The notes under the pieces were generated by a model that made no database searches, was not told where the DNA came from, and worked only from the letters and a program-made list of their open reading frames with translations. Shown here piece by piece: positions 1 through 64,000 of a DNA stretch of 64,000 nucleotides. Made by a program: the position numbers and the translations under genes. The DNA is taken from positions 558,001-622,000 of the forward strand of contig NZ_CP132295.1 of the NCBI RefSeq assembly GCF_030734285.1. The letters are read 5' to 3'. Position 1 is the first letter of the stretch, and every line of letters starts with the position of its first letter. The DNA is from Natronococcus sp. AD-5 (lineage in GTDB: Archaea; Halobacteriota; Halobacteria; Halobacteriales; Natrialbaceae).

Positions 1-2
1 TC

Positions 3-515
3 GACGCGCTGACACCACCCGAAGAGCTCGTTCGCGGTGATCGCACACGCGACGATTTCTTCGATGCAGTCCTCACACTGGATAGTCCAGCCACCGCAGG
101 TGAAGTCGCCGACCTCGCTGGCCACGGGGTGGATGCTGCGAGGGAGTACCTCGAGTGGTTCGACCGGATGGGGATCGTCACACAGGTCACCGAATCGCCG
201 GCGACGTACAGGCGAAACCGGGAGTACCTGAACTGGCGTCGCGTCCAGCAACTCCGGGAGCAGTACGCGACCGAGGGGCTCCTCGACTTCCTGAAGGCGG
301 AGACGGAGCGTGACGAGACCTACGCCGAGATGTTCGACGTCGACTCACCGGATGCGGTTTCGATCGCTGCACACGCGTCCGAGACCGACCGCTCGGTGGA
401 AGCGATGTGGGAAGACGTTTCCGCCTGGAAGACGACTCGCCGTCGGATCGCCCTCCTCGAGCGGGCGTTGACGACCGGCTCTGATGATTCCGCAGATCAA
501 CGGACTGCCGTATGA
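3..515 (+). CDS. Winged-helix DNA-binding protein, 5' end outside the window
   Basis: Probable DNA-binding protein of a regulator/toxin pair. The reading frame is open from base 3, so the start codon lies upstream of the window; 170 residues are visible. An early Ala-rich helix (GEVADLAG), then a second helix and the segment AREYLEWFDRMG, fit a winged helix-turn-helix of the haloarchaeal DUF7342-like type. The rest is a charged helical C-terminus. Its TGA overlaps the ATG of the next gene (ATGA, 512-515), so the two are translationally coupled. The antitoxin role is inferred from the TumE-like neighbour. Family name moderately sure, wHTH class fairly sure. Confidence 0.7.
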   Translation, partial: DALTPPEELVRGDRTRDDFFDAVLTLDSPATAGEVADLAGHGVDAAREYLEWFDRMGIVTQVTESPATYRRNREYLNWRRVQQLREQYATEGLLDFLKAETERDETYAEMFDVDSPDAVSIAAHASETDRSVEAMWEDVSAWKTTRRRIALLERALTTGSDDSADQRTAV

Positions 516-979
516 CCGACGGGAGCGACGGAACAGAAACGCCCGACGACATCGGCGGTGCGCCGGTTGATTTTGATCGGCTCGACGTCATCACGAGCCG
601 CCTATCTACCGACGATTGATTCGTGCAGATCGAAGCGCAACCAGAGTTCGCACCGGATCGGTTGGTGTGCGTCTATGATCTCCGCTTCTATCCACGTACT
701 GTTCAGACGGCCCGCCTGGAGATCGTGTGGTTCGAGAACGGGGACTTCTCGCTGCACTACCACGAAGAGCACGACGAGGGAACGTTCGATCACCGGTGGG
801 ATCGGCACCCTTCGGATCACAATACGCGTGACCACGTTTATCCTGGGCCTAATGCACCAACGCCCGGCGACGACGCATCACATGCCCCGGATTGGCGCGA
901 CGTCCTCTCGATGGTACTCCAGAAAATCGAAGATCGACAGGAAGGGTTCTGGACATCCTCGCGTTCCTCTCACCCGTAA
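512..979 (+). pseudogene. TumE/DUF6516-like toxin, interrupted by an in-frame TGA
   Basis: The frame opens at the ATG overlapping the upstream gene, runs 35 codons (ending RLSTDD), meets TGA at 617-619, then continues in the same frame for about 118 residues. The downstream part has LVCVYDLRFYP, a WFENGDFSLHYH strand pair and a FDHRWDRHPSDHNTRDH histidine-rich core, resembling TumE-family toxins that are encoded next to an HTH antitoxin. The simplest explanation is a CGA (Arg) to TGA change. A GTG at 623 could start a shortened product. The HTH partner upstream is intact. Family assignment is by recall of motif shape. Confidence 0.6.
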
Positions 980-1117
980 ACGGCAGGAGAGAATACTTCG
1001 CCGCTCTTAACCGCGAGTACGCCTCTACTCGATTCCACTATATACTGGTCGATACTGATAGAAACCTCTACTCAGCCCTCCTAGAAGCAGATTTACTACC
1101 AAGCCTCAAGCACTACA

Positions 1118-1318
1118 ATGATGCCCCAGTATTCCGGTGAAACCACGAATTCTGGACTGCTATTCAGTTCAGAAGCACCCGAGTTGAGGATGGAAGCCGA
1201 TCAACAGGAATACACTTGTCCAATCTGTGAATTCTCGGCTCCTCATGGTGAAGAATTCCGACTCCATCTCCGAATAAGCCACCAAAAAGTAGTCTCTCAG
1301 AATTCATATTTCCCCTAA
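1118..1318 (+). CDS. Small C2H2 zinc-finger protein
   Basis: A 66-residue protein with one classical C2H2 finger near its C-terminus: CPIC, 12 residues, then HLRISH (C-x2-C-x12-H-x4-H). Such single-finger proteins are common in haloarchaea and are presumed nucleic-acid or protein binders. Two starts are possible: ATG 1118 (Ser/Thr-rich leader) or ATG 1190 just before the finger. A weak TATA-like stretch (tttacta) lies near 1090. It stands alone after the toxin remnant. Target unknown. Confidence 0.6.
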   Translation: MMPQYSGETTNSGLLFSSEAPELRMEADQQEYTCPICEFSAPHGEEFRLHLRISHQKVVSQNSYFP

Positions 1319-2164
1319 GATAACGGTCGCACAGTAGAACGAGGTCCACAGATCTCTCACAAACTGAGGAGTTCGCTGTTCACAGAATATAACTCCGATC
1401 GTCCAAAGGAATGGGGCTTTGTGCAGAGACAGGGGTGTGTGTGACGGGGAGTGAGACGTGGAGGGATCAGTGAGCAGAGAGAGGAGGATGTATCAGGACA
1501 TCGAGGCATAGCTTAGAGGGGTAATTGTAGCTCGAGAACGGAGGGGTTGAGTTGGGATGAACGGCATCTGCAGAACACGATGAACGGGAGATTGGAGAGC
1601 GGTAGAGAGGTGGGAGAGGGAGGGATGTGAAGCGAGGGGATAGATATGAGAGGGAGAGAAGAGAGTGAGGTCTGGAGAACGGAGTGAAGGGCGGAGAACA
1701 GGGTAGAGTGTGGTGATTAGAGGGAAGTGGGGCAGGGGACTGGAGATGGAGCTGAGGAGGGGAGAGAGGGGGAGGAACGTACAAGTTAGGGCCGGGACGT
1801 GACAGGGAATGTGGAGAAGGACGCAGGGATAGAGAGGTCTTGGAGGGGGAGGTGGTGGAGCGCGGGTTGCTCTCCTCGAGGGTGGATAGAGGCCGTGGAC
1901 GAGGACGTCGACGGTGAGATGGGGCTCGAGGCGGTGGTGAGTGAAGAGCAGTGGAGAAGACGTCAAGGCTATAGGGATTAGCAAAAATATCCATAGATTT
2001 GACTTGATACTCTCTTGTGGCTGTCAGAATCTGTCTGCTGAACACACAGCGCATATGCAGCACAATATCGGTTTTGAACGGAGACGGGTCGGAGCGGTCA
2101 GTATAGGGCACCTATTGAGAGCCAAATGGCGGGGGCTATCGGGGTGGAGAATAAAGCTTTCAGT
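1319..2164. other. Gene-free, strand-asymmetric purine-rich stretch
   Basis: No convincing gene. From about 1430 to 1980 the + strand is dominated by G and A (runs such as gggagaggg and gagagaagagag). The long open frames on the minus strand are a by-product: they encode only Ser/Pro/Leu/Arg-rich low-complexity peptides. From 1980 to 2164 base use returns to normal, still without a gene. Similar but shorter purine-skewed tracts lie near 8290-8350 and 9540-9690. Confidence 0.6.
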
Positions 2165-2773
2165 TTATGACTGAAGTATGGACCGAGACCGCCGACTTCG
2201 CTCGCGGCGTGGCATGGTGCCGACTTCGACTCGATCACACTCTTGACATATCCTCATTCCTTGTACGTTTGTCAGTAGCGTATTGCACTCCGGACAGTGG
2301 GCAGGGGGCGGTGCAGCCGACTCAGGAACGTCTGGGAACAACTCGAGATCATCCGCTCTGAGGGCTGCAATCGCGTCCATTACTCCGTGATGATCGTCAC
2401 CCCGTGAGTGCGGGAAGACGTTCGCCAAATGCTCTCCAACGTATACAGCAAGACACATCATCGGGGTCTGGAGCCTGGTCTGTGTTTGGTTCGTGAAGGT
2501 GGACGTGGTAGTCCGAACGGCAAACGGCGGTTGGATGCTGACCCCATGCTCAACAGCCCACATTACCATCTGTTCAAACGCGTCGATAGCGTTGCTGTAA
2601 GGCGTTTTATCCGCGAGCGTAATTGCTCCCGGCCACGCATACAACAACAGGTTGTCAATATGATCCGCTGAGCTGAGTTGTTGTAACGTGTCGATTTTGG
2701 TCTCGATTGGCTCTATCAGCACATCCGGGCGGACGTACACCTCTACGGTCAATTCGTCGTTATGAATGTTCAT
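2165..2773 (-). CDS. Conserved haloarchaeal protein with C-terminal zinc ribbon
   Basis: 202 residues from the ATG at 2773; an upstream in-frame ATG at 2854 would add a basic, atypical tail and is less likely. The N-terminal two thirds (about 1-150) is a mixed alpha/beta domain with no recognised catalytic motif. Residues near 165-185 form a CPEC...CQEC zinc ribbon, followed by an Arg/Ser-rich tail. Acidic composition is typical of halophiles. Function unknown; the ribbon suggests a nucleic-acid-associated role. Confidence 0.6.
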   Translation of the reverse strand: MNIHNDELTVEVYVRPDVLIEPIETKIDTLQQLSSADHIDNLLLYAWPGAITLADKTPYSNAIDAFEQMVMWAVEHGVSIQPPFAVRTTTSTFTNQTQTRLQTPMMCLAVYVGEHLANVFPHSRGDDHHGVMDAIAALRADDLELFPDVPESAAPPPAHCPECNTLLTNVQGMRICQECDRVEVGTMPRRERSRRSRSILQS

Positions 2774-2960
2774 TAGACTCCACGATTGAGAAGTAAGAGG
2801 TTTACAGCTCGGAGAGGGATAACAGTTGTTGCGCTGTGAACCTATTGTCTCCAATAGTCAAATATCTGTCTGAGTAAAAGAGGTTGGTCGCTCAGTTCGC
2901 ACTTGCATTGAACGAGTTGGATCTGGCCAGAGAGTGATCAACCGGTTCGACGCACAACCG

Positions 2961-2967
2961 AAATATA
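2961..2967 (+). promoter_or_regulatory. TATA box for the gene at 2996
   Basis: The sequence aaatata lies about 30 bases before the ATG at 2996. Archaeal transcription starts about 25 bases after the TATA centre, so the mRNA would be leaderless or have a leader of a few bases, as is usual in haloarchaea. Confidence 0.45.
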
Positions 2968-2995
2968 CAGAACGAATCCACCCCTCCTCATCTTT

Positions 2996-3277
2996 ATGAC
3001 ACAAACTGTTGACGACCTCCGGAACGAGATACGACGGGCCGTGGGGAGATACGAACGTGAGGAATCTACCGCCTTCACCAAAGAAGCCCTCGCTGCAATC
3101 TGTGATGCCGTGACCTACGAGATTGATACAAACCGTCTTCCTCCCAAATCTCAGATGCGTGCGGGGATTCTCTGGAAAATCGGCGTGTTAGACGAAGACA
3201 CTTCAGATAAGACCGAGCGTCCCTTCCGGAAGGAAGAACTCAAATCTATCGCAGTTGCGCTTCAAAACGAGGATTGA
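2996..3277 (+). CDS. Small acidic protein of unknown function
   Basis: 93 residues, acidic and mostly helical, with no cysteine knuckles and no membrane segment. The first 20 residues and the central segment around FTKEALAAICDAV suggest a helical bundle. It has its own TATA box (2961-2967) and an essentially leaderless start, and no operon partner. I do not recognise the family. Composition and promoter support a real gene. Confidence 0.6.
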   Translation: MTQTVDDLRNEIRRAVGRYEREESTAFTKEALAAICDAVTYEIDTNRLPPKSQMRAGILWKIGVLDEDTSDKTERPFRKEELKSIAVALQNED

Positions 3278-3492
3278 TCCACTGTATTCGATATGCCGTT
3301 CCTGACAGCATCTCGGTAGTCCCTTTGGATGCTGATGAACAACAGCCACGAGTTCAGTACTGAACTTCGGGCGAAAAGCGACGAACCAAACTGGTCGATA
3401 AAGAGCGCACAGATAGCACCAGCTATGGCGCGTGCTGGTATGAAAGAACAAAGTTGTCATCCGTCGCAGTGAGCGACAGATACAATCCGCTA

Positions 3493-3699
3493 TTATTTAC
3501 GGACGAGGTTCGTCGCGCGGGGTCCCTTCGGGGACGATTCGATGTCGAACTCGACTTCCTGACCTTCTTCGAGGTCCGGGCCGCCGACGTCTTCCATGTG
3601 GAAGAACACGTCCTCGTCGTCGTCTACGTCGTCGTCGTCAGTCGAAATGAAACCGTAACCGCCGGTGTCGTTGAAGAAGTCAACCGTACCATTTGCCAT
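3493..3699 (-). CDS. cspA: Cold-shock domain protein CspA
   Basis: 68 residues, the usual length of a single cold-shock domain. It begins MANGTVDFFNDTGGYGFI and contains the RNP-like motifs GYGFIST and DVFFHMEDV. An Asp-rich loop (residues 21-30) is the halophilic form of the beta3 region. Start chosen at the family-conserved MANGTV; the in-frame ATGs upstream would add unrelated residues. It would bind single-stranded RNA or DNA as a chaperone. Monocistronic by position. Confidence 0.9.
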   Translation of the reverse strand: MANGTVDFFNDTGGYGFISTDDDDVDDDEDVFFHMEDVGGPDLEEGQEVEFDIESSPKGPRATNLVRK

Positions 3700-3965
3700 T
3701 ACAACCATACATGGTCCCAACTTGGGATAACACTTCCGAGAGACGAGGTACCAAGACACCCCGTTATAACTGATCCGTAGCTGTAGTAGTTACCCTATCC
3801 GCGGAGGAGAGTCGTTCAAGAGTACAACTTTTGGGGAGAAACCGAGAATTCAGGTCAGGGGCTGGCAACAACTACAGGAGAGACCAGTCACCCGGGCGGC
3901 AGTGGTCCGTCAGTTCCTGAAGGCAGGTATTTATGATGCGATCACATGATGCTACGTGCATCGCT

Positions 3966-4235
3966 ATGAAACCGTGCCACAGCTGCCAGGCGGTCATCGA
4001 CAAGTACATTTTGGATAAACAACTCGAACCCCTGCGTGACCTCACAGTTGACGACTTCAACGTCTGTGCGGACTGTGCAACCATCGTTGCGGATGCGTGC
4101 GTAGAGTGCGGCGGCGCGGTGTACGTCCCTCGAAGCGAATCTGTCACCCCCGATTATTGCCCAGCGTGTCGTTCCGACCTCATCGACCGCACCGGTCACG
4201 ACCCCGGCTGGAACTGTGACCCGACATCTACCTGA
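3966..4235 (+). CDS. Small multi-CxxC zinc-binding protein
   Basis: 89 residues with four cysteine pairs: CHSC (5-8), CADC (about 36-39), CVEC (about 49-52) and CPAC (about 67-70). Two zinc knuckles are likely. Start at ATG 3966 is preferred because the residues before it are not acidic and the family begins MKPC. It resembles a haloarchaeal DUF (DUF7571-like, from memory). No operon partner. Function unknown. Confidence 0.65.
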   Translation: MKPCHSCQAVIDKYILDKQLEPLRDLTVDDFNVCADCATIVADACVECGGAVYVPRSESVTPDYCPACRSDLIDRTGHDPGWNCDPTST

Positions 4236-4463
4236 ACGGCACCTCACCTCTCAAACACTATTTTCGCTGGTACAGCTGTTCAATAGTTATCACTCAAGCC
4301 ACTATTCTCTCGGATTGTACTGTAAATAATCGCGCGTACTCAGCATGTCTGAAGAATCAAATCGACGTCGACGTATTGGGAGACAGTCACTCAACAGAGC
4401 AGATATTTGTGTCGGGGCAAGGGAAGGAAAATATAGAGACAGCGTTGATTGGTTTGGACGCAC

Positions 4464-4799
4464 TCATCCGCGATGTATCAATCCCTGTATTCGGTTTCGG
4501 ACATCATTGGCAGAGTCGTACCGTTCGTTATCGATCGGGGCGAGCACCTCGCCGACGGATTTCCACCCTTCCTGAGTTTCGACCTCACGATCGCCGTGGG
4601 CCTCGATCAATTCATCCGCCGTCATTGGATAATCTTGGTTTTCGAGCGCTTCATCGAGATCACCGAGCCTCTCGCCAGTTTCGTCGTGTACCGGTTCGGG
4701 TTCGTCGGCCCGGTCGCGCGCTTCCTCGAGTTCCCGCTCTCGCTGGCGTCGCTCTTCATCATCCGCTTTCTTGTCTCGGCCTCTTTTGTCATCTGCCAT
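4464..4799 (-). CDS. DUF5789 family protein
   Basis: 111 residues (112 if the adjacent ATG at 4802 is used). The N-terminal third is a highly charged Arg/Glu/Asp coiled region. The C-terminal domain has LDEALENQDYPMTADELIEAHGD and ...SVGEVLAPIDNERYDSANDVRN, the pattern of the haloarchaeal DUF5789 family. Found widely in Halobacteria as a small single-domain protein; function not established. No partner gene. Confidence 0.8.
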   Translation of the reverse strand: MADDKRGRDKKADDEERRQRERELEEARDRADEPEPVHDETGERLGDLDEALENQDYPMTADELIEAHGDREVETQEGWKSVGEVLAPIDNERYDSANDVRNRIQGLIHRG

Positions 4800-4951
4800 C
4801 ATCTGTTCTATGTGAGCGCGCGGAATAATCCTGTGGTCACTTCTCGGCGCTGACTCGCTCGAACACCTCGGTAAATACGCACAGTGGCTGAGCGGCTAGT
4901 TCGGGAACTCTCACGTGAAATAATCGGCAGCGATATGCTGGAGACATCCTC

Positions 4952-5013
4952 TGTATTCAGCACGGCATTTCTGACAGATTCTCGGTAGACAGCACTTGCC
5001 GATGCTGAATACA
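4952..5013. repeat. Inverted repeat TGTATTCAGCA / TGCTGAATACA
   Basis: An 11-bp arm at 4952-4962 is the exact reverse complement of 5003-5013. The same word recurs in degenerate form at about 7016-7030, 7540-7562 and 9143-9152 (context acatcctctgtattcag). It may be the end of a lost mobile element. Nothing is coded here. Confidence 0.4.
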
Positions 5014-5189
5014 AGGCGTATCTTGCACGATCTTCAGTGCCAAAATGGTTATAACTACACACACACGGCACTGCTAGATTGAGGCTGAACTGAACAGAGT
5101 TCTTCGAGGGAAGTAGGATGCTATTCGAAGAACTCCAGATCGAGGTAACGGGTTCTTCAGACGTACCGTTTTTGGATAGTGATCGGACG

Positions 5190-5223
5190 CGCACGCCAGC
5201 CTGATCAGCCAGGCTGGCGTGCG
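5190..5223. repeat. 13-bp perfect hairpin inside the IS6 element
   Basis: The arm CGCACGCCAGCCT (5190-5202) is exactly complementary to 5211-5223, with an 8-base loop. It lies upstream of the recognisable transposase frame and may block read-through transcription into the transposase, or be a scar. Role inferred. Confidence 0.5.
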
Positions 5224-5240
5224 CTGGGCATGCTGCAGCG

Positions 5241-5817
5241 GCCTCCTTAGCTGAGTGTCGCGATCTCTGCGAGTGGTTCGGCGTCAGCCGAACCGAGCAA
5301 CCATCCAGCACTGGTACCAGTCCTACGCTGAATACTATGATCAGGAGTTTACCGCCGACCCTGATCGCGTCGCTGTCGACGAGAAACAGATTCAACTCGG
5401 AGAAGAACGGACGGTATGGTTGTACGCGGCAATCGATGCTGACTCGAAAGTCGTGCGTGGAGCACGACTTTCTGAGTATCGTGGGCGAGATCCCGCTGAA
5501 ACGTTTTTAGAGGAACTCAAAGAGAAACACCGCGTCGCAGACGCGGTGTTTCTCGTCGATGGCATGGGATATCTTACGGCCCTCGTCGGACCGATCTCAC
5601 CGGGCACCTTGATTACTCTGAGCGCAACATCGTCGAGAAGCTGTTCCAGACGTATACGATGCGAATCGAGCGATTTCATGAGACCTGGAACGGCAGTCAG
5701 GCCAGCGCCCAGCGCTGGCTGGCTGCCTACACCGCCTACTACAATCACCACCGCAGCCACCAAGCGCTGGAGAATCAGACGCCGCTCAGCGCACTCGAAC
5801 TGGAGGGTTCAATCTAG
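5241..5817 (+). pseudogene. IS6-family DDE transposase remnant
   Basis: Three frame segments add up to a transposase that lacks its N-terminus: CEWFGVSR (to about 5291), then NRATIQHWYQSY...VDEKQIQL...WLYAAIDAD...FLVDGMG to about 5585, then the DLDYSERNIVEKLFQ...RFHETWNGSQ...HHRSHQALE tail ending at TAG 5817. One-base shifts separate them. Catalytic Asp (VDEK), Asp (FLVDG) and the C-terminal Glu region are visible but not in one frame. Not functional as it stands. Confidence 0.75.
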
Positions 5818-5861
5818 CAATGCCACACACACAGACTTTGCAGCGAGAAGGAAAGTATTAG

Positions 5862-6143
5862 TTAGGCATCGAGGTCTTCGACGTGCTCCAGGAAGTGTAT
5901 TTCATACGAGTGGATGCGAGCGCGATCCCACTGTTTCGCAGGGATGACTTCCTCCATGAACTCGCGGGCTTTTTCTTCAGATTCCCACTCAAAAAGAACG
6001 ACGATCTCATTCGGGTTCGCTGGCGATTTGAAGAGTTGACCTCCCTGGGACCCGCTTTCGGCACGCCGGTCTGCTAACTCCTCCACGATTGTCTTCCATT
6101 CCTCGTAGTCGCCGACCACCGCTCGTTGGAGTGAATAGACCAT
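5862..6143 (-). CDS. Antibiotic biosynthesis monooxygenase-like / dimeric barrel protein
   Basis: 93 residues from ATG 6143. The pattern of an N-terminal strand (MVYSLQRAVV), a helix (YEEWKTIVEELADRRAESGS), GGQLFKSPANPNEIVVLFEWES and a second helix (EEKAREFMEE) is that of the ferredoxin-like dimeric alpha+beta barrel (ABM/cyclase) superfamily. Substrate unknown; many members are small quinol or aromatic monooxygenases. It begins just right of the IS6 element and is read on the opposite strand. Confidence 0.65.
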   Translation of the reverse strand: MVYSLQRAVVGDYEEWKTIVEELADRRAESGSQGGQLFKSPANPNEIVVLFEWESEEKAREFMEEVIPAKQWDRARIHSYEIHFLEHVEDLDA

Positions 6144-6278
6144 GCTCCAATAAGGCACGGCACCACCATAAGCATATTATTGGTACCGCTCTGCTGCATA
6201 CAACCTCTCAATTCAGCACCACCAAACTGTCTTAATTTTGAATAGTTTCTCTGAGAACCACGCACACCTCCGGCTGTA

Positions 6279-6982
6279 ATGACACAGCATCAGTCTGCGT
6301 CATCAACATGGGCGAAGCGACATCGACGAGCATTGACGACACGTCATTCCCACGAAGATGTACTCACCGACCGAGAGTTCGAGTTGCTGCCCGAAGCCTG
6401 TACGGAGTTAGCCAGTCCCCGCGATTTCCAAGCGCGGTTCATCTATTTGGTAGCAGGTTGGTTGGGTTGCGAGCGGGAGAGATTTCCCACCTCAATACCA
6501 CGCGGTTCGACTGGGATCGGAAGCTTCTCCAGATTCCACAGCACGAGCCGTGTTCCTGTGGATACTGTCGTCGCCAAGCATCTCAGGAAGCGAGCCACTG
6601 TGACGACCTCACAGAGACCGAGGCAGTAGGGGCTCGGTGGCACCCAAAGACAGTCTTCTCCGTACGGGCAATCCCCTTTGATCTGTCTTTACGTCTCGAA
6701 TTGTGTATCGAACGCTTCGCCAATCGTTACAACTCGTTTCCACACTCGCGCTCGACGATCAATAGGCGGGTGAAAGAAGCAGCCGAGTATACCGATCTTC
6801 AAGGGCGTGTCTACCCACACTGTTTGCGAGCAACCGCTGCGAGCTATCACGCCTATCAGGGAGTTGCTCCAGTTCCTCTTCAGGCATTGATGGGGTGGAG
6901 CGATCTCGCCACTGCCCAGAAATACATCCGGATTTCTGGAACAGCGACCGCAGATGCACTCCGGCAAGCGCATCACCGATAA
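6279..6982 (+). pseudogene. Tyrosine recombinase/integrase with one frameshift
   Basis: Site-specific recombinase of the phage-integrase family. The N-terminal 60 codons (MTQHQSASSTWAKRHRRAL...DFQARFIYLVAG) are in one frame. The rest follows in another: LRAGEISHL (catalytic Arg I), PHCLRATAA (H-x-x-R), MGWSDLATAQKYIR with the tyrosine nucleophile near the end. Restoring one G in the run near 6470 would join the halves into about 234 residues. No attachment site was recognised next to it. Because the only lesion is one base in a homopolymer, a sequencing slip is possible. Confidence 0.7.
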
Positions 6983-7120
6983 CCAACAGGCTACTCACTA
7001 CTCTTGTAGCCTCTGCTGAATACACGGCGCGACTGTGGCACGAACCGAGGGGTGATCAACCCAGAGGACTGAATGCTCAGCACAGGTCCTGTAGATAGTA
7101 TCTTCACTAGTGATGAGCGC

Positions 7121-7402
7121 CTAAATTGGATCGTCTGAATCGTGTACGTTCGCCATCCGCGTAGCCTCAGTAGCGTACTGATTTTGCAACATTTCATCGC
7201 CGACTGGGTCAAGATCGTCTGGGTCAACCTCAACCGCAGCGGTTGTAAGACGCGTTTCGGAGAGGCCCGTAATAGCGTGCTCCTTCATCGTGTACCGTTC
7301 ACCGTCAGTTGTCGCATACACCAGTACAATGAGGTTCGACTTGTCTTCAGCAAACGTCCGTTCAACCAACCAGACTTGAACTGGGGCTGTATCCTCCGTC
7401 AT
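7121..7402 (-). CDS. Conserved small haloarchaeal protein
   Basis: 93 residues, acidic. The pattern VQVWLVERTFAEDKSNLIVLVYATTDGER suggests a beta-hairpin followed by helices; the C-terminus is Asp-rich. I recall similar haloarchaeal hypothetical proteins but no function. Isolated between the integrase remnant and the first leader hairpin. Confidence 0.6.
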   Translation of the reverse strand: MTEDTAPVQVWLVERTFAEDKSNLIVLVYATTDGERYTMKEHAITGLSETRLTTAAVEVDPDDLDPVGDEMLQNQYATEATRMANVHDSDDPI

Positions 7403-7696
7403 AGCCGATCATACGGGAGATACGAGGTTAGTTGTTTGCAACTAGTACCCGGACACACTTCTGAACGGTGGATCGATCCGTACGCAGGTTCTCTTTCGGA
7501 TAAATCAGGATTAGCGATGTGAAATAAAGCGAATCGCCATGCTGCATACATCCTCTCTATTCAGTAAGCACATCTCAATAGATAGGTTATATTAGGGGTT
7601 AGAAGGTACGAAGACTTCCGCTAATCCCTATAGACGACCGTGATGGTGGTGTACGTAGAGTGGCAGGGAAGACGTCAGGTTAGGCGATCGTGAGGC

Positions 7697-7730
7697 GGTG
7701 TTGTTCGTCCCCCTGAGAGGGGTGATCGGG
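7697..7730 (+). promoter_or_regulatory. Leader hairpin copy 1
   Basis: GGTGTTGTT, then CCCCCT-gag-AGGGG, then a weak GTGATCGGG, ending 2 bases before ATG 7733. First of 15 copies of the same element on this strand. The stem-loop is in the 5' leader of the acidic protein gene; it has no TATA box of its own. Confidence 0.7.
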
Positions 7731-7732
7731 AT

Positions 7733-7990
7733 ATGAGCTGGACAGATCAACACCAGACGGAAGACACAAAGGACGACGACCAGATCCTGAGCGAGGAATT
7801 CGACAACTGGGTTCGAGAAGGAGCAGTGCCAGGCGAGGAAGACGAGTCGGACGCAGACCAGACTGATACCACAGTGGACGGAGCCGACAGTACAGCCGAG
7901 AAGACGAGGCCAGCAGTAAGGGCGACCAGGTCGGGGCACCATCGACGAATTTGGTTACTGTCTCGAGGCAGGGATCAGATGAGCCACTGA
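7733..7990 (+). CDS. Small acidic protein headed by a leader hairpin
   Basis: 85 residues. The first 55 are extremely Asp/Glu-rich (for example DDDQILSEEFDNWVREG); the last 25 are basic and less typical, so the 3' end may have shifted frame. The TGA overlaps the next ATG by one base (TGATG, 7988-7992), a translational coupling seen throughout this region. No domain recognised. Confidence 0.55.
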   Translation: MSWTDQHQTEDTKDDDQILSEEFDNWVREGAVPGEEDESDADQTDTTVDGADSTAEKTRPAVRATRSGHHRRIWLLSRGRDQMSH

Positions 7991-8289
7991 TGATGACGCA
8001 GTGCCCGCGGTGTGACGGACGCGAGTTCGTCTCGAAGAAGCTCGTCTACGAGGAGTTCCACTACAGCGAAGCGGGTGAACTCGAGAGGCACCAGAACAGA
8101 GTTCGAGCCGAGTTCGAGTACACGTGTCTCGAGTGCCAGAAACGGTTCCATGAATTGCCGAGGGGTACGCGATCGTACTATACGGAAGTGGCGGTGCTGG
8201 GGCAGGATCTGCGGCGAGCGATTCGAGTACAGCTACGAGCATGGGGCAGTTCGATGAGGTCGTGGCTGCGGAAACCGTACAGAAGGTAG
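7990..8289 (+). CDS. Small zinc-ribbon protein
   Basis: 99 residues (98 if the second ATG is used). One zinc ribbon: CPRC at residues 5-8 and CLEC at about 47-50, with conserved strand FVSKKLVYEEFHYSEAGELERHQNR between. The C-terminal 25 residues are Arg-rich and low in acid, possibly divergent. Coupled to the upstream gene by a TGATG overlap, so probably the second gene of a two-gene unit under leader hairpin 1. Confidence 0.65.
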   Translation: MMTQCPRCDGREFVSKKLVYEEFHYSEAGELERHQNRVRAEFEYTCLECQKRFHELPRGTRSYYTEVAVLGQDLRRAIRVQLRAWGSSMRSWLRKPYRR

Positions 8290-8660
8290 GGAGTCAGTGC
8301 GGTTTGAGGAGGGATGGGTGAGAGTAGTGGGGTGAGGTGGGTGTGGAGCGGCGAGCAGAGGAGGACCGCACCGCACAGCACCACTCTCCCACAATCACTC
8401 ACCTGCACTCACCACCTTCCCCCTGCAGTTTTCTTTCACTCGAGCGAGTCAGTCACACACTGTGGGAGAGGCACATGGGGTTTTTCTCGTTACGTATGAT
8501 CGGTCAGGGTGGCCGTTGTTGAGAGTTCCGACGGCCTCCGCTCATTCGACCAAAACAGAACTACGATCCCATTCAAGCGTCAGCTTCCAGATGGGGTGGA
8601 TGGGCCCCATCCTGCAGAAGCCATACGAATTGTGCAGTACTGCCGTAATGCACAGTGGGG
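8290..8660. other. Gene-free stretch with purine-rich and complementary pyrimidine tracts
   Basis: 8300-8350 is G-rich (gggatgggtgagagtag...). 8381-8415 carries partly complementary cac/ctc-rich sequence, so a long imperfect fold-back is possible. A ggggttttt run near 8478-8486 could act as a terminator-like signal. I see no gene. Confidence 0.4.
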
Positions 8661-8930
8661 TCACTCAATGATTGACTCGAAGTCCACATCCCGGTCGTAT
8701 TGGTCACGATGGGCTACCGCTGCCTCTCCCTGCTCAGTGATTTCGTACAGTCCCGATCGTTCGGCCGGGCCGATCTTGCGAACAAGGCCATAGTCCTCAA
8801 GCACAGGCAGTCTCGTGCTGATGTTCTCGCGGGACTTTCCGGTGTAGAATGCCAAGTTAACAGCGACATTGCGCCCCTTCTCTTCGAGTTGCTCGAGGAC
8901 CAAGAAGTCAGTTGGTTGTCTCAACCTCAT
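8661..8930 (-). CDS. PhiH1-repressor-like winged-helix regulator
   Basis: 89 residues from ATG 8930 (a TTG two codons upstream is not needed). MRLRQPTDFLVLEQLEEKGRN, then ENISTRLPVLEDYGLVRKIGPAERSGLYEIT, is the small haloarchaeal winged helix related to the PhiH1 repressor/ArsR fold: recognition helix about 30-45, wing ending in LYEIT. A close relative, broken at its start codon, lies at 20898-21251. Expected to act as a dimeric DNA-binding repressor. Its own promoter is at 8956-8967. Confidence 0.8.
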   Translation of the reverse strand: MRLRQPTDFLVLEQLEEKGRNVAVNLAFYTGKSRENISTRLPVLEDYGLVRKIGPAERSGLYEITEQGEAAVAHRDQYDRDVDFESIIE

Positions 8931-8955
8931 AGTCAACTACACTTGTATCCATGAC

Positions 8956-8967
8956 TTATGATATATG
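8956..8967 (-). promoter_or_regulatory. TATA box for the winged-helix gene
   Basis: On the minus strand this reads catatatcataa, about 26-37 bases before ATG 8930. That places the start of transcription within a few bases of the codon (leaderless mRNA). Confidence 0.5.
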
Positions 8968-8989
8968 AAAATTACCCTTTCGTCACTCT

Positions 8990-9954
8990 CCCCTCTTTTC
9001 ACTCTCGAGTCGACCGACGTCCTACACAATCCGGTAGAACACTTCTCGAGTAGGAGCGACCGTTTCTTAACCAACGGTCGGGGGTGTCAATCGGCTGGCG
9101 TTGGTTAAGAGCACCCACCGTTTCCAGTGTTCTGACTGACTACATCCTCTGTATCTCGCACGTTGCTTATGGCCTGATATGAAGGAACCTGCGCCGGTAC
9201 GTGTGTTCACTGTACGTAGCACTCTTGATCCGGTGGTCTTGCTTCTCGAGGGCAGACCGAGTATTGTGCAGCTGGAACGGCCGGTACCCCTGGGTGACGA
9301 TCGAGACAGCAGTCCGAGGATTGGACAACTGAGATCGGCCTGACGGGGATGCGACGTGAACGATTGGTGGGTTCGATATCGGTGGTCCACGGGACACTCG
9401 AGAGGATAGAACACGCCAGGCGAGGAAGAGACAGGAAGGTATACACTGGTACGTTTGATGAGAGATGAAGATGATGTCGCGTGAGTGCAGACAGGCGTGT
9501 GAGTGTCTCGGGCTACGTAGGGCAGAGCGGGTCGACATGGAGGTGACGCTCGAGAAGAGGAGAGTAGAATGAGGGGCAGGGTGAGGGAAAGATCGTGACG
9601 GAGGAGTGGAGACGGAACGATGGTTATGAGGGAGACGACGTCGTTGAGGGGATGACTCGAGGGGAGAGGGAGAGAGGAGTACACTCCCACCGAAAGCCCT
9701 CGGCCACTCGGCATCCCGCGACCGCCGCTGTGCGCCTCACTGTGTTTGGTGCTTATGGGGTCGGGGAACGACCGAGACGGCCTCGCCCTTTTGAAGTCCA
9801 CCAGGAGAGCTGAAGCCGAGGAAGCGTTGGACCTCGAGGAACACGTCGTCGCGACGTCGGTGGAATGACTCCTCCCACATTTCCAGGCATGATCCTCAAC
9901 CCAAAGCACCAAACATTCCAAACAGCTATGTTCCAACAGTCCCAACACTAGTGT
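8990..9954. other. Long stretch without a supported gene
   Basis: The 381-codon minus-strand frame (9067-10212) runs across the real HTH gene on the other strand, is Ser/Arg/Pro-rich and lacks any motif, so it is not annotated. 9540-9690 is purine-skewed on the + strand. 9692-9790 is copy 1 of a dispersed GC-rich repeat. 9140-9155 has a degenerate form of the catcctctgtattcag word. Probably relics of lost genes. Confidence 0.5.
9692..9790 (+). repeat. Dispersed GC-rich repeat, copy 1
   Basis: Begins GAAAGCCCTCGGCC and ends GGCCTCGCCCTT. About 99 bp match copy 2 at 11608-11706 with scattered differences. Not coding in a convincing frame. I recall similar words as common repeats in haloarchaeal genomes; role unknown. 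Confidence 0.6.
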
Positions 9955-10314
9955 ATGTCGAGTGGCACCATAGATATCGACGAATTCGAGAACGCTGACG
10001 CTGACGAATTCGAAGAACGGAATGACACCGAGCGGATCGTGCTGTTCCTCGACGAGCACGATGACCGTGCGTGGAAGGCAGCGACGATCGCCGAGCGATT
10101 GGGCCTTGATACGGACGCTGTCAGTGCAATCCTCTCGCGATTGAAGGAACGCGGTCTTGTCCGTCACAAGCGCCCGTACTGGGCGATCACGGACGACGAG
10201 GAACGACTCCAATCTGCCTACCGGCTACACCGACACCACGAGGCTGCTGACGAACAGTATGGTGAGGAGCGTCTCGAAGATCTTCAGACCGACGAGATGG
10301 AGCAAGTCCAGTGA
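9955..10314 (+). CDS. HTH antitoxin-like protein
   Basis: 119 residues. An acidic N-terminus (about 1-22), then a MarR-like winged helix: ERIVLFLDEHDDRAWKAATIAERLGLDTDAVSAILSRLKERGLVRHKRPYWAIT. The C-terminal tail is charged and may wrap the toxin. Its TGA overlaps the GTG start of the MazF-like gene (GTGA at 10311-10314), the classic coupling of a type II toxin-antitoxin pair. Likely represses its own operon. Confidence 0.75.
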   Translation: MSSGTIDIDEFENADADEFEERNDTERIVLFLDEHDDRAWKAATIAERLGLDTDAVSAILSRLKERGLVRHKRPYWAITDDEERLQSAYRLHRHHEAADEQYGEERLEDLQTDEMEQVQ

Positions 10315-10652
10315 CTGCATTCGAGGAACTGGAACGCGGCGACATCGTCTGGGGGACTGACCCGCTCTCGGAGAAAGGTCGCCCCTTGCTCGTTCTAGGG
10401 ACTCCTCGATTCCCGAACCACGGGATACAACTCATCACGGTCCTGCTTTCCACGAAGAACTACCACGAGGAGGCACTCACACTCCGAGACGACGACTACC
10501 AGGGCGACCCACTCGGGGAACGGAGTCACGTCCTCCCGTGGTCGCTCGTGACCCTCAACAGTGCTGCAGACGTAGAATTCTATCTAACATCGCTCGTCGA
10601 CGACCGCACCGAGGATGTGGCGAGCCAGCTGATCGACTACATCTCCTCGTGA
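10311..10652 (+). CDS. PemK/MazF-like toxin
   Basis: 113 residues, starting GTG. An SH3-like barrel pattern typical of MazF: LERGDIVWGTDPLSEKGRP near the N-terminus, RPLLVLGTP, and later GDPLGERSHVLPWSLVTLN. MazF/PemK toxins cut RNA. The GDIVW and RP...LVL motifs are in the expected places and the length is right. Couples to the HTH protein upstream. Target and activity cannot be read from sequence. Confidence 0.75.
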   Translation: MTAFEELERGDIVWGTDPLSEKGRPLLVLGTPRFPNHGIQLITVLLSTKNYHEEALTLRDDDYQGDPLGERSHVLPWSLVTLNSAADVEFYLTSLVDDRTEDVASQLIDYISS

Positions 10653-10662
10653 ACGGACTTTC

Positions 10663-10907
10663 CAGTTTCCAATAGCGACCCCGGGAGCACAGGGCTCCTT
10701 ACAGTCAGATTCGACGAGAGAACTCGAGATCAGTCCGCTTGAACTCCAAATCACGTACAAATTCCAGCTCACACAAGCTGCAGACAGTCTCAGCGGGAAG
10801 GACTTCGACGATGCAGTCCACCTGTACTTGACTTTCGAGGAGCGATTTAACTCGAAGCAGCTCGAAACGTACGTCAAAGAGCTTGGCTGGCGATTAGCTG
10901 GTTTTGG
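10663..10907 (+). pseudogene. Fragment of a nucleotidyltransferase-like protein C-terminus
   Basis: An open frame without start codon reads LEISPLELQITYKFQL, then GKDFDDAVHLYLTFEERF and LETYVKELGW. That is the C-terminal pattern (ELQI-YK.....KDFEDA.HLY) of MNT/AbiEii-like nucleotidyltransferase proteins. It runs into the opposite-strand repressor gene without a stop. Probably debris of a second defence or TA gene. Confidence 0.55.
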
Positions 10908-10931
10908 TTCTCGGGTTGTCGCCAGTCAGGT

Positions 10932-11192
10932 TCATTCGCCCTCAAGGTCACGTGCGTCGAGCTCGCCGGCGAGATACTGTTTCCCTTCACGGGTGATCTC
11001 GTAGACACCGTTCCCGAGATGAACGAGGAGACCGTAGGTGACGAGTGTTTTACAGCGGGCGTTGATGTGCTGTCGAGAGAAGCGGACGCGGTCACTGTCA
11101 GCCATTGCTTTCGGGGTATCGGGGCCCTCTTCAGCAAGATGCTCCAGAATGCGATCATCGGCGCGTGACATCCAGTCGGCGTCAAAGCGCAT
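10932..11192 (-). CDS. PhiH1-repressor-like winged-helix protein
   Basis: 86 residues. MRFDADWMSRADDRILEHLAEEGPDTPKAMADS, then FSRQHINARCKTLVTYGLLVHLGNGVYEIT, is a compact winged helix with the recognition helix near 40-52 and the wing at GNGVYEIT. The acidic tail (ELDARDLEGE) is typical. The family includes the repressor of halophage PhiH. Single gene; operator not identified. Confidence 0.8.
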   Translation of the reverse strand: MRFDADWMSRADDRILEHLAEEGPDTPKAMADSDRVRFSRQHINARCKTLVTYGLLVHLGNGVYEITREGKQYLAGELDARDLEGE

Positions 11193-11313
11193 AATAATCT
11201 CTGGTTGCGCCGACGCTATCCCAAACGCGTTAAGTCAATCAGAGAAGCTATAAGCAATTATAGTTGACTCCCAACCTTTTAAACACTACCCATCCTAAGC
11301 GTTAGACGTTACA

Positions 11314-11574
11314 ATGGATCACTCGTCAACGACTGGGTCTGGGGAAACGACTGACCTCTTGGTCGACATCATCGAGACGCTCGAAGCGTGTGGGGTGGGT
11401 CAAGATGAGTACCAGCTGTACGACTCCATCGATGTCGAGGCGCTCGAGGAGCTTTTAAACTCGTCCACCGAGGACGTAGAAGTACAGTTCACAGTGAAGG
11501 GCGTTCGGCTTGCGGTGACGCCGGAGAGCGTCGACGTCCTGATCGACCGGGAGTCCATTCCACCGAACCCGTAG
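11314..11574 (+). CDS. HalOD1 output-domain protein
   Basis: 86 residues. After a short polar leader, LLVDIIETLEACGVGQDEYQLYDSID, then VEALEELLN and VEVQFTVKGVRLAV, follows the HalOD1 pattern: helix, Y-x-x-IDxxALxxLL, then a beta-hairpin. HalOD1 is a haloarchaeal signalling output domain, often attached to receivers; here it stands alone. A second copy is at 27247-27501. Partner unknown. Confidence 0.75.
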   Translation: MDHSSTTGSGETTDLLVDIIETLEACGVGQDEYQLYDSIDVEALEELLNSSTEDVEVQFTVKGVRLAVTPESVDVLIDRESIPPNP

Positions 11575-12185
11575 CCGGTATCGCGGTCGACATCCGAGAC
11601 ACTCCCTGAAAGCCCTCGGCCGCTCGGCATCCCGCGATCGCCGCTGCGCTCCTCGTGCCTATGGTGCTGGCGGGATCGGGGGACGACCGAGACGGCCTCG
11701 CCCTTTCTGAGTCCGCCAGGATAGCGGTAGTGTTGCCAAGCGACGTGACCGGCTGGACAGGTGTTTCGTACCGGCACGCCCCGCTCGCCGCGTTCCGCCC
11801 TCCGCGTCGCTCGCGACCGACCATTCCGGGCATGCGGGCGCTCTCCGCACCGCTCGCGCCCGTTCCGGGCTAAAGTCCATGTGCCCTCGACGCCAGCGCT
11901 TCACCCGTTCGGGTCCTGCGGACCTCGGCAAAGCCGACCGCGACGGACGTGGTTGCGTCGCGGCGAACGGGGAATGCGCTGGGCGCTCGCTCCGGGCGGG
12001 TCGGCGCGCGGAGCTGGCTGGGTCTCCTCCTAAGGCGCGCTCTCGCTCGCGCCCAGGGGGCGCTCGCGAAGGCGCAAGCGAGAGCGCGCAGACGAGTCTG
12101 TCGGACGGTGATATCCGTTGAAAACCGCGATGCTACCACATCGCGGTGTCGGGCGCGTGAGCGCCTTCAGGATCGGTGAGATCCA
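11575..12185. other. GC-rich gene-free stretch with inverted repeats
   Basis: Contains repeat copy 2 (11608-11706), then very GC-rich sequence rich in gctcgc/gcgagc words (for example gctctcgctcgcgccc near 12043 and the complementary gcgcaagcgagagcgc near 12071). Just before the RPA-like gene there is cgcgatg...catcgcg (12127-12143). The open frames on both strands are Arg/Ala/Pro-rich and not gene-like. No TATA box is obvious, so how the next gene is expressed is unclear. Confidence 0.5.
11608..11706 (+). repeat. Dispersed GC-rich repeat, copy 2
   Basis: Second copy of the sequence at 9692-9790, same strand, about 1.9 kb apart. The shared cores are GAAAGCCCTCGGCC, CTCGGCATCCCGCGA and ACGACCGAGACGGCCTCGCC. 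Confidence 0.6.
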
Positions 12186-13046
12186 ATGTCTAGTACAAAC
12201 TCAAGTAGCAAGGAGGTTTCGGTCGATGAACAGACGGATGAACAGAAGAGCGGACGAGCGGTTGATGAGGACGGGTTCGAGGTCGTAGATGAGACGCCGA
12301 CGTTCGAGGCATCGGTCGACCAGGAGGTACACACGAAGGTCGAGACCGAGCACCCGGAGACGGTGGTCGGACGGAACGAGAACGAGTATGGCCACCTGCC
12401 GTTGGCCCAGGAAGAGGAGATCCGGGCTCGGGAGGAAGAGCTCGAGCGGATCAGCGCGAAAGCAGCGTTCGGCCAGCAAGAAGGGCGTGAGGAGCGCACC
12501 CGTGAAGTGGTCGTCGAGCAACGCCGTGTGCGGCGGGTCGAGCGGGTTGACCCCCGGTTGGAGTTGGAGCAAGCGGAGGTTGCAGAGGTCAACACACAGG
12601 CGATGCGGATCACGGAGAGCGTGCGCGGGGGACCAAGCCGGGCAGCGGTGAGCCGTGGGCTGGCCGAGAAGATCGAGAAGGGGAAGTCGATGATCGATGC
12701 GACCCTTGAGCAGATGGAAGAGGTGAAAGCCGAACCAGGATCGATCGTAGCCATCGCGGACGTCCCCGAGGTCGAGACAAGCGAAGTGGACGTGGAAGGC
12801 GAGATCATCGAACTGTGAGAGCCCTCAACGCCCTCGATCCAACAGGTCGGGCTGATCGCAGACGACACGGAGAAAATCAAGTTCACGGTCTGGAAGAACT
12901 CATACCAGACGAAGGTGAGCGAGGGAGAGACCGTGCGGTTGCGGAACGTAAAGAAAAACTGGCACAACGAGTGCTGTAATCTGGCCGTGACTGGCTGGAG
13001 CCGGATCGAGTTCCCTGAGCGCGGGCGGTGGTGGACCCAGGAATAG
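12186..13046 (+). pseudogene. RPA-like single-strand DNA-binding protein, split by an in-frame TGA
   Basis: A first 210-residue segment is acidic and helical (about 80-130 Glu/Arg-rich coiled coil) and ends in ETSEVDVEGEIIEL. TGA follows (12816-12818), then the same frame runs 75 codons to TAG 13046: EPSTPSIQQVGLIADDTEKI...FTVWKNSY...VRLRNVKKNW...VTGWSRIEFPERGRWW. The second part is the OB fold of haloarchaeal RPA-like proteins, in which LWEPS is usual, so the TGA is best read as a former TGG (Trp). Without read-through only a truncated protein is made. Plasmids often carry such proteins for replication. Confidence 0.7.
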
Positions 13047-13253
13047 CGTCGCTCCCCCTCTTTTTATGTGTACGACCTCCCGCTCGCTTCGCTCGCGTCC
13101 TCCCCACCCTCCTCGCGTCGCTCCCGATGGTCGCTCTCTCGTCCCTCGCACGCGGACTGCGCGGTGCGCAGTCTCGCACGCGCCACCGCCCCGCAGGAAG
13201 ATGGTGGACCGAACCGCTTGGAATGGATTGGCCAAGAAAGCGCACCGCTCGGT

Positions 13254-13288
13254 GGTGTTGGATCGTACTCCCCGAGAGGGGTGAGGGA
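13254..13288 (+). promoter_or_regulatory. Leader hairpin copy 2
   Basis: GGTGTTG followed by CTCCCC-gag-AGGGGTGAGGGA, 7 bases before ATG 13296. Same element as copy 1. Confidence 0.7.
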
Positions 13289-13295
13289 GAGTCGA

Positions 13296-13388
13296 GATGG
13301 CATCACCAGTACTGCATCCGTCGATTCGTCGGGATGTGGCTCGACGCGACCCGCCGATGTACGTATCGGTAGCAGACACAGCTGCGTG
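13296..13388 (+). CDS. 30-residue ORF behind leader hairpin 2
   Basis: MASPVLHPSIRRDVARRD...VADTAA, ending TGA 13388. It is placed at the standard distance after the hairpin and Shine-Dalgarno, which is the main argument for translation. It may be the stump of a longer gene or a leader peptide for the TFB-like gene that starts 26 bases later. No family recognised. Confidence 0.35.
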
Positions 13389-13413
13389 AGCGCCTGTCTC
13401 CCCGTGAAATCCC

Positions 13414-14503
13414 ATGTCAACAGAGAGTTCTGTCCAGTTTGGCGAATCGGTTGTACAGCAGTCCAAACACGACACCGCCAGTTCCCAGGTGATCACGGAC
13501 ACTCACGCGGTCACGAAAACGAAGCCGAGTGAGCGCGAGCCTGCCCGCCAGTCGACGTGTGCCGAGTATGAGGGACAGATCATCACGGCAGAGCATACGT
13601 CATACTGCGAGGAGTGCGAGTTAGTCGTCACGGCCCGACACGGCGTCGACACGGACCAGACGAACGGAGCGGTCGCCACGAGTAGAGTTGTGAGTCGGTC
13701 ACGCAGCTCGCATCGACAAGGGCCTGCATACGACATTCTTCCTCACCAGTGACGGCTACGGCAACGCGCTCTCAAGCAAGCAACAAGACAAATACGATCG
13801 GCTGAAGCAGCGCCACAAGCGCTTCCAGGTCGAGAGCAAACGCGCGATCCGGCTCAACGAGGCGCTTCGGGACGTCCAGTTAATTGGGGGCAATCTCGGG
13901 CTCCCACAGCATGTGGTCGTCGACGCTGGACGGCTGGTGAAGCGGGCTAGCGAGGCTCGCGTGCCGGGTGCATGGACCTCGTGGGAAGGGGTCGCCGCGG
14001 GTGCAGTATTGCTTGCGGCGACGAATGCTGATCGGGATCGCTCACCGCGAGAGGTAGCGTGCTACGGGAAGGTGGATCACGCCCGAATGTGTGCAGCCGC
14101 GCGCAAAATCCGGTGCTATACCGACGTAGCGTATCCACCAATGCGAGCAAACGCGATCGAACAGGTCCTCGAGACGCTCGACACGGACGTCCTCGATGGC
14201 GGGGCGTACCTCCAGTGCAGAGACGTCGCACGACACCTGATGGAGATCGCTGACGAGGTACCGATCGGTGCGGGCACGCCACGATTGACCGTCGCGGCAG
14301 CCGCCGTCTACCGTGCAGATCGGGTACTCGGCGGTGAATTCCTCACGATGCAGCAGGTCGCTGATGCCGTGAGTGCGATCGTCGAGACGAGCAAGGACAA
14401 GATCAATCGCTACTCTGCAGAACTCCGTGAGGAGTATCGCGAGCGAGCGAAGACTGACGCCCCGAGCGTGCTTCGCGACCGAGGACGCATCACGGTACAG
14501 TGA
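13414..14503 (+). pseudogene. TFB-like (transcription initiation factor IIB) gene with frameshift and damaged zinc ribbon
   Basis: The N-terminal frame holds a TFIIB-type ribbon, QIITAEHTSYCEECELVV, but the first knuckle reads CAEY instead of CxxC. After about 90 codons the frame must shift by one near 13690. It then gives RIDKGLHTTFFLTSDGYGNALSS, the cyclin-like repeats (YDRLKQRHKRFQ...; LPQHVVVDAGRLVKRA...; TVAAAAVYRADRVLGG...) and ends at TGA 14503. Archaeal TFB bridges TBP and RNA polymerase; haloarchaea keep several, some on plasmids. An internal ATG at 13913 would start a ribbon-less C-terminal half. Confidence 0.75.
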
Positions 14504-14553
14504 CCGACTCTGCGGGCGGGGTTCTCGGACGCTACCCACTGTCTGCGAACGTC

Positions 14554-14585
14554 TGGTGTTGGTCACTCCCACTGGCAGGTGGAGG
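14554..14585 (+). promoter_or_regulatory. Leader hairpin copy 3 (divergent)
   Basis: TGGTGTTGGTCA, then CTCCCAC-tggca-GGTGGAGG, 10 bases before ATG 14596. The stem is shorter and bulged, but the U-rich start, fold and GGAGG are kept. It decides the start of the next gene. Confidence 0.55.
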
Positions 14586-14595
14586 CAGATTACCC

Positions 14596-15327
14596 ATGTC
14601 ACTCGATCCGACGGTCACGCTCGCGCTCGACACTGCACCTGCCCTGCGCAGTTGGCTTCGCAGTGTGAGTCAGCGTGACGCGCTCGACCCAGCGGTCGCC
14701 GACTCGCTCGCCGAGCTTGCTGGGGCGATCGACAGCCAGTTGCACAGCCAGGTCCACGACCAGACTGAGTCGCTCGAACTCAGCGTGTCGACGACGCAGT
14801 TCCCCCAGGATACCTCCTCCTCGTCGAGAGCGAACCACAGTCGGTATGCAGAGGACAAGCCTGCCGATCTGGACACGTGTCCCTCTCCGCGTCCAGAGAC
14901 AGACGACTCGGCCGACACTGAGATCGAGACTGCCACTGAGACAGAACCGTGTGAGTCGGATCCATCACAGATCTATGACGAGCTGCCAGCCCATGCGTGG
15001 AACCCCGATACTGCCAAGACCGACGGTAGTTCGACAACTGAGGCCGGGGCCGATGCGCCAGAAAGAGACGATCGCGACCCCCCATCACCGTCGACACCAG
15101 GCTCAGACAGCACTCCCGACGATCCCGACAGGGATGGAGAAGCGCTGCCGCCCACAGAGTATGTCACAGCCTACGAGTGTGACGTCTGTGGCGTCAGGCG
15201 AGAGATGGAAACGTCGGTGAAAGTGTGTGCGTTCGTCGCGGACTGTCCGATATGTAATGCGATCGACGTCCGGTTCAGCGCCGTCGAGATCCCGACGCCG
15301 ATTCAGGACCACTCTCGTCACGGCTAA
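14596..15327 (+). CDS. Acidic protein with C-terminal zinc ribbon
   Basis: 243 residues from ATG 14596. The earlier GTG at 14500 overlaps the TFB-like stop, but the residues it would add look like hairpin leader, so the ATG is preferred. N-terminal 45 residues are helical (MSLDPTVTLALDTAPALRSW). The middle (about 60-190) is low-complexity Ser/Thr/Asp/Pro. The last 45 residues hold a zinc ribbon with ECDVCG and DCPICN. Unknown function; disordered acidic linker plus ribbon suggests a nucleic-acid-associated accessory factor next to the TFB-like gene. Confidence 0.65.
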   Translation: MSLDPTVTLALDTAPALRSWLRSVSQRDALDPAVADSLAELAGAIDSQLHSQVHDQTESLELSVSTTQFPQDTSSSSRANHSRYAEDKPADLDTCPSPRPETDDSADTEIETATETEPCESDPSQIYDELPAHAWNPDTAKTDGSSTTEAGADAPERDDRDPPSPSTPGSDSTPDDPDRDGEALPPTEYVTAYECDVCGVRREMETSVKVCAFVADCPICNAIDVRFSAVEIPTPIQDHSRHG

Positions 15328-15471
15328 CCTCGTGACTCCGACTTGATCGGAGCAGTCGCTCGTGATCGACCAGTCCAGGTTGCTCACATCGCTCCCTCCT
15401 GTGTCGGTCGCTGCGATCGCTCGTTGCGCTGCCGGGCTTTCCCTCTTGCTTGACGCTCACTCTGGACAGCT

Positions 15472-15507
15472 GGTGGCGTTGTTCGCCCCTCATGAGGAGT
15501 AGAGGGA
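15472..15507 (+). promoter_or_regulatory. Leader hairpin copy 4
   Basis: GGTGGCGTTGTTCG, then CCCCTC-at-GAGGAG, then TAGAGGG, 9 bases before ATG 15517. The loop and outer pairs differ from other copies but the pairing is kept. Confidence 0.65.
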
Positions 15508-15516
15508 TCAAAGACG

Positions 15517-15738
15517 ATGCAAACTGCCAGCCGGATCACGACCCCACTCGCCGTTGAGTTCACTACCGAGCCCGATTCGACCGCCGAACATTCCCGCTTC
15601 GGCGTATTCGACGCCCCAGGTCACACCAACACGAGTTGTGATTTCTGCGGGAAGTTCGGACTCGTTCCGACCCAAAGCTGTGAAGCTGCCTGTGACCTCG
15701 GCGTTCAACTGATCTGCTCCGACTGCGAGCGCGCGTGA
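15517..15738 (+). CDS. Small zinc-ribbon protein
   Basis: 73 residues. After an acidic 38-residue leader, CDFC (about 41-44), then a CEAACDLGVQLICSDC tail that closes a second cysteine pair. One zinc site. Leader hairpin 4 precedes it. Ends 42 bases before the SWIM gene, likely same transcript. Confidence 0.65.
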   Translation: MQTASRITTPLAVEFTTEPDSTAEHSRFGVFDAPGHTNTSCDFCGKFGLVPTQSCEAACDLGVQLICSDCERA

Positions 15739-15780
15739 CTCGAGACGATCGAACAGCCTATCGGCAGTTACACCTGACCT

Positions 15781-16122
15781 ATGTCACCATCAGCACATCC
15801 GATTGAGCGACTTGAACCGTCCCAGCGCACGCTTCGGCGCGCTCAGTACGAAGCTTTCGAGTTCGAACTCACCGAGGAAGGCATCCTCGTTCGCAACGCC
15901 AGCCATGCGAATCCCGAGGACCACGAGTATCTGATCACGATCGAGGACGGGTTGCCCCACAGTTGTACGTGTTCAGCAGATGAACATCACCAGGGCGCGT
16001 GCAAACATCGGGTTGCAGTCGCAATTCGGACGCCCGTTCTCGAGGCTGCACGCACCGCACAGCGAATTCACGAACTGCAGACCAGCGGGGTGCAGGCCAC
16101 AGCGAATCCACCGGCGCCGTGA
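15781..16122 (+). CDS. SWIM zinc-finger protein
   Basis: 113 residues. A beta-rich N-terminal half (EAFEFELTEEGILVRNASHA...YLITIEDG) leads into the SWIM motif CTC...GACKHRVAV (C-x-C-xn-C-x-H) near residues 62-80. SWIM domains bind zinc and act in DNA or protein binding. Its TGA is at 16120-16122 and the inverted-repeat element follows immediately. A related, frameshifted SWIM gene is at 46028-46603. Confidence 0.8.
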   Translation: MSPSAHPIERLEPSQRTLRRAQYEAFEFELTEEGILVRNASHANPEDHEYLITIEDGLPHSCTCSADEHHQGACKHRVAVAIRTPVLEAARTAQRIHELQTSGVQATANPPAP

Positions 16123-16274
16123 GTTACCCCACGAGTTTGGTCTTTTCAGGCAGTAATGAGACAAACACGACGGAACGACCGTCCACACCGAAGTTTCAAT
16201 CTTTTTCGAGATGATGGCGGTCTCATTCTCAATGAAACGACCAAGTGGAACCAAGTACGAAGGCGTGGGGTAAC
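16123..16274. repeat. Nested inverted-repeat element, copy 1 (core orientation A)
   Basis: Outer arms GTTACCCCAC (16123-16132) and GTGGGGTAAC (16265-16274) are perfect inverted repeats. Inside lies a 111-bp core (16136-16246) bounded by TTTGGTCTTTTC and a degenerate partner (GAAACGACCAAG). The same core lies reversed in copy 2 at 28131-28284, and copy 3 (34015-34057) has no core. Downstream flank is shared with copy 2 up to leader hairpin 5. No coding capacity. Confidence 0.8.
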
Positions 16275-16313
16275 TCTGCCAGACCGATCAGCGTCTGCAC
16301 GAACGCACCGCAC

Positions 16314-16347
16314 GTGGTGTTGTTCACACCCTCGAGAGGGATGGAGG
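16314..16347 (+). promoter_or_regulatory. Leader hairpin copy 5
   Basis: GTGGTGTTGTTCACA, then CCCTC-ga-GAGGG, then ATGGAGG, 9 bases before ATG 16357. About 40 bases separate it from the inverted-repeat element. Confidence 0.75.
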
Positions 16348-16356
16348 TTTTCACAG

Positions 16357-16914
16357 ATGTCACGAGCAGACGAGACGACAGCACAGCCAGCAGAGACACC
16401 CGATGAAGCGCAGTCCATCAGTGAGACGCCGCCACTTCCACGGCGGTTTCTCGCGACTGCCAGCGGACCGGTCACCCGGATCACTGACTACGGTGACGAA
16501 ACGACCGAGCGTGTTCGCGCCGACATCTCAATCGAGCACTCCATCGAGACACTCGAAGAGTTCACCACGTTCTGGGGCTTCCGCGATCTCCGCAGCTGGA
16601 AGCAAGCGGCTCTCAAGGCTCTTCTCGAGAGACAGGAACCCGACGCTGTGACGTACGCCGTCAACGAGGACGACCTCGAAGCGTGGGACGTCACGGTCGA
16701 CGGACGTATTGAAGCGTTCGCAGGGCTTGTCGAGACGATGGCCGACTACACAGGACGAGATCCTTCTTGTCGAGATACAATCCCTCACCGGATTGCAAGC
16801 CGAATCAACGCGCTCACCGATGGTCGCCAGACGACCGACGATGTTCTCAAGGAATTCGCTGACGAACTTTCCCGGGCAGAACTGTGGGGCATGGAGCGCA
16901 CCTCGCTCTTCTGA
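16357..16914 (+). CDS. Unknown acidic protein headed by leader hairpin 5, 3' end possibly shifted
   Basis: 185 residues beginning MSRADETTAQPAE. The first 60 are disordered. About 60-170 is helical (IEHSIETLEEFTTFWGFRDLRSWKQAAL...). Near the stop another frame reads LALLNVKHAHHESIEQLTATLARTLSDD and ends TAA at 16998-17000, overlapping the next ATG (TAATG). So the original gene may have run to 17000 and lost its tail to a one-base shift near 16895. Family not recognised; the start is shared with the small ORF at 27651, a sign of shuffling. Confidence 0.6.
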   Translation: MSRADETTAQPAETPDEAQSISETPPLPRRFLATASGPVTRITDYGDETTERVRADISIEHSIETLEEFTTFWGFRDLRSWKQAALKALLERQEPDAVTYAVNEDDLEAWDVTVDGRIEAFAGLVETMADYTGRDPSCRDTIPHRIASRINALTDGRQTTDDVLKEFADELSRAELWGMERTSLF

Positions 16915-16999
16915 ACGTCAAACACGCCCACCACGAGTCGATCGAGCAGTTGACCGCAACGCTTGCTCGCACTCTCAGTGACGACGGGGGTGAGGAGTA

Positions 17000-17464
17000 A
17001 TGAGCGAGCAGTCGATCAAACTTGGTGACGTCTGTTTGGATCTCGCACAAGGGCGACCAGTGCACGTGGTCACCGATACTGGCCAAATCGTAGCTGAGTG
17101 GTCCGAGGCAAATAACTACAATTTGCTAGATAATTATGGAAACTCACGCTTCGACACAGCCGAAGACGATCGCGTGTTCGATGTCGTCTACTGTTCGAGC
17201 CTGAAGTCCAGGCCCTCGAAAACCTATGCATATCCGGAGTCGCGGCTTGGCCGCATCGAGAGCGAGGCAGCCGATGCTGGCCGCCAGGTTGCCGACCGCG
17301 TGGTCGTCGCTGTTCTTGAAGAGCTGTTCGAACGAGCAGCCACGGACGACGATGGAGCCGTGACCGTCCTCGAGCGCTATGCAACTGACGTGGGATATGC
17401 GGACGAAGCTGCTGAAGCGCGCGAACTGGCTGAGATCGACCGGATCATCGGAGGTGAGGTCTGA
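17000..17464 (+). CDS. Unknown acidic protein of the 16-18 kb operon
   Basis: 154 residues. N-terminal beta-rich part (IKLGDVCLDLAQGRPVHVVTDTGQIVAEW) and a helical C-terminal half (QVADRVVVAVLEELFERAATDD...). The N-terminus resembles a small barrel, but I do not recognise a family. The ATG overlaps a TAA upstream and its TGA overlaps the next ATG (TGATG at 17462-17466), so it is an internal operon gene. Confidence 0.65.
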   Translation: MSEQSIKLGDVCLDLAQGRPVHVVTDTGQIVAEWSEANNYNLLDNYGNSRFDTAEDDRVFDVVYCSSLKSRPSKTYAYPESRLGRIESEAADAGRQVADRVVVAVLEELFERAATDDDGAVTVLERYATDVGYADEAAEARELAEIDRIIGGEV

Positions 17465-17808
17465 TGGTGGCAGATCTACTAACATACATTGACGGCGCAG
17501 ACGCAGCCGACTGGACGCTCACCGAGTCGCAAGTCTGGGGGCTTCGTCAGGGCGTGCAGGCGGCAGTCGAACGTGGTGACGAGAGCTTGTCGCTTCCATC
17601 GTCGACACTCTCCGCCGAGCGGTGGCACCACTGGGGAATCGGCATCTCTGTCTGGCTCCACGAGAGTGGTGTTGTCATCCTCCAGAATGGCGAGGAAACG
17701 ATCGTGACCGACGTCTCGATGCTCGAACACGTCTCAGGGGTGTTGGCTGGAGCCCACGGGAAGATCGGCCGCGTGACGCGGATTAACCCAGATAGAGGTG
17801 ACGAGTGA
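17464..17808 (+). CDS. Unknown protein of the 16-18 kb operon
   Basis: 114 residues. WTLTESQVWGLRQGVQAAVERGDESLSLP then WHHWGIGISVWLHESGVVILQNGEETIVTD and SMLEHVSGVLAGAHGKIGRVTRI. A beta-sandwich-like middle with a C-terminal helix. A homologue of its last 28 residues is fused to a thioesterase fragment at 26260-26439. Coupled on both sides by one-base overlaps. Function unknown. Confidence 0.65.
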   Translation: MVADLLTYIDGADAADWTLTESQVWGLRQGVQAAVERGDESLSLPSSTLSAERWHHWGIGISVWLHESGVVILQNGEETIVTDVSMLEHVSGVLAGAHGKIGRVTRINPDRGDE

Positions 17809-18188
17809 TGGCGATCGTCGACACTGAAAAGCGGTATACTGGTGCGTTCGACACGGTGAAGTGTCCTGTCTGTGGCTCCGACGAATGGACACACCTTGTC
17901 TATCAGGGCGTTTTCTGTGCGGCCTGCAACACTCGGTGTACGCTACGTGAACCGTCTGGCGACCAAGGCTTTATCGCTGAGTTCGACGGCAAATACACGT
18001 GGTCCGTAGAAGAGGCTGAGCCGATTCCCGAGACTGACGAGTACGGCGCTCTCGCGTCGGGTAAGTAGCTTGGGACCGAGTCTCGTGGCTACGATCGCTA
18101 CTGGTTTTCGGCGTATGCAGCCCACGTCGATGGTCACGAGAGCGAGTGGGAGCCAGCGTGGGATCGAGACAGTGAACGCAGAGGTTGA
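17808..18188 (+). pseudogene. Zinc-ribbon protein truncated by an in-frame TAG
   Basis: 86 codons (ATG 17808 to TAG 18066-18068), then the same frame continues LGTESRGYDRYWFSAYAAH...EWEPAWDRDSERRG to TGA 18188. The intact relative at 27749-28153 reads GKWLGTE at this point, so the TAG replaces TGG (Trp). Ribbon motifs CPVCGSDEW and FCAACNTRC are present. The truncated product would still fold the ribbon. Last gene of the operon. Confidence 0.8.
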
Positions 18189-18249
18189 CTAGAGCTCAAT
18201 CAGACCGAAAACAACCAGTGACAGCACTGGATACCCAGTTCCCTGTTCG

Positions 18250-18282
18250 GTGGTGTTGTTGCCCCCTCGAGAGGGGTGGAGG
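18250..18282 (+). promoter_or_regulatory. Leader hairpin copy 6
   Basis: TGGTGTTGTTGC, then CCCCTC-ga-GAGGGG, then TGGAGG, 9 bases before ATG 18292. One of the best-paired copies. The gene it served is now destroyed by an IS. Confidence 0.75.
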
Positions 18283-18291
18283 TTTTTCCAG

Positions 18292-19156
18292 ATGATAGAT
18301 CGACCCGAGAGGTACTGTCTATAGTAAACATTAGAAATAATTGCTCATTTTGGGAATAGTGAGTTGATCAAGAGCGGTATCGATCGCTGTTGTCAGCTCA
18401 GAAAGCGAGTCGAAGAATCGATTGCTAAGTGCTGATTGTAGCTGTCTCCAGCACTCTTCGACTGGATTGAGTTCCGGTGAATACGCCAGTAACGTAACGA
18501 AGGCAAGGTCGTCACGGGCCGCCAGGTCCGTGACGGCCGACGCCTGGAAATACGGCGCTCCATCCAACACGATAATCAAGTTGTCTTCGAACTCTTTGCA
18601 TAATGCGAGAATGAAATCTGACGGTGGACTCGAACCGACTGAAGAAAACGTTGCGACCTCACTCGAGGATTTCGGTGCCGACGTGAGTCATCGCGACGCC
18701 GAAATGCGTCTTGACTGACCCGCTGCGAGCGAGTTCGGCGTCGACGACCGCGTCGAAGTTCGGTACTCGGAGGCCGGCAACATGGACTAGGCATCGCTGT
18801 TCGCGGATACAGCCGACGACCAGCAGACGCTAACGGGCGAGGACGCCAGCGCCAGTTCCTCTTCGATTCGCCTGGTGAGAACAGTGATTGAGCCCTCCGA
18901 GAGCACCCACAACGGCGAACGAAAGGTCACATATCCAGACCCGAGAACATGCATACTCGCGTTAGCCGCAGTGACTCCCGATCCGCTAGTCAAAGGCGGA
19001 TACACCCATGGTGATCTGTGTTCCCGCTGCGAGGCAGCGGTGTTGGCCGGACGATTCAATGAAGAGGGAGAGCAGTTTCTCGAGTGCGCAGCCAGTGGGC
19101 GAACGCTCACACCTGCTATCATTATGTTCACGCCGTCTCGCAGTAGTGAGTCATGA
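18292..19156 (+). pseudogene. Degenerate copy of the zinc-ribbon gene at 32858, split by an IS630 fragment
   Basis: Starts MIDRPER, matching MSDRPE at 32858. It is interrupted from about 18310 by IS630 sequence and resumes near 18624 with LEPTEENVATSLEDFGADVSHR. Stops follow at TGA 18716-18718 and TAG 18788-18790 (CAG in the intact copy). A frame change then leads to STHNGERKVT...LAAVTPDPLV.GGYTHGDLCSRCEAAVLAGR. Last Cys pair of the ribbon is lost. Clearly non-functional. Confidence 0.8.
18331..18612 (-). pseudogene. IS630-family transposase, C-terminal fragment
   Basis: Minus-strand frame ...DFILALCKEFEDNLIIVLDGAPYF, then LAYSPELNPVEECWRQLQSAL, to TAA 18331. The LDGAP Asp and the PELNPVEECW Glu are the last two residues of the DDE triad of IS630/Tc1-like transposases. 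The N-terminal two thirds, including the first Asp, are missing; the break joins the host gene near 18613-18624. Usual length is about 340 residues. Confidence 0.75.
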
Positions 19157-19989
19157 GCACATATAGGATTCTAACCGCTCTCAGCGGCACTCATTCATCG
19201 AGACCTGTTCTCTAATCCAAGCTTCCAGATCAATTCATTTCACAATTTGTGAGGTTATGCATAACACTAACATATATCTACACTGAAAAAGAATGTGTCC
19301 CACACCAAGCTGGGACGTCACGAACAGCACCTTGAACCAACCTACCCCATCGCTCCCGGAATTGATGGGCACTGGCAGGCGCCTGCTCATGCTTCTGTGA
19401 TCGCTTTGCGACCACATCCACGCGGTTCGGTACGCGGATCCGGCCAGCAGCGCACCGATAGGACTTTGCAGACCACGACGACACTATGGACTGGTGTACT
19501 GTCGCAACGCAATGCTTGAGGTCGGAAGGAAGCGGTTCTAAGCACTCCTTTATGAGTGATGTGAGAAATTCGAGATCAACGTGACGAGATACAACCTCTA
19601 GAGATCGCGCTACTTCTCGAGCAAACCACGAGTCACCTCGAGTGCTGGGGATCCGTGCTAAGACTGTGATAGTCTGACTATCGATCTCTGTTTCGTGCTT
19701 TACCAACCAACATCAAAGCGAGTTGGAATGGAAACGAAGCTCACTTCGAGAGATCTTTGTCAGTATCTTGGGGATCATTACGAACCAGAAACTAAATTCG
19801 TCTATCATTTCGACGGACGAGTGTCAGGACTGGCGGTTTGTTTGACTCGAATGTCACGCCTTTTGTACATCCGCACGAGCGTAGACTCTCATCTTCTTGT
19901 TCCTTGCCTCTCACACCGGTTAGGAAGAACCGAAAATGGCACTGAGTCGCGTGGTCTGAGATTGTTAGACGGCAGATCGAAGTGCAGTC
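19157..19989. other. Region without a clear gene; possible degenerate remnant on the minus strand
   Basis: A minus-strand frame at 19278-19706 (142 codons) reads MVKHETEIDSQTITVLARIP...FAREVARSLEVVSRHVDLEFLTSLIKECLEPLP, which looks like a protein at first and then becomes Arg/Gln-rich. It may be the worn end of a transposase, but I cannot name the family. 19707-19989 shows nothing convincing. Confidence 0.3.
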
Positions 19990-20565
19990 TCAGAGCTGTA
20001 CCATCGCATCAAGGATTCTGTTAACGAACTCGTCGTTCGTAATATCGCCGTCCAGGAACTCCCGCAGCCATGCGACGTCAAGGAAGAACGCGAACACCCG
20101 GTTTTTGTGCTCGTCAAGGAGGGTGAATTTGATCTCCTTGAGTTCTGCGAGGAACTCCTCGGCATCACGAATTCCACGGGCCAGACCGGGTGCAAGAGCT
20201 CGAAGCTCTTCGGCCAGTTCATCGCGATCGTCCGTCAGCAACATCACGCGTACGTTGAGTTTCTGTTTGCGGTATGTAACCTCCTTCACCTTAATAACAT
20301 CGCTATCGATCTGAAAGGCGTCGCGATCGAATCCGGGGATCTCCTTCTTCTCGTTGTTCTTATCATTCTTTTTGTTATCCTGTTTGTTGTCTTTCTTCTC
20401 GTTCTTCTCGGTCTTTTCGCCCTTTTTGTTGTCCTTCGTGTCGTTCTTGTCGTCTTTCTCGTCATCGGTCTGCGTCTTGCTCTTCTGATTAATGCTACTA
20501 GCACAGCCAGCCAGCACGGTTGCAAACGCGGTGCCACTGCCGAGGAGGATCTTTCGTCGCTCCAT
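19990..20565 (-). CDS. Secreted lipoprotein with Lys/Asp/Asn-rich linker
   Basis: 191 residues. MERRKILLGSGTAFATVLAGC carries twin arginines and a lipobox (LAGC, Cys 21), so Tat export and lipid anchoring are likely. Residues 26-75 are a repetitive linker of K, D, N, E and Q, unusually lysine-rich for a halophile. The remaining 110 residues are a compact alpha/beta domain (FQIDSDVIKVKEVTYRKQKLNVRVML...). Function unknown; surface protein. Upstream region is AT-rich. Confidence 0.75.
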   Translation of the reverse strand: MERRKILLGSGTAFATVLAGCASSINQKSKTQTDDEKDDKNDTKDNKKGEKTEKNEKKDNKQDNKKNDKNNEKKEIPGFDRDAFQIDSDVIKVKEVTYRKQKLNVRVMLLTDDRDELAEELRALAPGLARGIRDAEEFLAELKEIKFTLLDEHKNRVFAFFLDVAWLREFLDGDITNDEFVNRILDAMVQL

Positions 20566-20897
20566 ATTTTGCTACCCTATACCGATCGATATCAATAATT
20601 ACCTCCTACGAAAATATCGCTGTTCTCAGATAATGAGCCGACTCACTAATCAATTTCTAATACTGCTGGTCCTGTGAGCATCTTCCAGTAGTCACGCTGG
20701 TGCTTCAGTTAATCATAACCTTACAGCCATAGCCAAACTGGGAATGCATCGAAAGGAGCCGTGAAGTATGTCTACCACCTATCGTTCCCATACCCTCACA
20801 TTGCTCCCTAACGGGAACGAACGATGGTTTCTTAGTTGAAACGCAAAGCGTTAGTGCTTACTGTAAAGTTCGATGGGTGAGTCCCTCAGATAACATA
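20566..20897. other. Intergenic, no gene seen
   Basis: AT-rich near 20575-20640, probably containing the promoter of the lipoprotein gene (minus strand). The rest up to the winged-helix remnant has no supported feature. Confidence 0.4.
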
Positions 20898-21251
20898 TCA
20901 CTCGTTCTTGAAAACCTCAGCAGTCTCTTCAGCCAGGTCCTGATCTCGATATGAGCGTCCCTTTGTCCAGTAACACAGTGGATTACATGATGGCGACCCG
21001 AAGTCGTCGATGTGGTCGTACTTGTTTCGATGCTCAAGTGCTGACCGTCCAAGCGACGTGATCTCATACAGCCCAGACCGTTCGGCCGGACCGATCTTGC
21101 GAACAAGGCCGTAGTCCTCGAGCACCGGCAGTCTCGTGTGGATGTTCTTGCGGTTCTTGTAGGTGGAAGCAGCGAGGTTGGTCGCGATGTTGCGTCCCTT
21201 GTCGTCAAGTTCTTCGGGTATCAGAAAGTCGGTTGGTTGTCGTAGCCTCGT
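20898..21251 (-). pseudogene. Winged-helix regulator with lost start codon
   Basis: Paralogue of the gene at 8661-8930. The frame reads (T)RLRQPTDFLIPEELDDKGRN...IHTRLPVLEDYGLVRKIGPAERSG, then a longer tail rich in charged residues to TGA 20898. The codon in place of ATG is ACG (21249-21251) and a TAA lies six bases upstream, so no normal start remains. A GTG inside (VLEDYG) would give only the wing. Probably silent. Confidence 0.7.
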
Positions 21252-21936
21252 GAATTAACACGGATTTCTAATGTGGAATCTGCGAATATTTAGATTTTCC
21301 ACTGGGAACTATACTCTGTATGAGCCTAAACACCAACGCAGTCTAACGGACCCGATACTGATATCCTCACAGAATTAGCAACTCTCAAGCCTGAAAACCA
21401 CCCGAAGAGGATATCTTCAGGGGTCGATCCTCCCGCAGGGAGCCGACGTCACTGGAAGCCGATTCATCTCGCGGACCGCATTCATCGCTACGAGAGATTC
21501 ACACTTAGGTATACACTGTCTACGGCTCTTGATTCGTAACCATTCAGGGAACTGGATCAGAAGCTCGTCATTGCCAAGTCAGCCAAGCAGCTGCCACCGT
21601 AATCGGGTTTCCGTATCATCTTCCCCATCGTTAGTCACCACTCTGTGGCGAAACTCTCATATTCACTGTATTCGGTGATCTCCAGATCATAGAACAGTGA
21701 TACTCAACGATAACTAACTCTAAACCGCCAATCGGGTGGGCGGGTTATATCCGAGCATCGGAGTCGCAAGGCCCGACACACAAAGGTAGAGGCACTAAAT
21801 GAGCGTCAGTTCGAACTGTTACTCAAGGGCGCTCGCAATCTCGATGAACTGGATATTTTTAGTGTCTGAACTAGTCGAGTTCTTCAATTAAATCGATCAG
21901 AAACACGTTAGAGCGGTTAAGCCTATTATTTGGAAG
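21252..21936. other. Gene-free stretch
   Basis: About 680 bases of mixed composition with stops in all frames. No TATA box, repeat or fold stood out. Confidence 0.4.
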
Positions 21937-22509
21937 CTATGAGTCTTGGTTTCTGATCCGAACCATCTCCGGGTAGAGACATACATGTTGATTTTCATAC
22001 CCCTCGCTGTCAAGTAGCACTGTCGAGTCAAATGAAAGGTTTGATTCATTATCGTATATTCCTTTATGATCTTCAATAATAACGGACGATGGTTTTTCGA
22101 TGGTAAGTAACGGATCTGTCTCGACGACGACCAGTGATGGTTTCTGGGCCGTAAGCTCTCGCGCTGAGGTTTCTATTCTGTTCGGATCCTGTATGGCAAT
22201 TACACCTGGTCGCTTGATCAAAATATTCCCATTTCGAATCGTGATTTCCTCAGGCCGCACCTCTATTGGCAACTCGGGTGGAGGTGTCTCTTTCAGAGAA
22301 TCCCACGATCTATACTCACTAGATTTTTCTGATGATTCTCCGGCAGCATAGAAAAATAGGAGATAAAAAGCGACAATACCGCCCCATATTAGTAGAAATA
22401 TTATTATTACTATTGTATTAGGGCGTCTATTTGGTATTAATGATTCAACACTATTTTCCACAGAAAATAACAAAAATGTGAGCTTGAGTACTATTATTTT
22501 CCCTCCCAT
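21937..22509 (-). CDS. AT-rich single-pass membrane protein
   Basis: 190 residues. One strong membrane segment, about residues 32-57 (IVIIIFLLIWGGIVAFYLLFF). The outer part has repeated short beta-strand phrases (EEITIRNGNILI, GVIAIQ, SLVVVE, SSVIIED) suggesting a small beta-helix or beta-sandwich. Base composition is much more AT-rich than its neighbours, a sign of transfer from a different source. Family not recognised. Confidence 0.55.
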   Translation of the reverse strand: MGGKIIVLKLTFLLFSVENSVESLIPNRRPNTIVIIIFLLIWGGIVAFYLLFFYAAGESSEKSSEYRSWDSLKETPPPELPIEVRPEEITIRNGNILIKRPGVIAIQDPNRIETSARELTAQKPSLVVVETDPLLTIEKPSSVIIEDHKGIYDNESNLSFDSTVLLDSEGYENQHVCLYPEMVRIRNQDS

Positions 22510-22770
22510 TTAAATGGTTAATTATAGATGATCAGTATTAAGATTTATTTAGGACAGAATATGATTACCATTTGTTCATAAAAATGTTATAGTATTTAAT
22601 CTCTACTAATAATTTCCCCTTTATTAGACTTGATAGTGGTATCTTGGTGATACTATGTTTCATGTGCTGTTCCCCTTATCCACCACCTCCGTGATCTCGA
22701 GGCGGTGGGACCGGTGGTGATCGTGGTCGGATCATATTGGTAGATTCGGCGCGTGAGTCGGTCAGAACTG

Positions 22771-23720
22771 CTACCAGAATTTCGCCGCCACCCAATCACG
22801 ACGACCTTCGAACCAGATCCCACGATCGGCCGCGATCCGCGGGTAATCGATCGCCTCGGCGCTCGAGCTCTCGTAGAAGCCGTTTTTCTGCCACGGGTCG
22901 CGAACCTCGAGCCAACTCCTGAACTCGCCGAGTAAGCGGATATCCGTGCCGCGCCTGTCGCCGTCGAGGCTGTAATGATGCTACGGATCGACGACCTCGA
23001 GCGAGACGTGCATCGAGTGGTCGTCCGCGTCGTCGGATACTGCGCCGTCGTCGACACTCGTATCCACGATCGCGACTGTGACCGAGCTTATATCGGGAAG
23101 TGTCGAGAGGTCGTCGACGCCCATCGCCTCGCACGAATCTCGCAACGGTGTCTCGACCATGTCACCGTCAAACGCCACGAGATTGGGTTCGGGAACGCCG
23201 TCACCGAATGTATTCAGTAGTGTCGATTGCACGATGCCGAACGACGGCCAGACCCTCACTTTCGGGCGTGACTGATTCGGCGAATTCACGCTCTCGGTTG
23301 ACTTCGATGCTTTCGATGTAGCTGAGTGCCTACAGTCCGTCATTGTGAGCCGCTCGTGATTCCGAGCGTCGAGATCCTCTGGCGACGTGACGAGTATCGT
23401 CTGTCCCGTGCCATCGTGGCGGCTTCCCGAGATCTGGAAGGTGTCGTCATAATGCTCGAGTTCGTCCTTGAGCGCATCGAGGTTCTCTGCACGCTCGTCG
23501 GAATTGCTGCCCTCGACCGCGAAATCCAACTTGGACGGTCGTTGCTGTGGAGCACCACGTCGTCGGGCGTCTGCCAGCCGCAGATTCCGGGCAACGTTAC
23601 GGGAGTGAGACTCGCGAGTGGTGCCATCACGAGGCCAGCGCCGACGCTGTACAATACCTCTCGATGATAACCAGTTTCGTGAATCAATTCACGTGCAGTT
23701 TGCCAGTCTAAGTTTATCAC
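22771..23720 (-). pseudogene. Unrecognised conserved gene, broken by frameshift and TAG codons
   Basis: N-terminal segment MINLDWQTARELIHETGYHREVLYSVG...VVLHSND (23720 to about 23545), then a one-base shift into LDFAVEGSNSDERAENLDALKDELEHYDD...TGQTILVTSPEDLDARNHERL... to EVVDP, then TAG 22981-22983. The frame continues HHYSLDGDRRGTDIRLL...EVRDPWQKNGFYES...GIWFEGRRDWVAAKFW to TAG 22771. Two lesions in an otherwise coherent protein of about 315 residues. Function unknown. Confidence 0.6.
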
Positions 23721-23967
23721 TCATAGCAGCGCTCTCAAAGGATCACATCGAAACGTGGAGTGACGAGTGTGATGGCCTCATGAAGACTTTCTGACGGAGT
23801 GTTAGGCTTATTTTTGTGATTTAATAGGATTAGTCTGTCTCTGAAATAATTCCCCCTATGAATTTTGATGATCGCAAATCCCAACTGACAAAATAACGAT
23901 TTCTTCCCCTGGTGGGAGAGGGATATTAACTAACAGTTAGTGGTAGTTAATATCCCTACAGCTTTTT

Positions 23968-24390
23968 TCATGCAGACAAGATGTCCGCGAGGAGCCCGAG
24001 CTCGACATTGATTCCACTGTCACCAGATTCACCTTCCTGCTCTATCTCCTGGTCGATCTCAGCATCGTTACTCTGCTCAACATCCTGCTCCTGGTCTACA
24101 CTCGCCTCAGTGCTAGTCGCTCCGTCGCCACCATTATCACTGGAAGCGCCGTAAGCCTTCAGATTGTCTGCCTGGTCTCCACCACTAGTTGCTTCTGCGT
24201 CAGCGATACCGACCTGAGCGTTGTTATTTTCCTGGTTTATCTCGGCTTCCTGTTCGGCCTCCTGGTCCACGTCGCCAGTGTCGCCAGTGCTGACACTGAT
24301 ATTTTGCGCCGCGGCCGATCCTGCGAACCCCATCAGCATGAGGCCGCCGAACAATGCTACCGTCAGTGTGATTGTGAGTACACGCTTCAT
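23968..24390 (-). CDS. Secreted Gln/Asn/Glu-rich repeat protein
   Basis: 140 residues. Signal peptide MKRVLTITLTVALFGGLMLMG...AAA (about 1-28, Sec type). The mature chain has alternating hydrophobic/polar repeats, DVDQEAEQEAEINQENNNAQ and VDQEQDVEQSNDAEIDQEIEQ, ending in a short hydrophobic tail (VELGLLADILS). The regularly spaced Gln/Asn pattern is somewhat like curlin-type or other fibre-forming proteins, but that is a guess. AT-rich flanks; single gene. Confidence 0.7.
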   Translation of the reverse strand: MKRVLTITLTVALFGGLMLMGFAGSAAAQNISVSTGDTGDVDQEAEQEAEINQENNNAQVGIADAEATSGGDQADNLKAYGASSDNGGDGATSTEASVDQEQDVEQSNDAEIDQEIEQEGESGDSGINVELGLLADILSA

Positions 24391-25351
24391 GGCTTTTTAG
24401 AGGCACGCACCAGTATCGCGATCGCTGTAGCTAATTGTGGTCAGCTTCGTCTCTTGGTGCTGGCACGTTACCCAGTCGCACTTTATTACAGAGCCCCATT
24501 TGAATCCAAAGAATAGTTTCGAGACGAATCGCTGGGTTGGCACAGTAGGATACACGCGACCAGTAGAAGAATGCCAGACAGAATTGACCCCTCTTCAGAG
24601 TCACTGTGTGTCACTGTTTCAGAACTGTTTTTTGTTCATCTCCTCATTATTGTCATTAGGCTATCTACACTCATTATAGATCCACCACATCGTATTAATT
24701 TCATATAGCGAATACACATTTATACTCCTATATTCGGATCTATTGCTGGTTTTTGTCGTTCATTATTTTACTCAATGGCAGCGATACAGAAGCAGTCGTT
24801 CTTCATAGTCACTCTTATTTATTGAATGGGATGGGAACTAAAACAGTTTTTATAGTAATTTAACCTACATACTGCAAACAGTCTAAGGATTCTTTATGCT
24901 CCAAAGCGAGGTCTCGTACGCACCGCAAGGTGCACTGAGATTGGTCGTTTCATCCGGTGGGTGAGACACACGCGCGTTGCCCAACACGTGTTTTTGTGAT
25001 CACCCATCGGGTTTCCTGCCAAACTCTCAAAAGATCTCTGATTATCGAACTAAGCGTACCAGTCCTCATTCTCTAAGATAGGATTCAAAGCCTCTAATCT
25101 AACGGTCGCGGGTGAACTACGCATGTGATGGTCACGTGTACTCCCTTGGTTCTGGTTGCTCCATTGGTGGAACCGCTGATGCGAGAGTTTATGATTGGTC
25201 CTGGCACAACCGGATCCAGCTATCACACCCATTCGTCATTGATGAATAAATTAGCCACTCTCTAAGAATTACCCTCTATTGCAGAGTTATTTCACAAATA
25301 TATTCTGAACATTAAATTAATAATCCTATAGACCGAGACTTTGATTGCCAC
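24391..25351. other. Long AT-rich non-coding stretch
   Basis: No gene seen over about 950 bases. 24900-25015 is GC-richer and able to fold (see the hairpin at 24952-25012). The last 60 bases before 25352 contain attaaattaataatcc, a likely TATA region for the dehalogenase gene. Low-complexity A/T tracts dominate 24690-24890. Confidence 0.45.
24952..25012. ncRNA. Possible structured RNA (hairpin with long loop)
   Basis: ATCCGGTGGGTGA (24952-24964) pairs with TCACCCATCGGGT (25000-25012), about 12 of 13 bases. Within the loop ACACG and CGTGT can also pair. It stands as a GC-rich island in an AT-rich gene-free zone. No known RNA family recognised; not a tRNA. Confidence 0.25.
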
Positions 25352-26065
25352 ATGTCCAGTATTGAGGTAGAGACGATCCAAGAAGAGGCAGAAGTACTCG
25401 CATTCGACCTATGGGACACACTACTCAATCGTGAAGCGACGTTAGTCCCTGCGCTGAGTGCATTGCTCAACGACCACGGGAGCGATTACGACCCCGAGAT
25501 CCTGCTTCGCCGGTATTTGGCCATGCACTTCCGGGACTCGATGATCGATTCGTTGATCCCGGGGCCCCACACCCCATTCAAGGAAATCAGCCGTCGAGCC
25601 CTCAGCTACCGGCTAAAGCAAATCGATCTCGACGTTCCTGACGAGGAGGTTCGTGATGTCATCCGGCAGTGGAAAATGCTCCAACCATACCCAGACGTCG
25701 ACGCTGCATTAGACCGCTTGGGCGAGGAGTACAAACTGGTTGGCCTCTCGAACGGCGATCCTGATATGCTTGATGCTGTCCGTCCAAACTTCGATACGGA
25801 GCTAGACGGTGTAGTGTCGGTTGCTGATGCCGGTGCGTACAAACCACACCGAGCGTCATATGATCTGTGCTGTGAAGAATTCGATGTTGCAGCTCATCAG
25901 GTCGTGTTCGTAACTGCCCACACATTTGATCTTGTGGGTGCGAAGGCGATCGGAATGCGCGGAGCATTCCTGAACAGGCACGAGAATCCATACGGTAGCT
26001 GGATTCACCAGCCGGATATTACCGTTGCCGACACCGAAGAGTTGGCTAATGTGTTAACTTCATAG
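25352..26065 (+). CDS. Haloacid dehalogenase type II (HAD superfamily)
   Basis: 237 residues. HAD motif I is AFDLWDTLL (nucleophile Asp 19). Motif II is GLSNGD. The motif III Lys is in AGAYKPHRASY. The C-terminal motif VTAHTFDLVGAKAIGMRGAFLNR is close to the VAAHxxDxxGAxxxGxxxAxxxR signature of L-2-haloacid dehalogenases. It would hydrolyse a carbon-halogen bond of 2-haloacids, or act on a related small phosphate ester. Monocistronic, with an AT-rich promoter just upstream. Confidence 0.85.
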   Translation: MSSIEVETIQEEAEVLAFDLWDTLLNREATLVPALSALLNDHGSDYDPEILLRRYLAMHFRDSMIDSLIPGPHTPFKEISRRALSYRLKQIDLDVPDEEVRDVIRQWKMLQPYPDVDAALDRLGEEYKLVGLSNGDPDMLDAVRPNFDTELDGVVSVADAGAYKPHRASYDLCCEEFDVAAHQVVFVTAHTFDLVGAKAIGMRGAFLNRHENPYGSWIHQPDITVADTEELANVLTS

Positions 26066-26259
26066 GGGAAACCGGGACTGCATCATCTTTACCGAAGTAA
26101 CTGTCTGAAGGCACTGGTCAGGGTTGGTACCGCTTCAACCCCAGAAAAGAGACGACTACAACTACCAAGAAAACGTGATCCAACCAACGAATCTGTACAA
26201 ACGACTCGCTCTCAGCGTCCTGGGTCCTACCGACAGTAGGTACAGAAGGGAAGAAGCAC

Positions 26260-26439
26260 ATGAACAAATTCAACTACGTCAAGAACCTCGCCGTTCGATT
26301 CGGCGATCTCGATACGCTTGGCCACGTGAACAATGTTGCATACGTCGGGTATCTCGATGCTCGAGCATGTTTCGGGAGTACTGGCCGGCGCACATGGAAC
26401 GGTCGGACGGATTACGCGTGTGGATCCGAGCGAAGATGA
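26260..26439 (+). pseudogene. Chimeric fragment: thioesterase N-terminus joined to a cassette-gene C-terminus
   Basis: The ATG frame reads MNKFNYVKNLAVRFGDLDTLGHVNNVAYVGYLD, the start of a hot-dog thioesterase (VRF.D.D..GHVNN..Y). It then breaks at about 26358. In another frame the next 85 bases read SMLEHVSGVLAGAHGTVGRITRVDPSED, homologous to the end of the gene at 17464-17808. The shared word atctcgatgctcga at the join suggests recombination through short homology. Confidence 0.75.
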
Positions 26440-26553
26440 GACGTAATATTCGATTCTTCGATCAACCCTGTTGACTGTCTCCATCGTAGGCTCCACGGCG
26501 ACCGCGACCGCATCAATCAGTGACTGCCATCACACCGCACGACCGCGCCGCAC

Positions 26554-26587
26554 GTAGTGTTGTTGCCTCCTCGAGAGGGGTGGAGGG
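26554..26587 (+). promoter_or_regulatory. Leader hairpin copy 7
   Basis: GTAGTGTTGTTGC, then CTCCTC-ga-GAGGGG (one G-U pair), then TGGAGGG, 9 bases before ATG 26597. Confidence 0.75.
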
Positions 26588-26596
26588 TTTGAACCG

Positions 26597-26917
26597 ATGC
26601 AACAGGTCAGAACCATCGACCGAGTGGTACAGCGAGCCGACTACTACGAAACCGACACGGGCAGAGAGCTGCGTCTGCGTGCAGCAGCCGAAGTGACTGT
26701 TTGCACAGAGCGGGTGGTGCCCGATGGCGGGACCGCAGCCACCGAGACCACCCGGACCGATTCCGAGAGGCCGACGTACACGCGACATATCGAACCGCCG
26801 GAACAGGGCGGGAAGACGTACGTCCGGTGTACCTACTGCAAACGTGAGCTGCTGGTCGAACTTGGTGGACAGGACAAACTGCCGCATGCGCCTGGCTGCC
26901 CGGAGGGTGAGTCGTGA
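26597..26917 (+). CDS. Small zinc-ribbon protein, first gene of a four-gene set
   Basis: 106 residues. N-terminal beta-rich half (VRTIDRVVQRADYYETDTGRE). C-terminal knuckle CTYCKRELLVELGGQDKLPHAPGC: CxxC followed by H and C, a treble-clef-like site. TGA overlaps the next ATG by one base (26915-26919). Leader hairpin 7 provides the ribosome site. Function unknown. Confidence 0.65.
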   Translation: MQQVRTIDRVVQRADYYETDTGRELRLRAAAEVTVCTERVVPDGGTAATETTRTDSERPTYTRHIEPPEQGGKTYVRCTYCKRELLVELGGQDKLPHAPGCPEGES

Positions 26918-27090
26918 TGAGTGAGTCCACTGGCTGGCCTGACGACCGAGTGCAGGCCGAACTCGAAGCAGTTCTGGCCAATCTGCGAACGCTCGAGGAG
27001 CACCTGGCCGAGCCGTTGACCCTCGCAGACTCGATCGTCGAACTCGAGGCGACGCGTGTGGTGTACGAACACGTGGTTATGGAGGCCTGA
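26917..27090 (+). CDS. 57-residue acidic helical protein
   Basis: MSESTGWPDDRVQAELEAVL, then a Leu/Glu-rich helix to the end; it looks like a helical dimer. Start overlaps the previous stop (TGATG); the next gene begins 3 bases after its TGA. Expressed as part of the operon by position. No family recognised. Confidence 0.55.
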   Translation: MSESTGWPDDRVQAELEAVLANLRTLEEHLAEPLTLADSIVELEATRVVYEHVVMEA

Positions 27091-27092
27091 CG

Positions 27093-27257
27093 ATGCCCGA
27101 GTGTTCGAACTGTGACAGTCACGTCACAGAACAGTACAAGCGGGTGTTTGCGGACAACACCGGAACGCTCCACGCCTGTCCGAACTGCCGAAACCAGCGC
27201 GCGAGATTATCGGGAGCAGGGGCTGGGCTCCCGGAGAAGATGACTCATGGCAACTAA
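27093..27257 (+). CDS. 54-residue zinc-finger protein (DUF7563-like)
   Basis: MPECSNCDSHVTEQYKRVFA, then LHACPNCRNQRARL. CxxC (4-7) and CxxC (about 32-35) make one zinc site. The opening MPxCxxCxSHVT is the pattern of a small haloarchaeal family (DUF7563 from memory). The last 11 bases overlap the HalOD1 gene. Function not known. Confidence 0.65.
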   Translation: MPECSNCDSHVTEQYKRVFADNTGTLHACPNCRNQRARLSGAGAGLPEKMTHGN

Positions 27258-27501
27258 GAAATTCGAATACGAGTGGTCGGAAACGCCGCCGAGCGTCGCA
27301 ATTATCGAGGCCATCGCGAGGCTCGAAAACTGTCCGTCAACCAAGCTGGTACCGACCCACGGGATCGTCCTGTCCGAGACGATCGACCCCGAGGCGCTCG
27401 ATCGACTCGTCACAACCGGCGAATCAGTGTCGGTCACGTTCTCGGTCGACAAGTACGACGTCACACTCACCGAGAAGATGCTGATCGTTCGCGCGACCTA
27501 A
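27247..27501 (+). CDS. HalOD1 output-domain protein
   Basis: 84 residues. PPSVAIIEAIARLENCPSTKL, then IDPEALDRLVTTG and VSVTFSVDKYDVTLTEKMLIV, is the HalOD1 fold: helix, IDPxALxxL, then a beta-hairpin. Overlaps the zinc-finger gene by 11 bases. Same family as 11314-11574 but clearly diverged. A stand-alone signalling output module in a cassette operon. Confidence 0.75.
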   Translation: MATKKFEYEWSETPPSVAIIEAIARLENCPSTKLVPTHGIVLSETIDPEALDRLVTTGESVSVTFSVDKYDVTLTEKMLIVRAT

Positions 27502-27610
27502 GACATGATCACTCCATCAGCGGCGAGTCGTACGAACGGTGTGCTCTCTAACCGTCGATTGTACCACCTGGGCTCTGGGTAGTTGCTTGAACCCCTGGTG
27601 CGATCGATCG

Positions 27611-27642
27611 TGGTGTTGTTCGCCCCCAGAGAGGGGTGAGGG
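27611..27642 (+). promoter_or_regulatory. Leader hairpin copy 8
   Basis: TGGTGTTGTTCGC, then CCCC-agag-AGGGGTGAGGG, 8 bases before ATG 27651. Confidence 0.75.
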
Positions 27643-27650
27643 TTTCATAG

Positions 27651-27749
27651 ATGTCTCACGCAGACGGGACGACAGCAGCACAGTCACCGAATACTCGGCT
27701 CATTAATGCCACAATCGCGACGATCGCCAACAACAGAGGTGAGCAGTGA
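27651..27749 (+). CDS. 32-residue ORF, apparently a deleted version of a larger cassette gene
   Basis: MSHADGTTAAQSPNTRLINATIATIANN...GEQ. Its first residues resemble the protein at 16357 (MSRADETTAQPAE), and RLINATIATI resembles RLIDAGIATI at 32571. So it looks like a fusion of two cassette genes with an internal deletion. Its TGA overlaps the next ATG (TGATG, 27747-27751), which may keep it useful for coupling. Confidence 0.45.
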   Translation: MSHADGTTAAQSPNTRLINATIATIANNRGEQ

Positions 27750-28153
27750 TGCCGCTCGTCAAGACCGAAGAGCGGTATACTGGTGCCTTCGACGTGGTGG
27801 TATGTCCGGTCTGTGGCTCCGACGAGTGGGTGCATCTTGTTTTCCAAGGTGTGTTTTGCAAGACGTGCAACACACGATGCACACTTCGAGAACCCGCAGG
27901 TGATCAGGGGTTCATCGCCGAGTTCGACAGCACCTACACTTGGTCGGTCGATGGGGCTGTCCCAATCCCTGACACTGACGAGTACGGGCCACGTGCGTCG
28001 GGAAAGTGGCTCGGAACAGAGGCACATGGATACGACCGGTACTGGTTTTCGGCGTATGAAGACTACGTTTACGACGACTGTGAATGGGAGCCAGCGTGGG
28101 ATCGAGAGCCAGAGAACGAGGACGAGCGTCGTTACCCCACAGACAAGGGGTAA
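27749..28153 (+). CDS. Zinc-ribbon protein, intact relative of 17808-18188
   Basis: 134 residues. MPLVKTEERYTGAFDVVVCPVCGSDEW, then FCKTCNTRC give one zinc ribbon (about 19-50). A WSVDGAVPIPDTDEYGPRASGKW stretch and an aromatic acidic tail (YDRYWFSAYEDYVYDD) follow. The last codons (YPTDKG, TAA) lie inside the left arm of the inverted-repeat element, so that element's arm is coding here. Function unknown. Confidence 0.7.
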   Translation: MPLVKTEERYTGAFDVVVCPVCGSDEWVHLVFQGVFCKTCNTRCTLREPAGDQGFIAEFDSTYTWSVDGAVPIPDTDEYGPRASGKWLGTEAHGYDRYWFSAYEDYVYDDCEWEPAWDREPENEDERRYPTDKG

Positions 28154-28284
28154 ATCTGAATTTGGTCTTTTCCATTGAGAATGAGACCACCATCATCTCG
28201 AAAAAGATTGAAACTTCAGTGTGGACGGTCGTTCTGTCGTGCTTGTCTCATTACTGCCTGAAAAGACCAAATCCGTGGGGTAAC
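28131..28284. repeat. Nested inverted-repeat element, copy 2 (core orientation B)
   Basis: Outer arms GTTACCCCAC (28131-28140) and GTGGGGTAAC (28275-28284). Core 28161-28271 (111 bp) is bounded by perfect TTTGGTCTTTTC / GAAAAGACCAAA arms. Read in reverse complement the core matches copy 1 with few differences, while the sequence right of the outer arm matches copy 1 in the same direction. So the core is inverted relative to its flank. Confidence 0.8.
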
Positions 28285-28322
28285 TCCGCCAGACCGGCCA
28301 GCGTCCGCACAACCGTGCGCAG

Positions 28323-28356
28323 GTGGTGTTGCTCACCCTCTGAGAGGGGTGGAGGG
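28323..28356 (+). promoter_or_regulatory. Leader hairpin copy 9
   Basis: GTGGTGTTGCTCA, then CCCTC-tga-GAGGGG, then TGGAGGG. The nearest recognisable ATG is 28398, farther than usual; a GTG at 28360 starts a 16-codon frame instead. Confidence 0.7.
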
Positions 28357-28397
28357 CGCGTGTACAAGCAATACGTGCTCTCCAGGACGAGATCACC

Positions 28398-28553
28398 ATG
28401 CCACTCTTAGAAGTATACGAGCGCACGTTCGATGAAGATGTCCTTCTCCCTCGACAGACTTGAGTCGAGGACGGGGAGAGCGAGGAACAGACACCATCCC
28501 AAGACGATCCCAGTGCGAGCATCAACGACGAGGAGGGACGGTCCCTATTATGA
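28398..28553 (+). pseudogene. Small acidic gene with an in-frame TGA
   Basis: MPLLEVYERTFDEDVLLPRQT, then TGA 28461-28463, then VEDGESEEQTPSQDDPSAS to TGA 28553. The acidic second half is halophile-like and its final stop overlaps the ATG of the next gene (ATGA), so the frame was probably one gene of 51 codons. The original residue at the stop is unknown. Confidence 0.45.
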
Positions 28554-28855
28554 CTGAACTCCGGATCGCTACTGATGATCTCCTCATGAGGGTTCACGCC
28601 GAGGGGACGATCACCGCACAGTTCGCAGCCAGTATCGGGTGCAGAGCCGAGCCAGACGTCCAGACGCTCAGCTTTCCGAGAGGACACTATGGTTTTCTTG
28701 GTACCTACGCTGGTGCACCAGGATTGTCTCTCGATTTTCACCGCGACTATGTTGTTGAGACTGCCGGCGAATCGATCCGCCGTGACGCGCTCACTATCCT
28801 CAGGGAGCTTACTGCTGAGGTCTGGGACAATCGACACCGAGTGGGGTCGGGGTGA
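28550..28855 (+). CDS. Unknown small protein
   Basis: 101 residues from ATG 28550, chosen because it overlaps the upstream stop and the residues before it are basic and atypical. MTELRIATDDLLMRVHAEGT, then LSFPRGHYGFLGTYAGAPGL and a long C-terminal helix. No cysteine site and no membrane segment. Family not recognised. Followed after 7 bases by a zinc-finger gene. Confidence 0.6.
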   Translation: MTELRIATDDLLMRVHAEGTITAQFAASIGCRAEPDVQTLSFPRGHYGFLGTYAGAPGLSLDFHRDYVVETAGESIRRDALTILRELTAEVWDNRHRVGSG

Positions 28856-28862
28856 GCGAACG

Positions 28863-29036
28863 GTGGCACGCTCCCACTGCGCTGAGTGTGGATACGAGGG
28901 GCCAAGAGATGGACCGCTGCCTCAGCGTGGGTCGGACGTCATTCCGATTTACGAGTGTCCGAACTGTGGGGACGTTGCCGCACTCGGCTGCTCATGTGAC
29001 GATCCAGCACGCCATCGACCTGCCACCGCTCCGTGA
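28863..29036 (+). CDS. 57-residue double-knuckle zinc protein
   Basis: GTG start. CAEC (6-9), CPNC (about 35-38) and CSC (about 46-48), so at least one zinc ribbon. GTG is used because no ATG is available in frame and the previous gene ends 7 bases upstream. Role unknown. Confidence 0.55.
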   Translation: MARSHCAECGYEGPRDGPLPQRGSDVIPIYECPNCGDVAALGCSCDDPARHRPATAP

Positions 29037-29046
29037 CCTCTGTTCA

Positions 29047-29080
29047 GTAGTGTTGATTCTCCCCAGAGAGGGGTAGAGGG
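29047..29080 (+). promoter_or_regulatory. Leader hairpin copy 10
   Basis: GTAGTGTTGATTCT, then CCCC-agag-AGGGG, then TAGAGGG. The next start, GTG 29096, is 15 bases away. Confidence 0.7.
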
Positions 29081-29095
29081 ACAACGCGACGACTC

Positions 29096-29338
29096 GTGTC
29101 TAGCGAGTTTCCCAGTGAGGAAAATCACATGCAAATGCCGCTTCCAGCGCCCGCAAACGAGTCGCCTCACCACACCACGATGCCGGTTCCTCGAGTGCGG
29201 TGCTCGGGGGCGTCTTGGTCGCACGAGCCCGCGTTGCTCACAATCCGGTCGGCATCCCCACTCGTGATGGAGTGCCCGATCTGTCAACTCACTATCCGGG
29301 TCGAATCCTCCGATAACGGCGGTGGTCACGATGGGTAA
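29096..29338 (+). CDS. Small cysteine-containing protein
   Basis: 80 residues from GTG 29096 (first residues MSSE, like other MS- starts behind these hairpins); an ATG at 29129 is an alternative. CPIC near residue 61-64 and an earlier lone Cys; a single incomplete knuckle. TAA 29336-29338 overlaps the next gene by 8 bases. Unknown function. Confidence 0.5.
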   Translation: MSSEFPSEENHMQMPLPAPANESPHHTTMPVPRVRCSGASWSHEPALLTIRSASPLVMECPICQLTIRVESSDNGGGHDG

Positions 29339-29606
29339 TGGGAAAACCGAAGAAGAGATCCTCAAGGACCTTCGCGACGGTCGTCGACGAAACCGAGTAC
29401 GGACAGCACGCAACAGACTGTCTCAGCCTTCAAACGTGATTGATCGAGAGATGGATTCTTTCAAGATGGGTGGCGGTGACCGATGGAGTCACCGCTGCAC
29501 AGTATCGCAATTCTGCGAAGGAAGCAACACATATCTAGACAGGCGGTGGGGCAGAATACGTCTCAAGGCCTCACTCGGCAGATTTCGGATTGAGTCAGTC
29601 GTATAA
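29331..29606 (+). CDS. Small protein whose 3' end is cut by a MITE
   Basis: MGNGKTEEEILKDLRDGRRRNRVRTARNRL, a charged helical start, then KMGGGDRWSHRCTVSQFCEG. From 29542 the frame runs into the inserted element, so the last 20 or so residues are not original. Starts inside the previous gene (8-base overlap). Family not recognised. Confidence 0.45.
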   Translation: MGNGKTEEEILKDLRDGRRRNRVRTARNRLSQPSNVIDREMDSFKMGGGDRWSHRCTVSQFCEGSNTYLDRRWGRIRLKASLGRFRIESVV

Positions 29607-29716
29607 ACAGGAAGGAATCAGCGGATTTTCCCATTAGCCTCGGAGTAGAAAATTAGATCACCCGTAGAACTGAGATCAGTAAGTACAGAGCCTGTGAAGA
29701 CTTCTGCCCCACCGCC
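29542..29716. mobile_element. MITE-like element, 175 bp
   Basis: Perfect 15-bp terminal inverted repeats GGCGGTGGGGCAGAA (29542-29556) and TTCTGCCCCACCGCC (29702-29716), flanked by a 9-bp direct repeat atctagaca (29533-29541 and 29717-29725). No coding capacity, so it would have been moved by another element's transposase. It sits in the 3' end of a small gene. Confidence 0.8.
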
Positions 29717-29725
29717 ATCTAGACA

Positions 29726-30095
29726 GGTAGGAAAGAGGTAACGGCGAAAAACATGGATAAAGTGCCTCTGGCTGGTAACTATCGAATCAACAACAGCTGT
29801 CTAATCTCTAAATAGAGAGTATACAATATTTATAGATGATCTTTTTGATCTGTTAATTAGTTTGAGACAATCTCTGTCGCATCGAACGATCGGCCGCAAC
29901 ATCTCATTGTTTCCTCACAGAAGTCAACAGTCCAACCGTGCCGGAACTTGTCACCCGCAATAAGCCCTGCAGGCCTTGTTGAGGTCTCATTCTTCAGATG
30001 TGATTTTGGTTGAAACAGCTGTTACGTAGAAATGCGAACTGAACAGTACTCCGTGTTCGGTACATTTTATCTCGTTCCTTACTAACCTTTGAGAT
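29726..30095. other. AT-rich intergenic stretch
   Basis: No gene. ctctaaatagagagtatacaatatttatag (two words around 29806-29838) contains a short inverted repeat and TATA-like sequence. The promoter of the SHOCT gene is probably the ttttatc near 30065. Confidence 0.4.
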
Positions 30096-30608
30096 ATGGT
30101 TTCCCGCCACTGGCTGTATTTCGGTGGATTCGTAATCACTGGAATCCTGCTGATCGGTGCTACTCTGATGGGAATCGTGGACGGTCTGTCAGCCCTATCT
30201 GGTAGTGTACCTGCCAGTGAGGAGTTCATTCTGTTAGCAATGCTCGGGGAAGCCGCTGAATGGGTTATGATCGTACTTGTCCTCGGGTTATTCGCAGTGG
30301 TATTTCTCGCTGTGACAGTTATCTCTGTCCTCCGGACCGCGTCTCTTCCTCGCGACGATAGACTGGTCTCAATCGTCGAATGGGTTGAACGGAGGTACCC
30401 GGTTCTCCGTCGATTCGATGTCACGGAGAAGGTCAGCCCGACAAGTGAGGATCAACGACAGCAACTCAAAGATCAGTATATTTCCGGTGAGATCAGTGAC
30501 GCCGAATTTGAGCGGGAGATGGGGCAGCTGATGGATGACGCTACATCAAAGGAGAAGTCACAGTCTAGAACCGAGACGGCAATCGAAATCGACGATAAAT
30601 CACGATGA
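30096..30608 (+). CDS. SHOCT-domain membrane protein
   Basis: 170 residues. Two membrane helices, about 5-27 (WLYFGGFVITGILLIGATL) and 55-80 (WVMIVLVLGLFAVVFLAVTVI). The cytoplasmic tail ends in a SHOCT motif, QQLKDQYISGEISDAEFEREMGQL. SHOCT domains are short oligomerisation tails on many small haloarchaeal membrane proteins. Single gene; start at the first ATG before the first helix. Confidence 0.75.
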   Translation: MVSRHWLYFGGFVITGILLIGATLMGIVDGLSALSGSVPASEEFILLAMLGEAAEWVMIVLVLGLFAVVFLAVTVISVLRTASLPRDDRLVSIVEWVERRYPVLRRFDVTEKVSPTSEDQRQQLKDQYISGEISDAEFEREMGQLMDDATSKEKSQSRTETAIEIDDKSR

Positions 30609-30842
30609 CTATAGACTCTGTATTGGACGGTTCGCGGGTGGTCTTAACAAGGTATGCGATACTTTGAATCTCTCTTGCAATATAATAAACAAACCCATCG
30701 GTGCACGTGACGGGGTTGAACTCTCTGCCAATCGGGTCTGGTGCTCTCTGGTGAGGAGTTATCGGTCTGGCAAACACTCATGTCGTTGAATGAATGGATG
30801 CGGTTTTCCCACGATTGGCTGCAATAGAACCCGTCAACCGTG

Positions 30843-31136
30843 TCATTCGTCCGCCGATACCGGTTCGCCGTCTTCCATCTGCCATTCGAGTTCGACTTCT
30901 AACTCGGCCTCGTCATCGGTTACCTCGTACTCGACTTCCAGTTCGAAGTGCTCTGGAACCGCCACCATGAAACCGTTCTCTCCTTCAATGTCGATTGTCC
31001 CGTTCTCGACACCATCAGCGACTTCACGGAGGATCCCCGCACCCTCTGCCCGACTCATCACCCGCTCACCTTCACGTTCCGTCTCATCATCTGCCGATTC
31101 CGCTTCGGTCTCGGATTCTTGTTTGTCGTTTGCCAT
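30843..31136 (-). CDS. Amphi-Trp domain protein
   Basis: 97 residues. A disordered acidic N-terminus (about 1-26), then VMSRAEGAGILREVADGVENGTIDI and PEHFELEVEYEVTDDEAELEVELEW, the pattern of the haloarchaeal amphi-Trp domain (helix, then two amphipathic strands ending in Trp). Role not established. Own promoter at 31161-31168. Confidence 0.8.
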   Translation of the reverse strand: MANDKQESETEAESADDETEREGERVMSRAEGAGILREVADGVENGTIDIEGENGFMVAVPEHFELEVEYEVTDDEAELEVELEWQMEDGEPVSADE

Positions 31137-31160
31137 ACCGGGCCTACAACGGCTGCCAAT

Positions 31161-31168
31161 AAAATATC
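31161..31168 (-). promoter_or_regulatory. TATA box for the amphi-Trp gene
   Basis: Minus strand reads atatttta, 25-32 bases before ATG 31136; a leaderless or near-leaderless transcript is expected. Confidence 0.5.
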
Positions 31169-31431
31169 TCGGGCTTCATATCCGCCCAGTTTGATCGGCG
31201 GTAGTCACCACTTCCATCGAGGCATTACCGGAAGAATCCTTACTGTATTGAGTGGTAAGTCTATCTCCTACACTTATCGCTAGGAGTGCTTGACCTATCA
31301 TCTGTAGAGAATTGGAACAGAGCCGCCTTTCAATCCAATATCTAGTTTTACTTTCACTCCACTACCCGGAGATTAACTAGGGCAGGGATAAGAGCGGACA
31401 CTGACGACACACCGGAGAGTCACACGACACC

Positions 31432-32460
31432 ATGAACTACGACAATGACGACCGCTGGGAGTTCGTTCCCGAAGACGAAGGAAGTATTGCCCCCGATGCG
31501 ACCGACTCGAGGGCCGTCGACGACGGCAGCTACGAACGCGTCGACGACTCACTCGAAACCGATCACGTGGCGTATCCAGACGCTCCTAAACCAGCGTCCC
31601 ACGAGGATAAATCACCTGCTGAGAATCGGTGCGAGTGTGGCACGGAGATCGCTCACGATCGAACAAAGTGCGACTTCTGTCTCACGAACAGTCTCGACTA
31701 CGGTGATCTAGCGGTTGAACCCGACACCGAGCGCGAGCTCACTGGGCTGATTCACGTTCTCGTCGACGCGAAAACCGAGCACACCGCCATTAGCAAAGCC
31801 AAAGCCGTCTTCAAAGGACTGACTGGCAATCCCTTCACCACCTCTATCGACGGTATCGACGAGTGCGAAGTGATCGCCGATTTCGAGGGCGAGCTCGTGA
31901 CGCGATTCACTCGCGAATGGGGTCAGTTGCCTGGTGCCGCTGCCGTCGAGACGACTGAAGGACAGCGCCAGCTCGATATCATCCGTCAGAATGCCGGCCA
32001 CGACTACACTATAGCTGCTGAGGAGAGCACCGACAACACCGAGGAAAACCGACCGACGCTTGAGCCAGTGCTATTCGACGCCGAGGGAGAGCCGATCACT
32101 GACATCGAGGAGGTCGGCCAGCTTATCGCCGGCGGCACGCTCGAACGGACCAGTCCCACATGGGATACTGACGAATACCCACGACGTGACGATCCAACAC
32201 GCACCTGGATTGTGCCTGCGATTGCTCTCGAGCACGTGTCTCCACCGGATCACTCCGAGAGATTCCCTCGCGCGGGGCGAACTCGTCGCAATTTGAAGTG
32301 TCGATCGTGCGGTGAGTCGACGCGCCACAAATTCGGTGGCTTCGATGAAGTGCCAGTTCCAGAGATTCCCGACACGCCGATCTGGGAATGTATCAGGTGT
32401 CAGTCTCCCCGACACGGCCCGGATCCTGACAGTCCGAGAGGGGACACGCACCACCGGTGA
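31432..32460 (+). CDS. Two-ribbon acidic protein heading the 31-36 kb gene series
   Basis: 342 residues. N-terminus (1-60) is acidic and disordered. RCECGTEI...KCDFC (about 68-85) is the first cysteine site. The middle domain (about 100-200) has helices and strands without a known motif. CRSCGES...WECIRCQSP near the end is a C-terminal zinc ribbon. Similar haloarchaeal proteins have, as I recall, been labelled biosurfactant protein 1, a name that says little about function. It has no leader hairpin and is the first gene of the series. Confidence 0.6.
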   Translation: MNYDNDDRWEFVPEDEGSIAPDATDSRAVDDGSYERVDDSLETDHVAYPDAPKPASHEDKSPAENRCECGTEIAHDRTKCDFCLTNSLDYGDLAVEPDTERELTGLIHVLVDAKTEHTAISKAKAVFKGLTGNPFTTSIDGIDECEVIADFEGELVTRFTREWGQLPGAAAVETTEGQRQLDIIRQNAGHDYTIAAEESTDNTEENRPTLEPVLFDAEGEPITDIEEVGQLIAGGTLERTSPTWDTDEYPRRDDPTRTWIVPAIALEHVSPPDHSERFPRAGRTRRNLKCRSCGESTRHKFGGFDEVPVPEIPDTPIWECIRCQSPRHGPDPDSPRGDTHHR

Positions 32461-32528
32461 ACTAGGAGCCTGGATGTGCGAGACGCTCTCGCTGCACCAA
32501 GATGGTCGTCAGACCAGAGGCACCGTCT

Positions 32529-32564
32529 CGTGGTGTTGTTTCTCTCCTCAAGGGATGAGAGGAG
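32529..32564 (+). promoter_or_regulatory. Leader hairpin copy 11
   Basis: CGTGGTGTTGTTT, then CTCTC-ctcaagggat-GAGAG, then GAG, 6 bases before ATG 32571. A different sequence from the other copies but still a stem before the start. Confidence 0.65.
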
Positions 32565-32570
32565 TCCACG

Positions 32571-32780
32571 ATGTCAGATACCGACCAGATTGACGAGCCA
32601 CTGACGCCACAACAGCGCCTCGAGTCATCGAATAGCCGGCTCATTGATGCGGGAATCGCGACGATCACCGACATGGAGACACTTCAGGCGTGTGCCGCCT
32701 ACGAAAACCAGCACCAGCAACGCCTTCCGATCCTCGAACAGCTATCTCGACGAGCTGAAGAACTCCGCGAGGAATTGTGA
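32571..32780 (+). CDS. 69-residue helical protein
   Basis: MSDTDQIDEPLTPQQRLESS, then RLIDAGIATITDMETLQACAAYE and a Leu/Glu-rich helix (RLPILEQLSRRAEELREEL). A likely helical bundle or coiled coil. A shortened relative is the ORF at 27651. Start fixed by leader hairpin 11. Function unknown. Confidence 0.6.
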   Translation: MSDTDQIDEPLTPQQRLESSNSRLIDAGIATITDMETLQACAAYENQHQQRLPILEQLSRRAEELREEL

Positions 32781-32812
32781 CTGGTCCACCGGTCGCGATG
32801 TCCTCGAGCTCT

Positions 32813-32849
32813 GGGAGTGTTGTTTGCACCCTCCCAGAGGGGTGGAGGG
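32813..32849 (+). promoter_or_regulatory. Leader hairpin copy 12
   Basis: GGGAGTGTTGTTTGCA, then CCCTC-ccaga-GGGGTGGAGGG, 8 bases before ATG 32858. Confidence 0.7.
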
Positions 32850-32857
32850 TTTTACAG

Positions 32858-33409
32858 ATGTCAGATCGACCCGAGATTACGATCCAACAGCAGACAGCGT
32901 TCACCGACGATGGTGAACTTGAACCGACTGAAGAAAGCGTTGCGACCTCGCTCGAGGATTTCGGTGCTGACGTCAGCCATCGCGAGGTTGAAACACGACT
33001 CGATCGCCCCGTAGCCAGCGAGTTCGGCGTCGACGATCGCGTCGAAGTTCGGTACTCCGAGGTTGACGACACTGATCAGGCATCACTGTTCGCGGATACG
33101 GCTGATGACCAGCAGACGCTGATGGGCGAGGAAGCCAGCGCACAGTTCCTTTTCGATGCTCCCGGTGAGAACATGACTGATTCTTCCGAGAGCACCCACA
33201 ACGGCGAGCGAAAGGTCACATCTGCGGACGCAAAAACACGCATACTCGCGCTGGCCGCAGCGACTCCTGATCCACTCGTCGTAGGTGGATACACCCATGG
33301 TGATCCGTGTCCCCGCTGCGAGGTAGCGGTGTTGGCTGGACGAGTCGACGAAAACGGAGAGCAGTTTCTCGAGTGCGAGCGGTGCCTGTACCGTCCTACA
33401 AGCGGGTGA
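32858..33409 (+). CDS. Zinc-ribbon protein, intact parent of the pseudogene at 18292
   Basis: 183 residues. MSDRPEITIQQQTAFTD, then LEPTEESVATSLEDFGADVSHRE and VASEFGVDDRVEVRYSE in the first half. The C-terminal third carries GDPCPRCEVAVLAGRVDEN...FLECERCLYRP, a complete CxxC...CxxC ribbon. The middle has an acidic linker. Start fixed by the hairpin leader and by its paralogue. Not a family I can name. Confidence 0.7.
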   Translation: MSDRPEITIQQQTAFTDDGELEPTEESVATSLEDFGADVSHREVETRLDRPVASEFGVDDRVEVRYSEVDDTDQASLFADTADDQQTLMGEEASAQFLFDAPGENMTDSSESTHNGERKVTSADAKTRILALAAATPDPLVVGGYTHGDPCPRCEVAVLAGRVDENGEQFLECERCLYRPTSG

Positions 33410-33436
33410 AACGCCGAGTCTCCACTCACATCGCCC

Positions 33437-33469
33437 GGTGGTGTTGATCGCGCCTCAGAGGCATGGAGG
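33437..33469 (+). promoter_or_regulatory. Leader hairpin copy 13 (short stem)
   Basis: GGTGGTGTTGATCGC, then GCCT-cag-AGGC, then ATGGAGG. The next start is 31 bases away (33501). Stem sequence is different, pairing kept. Confidence 0.55.
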
Positions 33470-33500
33470 CGCTCGAAACAGAGCGCTTTCGGTGAGATCG

Positions 33501-33578
33501 ATGTTTTACGAAACCGACTTCCCAGAGACGAATCGCCACCGAACCGTCCTCGAAGCGCTCGAGAAGGAGCGATCCTAA
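33501..33578 (+). CDS. 25-residue ORF coupled to the next gene
   Basis: MFYETDFPETNRHRTVLEAL...ERS, ending in TAATG (33576-33580) that shares an A with the ATG of the next gene. Small, but the coupling and leader suggest translation. It may serve only to load ribosomes onto 33578. Confidence 0.4.
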   Translation: MFYETDFPETNRHRTVLEALEKERS

Positions 33579-33928
33579 TGGGTGCCGTGACGTTCGAGAC
33601 GCTTTCGTTCGGGGAGACTGCCGACGAGGCGTTCAGTAACGCCGTTGCGGACGCGAAGCATATGCACGGACACGCCGGGTACACGGGGACGGTCGCCGAG
33701 AAATCCTTGTTCGAAGTCATTCCCAAACAAGAGCATCATGGGAAGCAGAAACGTCGATACGCACACCAGCTGATCGAGGACAGTGATGAGCGGATCTGCC
33801 AGAAGTGGGGTCCCGCCGGAGCGATCAACTGCTCGGGAACGGCGGGCGCCAAGCGTTATCGCGAACAGCACGGGTTGAAAGGCAAGCACGGCGACGTCTG
33901 GCTCTTCTTCGGCTGGCCCTCCCACTGA
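33578..33928 (+). CDS. Unknown 116-residue protein
   Basis: MGAVTFETLSFGETADEAFSNAVADAKHMHGHAGYTGT..., then a basic middle (KQEHHGKQKRRYAHQL) and WGPAGAINCSGTAG...WLFFGW. Alpha/beta, less acidic than neighbours. Possibly phage- or plasmid-derived; family not named. Coupled to the 25-residue ORF by TAATG. Confidence 0.6.
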   Translation: MGAVTFETLSFGETADEAFSNAVADAKHMHGHAGYTGTVAEKSLFEVIPKQEHHGKQKRRYAHQLIEDSDERICQKWGPAGAINCSGTAGAKRYREQHGLKGKHGDVWLFFGWPSH

Positions 33929-33945
33929 TCCGACCCCTCGCATGC

Positions 33946-33981
33946 GGTTCTGTTGTTCCACCTCCCTTCAGGAGTGAGGAG
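33946..33981 (+). promoter_or_regulatory. Leader hairpin copy 14
   Basis: GGTTCTGTTGTTCCAC, then CTCC-cttca-GGAG, then TGAGGAG. It lies 115 bases before ATG 34096 because the inverted-repeat element copy 3 lies between. Confidence 0.6.
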
Positions 33982-34014
33982 ACTCGCGTTTCAGGCGTCA
34001 CCATCCCAGTCGTA

Positions 34015-34057
34015 GTTACCCCACGACCGCGGGATCTCTCCCGATTTGTGGGGTAAC
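34015..34057. repeat. Nested inverted-repeat element, copy 3 (no core)
   Basis: GTTACCCCAC (34015-34024) and GTGGGGTAAC (34048-34057) around 23 bases of unrelated sequence. Same outer arms as copies 1 and 2 but lacking the 111-bp core. Sits between leader hairpin 14 and the DUF6610-like gene. Confidence 0.75.
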
Positions 34058-34095
34058 GGAATGAGTGCCCAACGCGGGTTCCCGAAGTCCGTTCC

Positions 34096-35103
34096 ATGTC
34101 ACACTCAGCACACTCGACAGCGATCAGTGCCGACAGTGCCGCCGAGATTCGAGCCGCTCGCCAGGCTGACTACGTCGCATTTCTCCATCGAGTCCCGTTC
34201 GCGATCGACGCACTCTCCCTCGGCTACGCGACCGGGTTTCGTGAGAATTGTTCCTACCAGCATACGCAGTACGAGACGCTCGAGTTGCCAGTCGGAATGC
34301 TCGACAACGACTTTCGCAATCCCGACCTCGAGCGATACATCGAGCGCTTCAGGGAGTACGAGCCTCACGTTGGTGTCCTCGGTGATGCTTACTCCGTCGA
34401 CGAGGCCCATGAGTACGTTCGCGCTTCGCGCGCCCTCCAAGCGAGTTATCCTGAATCGGAGCTCATGATCGTGCCGAAGTGCCGCGAGGCGATCGACGCG
34501 ATCCCGGAGGACATCGTACTCGGCTACCCGCGTGGGTACTCCGACCAGCTCGTACACGAGTTCTCCGATCCGGCAGACTGGCGTGGCCGACGAGTCCACA
34601 TTCTCGGCGGCAGTCCACGCAAGCAGGTAACCGCGATCGAGGCACTCACTCGGCCAACGCTCTCCGGGGATCCATCGGCAGACATCGTGAAGCTCGATTG
34701 GAACGGCTTGCATCGAGGAGCACAGTTCGGCGAATTCTGGACAGGCGAGGGCTAGGACGACAGCGGGCGGGACGCTGATCACGTCACCGTTTGAAAGTTA
34801 GTGCGCCACAGCTTGGGCCAGATCAAGGCCTTCTGGGAGGCTCAGGGCATTTGGCCGGAGACACAGCTCCACGACGTGGACGTCGATCTCGAGTACGAGG
34901 GACCAACGCCGAGCGACCTACAGAGCGCGGCGTGTGCAGCGTGTGGAGCGAACGTCTGGACAACCGACCGTGGCCCGTTCGTGGCTGAGTACGATACCGG
35001 TGAGGTCTGTGGGTACTGCTCGTACGACTGTTACTTCGAACATCGGACGCAGAACCGACTCGAGAAGATCGTCGACGAACGGAGCGTCTTCATGCCGCCG
35101 TAA
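34096..35103 (+). pseudogene. DUF6610-like protein with two in-frame stops
   Basis: A 219-residue first part (AFLHRVPFAIDALSLGYATGF, YETLELPVGMLDNDFRNPD, IVPKCREAIDAIPEDIVLGY, RRVHILGGSPRKQ, GLHRGAQFGEFWTGEG) meets TAG 34753-34755. The frame goes on DDSGRDADHVTV, TGA 34792-34794, then LVRHSLGQIKAFWEAQGIWP and a ribbon CAACGANVW...CGYCSYDC to TAA 35103. Relatives I recall read WDDSGRD and a VR start there, so a Trp and probably an Arg codon were lost. The DUF6610 name is from memory. Confidence 0.7.
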
Positions 35104-35139
35104 GCCGTTTTTTCACTTGAAGTCAGGTGTGCGACGAGC

Positions 35140-35173
35140 GTGATGTTGTTCGTCCCCCTGAGAGGGGTGAGGC
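35140..35173 (+). promoter_or_regulatory. Leader hairpin copy 15
   Basis: GTGATGTTGTTCGT, then CCCCCT-gag-AGGGG, then TGAGG. Nearly identical to copy 1. The ArdC-like gene starts 39 bases further on (35213). Confidence 0.7.
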
Positions 35174-35212
35174 GCTTTCGAACAGGCGAGAGCGTCAACA
35201 CGAGTGATTCCA

Positions 35213-36196
35213 ATGTCTGTGACCACAGAGCGACCAGCTTCGTTCACCGAGACCGAGACGCGCAGCGACGAGATGAATGAGACTATCGAAAACTGGGTTG
35301 ACGACCTTGTCGATCTCGTCGACGAGGCGGCGGCCAGTGAGGAGTTCAAAGCCTGGCTCGATGTGCAGAGCCACTTCCACGACTACTCCTACCGAAACAC
35401 ACTGCTCATCAAGCACCAGTATCCCCACGCAACCCGGGTTGCGGGGTACAACACGTGGCGCAACGAGTTCGACCGGCACGTCCGGGAAGGCGAGAGCGCG
35501 ATCTGGATCTGGGCTCCGATCATCACGAAACAGTGTCCTGAGTGCGGAAACTCGCCGAGTTACCACGAGAACAGTTCCTGTGAATACGACGAGACACCAC
35601 CCGAGGAATGGTCCAAAGGACTCGTCGGGTTCAAACCCACCGCCGTCTTCGACATCTCGCAGACTGAGGGAGAGCCGCTTCCTGCCCTCGAGACTGAGGC
35701 GACTGGTGACGCCGATAACCTGGTGCCGGCCCTTCTCGAGAGTGCAGAGCAGTTGGATGTCGACGCACAGATTGTGTCTTCTGAGGAGTGGCGTTACGGG
35801 AAAGCGAAGGGAGTCTGCAAACAGCGCTGTCCGATAACCATGCAGCCACGAATCGAGGTGATGGATCGAGATAATCAGGCAGACCTCGCCAGGACGCTCA
35901 TCCACGAGTACGCTCACGCCCTGTTGCACTTCGACATCGAGGATCGTGATGAGCGAGCCAAACGCGAGGTGGAGGCCGAAGCCGTTGCATACATCGTCGG
36001 GCGCTATTTCGAACTGGGGATGAGTGGATCGGCGTTCTACCTCGCGGCGTGGAGCAGTGACGATGCCGAGGCGATCACTGACCGGCTTGGTCGGATCAGC
36101 CACACAGTCCGAGAGCTGATCGATACCCTCGAACGAGAGTTCTTTGATCGAACGTGCACCGAAGACGGTAAAGCAGACACGGGTGAGTCGGAATGA
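35213..36196 (+). CDS. ArdC-like single-strand DNA-binding protein with metallopeptidase domain
   Basis: 327 residues. ArdC N-terminal domain: WLDVQSHFHDYSYRNTLLIKHQYPHATRVAGYNTW (about 48-82), the conserved F..YS..N..LI..Q.P.AT.VAGY.TW pattern. CPECG plus a second Cys may bind zinc (108-123). HEYAH (231-235) with a downstream Glu (EAEAVAYIVG) is an ImmA/IrrE-type zinc peptidase site. ArdC proteins protect incoming plasmid DNA against restriction. Last gene of the leader-hairpin series; context supports a mobile replicon. Confidence 0.85.
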   Translation: MSVTTERPASFTETETRSDEMNETIENWVDDLVDLVDEAAASEEFKAWLDVQSHFHDYSYRNTLLIKHQYPHATRVAGYNTWRNEFDRHVREGESAIWIWAPIITKQCPECGNSPSYHENSSCEYDETPPEEWSKGLVGFKPTAVFDISQTEGEPLPALETEATGDADNLVPALLESAEQLDVDAQIVSSEEWRYGKAKGVCKQRCPITMQPRIEVMDRDNQADLARTLIHEYAHALLHFDIEDRDERAKREVEAEAVAYIVGRYFELGMSGSAFYLAAWSSDDAEAITDRLGRISHTVRELIDTLEREFFDRTCTEDGKADTGESE

Positions 36197-36424
36197 GTAA
36201 GTTAGTGATCGACATCGAAATTTGGACTGACAAGAGAGACGATGATTAAGCAACATGTGGGTGATGCGATGACTGCGAGATATCTCCCACATAGCTGCGG
36301 CGAATGACCGTAGGGAATGTGCAGCAGTGTTAATATGAAAGGTGATCACTGCCCGGTTTTGGTGGATCAGTTGTCAAGATATATGTTTTTGAATATGAAC
36401 ACTAGATACAGGAGAGAGTGAAGA

Positions 36425-36529
36425 ATGGTAACACGGAAACGAGCCCAAAACTGGGCGTGTCGACACGGTACCATCGAGTGGCGAGGGTTTCCATGTATAG
36501 CTATGGTGCGTGAAAGTCGATGTCGTTGA
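36425..36529 (+). CDS. Conserved 34-residue ORF overlapping the PH-domain gene
   Basis: MVTRKRAQNWACRHGTIEWRGF..., ending TGTCGTTGA; the last 10 bases contain the ATG of the next gene. The second copy at 48169-48276 (MVTRKQTQNWTRRRG...) keeps length and overlap while its downstream gene has decayed. Two Trp, several Arg. It could be a coupling peptide or the real N-terminal neighbour; function unknown. Confidence 0.5.
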   Translation: MVTRKRAQNWACRHGTIEWRGFPCIAMVRESRCR

Positions 36530-37089
36530 AAGCGTTAGTGAGGCCGCGAGAGAACGTCGAAGACGCCAACTGGCTTCACTTAACGGAGGGTGAGCATGTA
36601 CAGTGGTCCGGGCGCCCCTCTCAGTTTACGATCGCGGTCGCGATCGCCGTTGGCCTGGTCTTCGTACTCCTTGGCATTGTTGGCACAGCAGCCCTCATGC
36701 CGATTCTTGACGGGCGGGATCTGCCAACCTGGGTTGGATACCTCCCGCTCGTATTCACTGTTCTCGGTGTGGTGATCGCCGGAATGACGTATTTGCGCTG
36801 GCTGCGGCTGCTGTACGTGATCACCGACGAAGAGATCTACGTCAAATACGGGCTCATCTCACGCGACGTCACGCAAGTTCGGCTTGATCGAGTCCAAAAC
36901 ACTGCCTACAACCAGAGCATCCTCGAGCGAGTGCTCTCGTTTGGCGACGTCCGCATATACACTGCCGGAACGAGTACCGAAGACATCACGTTTCTAGATG
37001 TCCCCAATCCAGAACAGGTTAAATCCACACTCATCCAGCTGCTCAGTGAACAACACAGCGGTAACGGCAAAGAAAACCCTAACCCGTGA
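36520..37089 (+). CDS. PH-domain membrane protein (YdbT/bPH2 type)
   Basis: 189 residues. Soluble start (1-32), two membrane helices, about 35-60 (FTIAVAIAVGLVFVLLGIVG) and 74-95 (LPLVFTVLGVVIAGMTYLRW), then the bacterial PH-like domain: YVITDEEIYVKYGLISRDVTQVRLD, ILERVLSFGDVRIYTAG, DITFLDVPNPEQVKSTL. Membrane-associated; role in lipid or envelope stress is only suggested for the family. Starts inside the upstream mini-ORF. A broken copy is at 48267-48833. Confidence 0.85.
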   Translation: MSLKALVRPRENVEDANWLHLTEGEHVQWSGRPSQFTIAVAIAVGLVFVLLGIVGTAALMPILDGRDLPTWVGYLPLVFTVLGVVIAGMTYLRWLRLLYVITDEEIYVKYGLISRDVTQVRLDRVQNTAYNQSILERVLSFGDVRIYTAGTSTEDITFLDVPNPEQVKSTLIQLLSEQHSGNGKENPNP

Positions 37090-37693
37090 CCGATTATCGA
37101 TACTGATAGTACCTGCCCGAGAACCAATTTTGGAGTCGCCACTACTGGCTTGTGCTCACACTTGCACTGCAGGAGCAACCGGCTTCGGATTATTCGACAC
37201 AATCAGACCCGTGTGTCCCGACTAAGCAATGGCTCTTCTGTCGACATTGTGACGAGGGACTATTCACGTGTTCGACGGCTGTGAGACTGCCTCAGATTCC
37301 TCTATCCCGCGACGCCGATTTGGGCTGTGATCGATATGGAACACCACAGCACGACCCCGGTCCAGAGCAAGAGATTCGACAAGCGGCGTGCGACAGCGCT
37401 GCACTTGATGAGTTTGTGACCCCTGAAAGGGTGCGGGGGCTCGAACAAAACCCACCGCGGAGAATGATAAGATTAATTGACAGAGTAACAGCCTTGTCAG
37501 ACGCTGAGACGGCTCGTTTTCTGATCGGGGGTATTGCTGGATGGCTGCACACGATGAGTGCTGGATGCCGAGCTGTTCAGTTCCTGCTCGCGATCGAGCA
37601 GAATACGTTGGTCGGTCCTGGCGGACAGCTGTGAAGTCCGCTACGAGCATCTGCAATCAGATCCTCGAGATGCCGTTTGGAGGATAGATATTG
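37090..37693. other. Region without a clearly supported gene
   Basis: A + strand frame (37152-37634) includes FVTPERVRGLEQNPPRRMIRLIDRV and ALSDAETARFLIGGIAGWLH, which could be part of a worn gene, but its start is Gln/Cys-rich and no motif is recognised. The minus-strand frames over it are Ser/Arg-rich shadows. Confidence 0.3.
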
Positions 37694-37897
37694 ATGCTCG
37701 AGCAAATTGACCACCGTGGAAAGCGATTCACGGTCGATCACGATAATGTCGTCGAAGACAACGTGGCAGCTGAACGATATCGTCGAGCAGAAGCGTTCGA
37801 ACGTCAGGCCCAGCGAGAGCTTCGTGAGTCTGAACGGGCGAAAGCAATCGCCGGACCAACTGGTGCAAATCCCGACGTCGAGGTGCTTAAACAATGA
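37694..37897 (+). CDS. 67-residue charged helical protein
   Basis: MLEQIDHRGKRFTVDHDNVV, then AAERYRRAEAFERQAQREL. A ggagg sequence lies 11 bases before the start (37678-37682). The TGA overlaps the next ATG (ATGA, 37894-37897). First of three tightly overlapping small ORFs. Unknown. Confidence 0.5.
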   Translation: MLEQIDHRGKRFTVDHDNVVEDNVAAERYRRAEAFERQAQRELRESERAKAIAGPTGANPDVEVLKQ

Positions 37898-37956
37898 TGC
37901 CGGACGGTTCAGATCCGTATGACGTTTCGGGTCCGACCGAGCACTTGTGTCGATGA
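37894..37956 (+). CDS. 20-residue linking ORF
   Basis: MMPDGSDPYDVSGPTEHLCR, ending TGA that overlaps the next ATG (ATGA at 37953-37956). It links two other ORFs through four-base overlaps. Too short to name; included for the coupling. Confidence 0.3.
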   Translation: MMPDGSDPYDVSGPTEHLCR

Positions 37957-38159
37957 CCCAGTTCCCGACTCGGCGTACAGTGATTGCGGATATCATCCAG
38001 AACGCGAAACTGTTGATGGCAGGCAGGTTCCTATCGATGAGCTTCACGAAACGTTTCTCGACGCCGAACGAAACCTCAGAGAGATCGATCACTGGATTGG
38101 GTGCCGCTGCAGACGCGTATGTTCGGCTCGATCCTGAGTATCGCGACGGAGGTGAGTGA
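37953..38159 (+). CDS. 68-residue small protein
   Basis: MTQFPTRRTVIADIIQNAKLLMAGRFL, then SITGLGAAADAYVRLDPEYRD. Start overlaps the previous TGA; ends 1 base before a convergent gene. Composition is basic for a halophile in its first half. Unknown function. Confidence 0.4.
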   Translation: MTQFPTRRTVIADIIQNAKLLMAGRFLSMSFTKRFSTPNETSERSITGLGAAADAYVRLDPEYRDGGE

Positions 38160-38160
38160 C

Positions 38161-38448
38161 TCAGGCCGTTTGACCCATCCGCACGCCGTCTATCCTGAGT
38201 TTCGACTGGCTGCCTAGCTCTACTTCTGCGGTTGTCGATGGAGGAATATTCTTGTGGTGACGGAGATAGCTAACGTAGCCGTCATCGACGCGGTCGAGCT
38301 TCGCGTGGCAGACCCATTTCGGTCCGTACCGATTCGCCGCTAGATTTCGGTATGGACACAGGAAAATCGTCCGATTGGTTCCATCGATTCGCGGCGTTTC
38401 GACGATTCTGACATCCACAGCCCGATACGCGAATCCTAATCGGCGCAC
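38161..38448 (-). CDS. Unknown 95-residue protein
   Basis: MRRLGFAYRAVDVRIVETPRI, then IFLCPYRNLAANRYGPKWVCH and AEVELGSQSKLRIDGV. Two Cys spaced too far for a normal knuckle. Convergent with the preceding + strand ORF (one base between stops). Possibly a basic nucleic-acid-binding protein; family not known. Confidence 0.45.
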   Translation of the reverse strand: MRRLGFAYRAVDVRIVETPRIDGTNRTIFLCPYRNLAANRYGPKWVCHAKLDRVDDGYVSYLRHHKNIPPSTTAEVELGSQSKLRIDGVRMGQTA

Positions 38449-38658
38449 GACGGTGTTAGGCTATTCGCGCCGAGAAACAGGAGGTGGGCGAATGCGCAGC
38501 CGAACGCATGGAGCGCCTTCTCAAGCATTGGTTGCAGGTAGGGTGAGTACACCCAAATATATTGATTCATCGTATGAGGGCCGAGGACTCAACCGGCCCC
38601 GGAGCATACTGTCGTATCGTACAGTTCGGACGGATACTGCGGCGGCACTCGATACACA

Positions 38659-39417
38659 ATGGTAACCCAGAACTCGAAACCAGCCGATCCGAAGGAAAGA
38701 GAAGGAAGCGGTAAAACCGATCGACTGACCCAACTAAGGCGAGTCCTCTCGGTCATGGGACACAACCGGAACGGAATGGTCGCTGCGCTGGCTGGCGGGC
38801 TCCTCCTCGTTGATGCACTCCGGACTGCGAAGCGTGATAAACGCCGGGCAGGGGTACTCGTCCTCAGTGGGGGTGTACTACTCGGCCTTGGGCTCCGACA
38901 GCGCCGATCAGAAGACGAGACGCCCACCGAAGGTAGCGATGAAGCAACCGAACACGACGGTACAGAATCGACCAGTGCAGACGTCGGGGAGCGAAAGGTG
39001 TCCGACGAGGCCCGCGCCCACCGAGAGCGTTCCGACGTCCAGCACCAGCCCCAGAAGAATCCACGCGGCGTCTCCGGAGAACCCGACGTCGAAACCGAGA
39101 CCGACCCTGACGAGGGGGACATCCAGTTCACGACGGAACAAGAGGCGGCGGAGACTGAACCGAAACCCCATCTCGATAGTGACGCGAAGGATCCGCGGCA
39201 CACTGATGATGATCCCGAGACGACCGACGACCACGTCACGATCGACCTTTCGGAGTCTGCGATGGCCGACGAGGCCAGTGAGGCGTCGGGACCGGCCGAC
39301 GAGCAATCATACCCGGCCCGTGAGGGGACCGATCCTGAGCCGATGTCAGAGAAGGCTCCACCACGGGTAGGCCAAGGGGCCGTGGCGAACACCGGTCCGG
39401 ACAGCGGTGATCACTAG
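38659..39417 (+). CDS. Acidic membrane-anchored protein, C-terminus possibly cut by TAG
   Basis: 252 residues. Residues 36-80 hold two weak hydrophobic helices (MVAALAGGLLLVDALRTA and GVLVLSGGVLLGLGL) around a basic loop. The rest is a long acidic, disordered tail. After TAG 39415-39417 the frame continues with 20 halophile-like residues (AGDETWEAEDASEDNDEERT) to TGA 39480, so CAG to TAG truncation is possible. Family not named. Confidence 0.6.
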   Translation: MVTQNSKPADPKEREGSGKTDRLTQLRRVLSVMGHNRNGMVAALAGGLLLVDALRTAKRDKRRAGVLVLSGGVLLGLGLRQRRSEDETPTEGSDEATEHDGTESTSADVGERKVSDEARAHRERSDVQHQPQKNPRGVSGEPDVETETDPDEGDIQFTTEQEAAETEPKPHLDSDAKDPRHTDDDPETTDDHVTIDLSESAMADEASEASGPADEQSYPAREGTDPEPMSEKAPPRVGQGAVANTGPDSGDH

Positions 39418-39590
39418 GCCGGTGACGAAACCTGGGAGGCCGAAGATGCGTCGGAAGACAATGACGAGGAAAGAACCTGAATTCGGTCGTTCGTAAGCGA
39501 TGCCGATCAGGACGACCGGCGTGCCAGTGATCGGTTGGGTGGCGGAGGTGGCTGGCCACGAACACCGCCCGCTGTGGCGAATCTGTTCGA

Positions 39591-39809
39591 CTACGAGCGA
39601 GCGGTATACTCGCGCCACGTGCCGAGCGAAAACAGAACGATCCCGATGAGAACGATTCCGAGTTCGAGCAGGAACATCTCGGGATCCGGAACGCCTTCGA
39701 TCACTCGGTGCCAGCCAAGCAGCCAGTGAAACACGATATTGTCGATGACCGCAGCCGCACCGATGACGATCAACGCACCGTTGAGCATCGCATCGGTCCG
39801 TTCGTGCAT
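39591..39809 (-). CDS. Small two-helix membrane protein (DUF2243-like fragment)
   Basis: 72 residues. Helix 1 about 8-27 (LNGALIVIGAAAVIDNIVFHWL), helix 2 about 47-65 (LELGIVLIGIVLFSLGTW). The IDNIVFHWLLGWH stretch resembles DUF2243 proteins (DGIVxHxxLxxHH), which are longer, so this may be a shortened member. Single gene. Confidence 0.5.
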   Translation of the reverse strand: MHERTDAMLNGALIVIGAAAVIDNIVFHWLLGWHRVIEGVPDPEMFLLELGIVLIGIVLFSLGTWREYTARS

Positions 39810-39839
39810 ACTGCACCATACGAGCGACCTGAGCTAAAA

Positions 39840-40156
39840 CTGGCAGGAAAGGAGATCTACGATGATGGGCTCCCAATCATCCATCGCCGTTTTATCGCCT
39901 ACCTCTCATTTCTTAGCTCATCAATGCCGGACATCCAGCTCGGGCCAAGTGGTACTCCTTCAAAAGTAATTGACTGAGATGGGAAGATGCGTGCGTCAGC
40001 ACCATTGCTGCACCGATAATTGAGGGATCACGGTAAAATCGCGGTTTCAAAGGTTGTACAGAATACAGATTTCGGGAGCAATAGTATTCAGTATTAACTT
40101 CAGTCACGACCTAGCCGAAGGGATGGTTTTACGCCAATTCGAGCAGATATTGGGAT
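39840..40156. other. Intergenic, no gene seen
   Basis: Only short frames. The last 60 bases before ATG 40157 should hold the epimerase promoter (tagtattcagtattaac near 40081-40097 is AT-rich). Confidence 0.4.
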
Positions 40157-41041
40157 ATGAGAGTTCTTGTTACCGGTGGAACTGGGTTTGTCGGCAGGCA
40201 TCTGTGCGAGGTGCTAGACGAACGAGGCCATGAGGTGACGGCGATGTCACGGGATCCGGATGACAGTGTTGTTCCTGACGACGTGAATACTGTCGAGGGC
40301 GACGTCACCGATAGAAACTCGATCAATGACGTAATCAAAGATCAGGATGCTGTAGTTCACTTAGTTGCTCTCTCGCCGTTATATGAGCCGTCAGGGGATG
40401 CGGGTCACCAAGAGATCCATGTCGGGGGTACCGAAACGGTAATTGAAGCCATGGTGGCTCATGAAGTCACCCGACTCGTTCATATGAGCGCGCTAGGGGC
40501 CGATCCTACTGGGCTGACTGCCTACATTCGTGCGAAAGGCGAGGCCGAACGCGCGGTGCAGCAATCGGATCTGGACTGGGTGATCTTCCGTCCGTCGATT
40601 ATCTTCGGCGACGGCGACGAGATACGGCCGTTTACGAAAAAGCTGACAACACCGTATGTCACCGGACTTCCCGGCGGCGGGTCCACACCGTTCCAACTGA
40701 TCTGGGTGCGCGACATCATCCCAATGATGGCTGATGCAGTCGCAGACGATGACCACCTTGGCCAGACGTACCAGATCGGCGGTCCAGAAGTGCTGACACT
40801 CGCCGATGTGACACGACTCATCTACCAATCTGGGGGAAAGTCGGTCAGAATCATCCCAATCCCGATGCCGGCCGTTGGCTTCGGCCTATTCATCGCTGAC
40901 GGTATTCCGTTCATCCCTTTCGGAACTGATCAGTATCGAGCGCTCAAGTTCGATAATACCACCGATGAAAATGATATTGATTCGTTTAATGTCTCTTCAG
41001 ATAACCTACATACATTAGAGGATTATTTAGATATTGGATGA
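40157..41041 (+). CDS. NAD(P)-binding atypical SDR / NDUFA9-like epimerase, copy A
   Basis: 294 residues. GGTGFVGRHLCEVL (7-20) is the Rossmann G-x-x-G-x-x-G. DAVVHLVALSP and VHMSALGAD are the NAD-binding and active-site strands; YIRAKGEAERAV holds the Y-x3-K pair. IFRPSIIFGDGDE and the C-terminal hydrophobic segment follow. Atypical SDRs of this kind act as NADH/quinone-linked or sugar-nucleotide reductases; substrate unknown. A paralogue lies at 49395-50285 on the other strand. Confidence 0.85.
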   Translation: MRVLVTGGTGFVGRHLCEVLDERGHEVTAMSRDPDDSVVPDDVNTVEGDVTDRNSINDVIKDQDAVVHLVALSPLYEPSGDAGHQEIHVGGTETVIEAMVAHEVTRLVHMSALGADPTGLTAYIRAKGEAERAVQQSDLDWVIFRPSIIFGDGDEIRPFTKKLTTPYVTGLPGGGSTPFQLIWVRDIIPMMADAVADDDHLGQTYQIGGPEVLTLADVTRLIYQSGGKSVRIIPIPMPAVGFGLFIADGIPFIPFGTDQYRALKFDNTTDENDIDSFNVSSDNLHTLEDYLDIG

Positions 41042-41216
41042 TTGAAAATGTATCCTTCAGGCTTCGTCAACGGATCACTCGGAATCGCCGACGTTGAATA
41101 CAGTGCTATCTGGAATATCATGTTGCGGAACTATCTAATATTATATTTTATACGTAGTGGTATTAGATAAGCCGGATATAGATCTGATTCTGGATAGAAC
41201 GGACACTCTGGTCTGC

Positions 41217-41474
41217 CTATCGGACGATTGTTACCGGTACTGGTGCTCGGCGAGCAACCGTTTCTGCGACACTCCCTAACAGAACTCGACTCGTGCCGGT
41301 CCGCCCGTGACTTCCGAGCACGATATGATCGATGTCGTGTTCTTCCGCGTATTGCACGATCGCCCGCGCTGACGACCCGACAATCGTTTCTGCATCAAGA
41401 TTTGCATCCTGCTGTTCAGCTACCTTTTTCACGTCTGTCAGAATTTCTTCAGCCTCGCTTTCTCGGCACTGTCT
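41217..41474 (-). pseudogene. UspA C-terminal fragment, copy A
   Basis: Reads ESEAEEILTDVKKVAEQQDAN, then IVQYAEEHDIDHIVLGSHGRTGTSRVLLGS and VPVTIVR to TGA 41217. The last part is the nucleotide-binding GSHGRTG...GSVA motif of universal stress proteins. The N-terminal half is missing beyond about 41474. Convergent with the epimerase, and part of the block duplicated at 49084-50285. Confidence 0.75.
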
Positions 41475-41959
41475 AGTTGAGCCAGTTTGAGAAGTGAGCA
41501 GGTCGTGAAATTGAGTTGGATTGATGCTCGCAGACCTGCTCAGCGAGAGCTACGAGGCGGATTTAGAAGAATCTTGGGAGAACGAGCGGACGGCTCGGTA
41601 CGCCGACGACGGAACGCCTGTACTCAAGTCGACGCACACGATCACGGACCCCGTATACGCGCTCCGATCGATGGGCTACGTCGACGTCGGCACTCCGGGT
41701 ACCCCGTCTTCCGGCCGTCGACTTGATATAATGACAGCAATCAGCATTGTCTACGTAAATCTTTATACCAAAATTTGAAGATAATGTCGTCAGTATGAAT
41801 ATCCTCGGAACATCGCAGTACGAACACGATGTCACGCTGCGGAGATTGATCGTATTTGTATTATCGTGAATGAGATCGGGAGAATTCCGGGAACGTGTGG
41901 ATACACGGCATTCAGTATTGTGAACTCCTGATCGTATACCCTCGAGTCATCGTGACCGA
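41475..41959. other. Region with one doubtful ORF
   Basis: A + strand frame from ATG 41524 to 41778 reads MLADLLSESYEADLEESWEN, then VLKSTHTITDPVYALRSMGYVD, halophile-like at first and then hydrophobic. It may be the start of a lost gene. The rest is AT-rich and empty. Confidence 0.35.
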
Positions 41960-42470
41960 ATTTGATTCAAACGAAGCGATATACCAATCCTTGGTCAGGA
42001 GCGCCACTACCTGCGGTCGGTCGACGACGTGGTCTCGACTAGCCGCACCACGAAGGCAACCGTCGAGCGACTCCTCGGCAATGCGGACCATCCTCGGATA
42101 GTCGCTCGGCCCGGACGCGGTCACCGCTCACCGGACCTCTCGCGCAAGGAGATCGCCACTCGAACGAGCACCCGCTCCGAGTTCTGTTCGTCGGCAACCT
42201 GCTCCTGCGGAAAGGGCTCCGCGTGCTCGTCGCCGGTCTCGTACGCCTCCCGGCGGACATTTGGCGACTCATGGTCGTCGGCGGCCCGGTAGACCGCCGG
42301 TACGCCGTCGAGATCCGTCGGCTGATCAATCGACTGGAGCTCGAGGAATCGGTGGCGGTGACCGGTCGGCTCTCTGACGAGGAACTGGCAGACCGTCTCC
42401 GCTGCCAGATGCCGCCACGATCCTGGCTTCGCCTGCCGGCTCAGCCATTGCTGCCCAACGATCAATGGAG
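41960..42470 (+). pseudogene. Glycosyltransferase (GT4-like) remnant
   Basis: Pieces in different frames: TTKATVERLLGNADHPRIVARPGR (about 42043-42120), then GLRVLVAGLVRLPADIWRLMVVGGPVD and LEESVAVTGRLSDEELADRL (about 42210-42405). This is the nucleotide-sugar binding half of group 1 glycosyltransferases (LRVLFVG...V.GRLSDEEL). The N-terminal domain and the EGFG-type end are missing, and at least one shift separates the pieces. Confidence 0.65.
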
Positions 42471-42505
42471 GGGATTCCATGGTACTGGGCGAGCATAGCT
42501 AATCT

Positions 42506-43486
42506 ATGGAGAAACTGCGTTTACAGAGTAATACGCACGTTCACCCGGTTGTTGAGTGGCTGCTTCTCACGGGAAATCGTGGCATTATCGCGCTTGGACT
42601 TACAGGACTGTTCGCAGTGTTTTTTACGGTACTCGGGTTCCTTGGTGCGGTCCCATTACGAGATATGCAGGCCCTATTCTATGCCTACAGCGGGTTGATC
42701 TCCGGGAACATTACGCTCATCACTGTCATCGTATCGATCAACCAGCTCTTTCTTTCACGTGAACTCCAGACTCCTGGCGAACTCCAGACTCAGATTGAGA
42801 ATATTATCGAGTACCGCAAGGAGGTGGAGCAGACTGCGGGCGAAGTCGCCCCACCCATGCCACTTGGTTTTCTCCGCCTTCTTGTCGAAGCAACACGGCA
42901 GAACGCACAACAAGTTGGTGGATTCGCAAAGGACGGTGTCGTCACATCGGGACACGAGGAACTCGACGACGTCGTGCTGACGATTACAGACCGAATGGAT
43001 CGAATCGATACTCATCTCACGGGATCTGACACCGACACCTTCCACGTGTTATCGGTGATGCTTGAGACGAACTACGCCCAACAAATCTACAAACTCCGCG
43101 TAATCCGGGCAGAGCATGGTGATGATATCGCCGACGTCGCGCTTGAGGCGATTAATAACCTCATCCACCAGCTGCAAGACATCGATGTGTCACGCCAATA
43201 CTTTCGGACGGTTTACCTACAAGAAGAACTGTCTGGCCTCTCACGCTACCTCTTGTACGCCGGGCTTCCATCCGAAGCGATCGCGATCGCTGCCCTTCTC
43301 ATCCTAACAGTCCCGTCAGAAGAGCCGGCTACTGTGATCAATCTCCAATTGCTACTTCCGGTGACGCTTATGATCGGGCTGCTCCCACTCGCGATCCTCT
43401 GCTCATTCTTCCTCCGCACCGCAACAGTCACCAAGCTCACTGCCGCCACCGTCCCGTTTACCACCCCGGAAGATGAACGTCTTTGA
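42506..43486 (+). CDS. Polytopic membrane protein of unknown function
   Basis: 326 residues. Membrane helices about 24-48 (GIIALGLTGLFAVFFTVLGFLG), 58-80, 255-275 (AIAIAALLILTVPS) and 285-308 (LLLPVTLMIGLLPLAILCSFFL). Between them a 170-residue soluble, mostly helical loop with RQNAQQVGGF and MLETNYAQQIYKLRVI. Resembles a haloarchaeal hypothetical family of 4-helix proteins. Start at the ATG; a second ATG further in is not needed. Confidence 0.7.
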   Translation: MEKLRLQSNTHVHPVVEWLLLTGNRGIIALGLTGLFAVFFTVLGFLGAVPLRDMQALFYAYSGLISGNITLITVIVSINQLFLSRELQTPGELQTQIENIIEYRKEVEQTAGEVAPPMPLGFLRLLVEATRQNAQQVGGFAKDGVVTSGHEELDDVVLTITDRMDRIDTHLTGSDTDTFHVLSVMLETNYAQQIYKLRVIRAEHGDDIADVALEAINNLIHQLQDIDVSRQYFRTVYLQEELSGLSRYLLYAGLPSEAIAIAALLILTVPSEEPATVINLQLLLPVTLMIGLLPLAILCSFFLRTATVTKLTAATVPFTTPEDERL

Positions 43487-43660
43487 TTGCACCACGCTTG
43501 GACCGACGGCTGGATACTTTCGTTCACAGCAGCGGGAGAAACCGACGACGACCGTGAACGCGTATGTGCTCGGTTGACCCCCTCGAGCGTTACACGAACT
43601 CTATAGGCTCTTCACGATGAATCATTACTTCTACGGAGCTGGAGTTCGTAGTTGACGTTA

Positions 43661-44041
43661 ATGGACAGGAAATCGGTCGAGGTGTTCATCCCAGACCGAG
43701 AGGCGTGTCTCTACTGCAGGAGTGAGGACGTCATCAAGAAGGGAACCACGGGGAAGGACGCGCAGAATTATCTCTGCAAGGAGTGCGACGCGTGGTTCAA
43801 CAATCTTACGGGGACGCTCTTCGAGCACCACAAGTTCCTGATCGAGGAAATGTTCTCTATGCTCAAGGAGATGCGATCTGTGCGGTCGGCACAGATCGCA
43901 TCGGACTTGGAGCGTGATCCCGAAGCCATCCTGAACTTCGTCCATGAGCTCCAAGATCGGTGTGGCGAGATCGAGGAGTTCACGCTCAGCGATGTCTGCG
44001 AATCCGACGAAATCTACGTCACAGTTACGTATGTAAACTGA
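43661..44041 (+). pseudogene. IS1595-family transposase, N-terminal fragment
   Basis: MDRKSVEVFIPDREACLYC...SEDVIKKG, then YLCKECDAWFNNLTGTLFEHHK (zinc-ribbon with CLYC and CKEC), then FVHELQDRCGEIEEFTLSDVCESDEIYVTV. The first catalytic Asp (SDEIYV) is present; the sequence ends after VTYVN. Full-length members have about 280-300 residues. A different, almost complete IS1595 transposase lies at 63061. Confidence 0.8.
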
Positions 44042-44313
44042 TCACTGATTTTTCCTTATTAACCGAACACAAGAACAAGTCACTGAGCAGTAATGTGGTT
44101 AGTTTCTTAGCTAGAGCAAATACATGGTACGAAGGGAGAGAAATACTCTCTCTTGACGTGAATCAGTGCAAGTAATACTGCGATCTTTTCGAACGCTCTC
44201 GAAACAGGCATACGATTCGTTGTCGTTACTCGTATCAAGGGTTCGGCTGGCGACGTTCATTGCATATCTGAGAGGTCTCCAAACAACCTCCCTACGACGG
44301 GTGAGTGACCGAA

Positions 44314-45270
44314 ATGAGTGATAATGACGACGAGGATTCGAGAGACGAACTCCGTGAATCCCTCGACCAAGCTGCGTCCGGCGCACCAGCGGCTGGGTGG
44401 GCGGTTCGGGACCGTTTCTCAGCGAACGAAATCTTCGAACGGGTTCTTGCGAGCGCCACCGAGGAAATCGCAGCCAGCAAAAAGCGGCTATTTTTCAGCG
44501 GTTTGGCTGCCGGATTCGCTATCGTACTCACGTTTCTCGGACACACCATCGGTGTGGAGATGTTTCCCAATAATCGATTCCTGAGCGCGATTCTGTATCC
44601 GGTCGGCTTCATCTATATTATTCTCGGCCACTATCAACTGTATACTGAGAACACGCTCCCGCCTGTTGCATTAGTTCTTGCCCGCCTCGCCAGTATTCCA
44701 TTACTACTGCGTGTTTGGGGCATTGTACTGGTCGGCAATGTAGTCGGGGCCGCACTCGGCGCGTACCTCTTGGCGCACGGAGGCGTGCTCTCACCAGAAG
44801 CAGTACAAACTGGAGCAACATTCGTCAGTACCGGTCTCGACCACGGGTGGTGGGCCGTCTTCAACCGGGCACTGTTTGCAGGGTGGTTAGTCGCCGGGGT
44901 TGTGTGGCTCGATCATGCAGCACGGGATACCATTTCTCGGTTGGTCATAATCTATATTTCCTTCTACCTGATTGCCGCGACCGACCTCTATCACGTCATA
45001 ACAGCTGCGTGCGAGGTGTTCTATTTTCTGTTAGTTACCGATGCCGGGTTGGTCATTGTCGCCTACGAGTACTGGCTCCCAGTGTTTCTGGGTAACACCA
45101 TCGGCGGCGTGTTTTTGGTCACACTAGTGAACTACGCGCAGACCGAACAGTCTCGTTATCCTTCCATTCGGGAACTTACTCTCCGTGAGTTGGTGTTCAG
45201 TTGGTATGGCGGTAGAGAAACATCGTCACCATCACAGGTACCAGACAACGATAACTCCGAGAATGAATAG
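44314..45270 (+). CDS. Formate/nitrite transporter-family channel
   Basis: 318 residues from ATG 44314 (a GTG at 44305 is less likely). Six hydrophobic helices: about 58-80 (LFFSGLAAGFAIVLTFLGH), 88-108, 125-150 (WGIVLVGNVVGAALGAYLL), 175-195, 200-220 and 240-270 (PVFLGNTIGGVFLVTLVNY). SGLAAGF and the N-x-x-GxxxG repeats (VGNVVGA, LGNTIGG) are hallmarks of FNT pentameric channels for formate, nitrite or hydrosulfide. Acidic N-terminal tail. Single gene. Confidence 0.8.
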   Translation: MSDNDDEDSRDELRESLDQAASGAPAAGWAVRDRFSANEIFERVLASATEEIAASKKRLFFSGLAAGFAIVLTFLGHTIGVEMFPNNRFLSAILYPVGFIYIILGHYQLYTENTLPPVALVLARLASIPLLLRVWGIVLVGNVVGAALGAYLLAHGGVLSPEAVQTGATFVSTGLDHGWWAVFNRALFAGWLVAGVVWLDHAARDTISRLVIIYISFYLIAATDLYHVITAACEVFYFLLVTDAGLVIVAYEYWLPVFLGNTIGGVFLVTLVNYAQTEQSRYPSIRELTLRELVFSWYGGRETSSPSQVPDNDNSENE

Positions 45271-45719
45271 AGAACGCATACGCTCTGTCACGCTATGTCT
45301 ATCAAAGGAGAGTGTTTCCTCCTGTGAGGAGTGATAGCTCCATCAACGATAGTTGAAGTACCACTGAGTTGCAGACAGTCCGGTATAAATACGCCCTGAG
45401 TTGTTCACGTTTTACTGACAAGCTCTCAAGTAACTTCCTGACCAATGGTAAGTGATTGCCCTGTACTGACCGCGATTTTCACGGCTGATTCTGAATAAAG
45501 AAACCGTGTTGCAATCTATCGGTACAATTACATCTGTCTCGTTCTATGGTGGCGAGAGGCTACGCTCTCGAGGAGAATTTCAGGAGAACGACTTCCCATC
45601 ATAGATCTACTTTGTGGCGAGAATCACTTAAAGAACGAATAGAGGCGCAGCTGTGTGCTCGCGTTTAGTTGGTAATCGCTAGAGCAGGGAAGAGTCCCTT
45701 TCCAGAATGGGTGGTGTGT
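45271..45719. other. Intergenic, no gene seen
   Basis: About 450 bases with stops in all frames. ttcctcctgtgaggagtg (45316-45333) is a short inverted repeat just after the channel gene and may assist termination. Confidence 0.4.
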
Positions 45720-46028
45720 CTATTCTTTGCCAATGAGGTCCCGAGCAGTAGTGGCCGGTACGATGTGTCCGCATGGCTCGAGAATTGCTTCATTTGGTCC
45801 GCGGACCGTTACACTCGCGATCCGATCACCACACTCCAGACAGCGCTGCCGATCGTCGCACTCGGGATGGCCGCCGTCGGCTCGGAGCTTTCGGTCGGCG
45901 TGCTCGGGCCGAGTGACTGCTCGAGTTTCAGCTTCGATTCGTGCCGCACGCTGGTGGTCTCTCTTCGGTTCGGTCTCCGGCGGTTTTCGCTCGAGGCGCT
46001 CGCGATGGTACGGAGAGAGTCGCTGCAT
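45720..46028 (-). CDS. Cysteine-containing small protein, last gene of the 45.7-46.6 kb operon
   Basis: 102 residues. First half is a charged helix (MQRLSPYHRERLERK...). The second half has CDDRQRCLECGDRI and EPCGHIVPATTARDLI, a possible zinc site (C, CxxC, CGH). ATG overlaps the TAA of the preceding gene (TAATG), so co-translated with it. Unknown function. Confidence 0.6.
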   Translation of the reverse strand: MQRLSPYHRERLERKPPETEPKRDHQRAARIEAETRAVTRPEHADRKLRADGGHPECDDRQRCLECGDRIASVTVRGPNEAILEPCGHIVPATTARDLIGKE

Positions 46029-46603
46029 TACTGCTCTCCAAACTGGCAGCTCTCGCGGTGGGTCACGAACTCTGTCCGGTTACTGAGAACCTCACGACCG
46101 CACTCCCGGCAGCGAACGTACTCTGTGCCGGTCGGCATCCCGTACTTGTCGAACTCGGGGAACGGTCCCTCCCATGGATCGCTTTCGTCGCCCTCGAGAT
46201 GCTCGGCGTTGTCGGCTTGCTGACTGGTCACACCGCCGTCAGTCATCGCACGGTCGCTCGAAACCCCGGTGCCGGTTGTGGTTTCGACGTGTTCGCCGAG
46301 CTGTGGGCCGACGTCGACGTTGCTCGGGATGTTCTCAAGAGAGGTGCCAGTGACGGCCACCGGACTCGCCGGACGTGTTTACAGCCGCCATCGGGATCTC
46401 GATACTCGGCATCAGGACACTCGCAAGCACTGAGTTCGAGATCGACGAGGTATTCGTTGCCACTCTGGCTGACGACCATGTAGAGGCCGGGCGCCTTGCG
46501 CGCGGTCGTAGTCCTCGAGCACGGTGAGGTGTTGCTCGAGGGCGCGACGGTTTTGGTCGTCCAGGTCGATGCCTTCTTGGGTTCGGGTCGCGTTTTCGGT
46601 CAT
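46028..46603 (-). pseudogene. SWIM zinc-finger protein with two frameshifts
   Basis: Segment 1: MTENATRTQEGIDLDDQNRRALEQHLTVLEDYDRA, to about 46500. Segment 2: APGLYMVVSQSGNEYLVDLELSACECPD...GCKHVRRV, carrying the SWIM motif (CEC...CKH). Segment 3: TGTSLENIPSNVDVGPQLGEHV... with a final knuckle CRECGREVLSNRTEFVTHRESC to TAA 46028. The first break is in a CG run (cgcgcgc), typical of slippage. All three parts would form one protein of about 190 residues. Confidence 0.65.
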
Positions 46604-46672
46604 GCTAGTTTCTCAGTACTTCGGCGGGCGTTCCAGCGCCCGTCGGGAACTACTCCCAATCAGTGCTTGTTA

Positions 46673-46710
46673 TATACAACAACTGCTATTTCTATAAAGA
46701 TTGTTGTATA
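46673..46710. promoter_or_regulatory. Operator-like inverted repeat in a divergent promoter
   Basis: TATACAACAA (46673-46682) and TTGTTGTATA (46701-46710) are perfect inverted repeats separated by 18 bases that contain tataaa. A third half-site, ttgttgtatg, lies at 46718-46727. Placed between the minus-strand SWIM operon and the + strand gene at 46790, so a dimeric repressor could control both. Confidence 0.6.
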
Positions 46711-46789
46711 GGACATGTTGTTGTATGTAGCAACCTTAGTGGGTGGTCGGATAGAACAAGTATTTGTGAGTGAACACAATATGGCCGCT

Positions 46790-47002
46790 ATGGCCACTGG
46801 TCGAGCACTGACGACGGAGTACGAGCGCGAGTGTATCCGTGGCGAACACGGTGATCAGCGAAAGTACGAGGCCAAATCTCGAGTGAAGCGCCGTATCAAT
46901 GACGTGCTTTCCGAGGATGTGGAGTTGTTTGCCGAGCACGCTGAGGGGCTCAACGACGAGCTTCAAGCTGTTGTCTGCGTGGACAGTGGAGACGATGAAT
47001 GA
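46790..47002 (+). CDS. 70-residue haloarchaeal plasmid-type protein
   Basis: MATGRALTTEYERECIRGEHGDQRKYEAKSRVKRRINDVL, then DVELFAEHAEGLNDELQAVVC. Helical. The start at MATGRALT is family-like; earlier ATGs add unrelated residues. I recall very similar small proteins next to SWIM/zinc operons in other haloarchaea. It may be the DNA-binding partner of the operator upstream, which is inference only. Confidence 0.6.
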   Translation: MATGRALTTEYERECIRGEHGDQRKYEAKSRVKRRINDVLSEDVELFAEHAEGLNDELQAVVCVDSGDDE

Positions 47003-47063
47003 AGCATCGATTGAGAGTAACAGGGCCCAATTGAGGCCGCCGATTTCTGGCCCATTCAAGCAT

Positions 47064-47882
47064 TTATTGCCGTTCAACGTTGTGAACGCCAGCTATGATC
47101 GCTAGCTCCCGGAACTGACCGAACCAGTCACGCGCTCGGACGGCTCCGCCGTCCGAGCGCTTGATTGAGGAGTTCACGCTCTCACTGGTCGAGCGCTGGT
47201 GATAGAGTTCGTCGTCAATCCGTGCGTTGTGCGCGTGATCATAGGGTGCAAAGACACGGTGCTTGATGAGCGGTCGGATACCGACCGCTCGGAGAGCCTC
47301 ACGAAAACTCATGTCATCATAGCCCTTGTCGGCAGCGAGGCTCCGAAGTTCGCCTGCATTCCGCAGGGCGACCTTCGGGCCGATCCGGGTTTCGTCCGGC
47401 CATTTCGTGCTACAGTGGAGATCAAGGATTGCACCTTCTGCCGTATCTATCAGAAACGTCGCTTGGATCGTCTGCATAGAGTGGCCAGTTCGTCGAAGAT
47501 AATGGACGATGCCTGTTGTCGGTCGAAATACGTGGCATCGATAGCGCCGTGACCGTTCTGAGGCAGCAGCTCCGCCGAGCGGCGGAGCAGCTGCCGCCAC
47601 ACACTCATCGGAATCCGTTTGAACGCCTTGCACAGGGTCGAAGGCGCGAGGAATTCCCCGCGCCGAAGACCAAGCAGGAACCGAACACGTTCATCTCTTC
47701 GGCCCAGTCAATGGCCTCTTCATATTCTGCATCCATGTGTTCACGAAGATAGAGCAAAACGGCGTGTTTCCAGCCGGCAAACCCATTGCGGCTGGATGAC
47801 TCGCCTCTATCACCGCAGCGTCAGTAAGCTTTTGAGCGAGTGAAGCCACTTGCTTCACGAAGCGAAAGAGTTTCTTAGGCAT
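47064..47882 (-). pseudogene. IS5-family transposase with several frameshifts
   Basis: Start MPKKLFRFVKQVASLAQKLTDAAV at 47882, then shifts into HMDAEYEEAIDWAEEMNVFG and AIDATYFDRQQASSHYL. The last 150 codons are clean: SMQTIQATFLIDTAEGAILDLHC, LAADKGYDDMSFREALR, STSESVNSSIKRSDGG (the catalytic Glu region) to TAG 47064. At least three frame changes. Family by motif order; terminal repeats were not resolved. Confidence 0.7.
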
Positions 47883-48168
47883 AAGCACACTCTCCCCGCT
47901 TCAATACCATCGTTCTGACAACCTATCCTAGCGCCGTCTGCGGATTCAACTAAGCCGGTGAGCCAGAATGAGTGAGTCAGAGTCGAACTCGAGTGCTGGA
48001 GTGAGGATAGAATGCCGACTACACCCGATTGTTCACAGAGCTCGAGGAAGACCTGGCACCCGAACGCTACCAGTATCTTCACGAGTATCCACGGTCCACA
48101 ACCGTAACGCTCACTCACCAAGACATATACTTTTGGACATGAACACTAGATAGAGAAGAGACTGAACA

Positions 48169-48276
48169 ATGGTAACACGAAAGCAAACACAGAACTGGAC
48201 GCGCCGTCGCGGAGCGACCGACTGGCGAGGACTTTACCGATGGGCGAGTAGGGGGTGCAATGACAGATGTCGCTGA
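48169..48276 (+). CDS. Conserved 35-residue ORF overlapping the second PH copy
   Basis: MVTRKQTQNWTRRRGATDWRGL..., ending TGTCGCTGA, overlapping ATG 48267 as in the first copy. The flank upstream (gaacactagata...gaacaatggtaacacg) is also shared with 36390-36430. Confidence 0.45.
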   Translation: MVTRKQTQNWTRRRGATDWRGLYRWASRGCNDRCR

Positions 48277-48833
48277 AAGCGTTGATGAGGCTACGAGAGA
48301 ACGTCGAAGACGCTAGCTGGCTCCACTTCACAGAGGACGAGCACGTCCGGTGGTCTGGGCGACCGTCCCGATTCACGATCGTGTTCGCACTCGTCGTTGG
48401 GCTGGTCTTCGCCCTTGTTGGGATTGTTGGAACAGTCGTCCTCATGTCGGTTCTCAACGGGTAGGACCTGCCGATCTGGGTCGGATACCTCCCGCTCGTG
48501 TTCACCGTTCTCGGCGTAGTGATCGCCGGAATGACGTATTTGTGCTGGCTGCGGCTGCTGTACGTGATCACCGACGAAGAGATCTACGTGAAATACGGGC
48601 TCATCTCACGCGATATCACACAAGTCCGTCTCGACCGGGAAAACACCGCCTACGATCAATCCATCCTCGAGCGAGTGCTCTCGTTTGGCGACGTCTAGAT
48701 ATACACCGCCGGGACGAGTACTGAAGATATCACGTTTCGAGATGTCCCCAATCCAGAAAGGGTTAAATCCACACTCACACAGCTGCTCAGTGAACAACAC
48801 AGCGGTGACGACAGAGAAAATCCTATCCCATGA
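48267..48833 (+). pseudogene. Second copy of the PH-domain membrane protein, two TAG codons
   Basis: MSLKALMRLRENVEDASWLHF... follows copy A closely, but TAG replaces Arg in GRDLP (48462-48464) and again in DVRIY (48696-48698), and one codon is missing in the LDRVQNTAY segment. Ends at TGA 48833. Codons elsewhere are well kept, so decay is recent. Confidence 0.8.
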
Positions 48834-48849
48834 AAATTTAATATATCGG

Positions 48850-49083
48850 TCCACCTCGATGTCGTCGTCTTCGAGCGGGATGAGTGGGTTTCCTACGGCG
48901 CGTGTGGACTTCCCTACTACGTCAAAGGTGAAATCCAATCACTCGAGTATCTCGTCTCGGTCACGCCCGAAGAGTTCCGTGAAGAACGTGATATCGGCCT
49001 CAGAACAGGCCACGAGGTCGTCTCGATTGATCCTGATGATCGGACGGTTACTGCCAAACACGACTCGGAGGAGGTCATTCAGC
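48850..49083 (+). pseudogene. FAD-dependent disulfide oxidoreductase (NOX/CoADR-like) fragment
   Basis: VVVFERDEWVSYGACGLPYYVKGEIQ, then LEYLVSVTPEEFREERDIGL and VVSIDPDDRTVTAKH. SYxxCGLPYY is the active-site region of NADH oxidase/CoA-disulfide reductases, with the single redox Cys. The first Rossmann strand and everything after the VIQP segment are missing. It joins directly to the UspA fragment. Confidence 0.75.
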
Positions 49084-49233
49084 CCGGTCAATTGTGCAGT
49101 ACACGAACGAGCATGATATTAATCACATTGTGCTCGGAAGCCATGGACGAACCGGGACGAGCCGCGTGTTGCTAGGAAGCGTCGCCGAAACCGTTGCTCG
49201 TCGCGCAGCGGTCCCAATCACCATCGTTCGATA
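49084..49233 (+). pseudogene. UspA C-terminal fragment, copy B
   Basis: ARSIVQYTNEHDINHIVLGSHGRTG...VLLGSVAETVARRAAVPIT to TAA 49233. Only the last 49 residues of a universal stress protein. Inverted in orientation relative to copy A at 41217. Confidence 0.75.
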
Positions 49234-49394
49234 ACATTGGATCCCGGATCAATGTGGCTAACGTCGCTCTTTTGGCAGAGAGTTGATCACCGGGGTTGGA
49301 AGACGACGTGGCGTAAATTTTCCGTATATACGTCACGCTGATTCAGATTCGCTATCATTCGTATCGGGGAATGGCAGTCTTAATGCTCGAATGG

Positions 49395-50285
49395 TTAGTC
49401 GGCATCCAGGTAGATATCTAATGTTAGCAGATCATCTGTCTCGGTATCAAGCGCATCGATATCGTTCTCGCTAACGGTATTATCGAACTTCAATGCTCGG
49501 TACTGGTCGGTTCCAAAGGGGATAAACGTGATGACGGCGGCGATGCTCAGGCCAAGTCCGACGAGCGGCATCGGAATTGGGATGATTCTGACTGACTTCC
49601 CCTCTGCGCGGTAGATGAGCTTGGTCACGTCGGCCAGCGTCAACACTTCTGGCCCGCCAATTTCGTACCTCTCTCCGAGATGCTCATTATCTGAGACCGC
49701 TTCGGCCAGCATTGGAGCGATATCGCGCACCCAGATCAGCTGGAACGGGGTGTCTCCGCCGCCGGGGAGCCCGGTAATGTACGGCGTTGTCAGCTTCTTC
49801 GTGAAGGGCCTCAGCTCGTCGCCATCGCCGAAAATGATTGACGGGCGGAAGATCACCCAATCGGGGCCAGATTCCTGTACCGCGCGTTCGGCCTGTCCCT
49901 TCGCGCGGATGTAGGCGGTCGGTCCAGTGGGGTCTGCCCCAAGTGCGCTCATATGGACGAGGTGATCGACCTGATAGTTCTCCATGGATGCGATAATGGT
50001 TTCGGTACCGCCGACGTGGATCTCCTGATGGCCCTTCTCGCCTGTTGGTTCGTACAATGGTGAAAGGGCGACCAGATGCACTACGGCATCTTGACCTTCA
50101 ACTGTCTCATCGATCGAGTCCCGGTCGGTGACGTCACCCTCGACGGTGTTCACCTCGTCGGGGACAGCGTTGTCATCCTGATCTCGTGACATCGCTGTCA
50201 CGTCATGTCCTCGGTCGTGAAGTACCTCGCACAGATGTTGGCCGACGAACCCGGTTCCCCCGGTGACAAGAACCTCCATACCCAC
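49395..50285 (-). CDS. NAD(P)-binding atypical SDR / NDUFA9-like epimerase, copy B
   Basis: 296 residues. GGTGFVGQHLCEVL Rossmann motif, AYIRAKGQAERAV, IFRPSIIFGDGDE, LPGGGDTPFQLIWVRD and a hydrophobic tail (IPMPLVGLGLSIAAVITFIPFG). Very similar to copy A but intact and diverged, with start at MGMEVLV (the ATG at 50279 is an alternative). Opposite orientation to copy A together with the UspA fragment. Confidence 0.85.
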   Translation of the reverse strand: MGMEVLVTGGTGFVGQHLCEVLHDRGHDVTAMSRDQDDNAVPDEVNTVEGDVTDRDSIDETVEGQDAVVHLVALSPLYEPTGEKGHQEIHVGGTETIIASMENYQVDHLVHMSALGADPTGPTAYIRAKGQAERAVQESGPDWVIFRPSIIFGDGDELRPFTKKLTTPYITGLPGGGDTPFQLIWVRDIAPMLAEAVSDNEHLGERYEIGGPEVLTLADVTKLIYRAEGKSVRIIPIPMPLVGLGLSIAAVITFIPFGTDQYRALKFDNTVSENDIDALDTETDDLLTLDIYLDAD

Positions 50286-50513
50286 AAGGTCTGTTCGAAT
50301 TGTTGTAAAACTACCTCAGATGTCAGTAGTCGCAGTTTTTTCTGTGTACGGTTGCGGTCCGGTTCTTGACTTAGACTAGGTGTTGGTAGACAGTCGGGCT
50401 CATCTCATCACTGTGCTAGAGTTCTCACTGGGAGGTGCATGTGTCCACATCCGAAAAATAGCTGCGGCGCGAGGGGCCGGTGTATGGTCTCTTACTGGTG
50501 TTTCTTGAGCGGT

Positions 50514-50939
50514 TCAGAGGTTCGGGTGTGGCGGTGATTCGGCTATGACGACTTCCGTCACGTTGCCCATCTTACTGTGGAGGACAGCGAGCATGTCGTC
50601 AAGCATGATGATTCCAGCGAGTTGTCCGTTCTCTTCGACCGGAATGCGGCGCACGTTATTTTCGTCCATCTCCGCAAACACGTCGAACAGTTCGTAGTCG
50701 CCGTTCACCGTGAACACGTCTTTCGTCATCACGCCCTCGGCAGTCAGATCCTCGAGCTGCTGTTTCGCCACAATTTCGAGCGCGAGGTCGGTCACGATAC
50801 TCGCGATCTCGTCGTCGCGTTCGATGATGACCGATCCGACGCTATTCGCCTCCATCAGTTGGGCCAGGTCCCATACGGCAGTGTCAGGAGTGGCGGTCAC
50901 CACGTCGTCTCGTGGTCGTGCAATTTCTTTGACTGTCAT
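50514..50939 (-). CDS. CBS-domain protein (two CBS repeats)
   Basis: 141 residues. CBS1 about 8-62: VTATPDTAVWDLAQLMEANSVGSVII...IVTDLALEIV. CBS2 about 70-125: VMTKDVFTVNGDYELFDVFAEM...VRRIPVEENGQLAGIIMLDDML. The pair forms a Bateman module that binds adenine nucleotides. Stand-alone CBS pairs in haloarchaea are signalling or regulatory. Single gene. Confidence 0.85.
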   Translation of the reverse strand: MTVKEIARPRDDVVTATPDTAVWDLAQLMEANSVGSVIIERDDEIASIVTDLALEIVAKQQLEDLTAEGVMTKDVFTVNGDYELFDVFAEMDENNVRRIPVEENGQLAGIIMLDDMLAVLHSKMGNVTEVVIAESPPHPNL

Positions 50940-51726
50940 GGTTCAGACCTGCTGTCTCTGTGTAGAATGGTATCACTAGACGCGGAAACGAATAAGAGTG
51001 ACAATCTTTTCCTTAATACGTGTGTCACTATTAGATCGGTATTAATAAGGTTTGATAGTTTTGACGAAAACGGACGAATGGTCAGGAAGGCCATGCAACA
51101 GTTAGCCTGACGATTTCATGCTATCCTCCTAGCGTAGAGAGTGATGTTCTGAACCCATCCACAGAGTCCAATCAGGCGACTGCCCGATATCGTGAGACCA
51201 ATAGCGCAGGGTTCTGTCTGGAGCGGTTCAGCCCTGAATTCTACTCATTCGTTCTCCATGTCTTCCGATATGGAGGTCTGTGTTTCAGACAATCCGAAGC
51301 AACCTGAACCAAATTGGCGAAATATAGTGGCCGAGGGATGGATCAGATCTCGATTGGGTTAACCAAAGGTTCGCTCCAGAGCGTCTGTCTTTGAGCGGCG
51401 TCTCGTACCCGGTACATCACTCATGAAGCATTCGCTCACACGGATCACAAATCATACTATTGCGTTCTGTGGTACTGTCACGATATCTGAGGTCATTTAC
51501 CGTACTGGAAGGTGTCATAGAATGACTCTATGAAAATCCTGCCTTGAAGCCCCTGGTGCGTGAATCAGGATAACAGAGGTTGGCAGAGACCGAGTGTAGA
51601 TCAGTGCAACAAGCACGCTAGAACGACCGGTCCTAGCCCGTGAAAGGAAGAAGAACACTGTGCCACAGAGCACGTATAGGCGCCTATTTCCGATTCACGC
51701 ACGATCAGCCCCAACGGAGGCGTTCC
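50940..51726. other. Gene-free stretch
   Basis: Nearly 790 bases without a supported gene; the frames over 50577-51110 are shadows of the CBS gene. The left end of the IS110 remnant must lie in the last part, but I could not define it. Confidence 0.4.
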
Positions 51727-52719
51727 ATGTACCTCGGAATTGACACCCACAAACGATACTCGCAGGTTGCCGTCGTCGATAGCGACGGCAACCTGCAAGA
51801 TGAGATACGCGTGCCAAACGACCGTCTTGACGAACTCGCCGAGCAGTATTCTGGTGGTGAAGCGGCTATTGAAGCATCCGGTCACTACCGCCCGGTGTAC
51901 GAGATGCTCGTCGAGCATCTCGACGTTACTCTCGTGAATCCCTCAAAGAACCGGATTATCGCCGACGCGACGGCCAAGACCGATCGCGTCGACGCCAAAC
52001 AACTTGCTCAAATGCTCCGGGCGGATATGCTCGCTGAGAGTTAAGTCCCACCGGACGAGATCCGCACACTGCGGGATCTCGTCCGGACGCGCAAGTCGCT
52101 TGTCGAAGCGCGGACTGCTGAGAAAAACCGCGTCAGAGCAGTCCTCACGCGCACGGACAACTCCTACGACAGCGAGTTGTTTGGTCCGACTGGGCGAGAG
52201 TTCCACGAGGAACTCTCGCTCAGTGATGCCGATCAAACGATCATTGAGGCACACCTCTCGGTGATCGACGCCTACGACGAACAGATCGAAGCCGTTGAAA
52301 AGGAAATCGAACAGGAGGTTCTGGAATCGCCAGCAGCCCGATGGCTGCTGGCGATTCCAGGTGTTGGCCAATATACAGCCGCTGTAATCGTTGCTGAAGT
52401 CGGTGAGATCAACCGCTTCGATAACGACAAGCAACTCGTAAGCTATGCCGGGCTTGATCCGATGATTCATTAGTCTGGCGACAAAGAAATCCGTGGAGGG
52501 ATCAGTAAAGAGGGCTCAGCGCCGTTGCGCTGGGCCCTCGTCCAGTGTGCGAATATCGCAGTTCGGTGTGACGACTACTTCGGGAACTTCTACACCCAGC
52601 TAAAGCAACGGAAGAACCACCAGATAGCGATTGTAGCAACAGCTCGGAAAATGCTCGTCTCGATCTTCTACATACTCACACGCAAGGAAATGTACAATCC
52701 GCCGGTGGTGAATGCCTGA
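51727..52719 (+). pseudogene. IS110-family transposase with two nonsense codons
   Basis: MYLGIDTHKRYSQVAVVD (RuvC-like Asp), EAAIEASGHYRPVYEML, AKTDRVDAKQLAQML, then TAA 52042-52044 (Tyr expected before VPPDEIRTLRDLV). Then RKSLVEARTAEKNRV, IPGVGQYTAAVIVAEVGEI (C-terminal HhH) and GLDPMIH, with TAG 52471-52473 (CAG expected) before SGDKEIRGGIS...SAPLRWALVQC. Ends TGA 52719. One frame throughout, so only two base changes separate it from an intact 330-residue transposase. Confidence 0.8.
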
Positions 52720-52740
52720 GGGACGGCCGTCCCTCAGGCA
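52713..52740. repeat. 28-bp perfect palindrome at the IS110 stop codon
   Basis: TGCCTGAGGGACGG (52713-52726) followed immediately by its exact reverse complement. It includes the transposase stop codon. It may be a terminator, or the end structure read by the transposase. Confidence 0.6.
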
Positions 52741-53053
52741 CGAGCTGTTCGCGCTCCCAACAGCAACAGCACCGCAACCAAGAAGTCCTCCGCCTGCCGA
52801 CTGTTCCAGTTCTCGAAGTCACCGCTTTCCAGCGGTTCCCTCCCTTTGTTCGGGTGAGCGCAACGCTCACCCGAACAACTATCACTGATCAAGTGGAAAA
52901 TTCGCTTACAGGATTTTCATAGAAGATTCTCATGAAATCAATTTCGTCCGAGACAGAGCAGATCAGCCGTTCTGTAGGTGTATACTGATTATTATATCTG
53001 ATCCAGCCGAAAGCACAGACAGTGATTCTGCCGACTGCTGTAGGCGAGGCGGA
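52741..53053. other. Intergenic between IS110 and the FKBP gene
   Basis: No gene. Contains a second strong hairpin (52848-52876) and AT-rich sequence from 52930 on. Confidence 0.45.
52848..52876. terminator. 13-bp hairpin with 3-base loop
   Basis: GTTCGGGTGAGCG, loop caa, CGCTCACCCGAAC, a perfect stem. No U-run directly after it. Could be an IS end or a factor-dependent terminator; both are inference. Confidence 0.45.
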
Positions 53054-53524
53054 TCAGCTCACGTCGAGGATCTCGATGTCGAACTTGAGAGTTTTACCTG
53101 CTAGGTCGTGATGAAGGTCGAGACGCACGGTCTCCGGGCCCGCATGACTAATCTTGCCGACGTCGCCGTCCGGGGTCTGGAATTGCATACCCTCTTCAAG
53201 TGTCTCTACATCGATCATTTGCTTGAATTCAGCGGTGTCGTATTCTTGGATACTGTCGTCAGACCGTTTGCCGTACCCCTTTTCTGGCGGCACTTCGATC
53301 GTCGCTTCGTCATTTTCCTCCATCCCGACGAGCGCTTCTTCGACCCCGTCGAGGAGTTCGCCGGTACCGACTTCGACGGTGAGGGGCCCGTACTCGCGGT
53401 CGGGCTGTTGCTCTGCTAAGCCTGTCTCGTCTGCGACGCGCTCGCGCGTCGTGTCAAACACGGACCCATCGGCTAGGCGGGCAGTATACTCGACTGTGAC
53501 TGTATCACCGGTTGTAATCGCCAT
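53054..53524 (-). CDS. FKBP-type peptidyl-prolyl cis-trans isomerase (SlyD-like)
   Basis: 156 residues. MAITTGDTVTVEYTARLADGSVFDTT, then VEVGTGELLDGVEEALVGMEENDEATIEVPPEKGYG is the FKBP half-barrel; the inserted flap (YDTAEFKQMI...) and DLAGKTLKFDIEILDV closing strands are those of archaeal short FKBPs with an IF domain. A cytoplasmic folding helper. Start at the ATG with an AT-rich upstream region. Single gene. Confidence 0.9.
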   Translation of the reverse strand: MAITTGDTVTVEYTARLADGSVFDTTRERVADETGLAEQQPDREYGPLTVEVGTGELLDGVEEALVGMEENDEATIEVPPEKGYGKRSDDSIQEYDTAEFKQMIDVETLEEGMQFQTPDGDVGKISHAGPETVRLDLHHDLAGKTLKFDIEILDVS

Positions 53525-53849
53525 ATGAGACCAAGACTACTGATACAGATAAATAGTGGGACGTTTCGTAGGTTAACCGTGAACGAAACCCGTCAACTGT
53601 TCATAAAGTTGTCGAAGTCGGTTCGTGACTGCCTATACCCCACTTTTAATCCGAAAAACGCACTCCCCGTAGCAAGTCCAGACAATGCCAATGACATCAT
53701 GTGAAGGATCAATACAGCTGGTGGAATGATCGATACAGTGTTTCGAAGCATCGGCGCGAGCCAAGTGCAGTTGGAGAGGCAGATCGGTGTGCGTGGACAC
53801 CGACAAAGTTACCCGTTCGAATCGGCTATAGTTCCTTCCACCGAATCCG
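53525..53849. other. Intergenic, nothing distinct
   Basis: The first 60 bases (AT-rich) hold the FKBP promoter on the minus strand. No other feature seen. Confidence 0.4.
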
Positions 53850-54014
53850 ATGGCTGAAGAAGGAAACCACCAGACCGAGTACCACCTTCAAGAGGTGCTT
53901 CGCCACCTCCACAAAGTACAAAACGGGAGTCTCAGCCGGACAAACGCTGTCGCTATCGAAAAGGCCGCAGATACCGTTGCCAGAGTTCTCCGCGAACATA
54001 AATTGGACGAGTAA
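53850..54014 (+). CDS. 54-residue helical protein
   Basis: MAEEGNHQTEYHLQEVLRHL, then LSRTNAVAIEKAADTVARVL to TAA 54014. Two amphipathic helices, acidic and well-formed. No membrane segment or Cys. Placed just right of the IS110 region and left of an ISH3 remnant. Not a family I can name. Confidence 0.45.
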   Translation: MAEEGNHQTEYHLQEVLRHLHKVQNGSLSRTNAVAIEKAADTVARVLREHKLDE

Positions 54015-54124
54015 TGGATGCTCAGTACCTCACAAGGCATCCTCAGCAAATCCGGTCTGAAGTCACAGTTCTGTCTTGAAATCTGGTGATCGGCGGTTGT
54101 TCGGTTCGAAGATCGAGCGAAGTT

Positions 54125-54158
54125 GTCGCTGTCGGCGGCGGTCAGCCGCCGACGCGAC
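54125..54158. repeat. Strong hairpin at the 3' side of the ISH3 remnant
   Basis: GTCGC-t-GTCGGCGGC pairs with GCCGCCGAC-g-CGAC around a small loop. It sits about 40 bases past the transposase stop and may be its terminator. Confidence 0.5.
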
Positions 54159-54196
54159 AGTGCTACTACTCGCAATTGGGCTGGCTCGGTCGGCTG

Positions 54197-55390
54197 TTAG
54201 CGGTGGAACTGGTCATCCGGTGGCCGATTCGTGGAGACGGCCCGACGCACCGCGAGGGCCGTCCACGCTACTCGGCGGAGCATATTGACGAACTCGTTGA
54301 ACAACCACTCCCAGAGGCGACGCCCGCCACGACGGGGCGTCGCCACGTACTCCCAGTGCAGATACCGCCAAACGGTCTGTAACAGTAGACTCACCACGAT
54401 GTACAACAGCCGTACGACCGGATTTTGCATTGTCGTCGTCGTTATGCTTTGCTCGGAGAGCCGATAACTGGCCTTGATACCGAACCGTTCCGCTAGTGGT
54501 ATCGAGCGTCTCGTGGTGTGTCGATGAACAGCGCGTCACGGCTACGCCGCTGACGCGCTACTCCGTGTTCGTCGTATCGCCCATTCTGGTAGGTACAGTC
54601 GATGTAGACAGGAAACTCGACGGTCCAACTGTGACTGTCGAGTTTCGCTGTCAGATCGTGCTCACTAACGCGGCTCCATCCTTCAGAGAGTTCCTGCTTG
54701 ATCGTCTTTCCCCAGCAGACGATCGGCATCACATAGGCGTGGTTGTGCGCCTGCAGCAGCATCAAACACTTACTGTCGTAGAATTCGCGGTCCAGACAGA
54801 CGGCCTTGACGCTGAGGTCAAGGCCGTCGAGCAGTCTGAGAAACTCTGCGAGGACGCTGCTGGCAGTGTCGCCGTCTTCGAGACGGCGCACCGCCAGCGT
54901 ACTATCGCTTTGTTCTTCACGCGTGCGTAGAGTGTGGCGTAGGTGTGGAATGCGGTGGTTTCACGTTTCGCTTTAGAGTGGTAGAGGCCGTCTGTGTCGT
55001 CTTCGTCACCGTAGTAGGGCTGCAGGTGGAGGTCGGCGCCGACCTCCACCTGCTCGGGAAGGACAGCGAGAGCGTCTTTCTGGAGAAGCGCGTTCCCCAC
55101 TCGTCCAACCGATTCAAGATCGAATTTCTCGCAGAGGTGGTACAGAACTGTGTTTTGGTGAGGTGAGTCTTTGCTGTTCTCACAGAGCTTGGAAACTGAG
55201 GTCCTGTCGGCGAACGCGCCGGCGAGAACCTCGTGATAACTTCAGCATCTATCTCAGCCTTGTTGCCAAGGCCAAGAGCAACTTTCTCGTCAACCCGCTT
55301 GACGAGAAAGTTAAGGAGTTGGACCTCGTGGCTTTTACCGTCTGCTTGCTGCTGTTTGCTATGCACATTCGCAGCAAGCAAACGACTCAA
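54197..55390 (-). pseudogene. ISH3-family transposase, several frameshifts
   Basis: Pieces in order: QADGKSHEVQLLNFLVKRVDEKVALGL (55350-55270), LPEQVEVGADLHLQPYYGDEDDTDGLYH (about 55060-54970; Asp residue of the DDE core), TASSVLAEFLRLLDGLDLSVKAVCLDREFYDSKC (54870-54780), LSEGWSRVSEHDLT...FPVYIDCTYQNGRYDEHGVA, VRLLYIVVSLLLQTVWRYLHWEYVATPRRGG and ALAVRRAV...PPDDQFHR to TGA 54197. This is the ISH3 transposase of about 390 residues broken at three or more places. Confidence 0.8.
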
Positions 55391-55730
55391 CTAACCGGCT
55401 TTGTGAGGTACTGAGACTGGTATACTCGGCACTCTCATTCTGCTTTTTATATTGTCTTGATCGGTATCTGGTTCGAGTTCAAGAGGATCGACGAGGGGAC
55501 AGACTGATCCGCCCACCTCTGTATATAGCGCTGTTAGATAGGTTTCCTGCCTATCTTAGAGAGAGTATAGTATTTAATACATACATAAAACATAGAATTA
55601 CACATGCATAGTTCTACATTAAATTTATACTACGTGAGTCTTTGCATGACACCCTCGTTTTAAATGAGTGAACCGAATACGACGGTCTATCTGTTATAGG
55701 GATTCACCACGATAGCTCATATTGAACAAG
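55391..55730. other. AT-rich intergenic stretch
   Basis: 55555-55640 is strongly AT-rich (atagtatttaatacatacataaaacatag), with tttaaatg near 55660. Probably the promoter zone of the START-like gene. No gene seen. Confidence 0.45.
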
Positions 55731-56224
55731 ATGGTCCGGGAGATCACCAATTCGGGGGATAGGCAGTTCGAGTGGATAACAGAATGGGAGCTCAACACGC
55801 CCATTGAGGCCGTTTGGACGGAGCTGATAGCGAACATAGATCAATATCCACAATGGAGGGAAAATTATACAAAGGAGAGATCAGACGAGTCTGGTTGGAC
55901 GCCAACTCCGGGAGAGACGATCGATCTTGAGCTGACTAGATTTTTCCCAGGTCTTTTTCATTTACTTTTGAAGTTGCCGAAGTCCACAAACATCACTCAA
56001 TCATCATCCTCTCAACAGATGAAATAGCCGATCAAGGACAGTGGATCTTTGAACGTACCGACGAGGGCACCGAGGCAGTCTTCCAATGGATTGTTGACGG
56101 ACCAGCGATAGCCAATCTTTTGGCTCGCTTCCCACCCGTTCACCATCTCGTCACGAAGGATCATCATTTCATTATGGAAACCGGATATCGTAGGCTAACC
56201 GACCGGCTCGAAAATCACAGATGA
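55731..56224 (+). pseudogene. SRPBCC/START-like protein with one frameshift
   Basis: MVREITNSGDRQFEWITEWELNTPIEAVWTELIANIDQYPQW...ENY is the beta-strand/helix start of a polyketide-cyclase-like SRPBCC domain. Near 55975 the frame moves by one, giving AEVHKHHSIIILSTDEIADQGQWIFERTDEGTEAVF and a long C-terminal helix (LLARFPPVHHLVTKDHHFIM) to TGA 56224. About 164 residues if joined. Binds small hydrophobic ligands in this family. Only one lesion, so decay is recent or it is a sequence error. Confidence 0.65.
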
Positions 56225-56271
56225 ATACAATGCTGATCACAGTGGAATATACCCGAACTATATTCGATTTA

Positions 56272-57189
56272 TCACGACATCCGGAGTATTACGATAGCTA
56301 GTGCGAGCGCAACAGCATGCATGGTAGTCAAGCGCATCTGACGGTACCGTATTGTAGAGGCCTGCTCGGGATTGTCGGGGTCCAATCGCGATAGTCCGAC
56401 GAGCATGAACGCCCCGAACACTGGTGTTACGGCGAATGGCCACCCAAAGGTAACAAGGCCGACTACCGACAATCCAACACCACACAGCAGGTAGACGGTA
56501 GCGATGAATGGCGCCGTATCGCGGCCGAGGTACACGACCGTGGTCGTCTTGCCGACGCGCTTGTCGGGTTCGTAGTCGGGCAGTCGGCTAACCACAAACC
56601 ACGAGATACTGAATGCTGCGTGGACGCACCCCGCGAGCCCCCCCGTCCATGTTATTGTTCCCGATAGCACGAGTTCGCTGCCGATTGTGACGCCGATCAG
56701 GGTGGGGACGACTACGATCAGCTCGGCGAACGGCCGGTACGCGAACTTGAACGGCGGGAGACTATACGTGAGCGGGGCGCCGATAGCGATCGTGCCCAGT
56801 ACGAGGATGGGCCAGCCGTAGTCAAGGAAGAGATAGACGAAAATAACGAACGTGATAGTAAGGCCGATGACACCTACCGTTGCCGTCTCGACGACCGAGA
56901 ATTTTCCCTGCGGAATGACACGCGATCCACCGGTTCCCTTCCCGATACTTTCCTTATCCGTGCCTGTGAGCCAGTCGTATGTATCGTTGATACCGTGGGC
57001 ACCGAACGAAATGGCGGACGTGACGCCCACGAGCGCGAGTAAACCGTTCTGCCACAGCAATGCAGTGCCAACCTGATAGTACGCAAGTGCCGCGCCGATG
57101 ACGAACGCTCCACCCGCCCACGATGCCGCAGGATCGAGACGTGATAGCTGGTAGAGACCTTTGGCATACCGTATGATAGTATATCTCAT
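56272..57189 (-). CDS. UbiA-family prenyltransferase
   Basis: 305 residues, 8-9 membrane helices. First Asp-rich motif NDTYDWLTGTDKES (about 69-82), second SRLPDYEPDKRVGKTT (about 200-215), as in UbiA/MenA enzymes that attach a prenyl chain to an aromatic or other acceptor. Start at MRYTIIRYAKG (57189). It begins 4 bases after the methyltransferase stop, so the two form an operon, a pairing seen for quinone or lipid biosynthesis. Acceptor unknown. Confidence 0.85.
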   Translation of the reverse strand: MRYTIIRYAKGLYQLSRLDPAASWAGGAFVIGAALAYYQVGTALLWQNGLLALVGVTSAISFGAHGINDTYDWLTGTDKESIGKGTGGSRVIPQGKFSVVETATVGVIGLTITFVIFVYLFLDYGWPILVLGTIAIGAPLTYSLPPFKFAYRPFAELIVVVPTLIGVTIGSELVLSGTITWTGGLAGCVHAAFSISWFVVSRLPDYEPDKRVGKTTTVVYLGRDTAPFIATVYLLCGVGLSVVGLVTFGWPFAVTPVFGAFMLVGLSRLDPDNPEQASTIRYRQMRLTTMHAVALALAIVILRMS

Positions 57190-57193
57190 GCGA

Positions 57194-57900
57194 TCACGCG
57201 TTCGCCTCGTTACATGCAGTAACGATGGCTGCAACCTCAAGTGGTTGCCAATGTATCTTCGTGTGGTTAAGGCCGGCGCGTTGTAGCGACAGTTGTAGCT
57301 CTTCTGGCCAGCGTGACGCATCTACGATAAGTTCCCGTAACTCGGCCGAGATCTCTCCGTACCCTTGAATATACGGAAGTATCTGCTTGAGAATAGCCCA
57401 GTATGCCTCGAAACCTGCCACATATGGTCGGGAGCGAGGATAGGTAAAATCGTGGAAAATTGCAGTCCCACGATCGGTGAGAACCGTTGCGGTATTCGTG
57501 GCGAGTAGGGGGATACTGGTATACTTCGGGAGGTACGAGGCCGTGACGAGATCGACGAATCTTGCCCGAAATCTCCGATCTCCTCAGCGGGTTTCTCGAC
57601 GAACCGCACGTTGTCGTATTTGTTCCGATCGCGTGCGACTGACAGCATATTCGGCGAAACGTCGAGTCCGACCACCTCTGCATTAGGATAGCGGCTGGCG
57701 AGGTCGAACGTGACGATCCCAGTCCCACACGCCAGATCAAGGTTGCGATCGTACCCTCTGTCGTTCGCGATCATGGCGATCATGCGTCGCTTCCAGAGAA
57801 TGTCCATACCGATTGTTGCTGTCCGGACTACAGCATTGTATCTGGGGGCTGCATGGTCGAATAACGATCGGACCCGTTCGATAATACTACGATTCGGCAT
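57194..57900 (-). pseudogene. SAM-dependent methyltransferase (UbiE-like), one frameshift
   Basis: MPNRSIIERVRSLFDHAAPRYNAVV, then NLDLACGTGIVTFDLASRYPNAEVVGLDVSPNML (SAM motif I and the acidic loop). After EEIGDFGQ (near 57565) the frame shifts and continues ARFVDLVTASYLPKYTSIPLL, FHDFTYPRSRPYVAGFEAYW and RAGLNHTKIHWQPLE to TGA 57194. About 235 residues. The order methyltransferase then UbiA on one transcript points to modification of a quinone-like compound. Confidence 0.7.
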
Positions 57901-58213
57901 GCTCCCACCAGTGGGTATCGATTCGAAGTCGGCGCTGCCACATCCTGCTGCCATTTAGGCCGTGCCGAATCGTTCGCCGCAGCTGACGATGTGGGCTGCG
58001 ATGATTCATACCAAGATAGTTTCGCTGTCGATCGTCTTCATCGTTTGTTTTAAATAGGAATGTGAAGCGCGAGATAGTCAAAACTCAGAACATTCTCTTC
58101 ATATCTATCTTCTTCCGAGATCCACCAACCTGTAGATCTTAGTAGAATATTTGACTCATCCCCCTGCCTACTAACCTGCTAACGGTCGTAGCGGTGTGGA
58201 GAGTGTTCTCATC
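57901..58213. other. Divergent promoter region
   Basis: Between the minus-strand methyltransferase and the + strand E1 gene. 58020-58100 is AT-rich; tagtagaatatttgac near 58140-58155 is a possible TATA region for the dehydrogenase operon. No gene. Confidence 0.4.
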
Positions 58214-60379
58214 ATGACTTGGACCGAAAAGCGCCCCTCTGAAGACTTCTATCAGGTATTGGAACCTGATGGATCGATCGCCAACGAGCCACCGAATCTC
58301 GACGAAGAGGAATTACTGTCCCTCTATCGGACGCTGCGACTCACCCGGACATTGGAGGAGAAAATGTTGAAGATGCAGCGCCGGGGACAGCTCAGTCTCG
58401 TCGCGCATGGGTTCGGCGAAGAAGCGACGCCGCTGGGATCGGCTGCCGCGCTCGAGCCCGGCGACTGGTGTTTCCCTTACTACCGTCAGAAGCCAGCTCG
58501 ACTATACTGGGAAGAGCCACCTGCGGCGATCATCGCAGGCAGGATGGGGTTCGAGCCAGAGACCGTCGGTAACCATATTGATGCGGATACACCGGTGAAC
58601 TTCACGACGAACTACACCCCGCTGGGAGTCAACGTCACGAACGCCGCGGGGTCGGCGATGGCCGATGCCTTCACTGACGGTGACGCAGTGTCGATGGCGT
58701 ACATCGGCGACGGTGCGACCAGCGAGGGCGACTTCCACGAGGCGCTGAACTTTGTAAGCGTGTTCGATGCGCCGCTGGTCACTATCTGCCAGAACAACCA
58801 GTGGGCTATTTCCGTGCCTGCTCACCGCCAAACTGCCTCTGAAACGTTTGCCCAGAAGGCGACCGCCTACGGGATGCCCGGTGAGCGGGTCGACGGCAAC
58901 GATGTCCTCGCGGTCTATGAGAAGAGTCGTGAGGCGGTCGAGCGAGCCCGCGCGGGCGAGGGACCGACTCTTATCGAGTGCGTCACTTACCGGATGGCCG
59001 ATCATAATACATCGGATGCCGCGAACGTCTACCGAGACGACAGCGAACGCGAGTACTGGGCCGATCGTGACCCCATCGATCGCTTCGAAACGTACCTCGA
59101 GGACCAAGGGATACTCGGTGACGGACGGAGAGCCGAAATCGAGGACGACGTGCAAGCGAGCGTCGAGGCAGCCGTCGACGCGGTCGAGGAGATTTCGGAA
59201 TCGAATCCCTCGCTGATGTTCGAGCACCACCTCCACGAGTCGGGCTGGAAAGACCGCCATCAACGGACTGAACTCGCTGCCGAACTGGCAGGGGAGAATC
59301 CGTTCACGGACTTCACTGGCGACGGTCTCGACGCGCAGACGGATCGATCTGTCACCGACGGCGCCGGCGCGAGCACCGCGGCCAGCGGTCGGCCATCCGA
59401 CGCAGAGACCGAGGAGATGAACCTCGTCACCGCGATCAATGAGACGCTCCGCCAGGAAATGGCTCGCGACGAGCGAGTCCGGCTGCTGGGCTATGACATC
59501 GGTGAGATCGGCGGTGTGTTCCGGACGACGGAAGGGCTGCTCGACGAGTTCGGCGGCGACAGGGTCATCGACACGCCGCTGACGCAAACCGGCGTTCTCG
59601 GAACGGCGGTCGGAATGGCTATGCGAGGCGAGCACCCCGTTCCCGAAGTCCAGTTCATGGGCTTTCTGTACCCCGCATTCGGCCAGTTCATGCACGCGCT
59701 GGTCAAGACGTTCGACCGGACCGCGGGCAGTATCGAAGTGCCCGTGACCGTCCGGTTGCCGTACGGCGGCGGTATCAAGGCCAGCGAGTACCACTCCGAG
59801 TCGACTGAGACGTACCTGATTCACACGCCAGGCGTGAAGGTCGTCTGTCCGAGCACGCCTGCCGAGGCGAAGGGACTGTTGGCTTCGAGCATTCGCGATC
59901 CCGATCCAGTGATGTTCATGGAACCGAAGAAGATCTACCGCGAGGGGAAAGAGCCAGTTCCGACCGAATCGTACACGCTTCCCTACGAGGCGCGGATCAT
60001 CCGCGCGGGCGAAGATATCACGCTCGTCACGTGGGGTCGTATGCTCCACGAGGCGCTTCCGGCCACCGACGAGGTCGACGCCGACGTCGAAGTGATCGAC
60101 CTTCGAGTACTCTCACCGCTCGATATCGAGACGGTTCTAGACTCCGTGAAGAAGACGGGACGATGTGTTGTCTTCCATGAGGCACGGCGGACCCTCGGGC
60201 TGGGCGCGGAACTATCGGCGCTGATCAACGAGTATGCGCTTGATCGACTGCTCGCGCCGGTTAAGCGGGCTACAGGATACGACGTACACTTCCCCGGCCA
60301 CCAGCTCGAGGAAGCATACCTTCCGGACGCCGACCGCGCACGCTACGCTCTCGAGGCGGTGATGGGTTATGAAATCTGA
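58214..60379 (+). CDS. 2-oxoacid dehydrogenase E1, fused alpha and beta subunits
   Basis: 721 residues from ATG 58214 (GTG 58196 is less likely). E1-alpha about 1-365: FPYYRQKPARLYW, then GNHIDADTPVNFTTNYTPLG and the TPP motif GDGATSEGDFHEAL...ICQNNQW (about 165-196). A disordered Thr/Ala/Ser/Asp linker (about 370-400). E1-beta about 400-721: LGYDIGEIGGVFR, VQFMGFLYPAFGQFMHAL, VRLPYGGGIKASEYHSES, VFHEARRTLGLGAEL. Catalyses TPP-dependent decarboxylation of a 2-oxoacid and transfer to lipoate on E2. E2 follows after 75 bases; E3 not in the window. Haloarchaeal E1 is usually two separate genes. Confidence 0.9.
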   Translation: MTWTEKRPSEDFYQVLEPDGSIANEPPNLDEEELLSLYRTLRLTRTLEEKMLKMQRRGQLSLVAHGFGEEATPLGSAAALEPGDWCFPYYRQKPARLYWEEPPAAIIAGRMGFEPETVGNHIDADTPVNFTTNYTPLGVNVTNAAGSAMADAFTDGDAVSMAYIGDGATSEGDFHEALNFVSVFDAPLVTICQNNQWAISVPAHRQTASETFAQKATAYGMPGERVDGNDVLAVYEKSREAVERARAGEGPTLIECVTYRMADHNTSDAANVYRDDSEREYWADRDPIDRFETYLEDQGILGDGRRAEIEDDVQASVEAAVDAVEEISESNPSLMFEHHLHESGWKDRHQRTELAAELAGENPFTDFTGDGLDAQTDRSVTDGAGASTAASGRPSDAETEEMNLVTAINETLRQEMARDERVRLLGYDIGEIGGVFRTTEGLLDEFGGDRVIDTPLTQTGVLGTAVGMAMRGEHPVPEVQFMGFLYPAFGQFMHALVKTFDRTAGSIEVPVTVRLPYGGGIKASEYHSESTETYLIHTPGVKVVCPSTPAEAKGLLASSIRDPDPVMFMEPKKIYREGKEPVPTESYTLPYEARIIRAGEDITLVTWGRMLHEALPATDEVDADVEVIDLRVLSPLDIETVLDSVKKTGRCVVFHEARRTLGLGAELSALINEYALDRLLAPVKRATGYDVHFPGHQLEEAYLPDADRARYALEAVMGYEI

Positions 60380-60454
60380 GCGATACCGTCCAGGACTGAT
60401 GATGCGACCGACCGCGGAGGAATCAGGAATTACCCGCCAGTGTGGAGGTGAACC

Positions 60455-61888
60455 ATGGCCCGTCTAGAGTTCGAACTCCCCGACCCAGGCGAAGGGATCA
60501 CGGAGGGTGAGATCGTCGAGTGGTACGTTGAGGAAGGCGACCAGGTCGAGGAGGATGAATCGCTGGCTGACGTCGAAACCGACAAAGCCGTTGTGGAAAT
60601 CCCAGTTCCCGCAGATGGCACCGTCGAGGAACTAGTCGCCGACGTGGGCGACGTGGCCACCGTTGGGGAGGTGATTGCCGTCTTCGAGACCGAAGCTGAC
60701 GAACCGACCGACCAGGAACGCGCCGAAGATCGCGGCGAGCAGATCGAGGAGGAACCGGCCTCGACGGCAGATGCGGAGGCCGACGTCCCAGAGGAAGAGG
60801 CCGCGAGTGCTGCGGAGGCGACCGACGAACCGGCAGAAGCGACTGAGACGACAGCCGTTGAACCAGAAGATGCAGAAGCGGACGCCGAAGTGACGGAAGG
60901 AGACGAACCGGTGACCGAGGAACTGGGGGAGCCGGGTGCGGTGGGGGCGGAGACGCAGCCGGCGACAGATCGCGTGTTCGCTCCGCCGAGCACCCGTCGC
61001 TACGCCCGCGAACGAGGCGTTAACATATCGGAAATCGACGGCAGCGGACCAAATGGACGGGTTCTCCGCTCCGATATCGAGGCGCACCTATCGGATGGGA
61101 CCCAACCGGAACAAATCGGGGCTGCCGAACCGACCGCTTATCCGGAACCAGCCGAACCATCCGAACCCGAGCCGTTGGACGTTGACGAGGAACGGTCGAC
61201 CCGCCGGCCTCTCCGAGGACTGCGTGCGCGTATCGCGGAGAACATGGTCCGATCGGCCCAGACCGTTCCGCACGTTACCTCTGGATTCGAGGCGGATGCG
61301 ACTGAACTCGTTGCTCTCAAGGACCGGCTCGATGAGAAGCACGACGTTCGGATCACCTATACGCCAATCCTCGTCAAGGCGGTCGTTCCGGCGCTAACGG
61401 AGTTCCCGATTGTCAATGCCAGCGTCGACGATGCCACCGATGAGATTGTCGAGAAGCACTACTACGATATTGGCTTCGCGACTCACACCGATGAGGGGTT
61501 GATGGTACCTGTCATCAGAGACGTTAACCAAAAGTCCCTCGTCGACATCGCTGAGGAGATGGGCGATCTCGCGGAACAGGCGCGCGACCGGTCAATCGAC
61601 CTAGCGGACCTTCAGGGCGGAACCTTCACCGTGACTAACGTCGGCACTCACGGCGAGCATCGTACCTTTGGAACGCCGATCATCAATCATCCACAGGCGG
61701 CAATCATGGGCATTGGCCGTATTCGGGAGCAGCCTGTCGCCGTGGACAATGAGGTCGAGGTTCGTCCTCGGATCGACCTGACGCTGTCGTACGACCACCG
61801 CATCATCGACGGCGTGACCGCCAACAAATTCATGGAGTTAATCATTGAGACCATCGAGGACACCGTCATGTTGCTCTCACGGCTTTGA
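60455..61888 (+). CDS. 2-oxoacid dehydrogenase E2 (dihydrolipoamide acyltransferase)
   Basis: 477 residues. Lipoyl domain 1-80 with the lipoylated Lys in VETDKAVVEI (Lys 44). A Glu/Ala-rich linker (about 85-165). E3/E1-binding domain APPSTRRYARERGVNISEIDGSGPNGRVLRSDIEAH (about 172-210). A second linker, then the catalytic domain from about 245, with the C-terminal HRIIDGV active site. Passes the acyl group from E1 to coenzyme A. Substrate (pyruvate, branched-chain or acetoin) cannot be told from sequence. Confidence 0.9.
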   Translation: MARLEFELPDPGEGITEGEIVEWYVEEGDQVEEDESLADVETDKAVVEIPVPADGTVEELVADVGDVATVGEVIAVFETEADEPTDQERAEDRGEQIEEEPASTADAEADVPEEEAASAAEATDEPAEATETTAVEPEDAEADAEVTEGDEPVTEELGEPGAVGAETQPATDRVFAPPSTRRYARERGVNISEIDGSGPNGRVLRSDIEAHLSDGTQPEQIGAAEPTAYPEPAEPSEPEPLDVDEERSTRRPLRGLRARIAENMVRSAQTVPHVTSGFEADATELVALKDRLDEKHDVRITYTPILVKAVVPALTEFPIVNASVDDATDEIVEKHYYDIGFATHTDEGLMVPVIRDVNQKSLVDIAEEMGDLAEQARDRSIDLADLQGGTFTVTNVGTHGEHRTFGTPIINHPQAAIMGIGRIREQPVAVDNEVEVRPRIDLTLSYDHRIIDGVTANKFMELIIETIEDTVMLLSRL

Positions 61889-62013
61889 GGTCATTCAAGC
61901 GAGGGTGGTCTCGGTGGAGTAGTTTTTCCTCTCACGGTTTTGGTCGCTCTGTCGTGCTGTGCCGTCGTACACTGAGAAACGCGTTAATTCTCGCGCAATT
62001 ACCACCTCAAGGG

Positions 62014-62325
62014 ATGATCACCTTTCCCGTGACGATCCGGACGCTGTACGGCGGCATCCATGCCCTGGAACTCCACTCCGAGAGCTTCGGGTCCGGGTTT
62101 GCACACCTCCCCGGCCTGAAGATCGTCTTTCCTTCTTCGCCGGCCGAGACGAAGGGGCTACTCACGTCTGTGATCCGCGATCCGGATCCCGTCATCTTCA
62201 TGGAATCGATGCGGCTGTACCGCTCATTCTTCGAGGAGATCCTTGACGACCACGAGATTCCGTTCGGCGAAGCTCGCATCGTCGAGTCAGGCGACGACAG
62301 AACGGTCATTGCTTCGGGGACGAAA
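62014..62325 (+). pseudogene. Fragment of a second E1-beta subunit
   Basis: MITFPVTIRTLYGGIHALELHSESFGSGFAHLPGLKIVFPSSPAETKGLLTSV... is homologous to the E1-beta region of the fused gene (VPVTVRLPYGGGIKASEYHSES...). It covers about 105 residues from mid E1-beta, ending in FGEARIVESGDDRTVIASGT, and then loses homology. Similar but not identical to the copy upstream, so it comes from another E1-beta gene. Confidence 0.75.
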
Positions 62326-62399
62326 AGTAGCAGAAAGGTGAGTTACGTGAGCGAGATCGTGAGATCTTTCTATAGGTGCTGCTCGACGAAGCCGATCTA

Positions 62400-62560
62400 A
62401 TCTATTAACGGACCTGTCCTCGAACTCATGATCGTAGCGGTAGGTGATCTCGTCGTCCTTGACGACGAGCACGGTCTCATTGGAGGTGCGGTAGACGTAG
62501 TAAGCGCCGAGGGCAACCAGAGATTCTTGCCAGTCCTTACGAGGGAGGGAGTAATCAGCC
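62400..62560 (-). pseudogene. Short remnant on the minus strand
   Basis: A coherent minus-strand stretch reads DYSLPRKDWQESLVALGAYY, then YRTSNETVLVVKDDEITYRYDHEFED, without a start or a natural end. Unknown source gene; fused to the E1-beta fragment region. Confidence 0.35.
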
Positions 62561-62576
62561 CCCTACTGGAAGAGAC

Positions 62577-62936
62577 TCACATTTCATTCCTTCTAGAGTC
62601 AGCTTCATTCACTATCGAAAGGGCCGCTTCTAAGCCATCAAGGTTGACGTCTTCTATGACGTTGTGGTCCACATCATAGTCGACCACACCTGTATCGACA
62701 AGTTTGGGGATGTGGACGTGACACATCTCGGTATGGATGCTGTTAAACTCTTCTGGCGGAATATCCGGGTGCTGAACGCCGTGTTCCCGGGCAGCGATTT
62801 CGTTAGTGAGGCCCCGCAGCGTTGTTGACATCTCCCTAGTCGCGAGGACAGAGAGGATAAACCGTCGTCGAGGATCTGTTAAGAGATCCAACTGGGTTTC
62901 AAGATCGACGGTGAGTGATTGTTAGGAACTCGTCAT
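62577..62936 (-). pseudogene. DUF7344-type winged-helix protein with an early TAA
   Basis: From ATG 62936: MTSS, TAA (62922-62924), then QSLTVDLETQLDLLTDPRRRFILSVL, RGLTNEIAAREHGVQHP and EMCHVHIPKLVDTGVVDYD, the haloarchaeal DUF7344 winged-helix pattern (LLTDPRRRxxL...HxHLPKLxxxGVVxYD). TAA could be TCA changed by one base. A TTG at 62891 (LDLLTDPRRR) could still start a 104-residue product containing the whole DNA-binding domain. Gene status uncertain. Confidence 0.6.
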
Positions 62937-63060
62937 ATAGTCTCCTTCCTGGCGACGTAAAGTGGTTTTGTTAACGCTCTTCAGAAGCAGATTGTTGGTC
63001 GGGGAGAACTGCCGCTGGAAAGCGTAGCGGGCAAGGGTGACGCTCACGCGTCACTCGAGT

Positions 63061-63945
63061 ATGTTCCCATTCGAAGTGTTTCGCTCAGAGACGCACGCCG
63101 CGAACCTGCTGGAGCAGGTTCGCTGGCGCGAGGGCCTCCGGTGTCCGCGCTGTCGGTCTGAGTCGGTGATCAAGTACGGCAGCTATCGAGAGTATCAGCG
63201 GTATCGCTGTAAGGATTGTGGACGCACTTTCAACGATAAGACCGGCACGATCTTCGCGTGCGCGAAGATTGGCCTCGATAGGCTGTTGTTTGCGTTCTAC
63301 TCGTTGCTCCGGTTCAATACGAGTATCCGCCAGTTAGACGCTGAACTTGATGCCTCCTACCGGTCACTTCGACGTCGCGTCGAGCAGTTCGCTAGAACGC
63401 TCGACGCGCCTTCACTCAATCTCGTTGGTCCAGTCGAGATCGACGAGGTCTATGTCATCGCGGGACTGAAAGGCCGCGAGCGCGGCCAAGAGTCGCGCTC
63501 GCGTGGTCTCTCGAAACGTGGTCGAGGAAGCTACGCCGATGACAAACCACCTGTGTTCACGCTTGTTGATCGAGGCAACGACCAGCGGTATGTTGTGCCA
63601 GCGAAATCCGCTGACGAATCGACAGTTCGGCTCCTGCTTGCAGACCACGATGAGGAGCCACTGACCGTCTATACTGACGGATTTCGTGCATACGATCCGC
63701 TTGAGGAGGACGACGCATTCGCCCGCGAATACGTCGTCCATGGCGACGGTGAGTACGCTGATGGAGACGTTCACGTCAACACCTGTGAGAGCCACGGGTC
63801 GCTGGTGCGACCGTGGCTCTTGCCCCACCGAGGGGTCTCCAAAGACAGGCTAACTCCATATCTCAGAGCCTTTCAACTCCGCCGTGAACTCTACAGAAAG
63901 CCATGAGAAGAAGCACTCAAACATGCTCTCGACGCCGCGCTCTAA
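63061..63945 (+). CDS. IS1595-family (ISXO2-like) transposase, TGA near the C-terminus
   Basis: 281 residues to TGA 63906; the frame then continues EEALKHALDAAL to TAA 63945, which suggests GGA to TGA. MFPFEVFRSETHAAN...LRCPRCRSESVIKYG and RCKDCGRTFNDKTGT form the zinc ribbon. DDE residues: VEIDEVYV (Asp), VYTDGFRAY (Asp), and a terminal NTCESHGSLVRPWL in place of the usual NxxE/H-type end. The element's ends were not found before the window stops. Start at ATG 63061; a GTG at 63037 is less typical. Confidence 0.8.
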
Positions 63946-64000
63946 AATCAACAACGTGCTTCACAAGAGCGAATTGGAAAGAGGGGCTAAAAATATAGGA

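Follow-up and report, generated by a model that had tools for sequence, protein, structure and literature searches.

Many haloarchaeal plasmids carry a short hairpin that stands in one-strand arrays beside start codons, and comparison of the copies indicates that the folded single strand is under selection. This hairpin probably serves as a common switch that turns on genes needed by a plasmid on entering a new cell, and we see about an even chance that conjugative-type haloarchaeal plasmids have an establishment (leading-region-like) regulon for which it is the shared cis-acting control site.

A one-strand repeat in the window

In the window, a 64,000-nt stretch of Natronococcus sp. AD-5 DNA, pattern and model scans placed 14 copies of the hairpin repeat at 7,695–35,181, every one on the + strand (Table 1). 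The sequence-only reading had counted 15 + strand copies between 7.7 and 35.2 kb; the repeat and its strand stand, but the count falls to 14 in this interval, with a candidate fifteenth at 37.4 kb identified by the independent model R2. With up to 3 mismatches permitted, a strict pattern matched 3 times, compared with 0 in 100 shuffles, placing the repeat far above chance. The strict exact element pattern had no match in the window's own genome, for which models were used in its place; R2, trained on copies from other loci, found 12 of the window's 14 copies, each on the + strand.

Most window copies precede an ORF, with the ATG usually 17 nt past GAGAGG. In correction of the sequence-only reading, copies 8, 9, 12, 13 and 14 have no start codon nearby; in several window copies a second hairpin follows and the start is 45–120 nt off. 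Behind copy 5, a truncated version of the 32,858–33,409 gene continues at 18,620–19,088. Leaders orthologous to that of copy 14 were found in 80 loci, and the ArdC-like gene has orthologues ~70–86% identical on haloarchaeal plasmids.

Table 1. Hairpin copies and array-end genes in the window, with scores from models R1 and R2.
Feature	Position	Strand	Context	Evidence
Copy 1	7695–7733	+	directly 5' of ATG 7733 (MSWTDQH.. family)	R1 28.6 bits; R2 match
Copy 2	13252–13290	+	5' of ATG 13297	R1 24 bits
Copy 3	15473–15511	+	5' of ATG 15517, 73-aa Cys-rich protein	R1 28.9 bits; R2 match
Copy 4	16314–16354	+	5' of ATG 16357, 185 aa	R1 32 bits; R2 match
Copy 5	18250–18289	+	gene broken by transposase-like insert	R1 38.7 bits
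Copy 6	26554–26591	+	5' of ATG 26597, 106-aa zinc-ribbon type	R1 35.2 bits
Copy 7	27610–27646	+	5' of ATG 27651	R1 35 bits; R2 match
Copy 8	28323–28362	+	then second hairpin (GCGCGTGTA..TACGTGC), later ATG	R1 32.5 bits; sequence
Copy 9	29047–29086	+	extended outer stem GTGTTG/CAACGC; later ATG 29129	R1 29.6 bits; RNA fold z -3.53
Copy 10	32530–32570	+	5' of ATG 32571; variant stem CTCTC/GAGAG, also CTCCTC/GAGGAG	R1 19.3 bits; R2 27 bits
Copy 11	32814–32856	+	5' of ATG 32858; stem ACCCTCC/GGAGGGT	R1 31.5 bits; R2 match
Copy 12	33438–33477	+	stem GCGCCTC/GAGGCGC, 9-nt loop	R1 22.3 bits; R2 23.7 bits; DNA fold
Copy 13	33947–33988	+	diverged; 5' of DUF6610 gene	R1 19.3 bits; R2 weak
Copy 14	35140–35181	+	long-leader form, second hairpin GCGCTTTCG..CGAGAGCG; 5' of ArdC-like gene	R1 29.7 bits; R2 match
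Candidate copy 15	37409–37445	+	class-wide form (GTTTGTGACCCCTGAAAGGGTGCGGGGGCTC)	R2 21.7 bits; sequence
DUF6610 protein gene	34096–34755	+	conserved array end	Pfam PF20314 E 1e-61
ArdC-like anti-restriction gene	35213–36196	+	near array end	Pfam ArdcN 2.9e-5

Pairing and the single-stranded fold

Family-wide, the element is about 40–60 nt long and consists of a U/GU tract (GTTTTT/GTTGTT), a stem of 5–9 bp, a conserved loop (..GARGGGYG..) and the start codon. The sequence-only reading had built its stem from CCCYTC and GAGRGGG; arm-swap tests and the family-wide consensus instead make the distal strand the main partner of the 5' arm, leaving GAGRGGGTG as largely conserved loop. Across all copies the 5' arm covaried with the distal G-rich strand (arm-swap p 0.0002–0.004, a signal that weakened with stricter de-replication or within-locus swaps), and covariation with the proximal GAGGGG was lower. 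The proximal stem was rejected, RNAalifold on 14 and 105 copies yielding only 3–4 pairs with little covariation.

Selection on the fold, which that reading had also proposed, is deduced from stems that differ completely in sequence but remain paired (GCGCC/GGCGC, ACCCC/GGGGT, even GGGGC/GCCCC). On copies picked without a pairing criterion the arm-swap z was 9.5, compared with 1.2 for an antisense control. In the family alignment 84% of cells were paired and all 8 pairs had changed on both sides; covariation reached 0.54, compared with 0.14 after shuffling and no more than 0.14 when the structure was slid, in an alignment that leans toward the structure. Scanning the first 105 copies for covariation in a fixed alignment gave no informative signal because their arm register varies, and single-copy folds compared with shuffles lacked unusual stability for most copies. 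No Rfam covariance model had a match in the window at the gathering threshold.

Internal G.T was seen once among ~870 pairs in 127 strong helices, below the swapped null, while 5 of 120 interior pairs were G.U in a tRNA control from the same genome (15 tRNAs, with acceptor and T stems counted by position). We take this scarcity as a hint of single-stranded DNA; the deficit, coming from related copies, could also reflect a protein-bound RNA helix. G.T and A.C mismatches were both too rare to tell the sense from the template strand.

The main rival to a single-stranded DNA fold would be a folded mRNA leader: the arrays would be ordinary (polycistronic) mRNA, and the 5'-leader or intercistronic hairpin would control translation through a plasmid or host RNA-binding factor that binds the loop, or through the setting of mRNA ends. 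We regard this as possible but doubtful. Selection for a single-stranded fold and a position directly 5' of start codons, often at the 17-nt spacing, would both be expected of such a leader, and the second hairpin of long-leader copies makes sense in RNA. Within the lineage of the window, GGAGG also persists in the 3' arm, 9 nt 5' of the ATG, spaced as for an mRNA ribosome site, which favours a leader and counts against the establishment reading. However, GGAGG is not kept in other families, where the 3' arm reads GGCGC, GCCCC, CCCGG or CGGGACGA, unlike a Shine-Dalgarno-sequestering hairpin with a conserved ribosome site in its stem. Since the G-rich strand is the 3' stem arm and changes completely in sequence between gene families, the Shine-Dalgarno-centred translational control suggested by the sequence-only reading is not supported, while the shared control factor it also proposed is plausible. 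The near absence of G.U pairs, which RNA helices tolerate, likewise argues against a leader, as do the sequences upstream of element genes, near which nothing promoter-like was found. A TATA box at -45 to -15 occurred in 0.00 of element genes versus 0.09 of controls, bearing out its reported absence, and an AT peak was missing too. In 47% of element genes the 100 nt 5' of the start contain a TTTTT tract, which is terminator-like in archaea and also at odds with a leader; as a block to read-through from upstream promoters, a trait of the bacterial establishment sequence EGeRS1 (see below), these tracts are only suggestive.

Arrays and their link to transfer genes

The same architecture was detected in 171 of 292 haloarchaeal genomes and 57 of 77 genera, with up to 52 elements per genome; contigs and copies are related to each other, so these and the following distribution counts are not independent. 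Copies far outside this region of the window accord with the sequence-only reading. In Halobacterium salinarum R1/NRC-1, elements lie at 81.7–90.0 kb of pHS1 and 306–317 kb of pNRC200. Genomes outside haloarchaea gave one weak match in each of nine, taken as background, and neither ArdC nor two exact element patterns were found on viral contigs. Strand agreed with ArdC for 294 of 294 matches in 58 loci, and the one-strand rule held for 238 of 239 matches in 39 further loci. For 544 of 587 copies, an ORF of 40 aa or more begins within 70 nt downstream; these ORFs encode mostly small proteins in about two dozen multi-member families, in line with the earlier view that the element heads genes of unrelated function. 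The 10 kb leading to ArdC hold 9–39 matches on + per kb, and past +4 kb there are almost none, the arrays stopping about 3 kb beyond this ArdC-type anti-restriction gene. Haloarcula, Halobacterium and Halorubrum share with the window's lineage the gene order DUF6610 / ~100–115-aa gene / ArdC.

This layout bears on the idea, also raised by the sequence-only reading, that the copies are recombination sites, i.e., attC-like folded single-stranded DNA at gene borders through which genes would be gained or shuffled. Free stem sequence with pairing kept, few G.T pairs and restriction to one strand are all features of attC-type sites, and small accessory genes fill the arrays. Because the copies lie 5' of ORFs, beside start codons and not 3', and because gene order is conserved across families, cassette recombination is not supported and we consider it very unlikely; an integron-type integrase was also not seen adjoining arrays in a non-systematic look at annotated plasmids.

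A VirB4-like gene shares the array strand on 24 of the 26 contigs carrying both, and the arrays usually lie downstream of it; this link to conjugation-type genes had been missed by the sequence-only reading. On pHTUR03 the VirB4-like gene shares a module with genes for a primase and a T4CP-like protein, and primase-associated genes belong to the same-strand transfer module. These genes, and the confinement of hairpins to one strand, would suit ssi/sso-like sites at which primase initiates the complementary strand as single-stranded plasmid DNA comes in, but many copies per 10–30 kb, each near a start codon, point to gene expression and not to replication alone, making such priming highly improbable. 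The pHTUR03 VirB4 and T4CP queries found no full-length homologue in the window's own genome, megaplasmid included, where the T4CP query gave short PH-domain matches only; the megaplasmid's lack of full-length homologues of this type counts against the establishment reading.

A proposed establishment regulon and its known counterparts

Under the establishment reading, the element would fold while the DNA or transcript is single-stranded, and the folded element would let downstream genes be expressed on plasmid entry into the recipient. In the version we favour, the single DNA strand being transferred would form the hairpin, at which RNA polymerase, or a primase of the plasmid itself, would begin to make RNA; the headed genes would be read early and fall silent after the DNA becomes double-stranded. 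This version predicts that the template strand is transferred and that the ArdC end goes in first, with entry order and template strand being guesses. We tentatively suggest, at somewhat less than even likelihood, that this may be the first single-stranded DNA promoter system in Archaea, in which an obligatory-loop hairpin formed only in the transferred strand would allow archaeal RNA polymerase or plasmid primase to start, in the recipient, transcripts of an entire regulon of anti-defence and establishment genes. The absence from the fold, whose stems are GC-rich and variable, of any sigma- or TATA-like signal for polymerase recognition counts against such a start site.

Occurring in over half of the haloarchaeal genomes sampled, the cis-element offers a handle on plasmid movement and survival of host defence. 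It marks, by sequence alone, members of the presumed establishment gene set, and most element-headed genes are without known function, which makes their products candidate anti-defence proteins. Were the fold to act as single-stranded DNA, it would represent a new way of starting transcription in Archaea and evidence for single-strand plasmid transfer with defined polarity.

Several known systems share parts of this design. CsrA-type or riboswitch-like mRNA leader hairpins also place a conserved loop beside the start codons of unrelated genes, whereas the haloarchaeal element lacks an Rfam match, a conserved ribosome site and G.U pairs. Integron attC likewise folds from a single strand at gene borders and has a stem of free sequence; however, it follows the cassette ORF, while the haloarchaeal element precedes its ORF, with a conserved loop and stable gene order. 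No attC R'/R'' core sites were visible by eye in the aligned copies.

In F, Frpo/ssi hairpins are oriented like the transfer genes, and the haloarchaeal arrays share both this orientation, judged by the VirB4-like gene, and the one-strand rule. Frpo/ssi, the single-stranded DNA promoters of F and ColIb-P9, are also one-strand hairpins in the leading region that head anti-defence genes (PMC11541004, citing Masai and Arai 1997). The Frpo/ssi fold recreates a -10/-35 promoter, whereas the haloarchaeal fold, which is much shorter and only putatively transcribed from single-stranded DNA, contains neither -10/-35 nor an archaeal TATA-like element. ArdC of R388 is required in the recipient (PMC7213743). 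In pLS20-family plasmids of Bacillus, the establishment gene regulatory sequence EGeRS1 is a repeated structured sequence directly 5' of several establishment operons including ardC, has no recognisable promoter and is predicted to fold as single-stranded DNA or RNA; the nicked strand of pLS20 is the non-template strand (PMC8708921). EGeRS1 spans 400–600 bp with many inverted repeats, in contrast to one stem-loop plus U/GU tract here, while a shared structured sequence 5' of ardC and other genes is common to both, the haloarchaeal case comprising 80 ArdC loci along with the multi-member families. The logic by which folding leads to expression would be that of Frpo/ssi, and maybe of EGeRS1, carried by a different archaeal sequence.

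Distribution and strand of the hairpin element

The window holds 14 copies of a hairpin element that precedes start codons, all on the plus strand, and a strict pattern allowing ≤3 mismatches matched it three times versus 0 in 100 shuffles. A model built from the sequence of these copies (R1) found no others in the window. Genome-wide, it matched 36 places, 35 of them on the 1.02-Mb replicon that holds the window, in three clusters that are each single-stranded (~51–122 kb, minus; 565–593 kb, plus; 949–994 kb, minus), and one, weakly (E 0.67), on the other contig. A structured model built from copies in other loci (R2) recovered 12 of the 14, all plus, and added a new candidate overlapped by its only minus-strand match in the window, a weak one (E 2.5). 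An Rfam search of the window matched no family.

Among 119 related genomes, R1 matched 43, in dense one-stranded arrays of up to 52 copies per genome; this maximum, spread over many contigs of one genome (G034, loci L063–L066), is far above any other seen. The sequence-only reading had proposed looking for outside copies with a covariance model, and R2 indeed matched 171 of 292 haloarchaeal genomes, spread over 57 of 77 genera, while non-haloarchaeal members of a phylum-wide draw gave at most one weak R2 match each, such matches occurring in nine genomes. All matches lay on the same strand in 58 loci, nearly all around genes for the anti-restriction protein ArdC (294/294), as did 238 of 239 in 39 further loci. 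That the element is real and one-stranded is virtually certain. A full-text search of open-access literature returned no report of it; subscription journals could hold one.

Element copies and neighboring features in the window
Feature	Position	Strand	Remark
Copy 1	7,695 (start)	+	
Copy 2	13,252 (start)	+	
Copy 3	15,473 (start)	+	
Copy 4	16,314 (start)	+	
Copy 5	18,250 (start)	+	18250–19156; heads decayed duplicate of the 32858–33409 gene, broken by transposase-like segment
Copy 6	26,554 (start)	+	
Copy 7	27,610 (start)	+	
Copy 8	28,323 (start)	+	
Copy 9	29,047 (start)	+	
Copy 10	32,530 (start)	+	
Copy 11	32,814 (start)	+	
Copy 12	33,438 (start)	+	
Copy 13	33,947 (start)	+	
Copy 14	35,140 (start)	+	
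Candidate copy	37,409–37,445		R2 only
Two-gene pair	9955–10652		119 and 113 aa; second MazF/PemK-type toxin-like by eye
PH-domain gene	36520–37089		after ArdC-like gene
Partial PH-domain copy	48119–48833		11.7 kb on
2-oxoacid dehydrogenase E1 and E2 genes	58196–61888		beyond array

Anatomy and selection on the fold

In 105 copies from 21 loci, the conserved parts are, in order, GTGGYGTTGTT, a pyrimidine arm, GAGAGGGGTR, a G-rich strand, and ATG, the latter most commonly exactly 17 nt after GAGAGG. When arms were exchanged between copies, the 5′ arm fitted its own distal strand better than those of others (p 0.004 to 0.0002), although this weakened under stricter de-replication and most within-locus swaps were not significant; the effect for the proximal strand was smaller. 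Other haloarchaeal leaders (genes on pNG600, pHS1, and pCBA1232-02, and 84 loci around ArdC) consist of GTTTTT or GTTGTT, a spacer, a 5–9 bp stem, and a loop with GARGGGYG, or a near variant of it, at its end. Their stems differ wholly in sequence: GCGCC/GGCGC, ACCCCCG/CGGGGGT, CCGGG/CCCGG, inverted GGGGC/GCCCC, TCGTCCCG/CGGGACGA, GTCGCCTC/GAGGCGAC, and GAGCCTCC/GGAGGCTC. Given this layout, GAGRGGG, initially read as stem, is mainly loop, and the presumed Shine–Dalgarno (GGAGG) is instead the 3′ arm of a variable stem. ArdC leaders (L084–L156, with the ArdC start at position 10001 in most loci) also carry a conserved second hairpin (GGCGCGGTCTGAACAGACGCAGTCGCC) 30–60 nt upstream of the start, and GGTGA 6 nt before the ATG.

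Since the R2-made alignment leans to structure, we give precedence to an unbiased set of copies picked by U tract and loop core alone, pairing not being required (431 sense versus 62 antisense). Own-arm pairing beat that with others' arms (z = 9.5; 0/2,000 permutations), while antisense look-alikes had no such preference (z = 1.2), which bears out the selection on structure proposed by the sequence-only reading; that reading had also noted the missing TATA box discussed below. In the structure-leaning alignment (150 members, 110 distinct rows), changes occurred on both sides in 8/8 pairs, with a covariation score of 0.54 versus 0.14 in shuffles and ≤0.14 for slid structures. We are highly confident that a single-strand fold is under selection.

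Promoter signals, downstream genes, and mode of action

A TATA-like motif at −45 to −15 occurred in 0.00 of element genes versus 0.09 of controls on comparable replicons, and AT content around −35 to −25 was 0.30–0.37 versus 0.54–0.58. Element genes must therefore be transcribed either from a distant upstream start or from the element itself. For 47% of them, the 100 nt preceding the start include a TTTTT tract, a terminator-like feature in archaea, and this argues against simple read-through.

An ORF of ≥40 aa begins within 70 nt downstream of 544 of the 587 copies (automatic gene prediction). About two dozen unrelated families with several members are headed, including ArdC, DUF6166, DUF6610, DUF6735, DUF7567, plasmid TFB, and C5 DNA methylase. 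Judged from sequence, the element probably controls expression of the downstream gene. One TFIIB (TFB) gene that carries it (L160:12981–13925; family of six) encodes a possible factor for the regulon.

Only one G·U occurred among about 870 stem pairs (127 strong helices), compared with 5/120 among interior pairs of tRNAs from the same genome, and arm-swapped helices held more G·U than native stems. DNA helices reject G·T more than RNA helices reject G·U, so this rarity favors a folded single DNA strand, a constrained RNA helix also being possible. Action as single-stranded DNA rather than RNA is, in our estimate, an evenly balanced question; the main rival, a regulon of RNA leaders, is a less probable reading, and use of the element as a priming site or as a recombination site is very unlikely.

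Transfer genes and known parallels

Past the ArdC start, arrays extend no further than ~4 kb. Upstream of the pHTUR03 array, genes on the same strand encode, among others, a VirB4-like ATPase, a PH-domain-bearing T4CP-like protein, and an archaeal primase. In 21 genomes or plasmid records, 26 contigs combine elements with a VirB4-like gene, and the strands agree on 24 of them (non-independent counts, as the plasmids are related), both exceptions being from genome G335. The array is typically 15–40 kb downstream of the VirB4-like gene in the direction of transcription; a few contigs have one element upstream of it. No full-length VirB4 or T4CP of the pHTUR03 type occurs on the window's megaplasmid, whose arrays may therefore be cargo that it inherited. 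The PH domain of the window's stand-alone gene is the one fused to the pHTUR03 T4CP-like protein, hinting at a transfer-related role. The pHTUR03 array also contains an annotated AbrB/MazF pair.

Based on ArdC, the strand shared with transfer genes, and the one-strand rule, the element would be a control site in a leading-region establishment layout, and we consider its membership in an establishment-type regulon rather likely. In the F plasmid, transfer and leading-region genes share one direction of transcription, and the transferred strand serves as their template. The R388 relative of ArdC is needed in the recipient (PMC7213743), and leading-region anti-defence genes lie on one strand, with Frpo promoters (PMC11541004). 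Among described systems, EGeRS1 of pLS20 comes nearest: this structured sequence sits ahead of the ribosome site in ardC and in four further establishment operons, contains no promoter, and blocks read-through (PMC8708921).

Follow-up and report, generated by a model that had tools for sequence, protein, structure and literature searches.

The Palindromes and Their Cores

The window, that is, the whole stretch of 64,000 nucleotides analysed here, is part of the contig C2 (1,023,156 bp) of a haloarchaeal genome of two contigs. At its two ends C2 carries an orc1/cdc6-like stretch and a parA-like gene, and the nearest annotated relatives of the window are plasmids of the Natrialbaceae, such as those of Natrinema and Natrononativus. 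Three pairs of inverted outer arms, GTTACCCCAC and GTGGGGTAAC, are present base-exact at 16123-16274, 28131-28284 and 34015-34057, just where the original prediction placed them. Copies 1 and 2 enclose a core, which is interpreted below as a MITE (a miniature transposon), and copy 3 is, also as predicted, an unoccupied palindrome. When up to one mismatch is allowed, GTTACCCCAC is matched 8 times, where 2.05 matches would be expected; 0 of 100 shuffles reach 8. The features of the three sites, with the strand where one applies, are as follows.

16123..16132, + strand: left arm of palindrome copy 1, GTTACCCCAC, exact match
16135..16136: left target duplication GT of copy 1 (2 bp; 22-bp spacer on restoration)
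16137..16244, + strand: putative MITE copy 1, 108 bp, end A (TTGGTCTTTTCAGGCAG) adjoining the left arm; absent in the orthologous Natrinema sites, ends align with an IS630-type element
16245..16246: right target duplication GT of copy 1 (from comparison of the 2-bp flanks)
16265..16274, - strand: right arm of palindrome copy 1, GTGGGGTAAC, exact match
28131..28140, + strand: left arm of palindrome copy 2, inside the end of ORF 27746-28153 (DUF7567), exact match
28160..28161: left target duplication AT of copy 2 (one AT in the empty Natrononativus site)
28162..28270, - strand: putative MITE copy 2, 109 bp, end A adjoining the right arm; absent in the orthologous site of Natrononativus amylolyticus
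28271..28272: right target duplication AT of copy 2 (from comparison of the 2-bp flanks)
28275..28284, - strand: right arm of palindrome copy 2, exact match
34015..34057: palindrome copy 3, unoccupied, 23-bp spacer (usual range 20-23); near-identical twin at C2:950087-950129
16315-16351, 18250-18286, 26554-26590, 27610-27646, 28323-28359, 29047-29083 and 32816-32852, + strand: leader hairpin copies

The core had been put at 111 bp; its presence stands, and its limits are refined to 16137-16244 (108 bp) and 28162-28270 (109 bp). Its reversal between copies 1 and 2 is borne out by an inverted match of 117 nt with 94% identity, formed by the cores together with one outer arm. The cores are off-centre, 4 nt from the left arm in copy 1 and 4 nt from the right arm in copy 2, and the same element end (A) points toward the near arm in both. 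The left arm of copy 2 does overlap the end of a zinc-ribbon gene, ORF 27746-28153, which matches Pfam DUF7567 and has CxxC motifs. Elsewhere on the replicon, at C2:52480-52584 (L003), a decayed palindrome contains a third copy of the core, and C2 has three unoccupied palindromes, window copy 3 included.

Several other repeats are found in this region. Palindrome copy 3 (L004, C2:592015) has its near-identical twin (L005, C2:950087) 358 kb off on the same replicon, and the twin adjoins a gene homologous to the neighbour of window copy 3 (DUF6610 in the window). The leader hairpin, GTGGTGTTGTT..CCCTC-GAGA-GGGGTGGAGG, occurs in the seven + strand copies listed above, at least some of which stand directly 5' of a small gene. 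The third core copy has a similar leader nearby, on the opposite strand. In addition, diverged paralogous gene segments of 75-85% identity pair 17794-18093 with 27735-28034 and 18620-19088 with 32909-33377, which suggests that the region grew through the duplication of small-gene modules.

The Palindrome and the Spb Protein Family

The palindrome GTTACCCCAC-N20-23-GTGGGGTAAC is widespread on plasmids of haloarchaea; of 392 genomes of the order, 42 have it. Thirty-five ORFs start exactly 1 nt from a palindrome, and those that were aligned represent one conserved protein of about 128 amino acids, for convenience called Spb here, whose gene in many cases has orc1/cdc6 in its neighbourhood and in some cases diverges from parA. 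The palindrome is found in 31 of 31 genomes having Spb at E<=1e-50, whereas of the other 361 genomes 11 have it (Fisher p = 4.8e-37, which overstates independence because the genomes are related). Distant relatives of Spb have palindromes with other arms, TGTACCCCACAA, CCTAACCCACA, TTAACCAACA and CTAACCAACA, just before their start codons; that is, the arms vary with the Spb subfamily, and the core element enters some of the other-arm palindromes too. At one locus (L263, read by eye) it lies ahead of an Spb-like reading frame.

Spb has no useful match in Pfam, NCBIfam or PHROGs. Its AlphaFold2 model (pLDDT 84.7) consists of a long helix and three strands, and a comparison with the PDB gave no convincing fold match: Foldseek had none at E<=0.001, and the best VIA Z was 2.7. 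A search for GTTACCCCAC as a published motif returned only literature whose titles are unrelated to haloarchaea. Judging from the fixed distance of 1 nt to the start codon, the covariation of arms and subfamilies and the co-occurrence, the palindrome would most probably serve Spb as its DNA site, that is, as an operator and perhaps also a partition or copy-control site. Like the partition or autoregulatory sites of plasmids (parS, or an operator with an adjacent small DNA-binding protein), it stands where a small gene begins, with orc1/cdc6 or parA nearby, and several further sites are present on the replicon; genetic linkage and co-occurrence suggest a role of this kind for Spb.

No full Spb gene is recognisable in the window genome. 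A frame at C2:1018758-1018886 (within 1441-1632 of L176), about 3 kb from an orc1-like gene, resembles only the C-terminal part of Spb and is possibly a remnant. As GTTACCCCAC sites are kept in this genome without a full Spb gene, they may be relics, or sites on which a diverged protein or another replicon acts.

The palindromes might, on the other hand, be those known from near the termini of IS605-type transposons or of PATEs, which are terminal-only remnants; in Haloquadratum, SMR-A repeats of a size similar to that of the core insert in such palindromes (PMC3119063). However, the palindromes here have 10-bp arms and 20-23-nt spacers and lie at Spb starts near orc1 or parA, and beside three sampled Spb loci there is no IS605-annotated gene, one of them having a gene annotated as "transposase" only, so that an IS605 or PATE origin is improbable.

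The Core as an Insertion

The original prediction had proposed a search of other genomes for palindromes without the core, and this yielded empty orthologous sites for both window copies. The copy-1 locus is present without the core on plasmids of Natrinema zhouii (two) and Natrinema sp. SYSU A 869, where the SWIM zinc-finger gene, the palindrome, the leader hairpin and the downstream gene are shared with the window and the spacers are 22, 21 and 21 bp. The copy-2 locus of Natrononativus amylolyticus has a 22-bp spacer with a single AT in place of the AT-core-AT of the window. When the core and one duplication are removed from the window copies, spacers of 22 bp (copy 1) and 23 bp (copy 2) are restored, and these fall within the range of 175 unique palindromes (peak at 22, most of 20-23 bp), among which outlier spacers of 130-134 bp include core-bearing sites. 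Similarly, an occupied site in the genome G365 restores to a 20-bp spacer, equal to that of its empty paralogue.

Identical 2-bp flanks accompany 16 of the 22 MITE or IS copies compared (p = 2.8e-15 at a chance of 1/16 each, although the copies are not all independent, L216 and L244 having common flanks); L257, being the same insertion as L226 in another record, is outside this set. The duplicated dinucleotides include GT, AT, AA, CA, CT and CC, among others, and the duplication usually begins 2 nt inside an arm, one exception being an IS copy (L268) with 5 nt. Matching 2-bp flanks are absent in six of the 22 copies, and for five of these decay or misplaced ends may be responsible. The sixth is an IS630-type copy (L269, G417:C5), whose left flank matches the site of another copy (L260) and whose right flank resembles the MITE site L216/L244, with the IS in the opposite orientation; its mixed flanks probably arose through recombination between insertion sites. 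The end that points to the near arm is A in both core-bearing window copies and in L215, and B in L003 and L226.

The MITEs are 107-109 bp long, non-coding and bounded by the terminal inverted repeats TTGGTC.../...GACCAA, and they show insertion polymorphism with target duplication, as seen in the empty orthologues and the 16 of 22 flank pairs. Four copies (L010, L013, L264 and L265) lie outside recognisable Spb-type sites and L008 is uncertain; L010 sits in a short palindrome, GTCGGGC-ATA-GCCCGAC (read by eye). A tandem pair of copies (L011/L227, G203:C112), with CG between them and at both sides, lies within AACCAAC-GT..AT-GTTGGTT near an orc1-like gene. Core matches of 23-27 bp in other genomes (L014-L016, L219-L222) were set aside as probably due to chance or coding similarity.

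Another way to read the sites is to regard arms and core as one mobile element having GTTACCCCAC as terminal repeats, the 43-bp palindrome being what an internal deletion leaves of it. In favour of this, the arms are inverted repeats without a mismatch, and small palindromic elements occur in haloarchaea (PMC3119063). However, the 42 genomes mentioned above have palindromes whose interiors of 20-23 bp are unrelated and which are linked in position to the start codon of Spb, conserved genes flank the orthologous sites, and no duplication surrounds the outer arms of copies 1-3, all of which makes such a composite element very unlikely. The least probable reading is the phase-variation switch, one of the two readings of the original prediction, in which everything that lies between the outer arms, or the core by itself, is turned round by a site-specific recombinase. 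In its favour, copies 1 and 2 lie in opposite directions with respect to the downstream flank that they share, and genes with leader hairpins lie directly downstream. Against it, the orthologous sites lack the core; if the core only were flipped, it could not pass from a place 4 nt off the left arm to one 4 nt off the right arm; flipping of the whole segment would reverse the spacers, which at both sites run as in other genera; the target duplications are present; and the spacer length varies from 20 to 24, unlike that of recombinase core sites. The other choice offered at the outset, a tiny element entering the palindrome in either direction, agrees with the empty orthologous sites, the 2-bp target duplications and the presence of both orientations in relatives. 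Independent insertions with target duplications had been named beforehand as evidence against a switch, and they are found here as GT in copy 1 and AT in copy 2. Given a symmetric target, an element that entered beside the left arm in copy 1 and beside the right arm in copy 2 appears to be inverted.

A Probable IS630-Type Partner

Elements of 1,115-1,116 bp occupy the same kind of palindrome in the genomes G417 and G383, the latter belonging to the genus of the window genome. They contain two ORFs joined by a -1 frameshift at an A7 run; ORF1 matches HTH_33 and HTH_32, and ORF2 matches DDE_3; the matches as a whole (PF13358, PF13592, PF13565 and PF01710) make up the domain set of the IS630 family. 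The ends A and B of the IS align with the ends A and B of the MITE, and the IS occupies the same position in the same palindrome. These two features make an element of the IS630 family the likely source of the transposase, and the MITE would be mobilised by it in trans. Complete or partial IS copies were found in GTTACCCCAC, GTTAACCAAC and CTTGTGCAACA palindromes; the occupied GTTAACCAAC palindromes (L215 and L268) and CTTGTGCAACA palindrome (L270) each hold a MITE or an IS. This range of arm types, together with the insertion before an Spb-like frame at L263, suggests that the sites of Spb are what the element hunts. Two points count against the scheme. Elements of the IS630 family as a rule insert at TA, whereas the dinucleotides duplicated here vary; among the IS copies, the one in G383 has TA, and two in G417 have CC and CA. 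In addition, no match to this IS630-type transposase at E<=1e-15 is present in the window genome, so that the MITE is probably static there now.

Comparison with Known Elements

Among known elements, the SMR-A repeats of Haloquadratum walsbyi (HqIRS42, HqIRS43 and HqIRS55) come closest to the MITE. They are about 110 bp long, have inverted termini and target IS605/PATE palindromes; they were reported to lack target duplications and to have ends unlike known transposons, and their mobilisation was called "enigmatic" (PMC3119063). Cases in which one repeat takes opposite orientations at one position were listed for this species under "SwitchRepeats" (PMC3119063). Compared by description, the MITE here is like SMR-A in its size of about 110 bp, its terminal inverted repeats, its non-coding nature and its preference for palindromes, whereas it differs in having 2-bp duplications, an IS630-type partner and plasmid palindromes of the Spb type as targets. 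Since two defining features of SMR-A, the lack of duplication and the lack of a related transposon, do not apply, the MITE is not assigned to SMR-A. As a suggestion, a 2-bp duplication could have been overlooked in the SMR-A study. A Haloquadratum genome (G421, 400 kb) contains repeats of 90-130 bp and gave no match to the IS630-type partner.

The MITE shares with those of the IS630/Tc1-mariner group its shortness, terminal inverted repeats matching a transposase-bearing element and a 2-bp duplication. It differs from the classical ones, which duplicate TA, in its varying dinucleotide and in its entry into a palindrome at an almost constant place. The res-site hunters Tn5053/Tn402 and the IS1111-attC elements insert at a fixed place in functional sites of other mobile elements. 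The MITE appears analogous to these in its fixed-place insertion, but its presumed transposase is a different one and its target is a palindrome of haloarchaeal plasmids.

Conclusions

As described above, the core is very probably a non-autonomous MITE that was inserted independently into two plasmid palindromes, with an IS630-type element as the putative mobiliser in trans and the palindrome as the putative site of Spb. The sequences show that the 107-109-bp MITE enters at a nearly fixed point, 2 nt inside an arm, in either orientation and with a 2-bp target duplication, and that an IS630-family element with matching ends occupies the same position; an IS630-type transposase would have moved the MITE in trans. 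The symmetric palindrome lets it enter beside either arm and so look inverted. A wider proposal is tentative and, in our judgement, somewhat more doubtful than probable: the IS630-type transposon and its MITEs would read the architecture of the Spb site (a hairpin or protein-bound DNA) and not one sequence, as is suggested by their almost constant point of entry into palindromes with GTTACCCCAC, GTTAACCAAC and CTTGTGCAACA arms, Spb and its palindromes would constitute an undescribed system of plasmid maintenance or control across haloarchaea, with a parasite of its own that hunts it, and mobilisation by an IS630-type element would solve the puzzle of SMR-A.

What was supposed to be a DNA switch is consequently described as a precisely targeted miniature transposon for which a likely transposase can be named, and such a transposase for palindrome-targeting repeats is the gap left by the Haloquadratum study (PMC3119063). 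A targeted MITE of this kind may explain the movement of a class of mobile repeats of about 110 bp. In addition, a widespread and unnamed family of plasmid proteins has a conserved palindrome, with which it co-occurs almost perfectly beside replication and partition genes, and Spb together with its palindrome offers a testable entry to the control of haloarchaeal megaplasmids.
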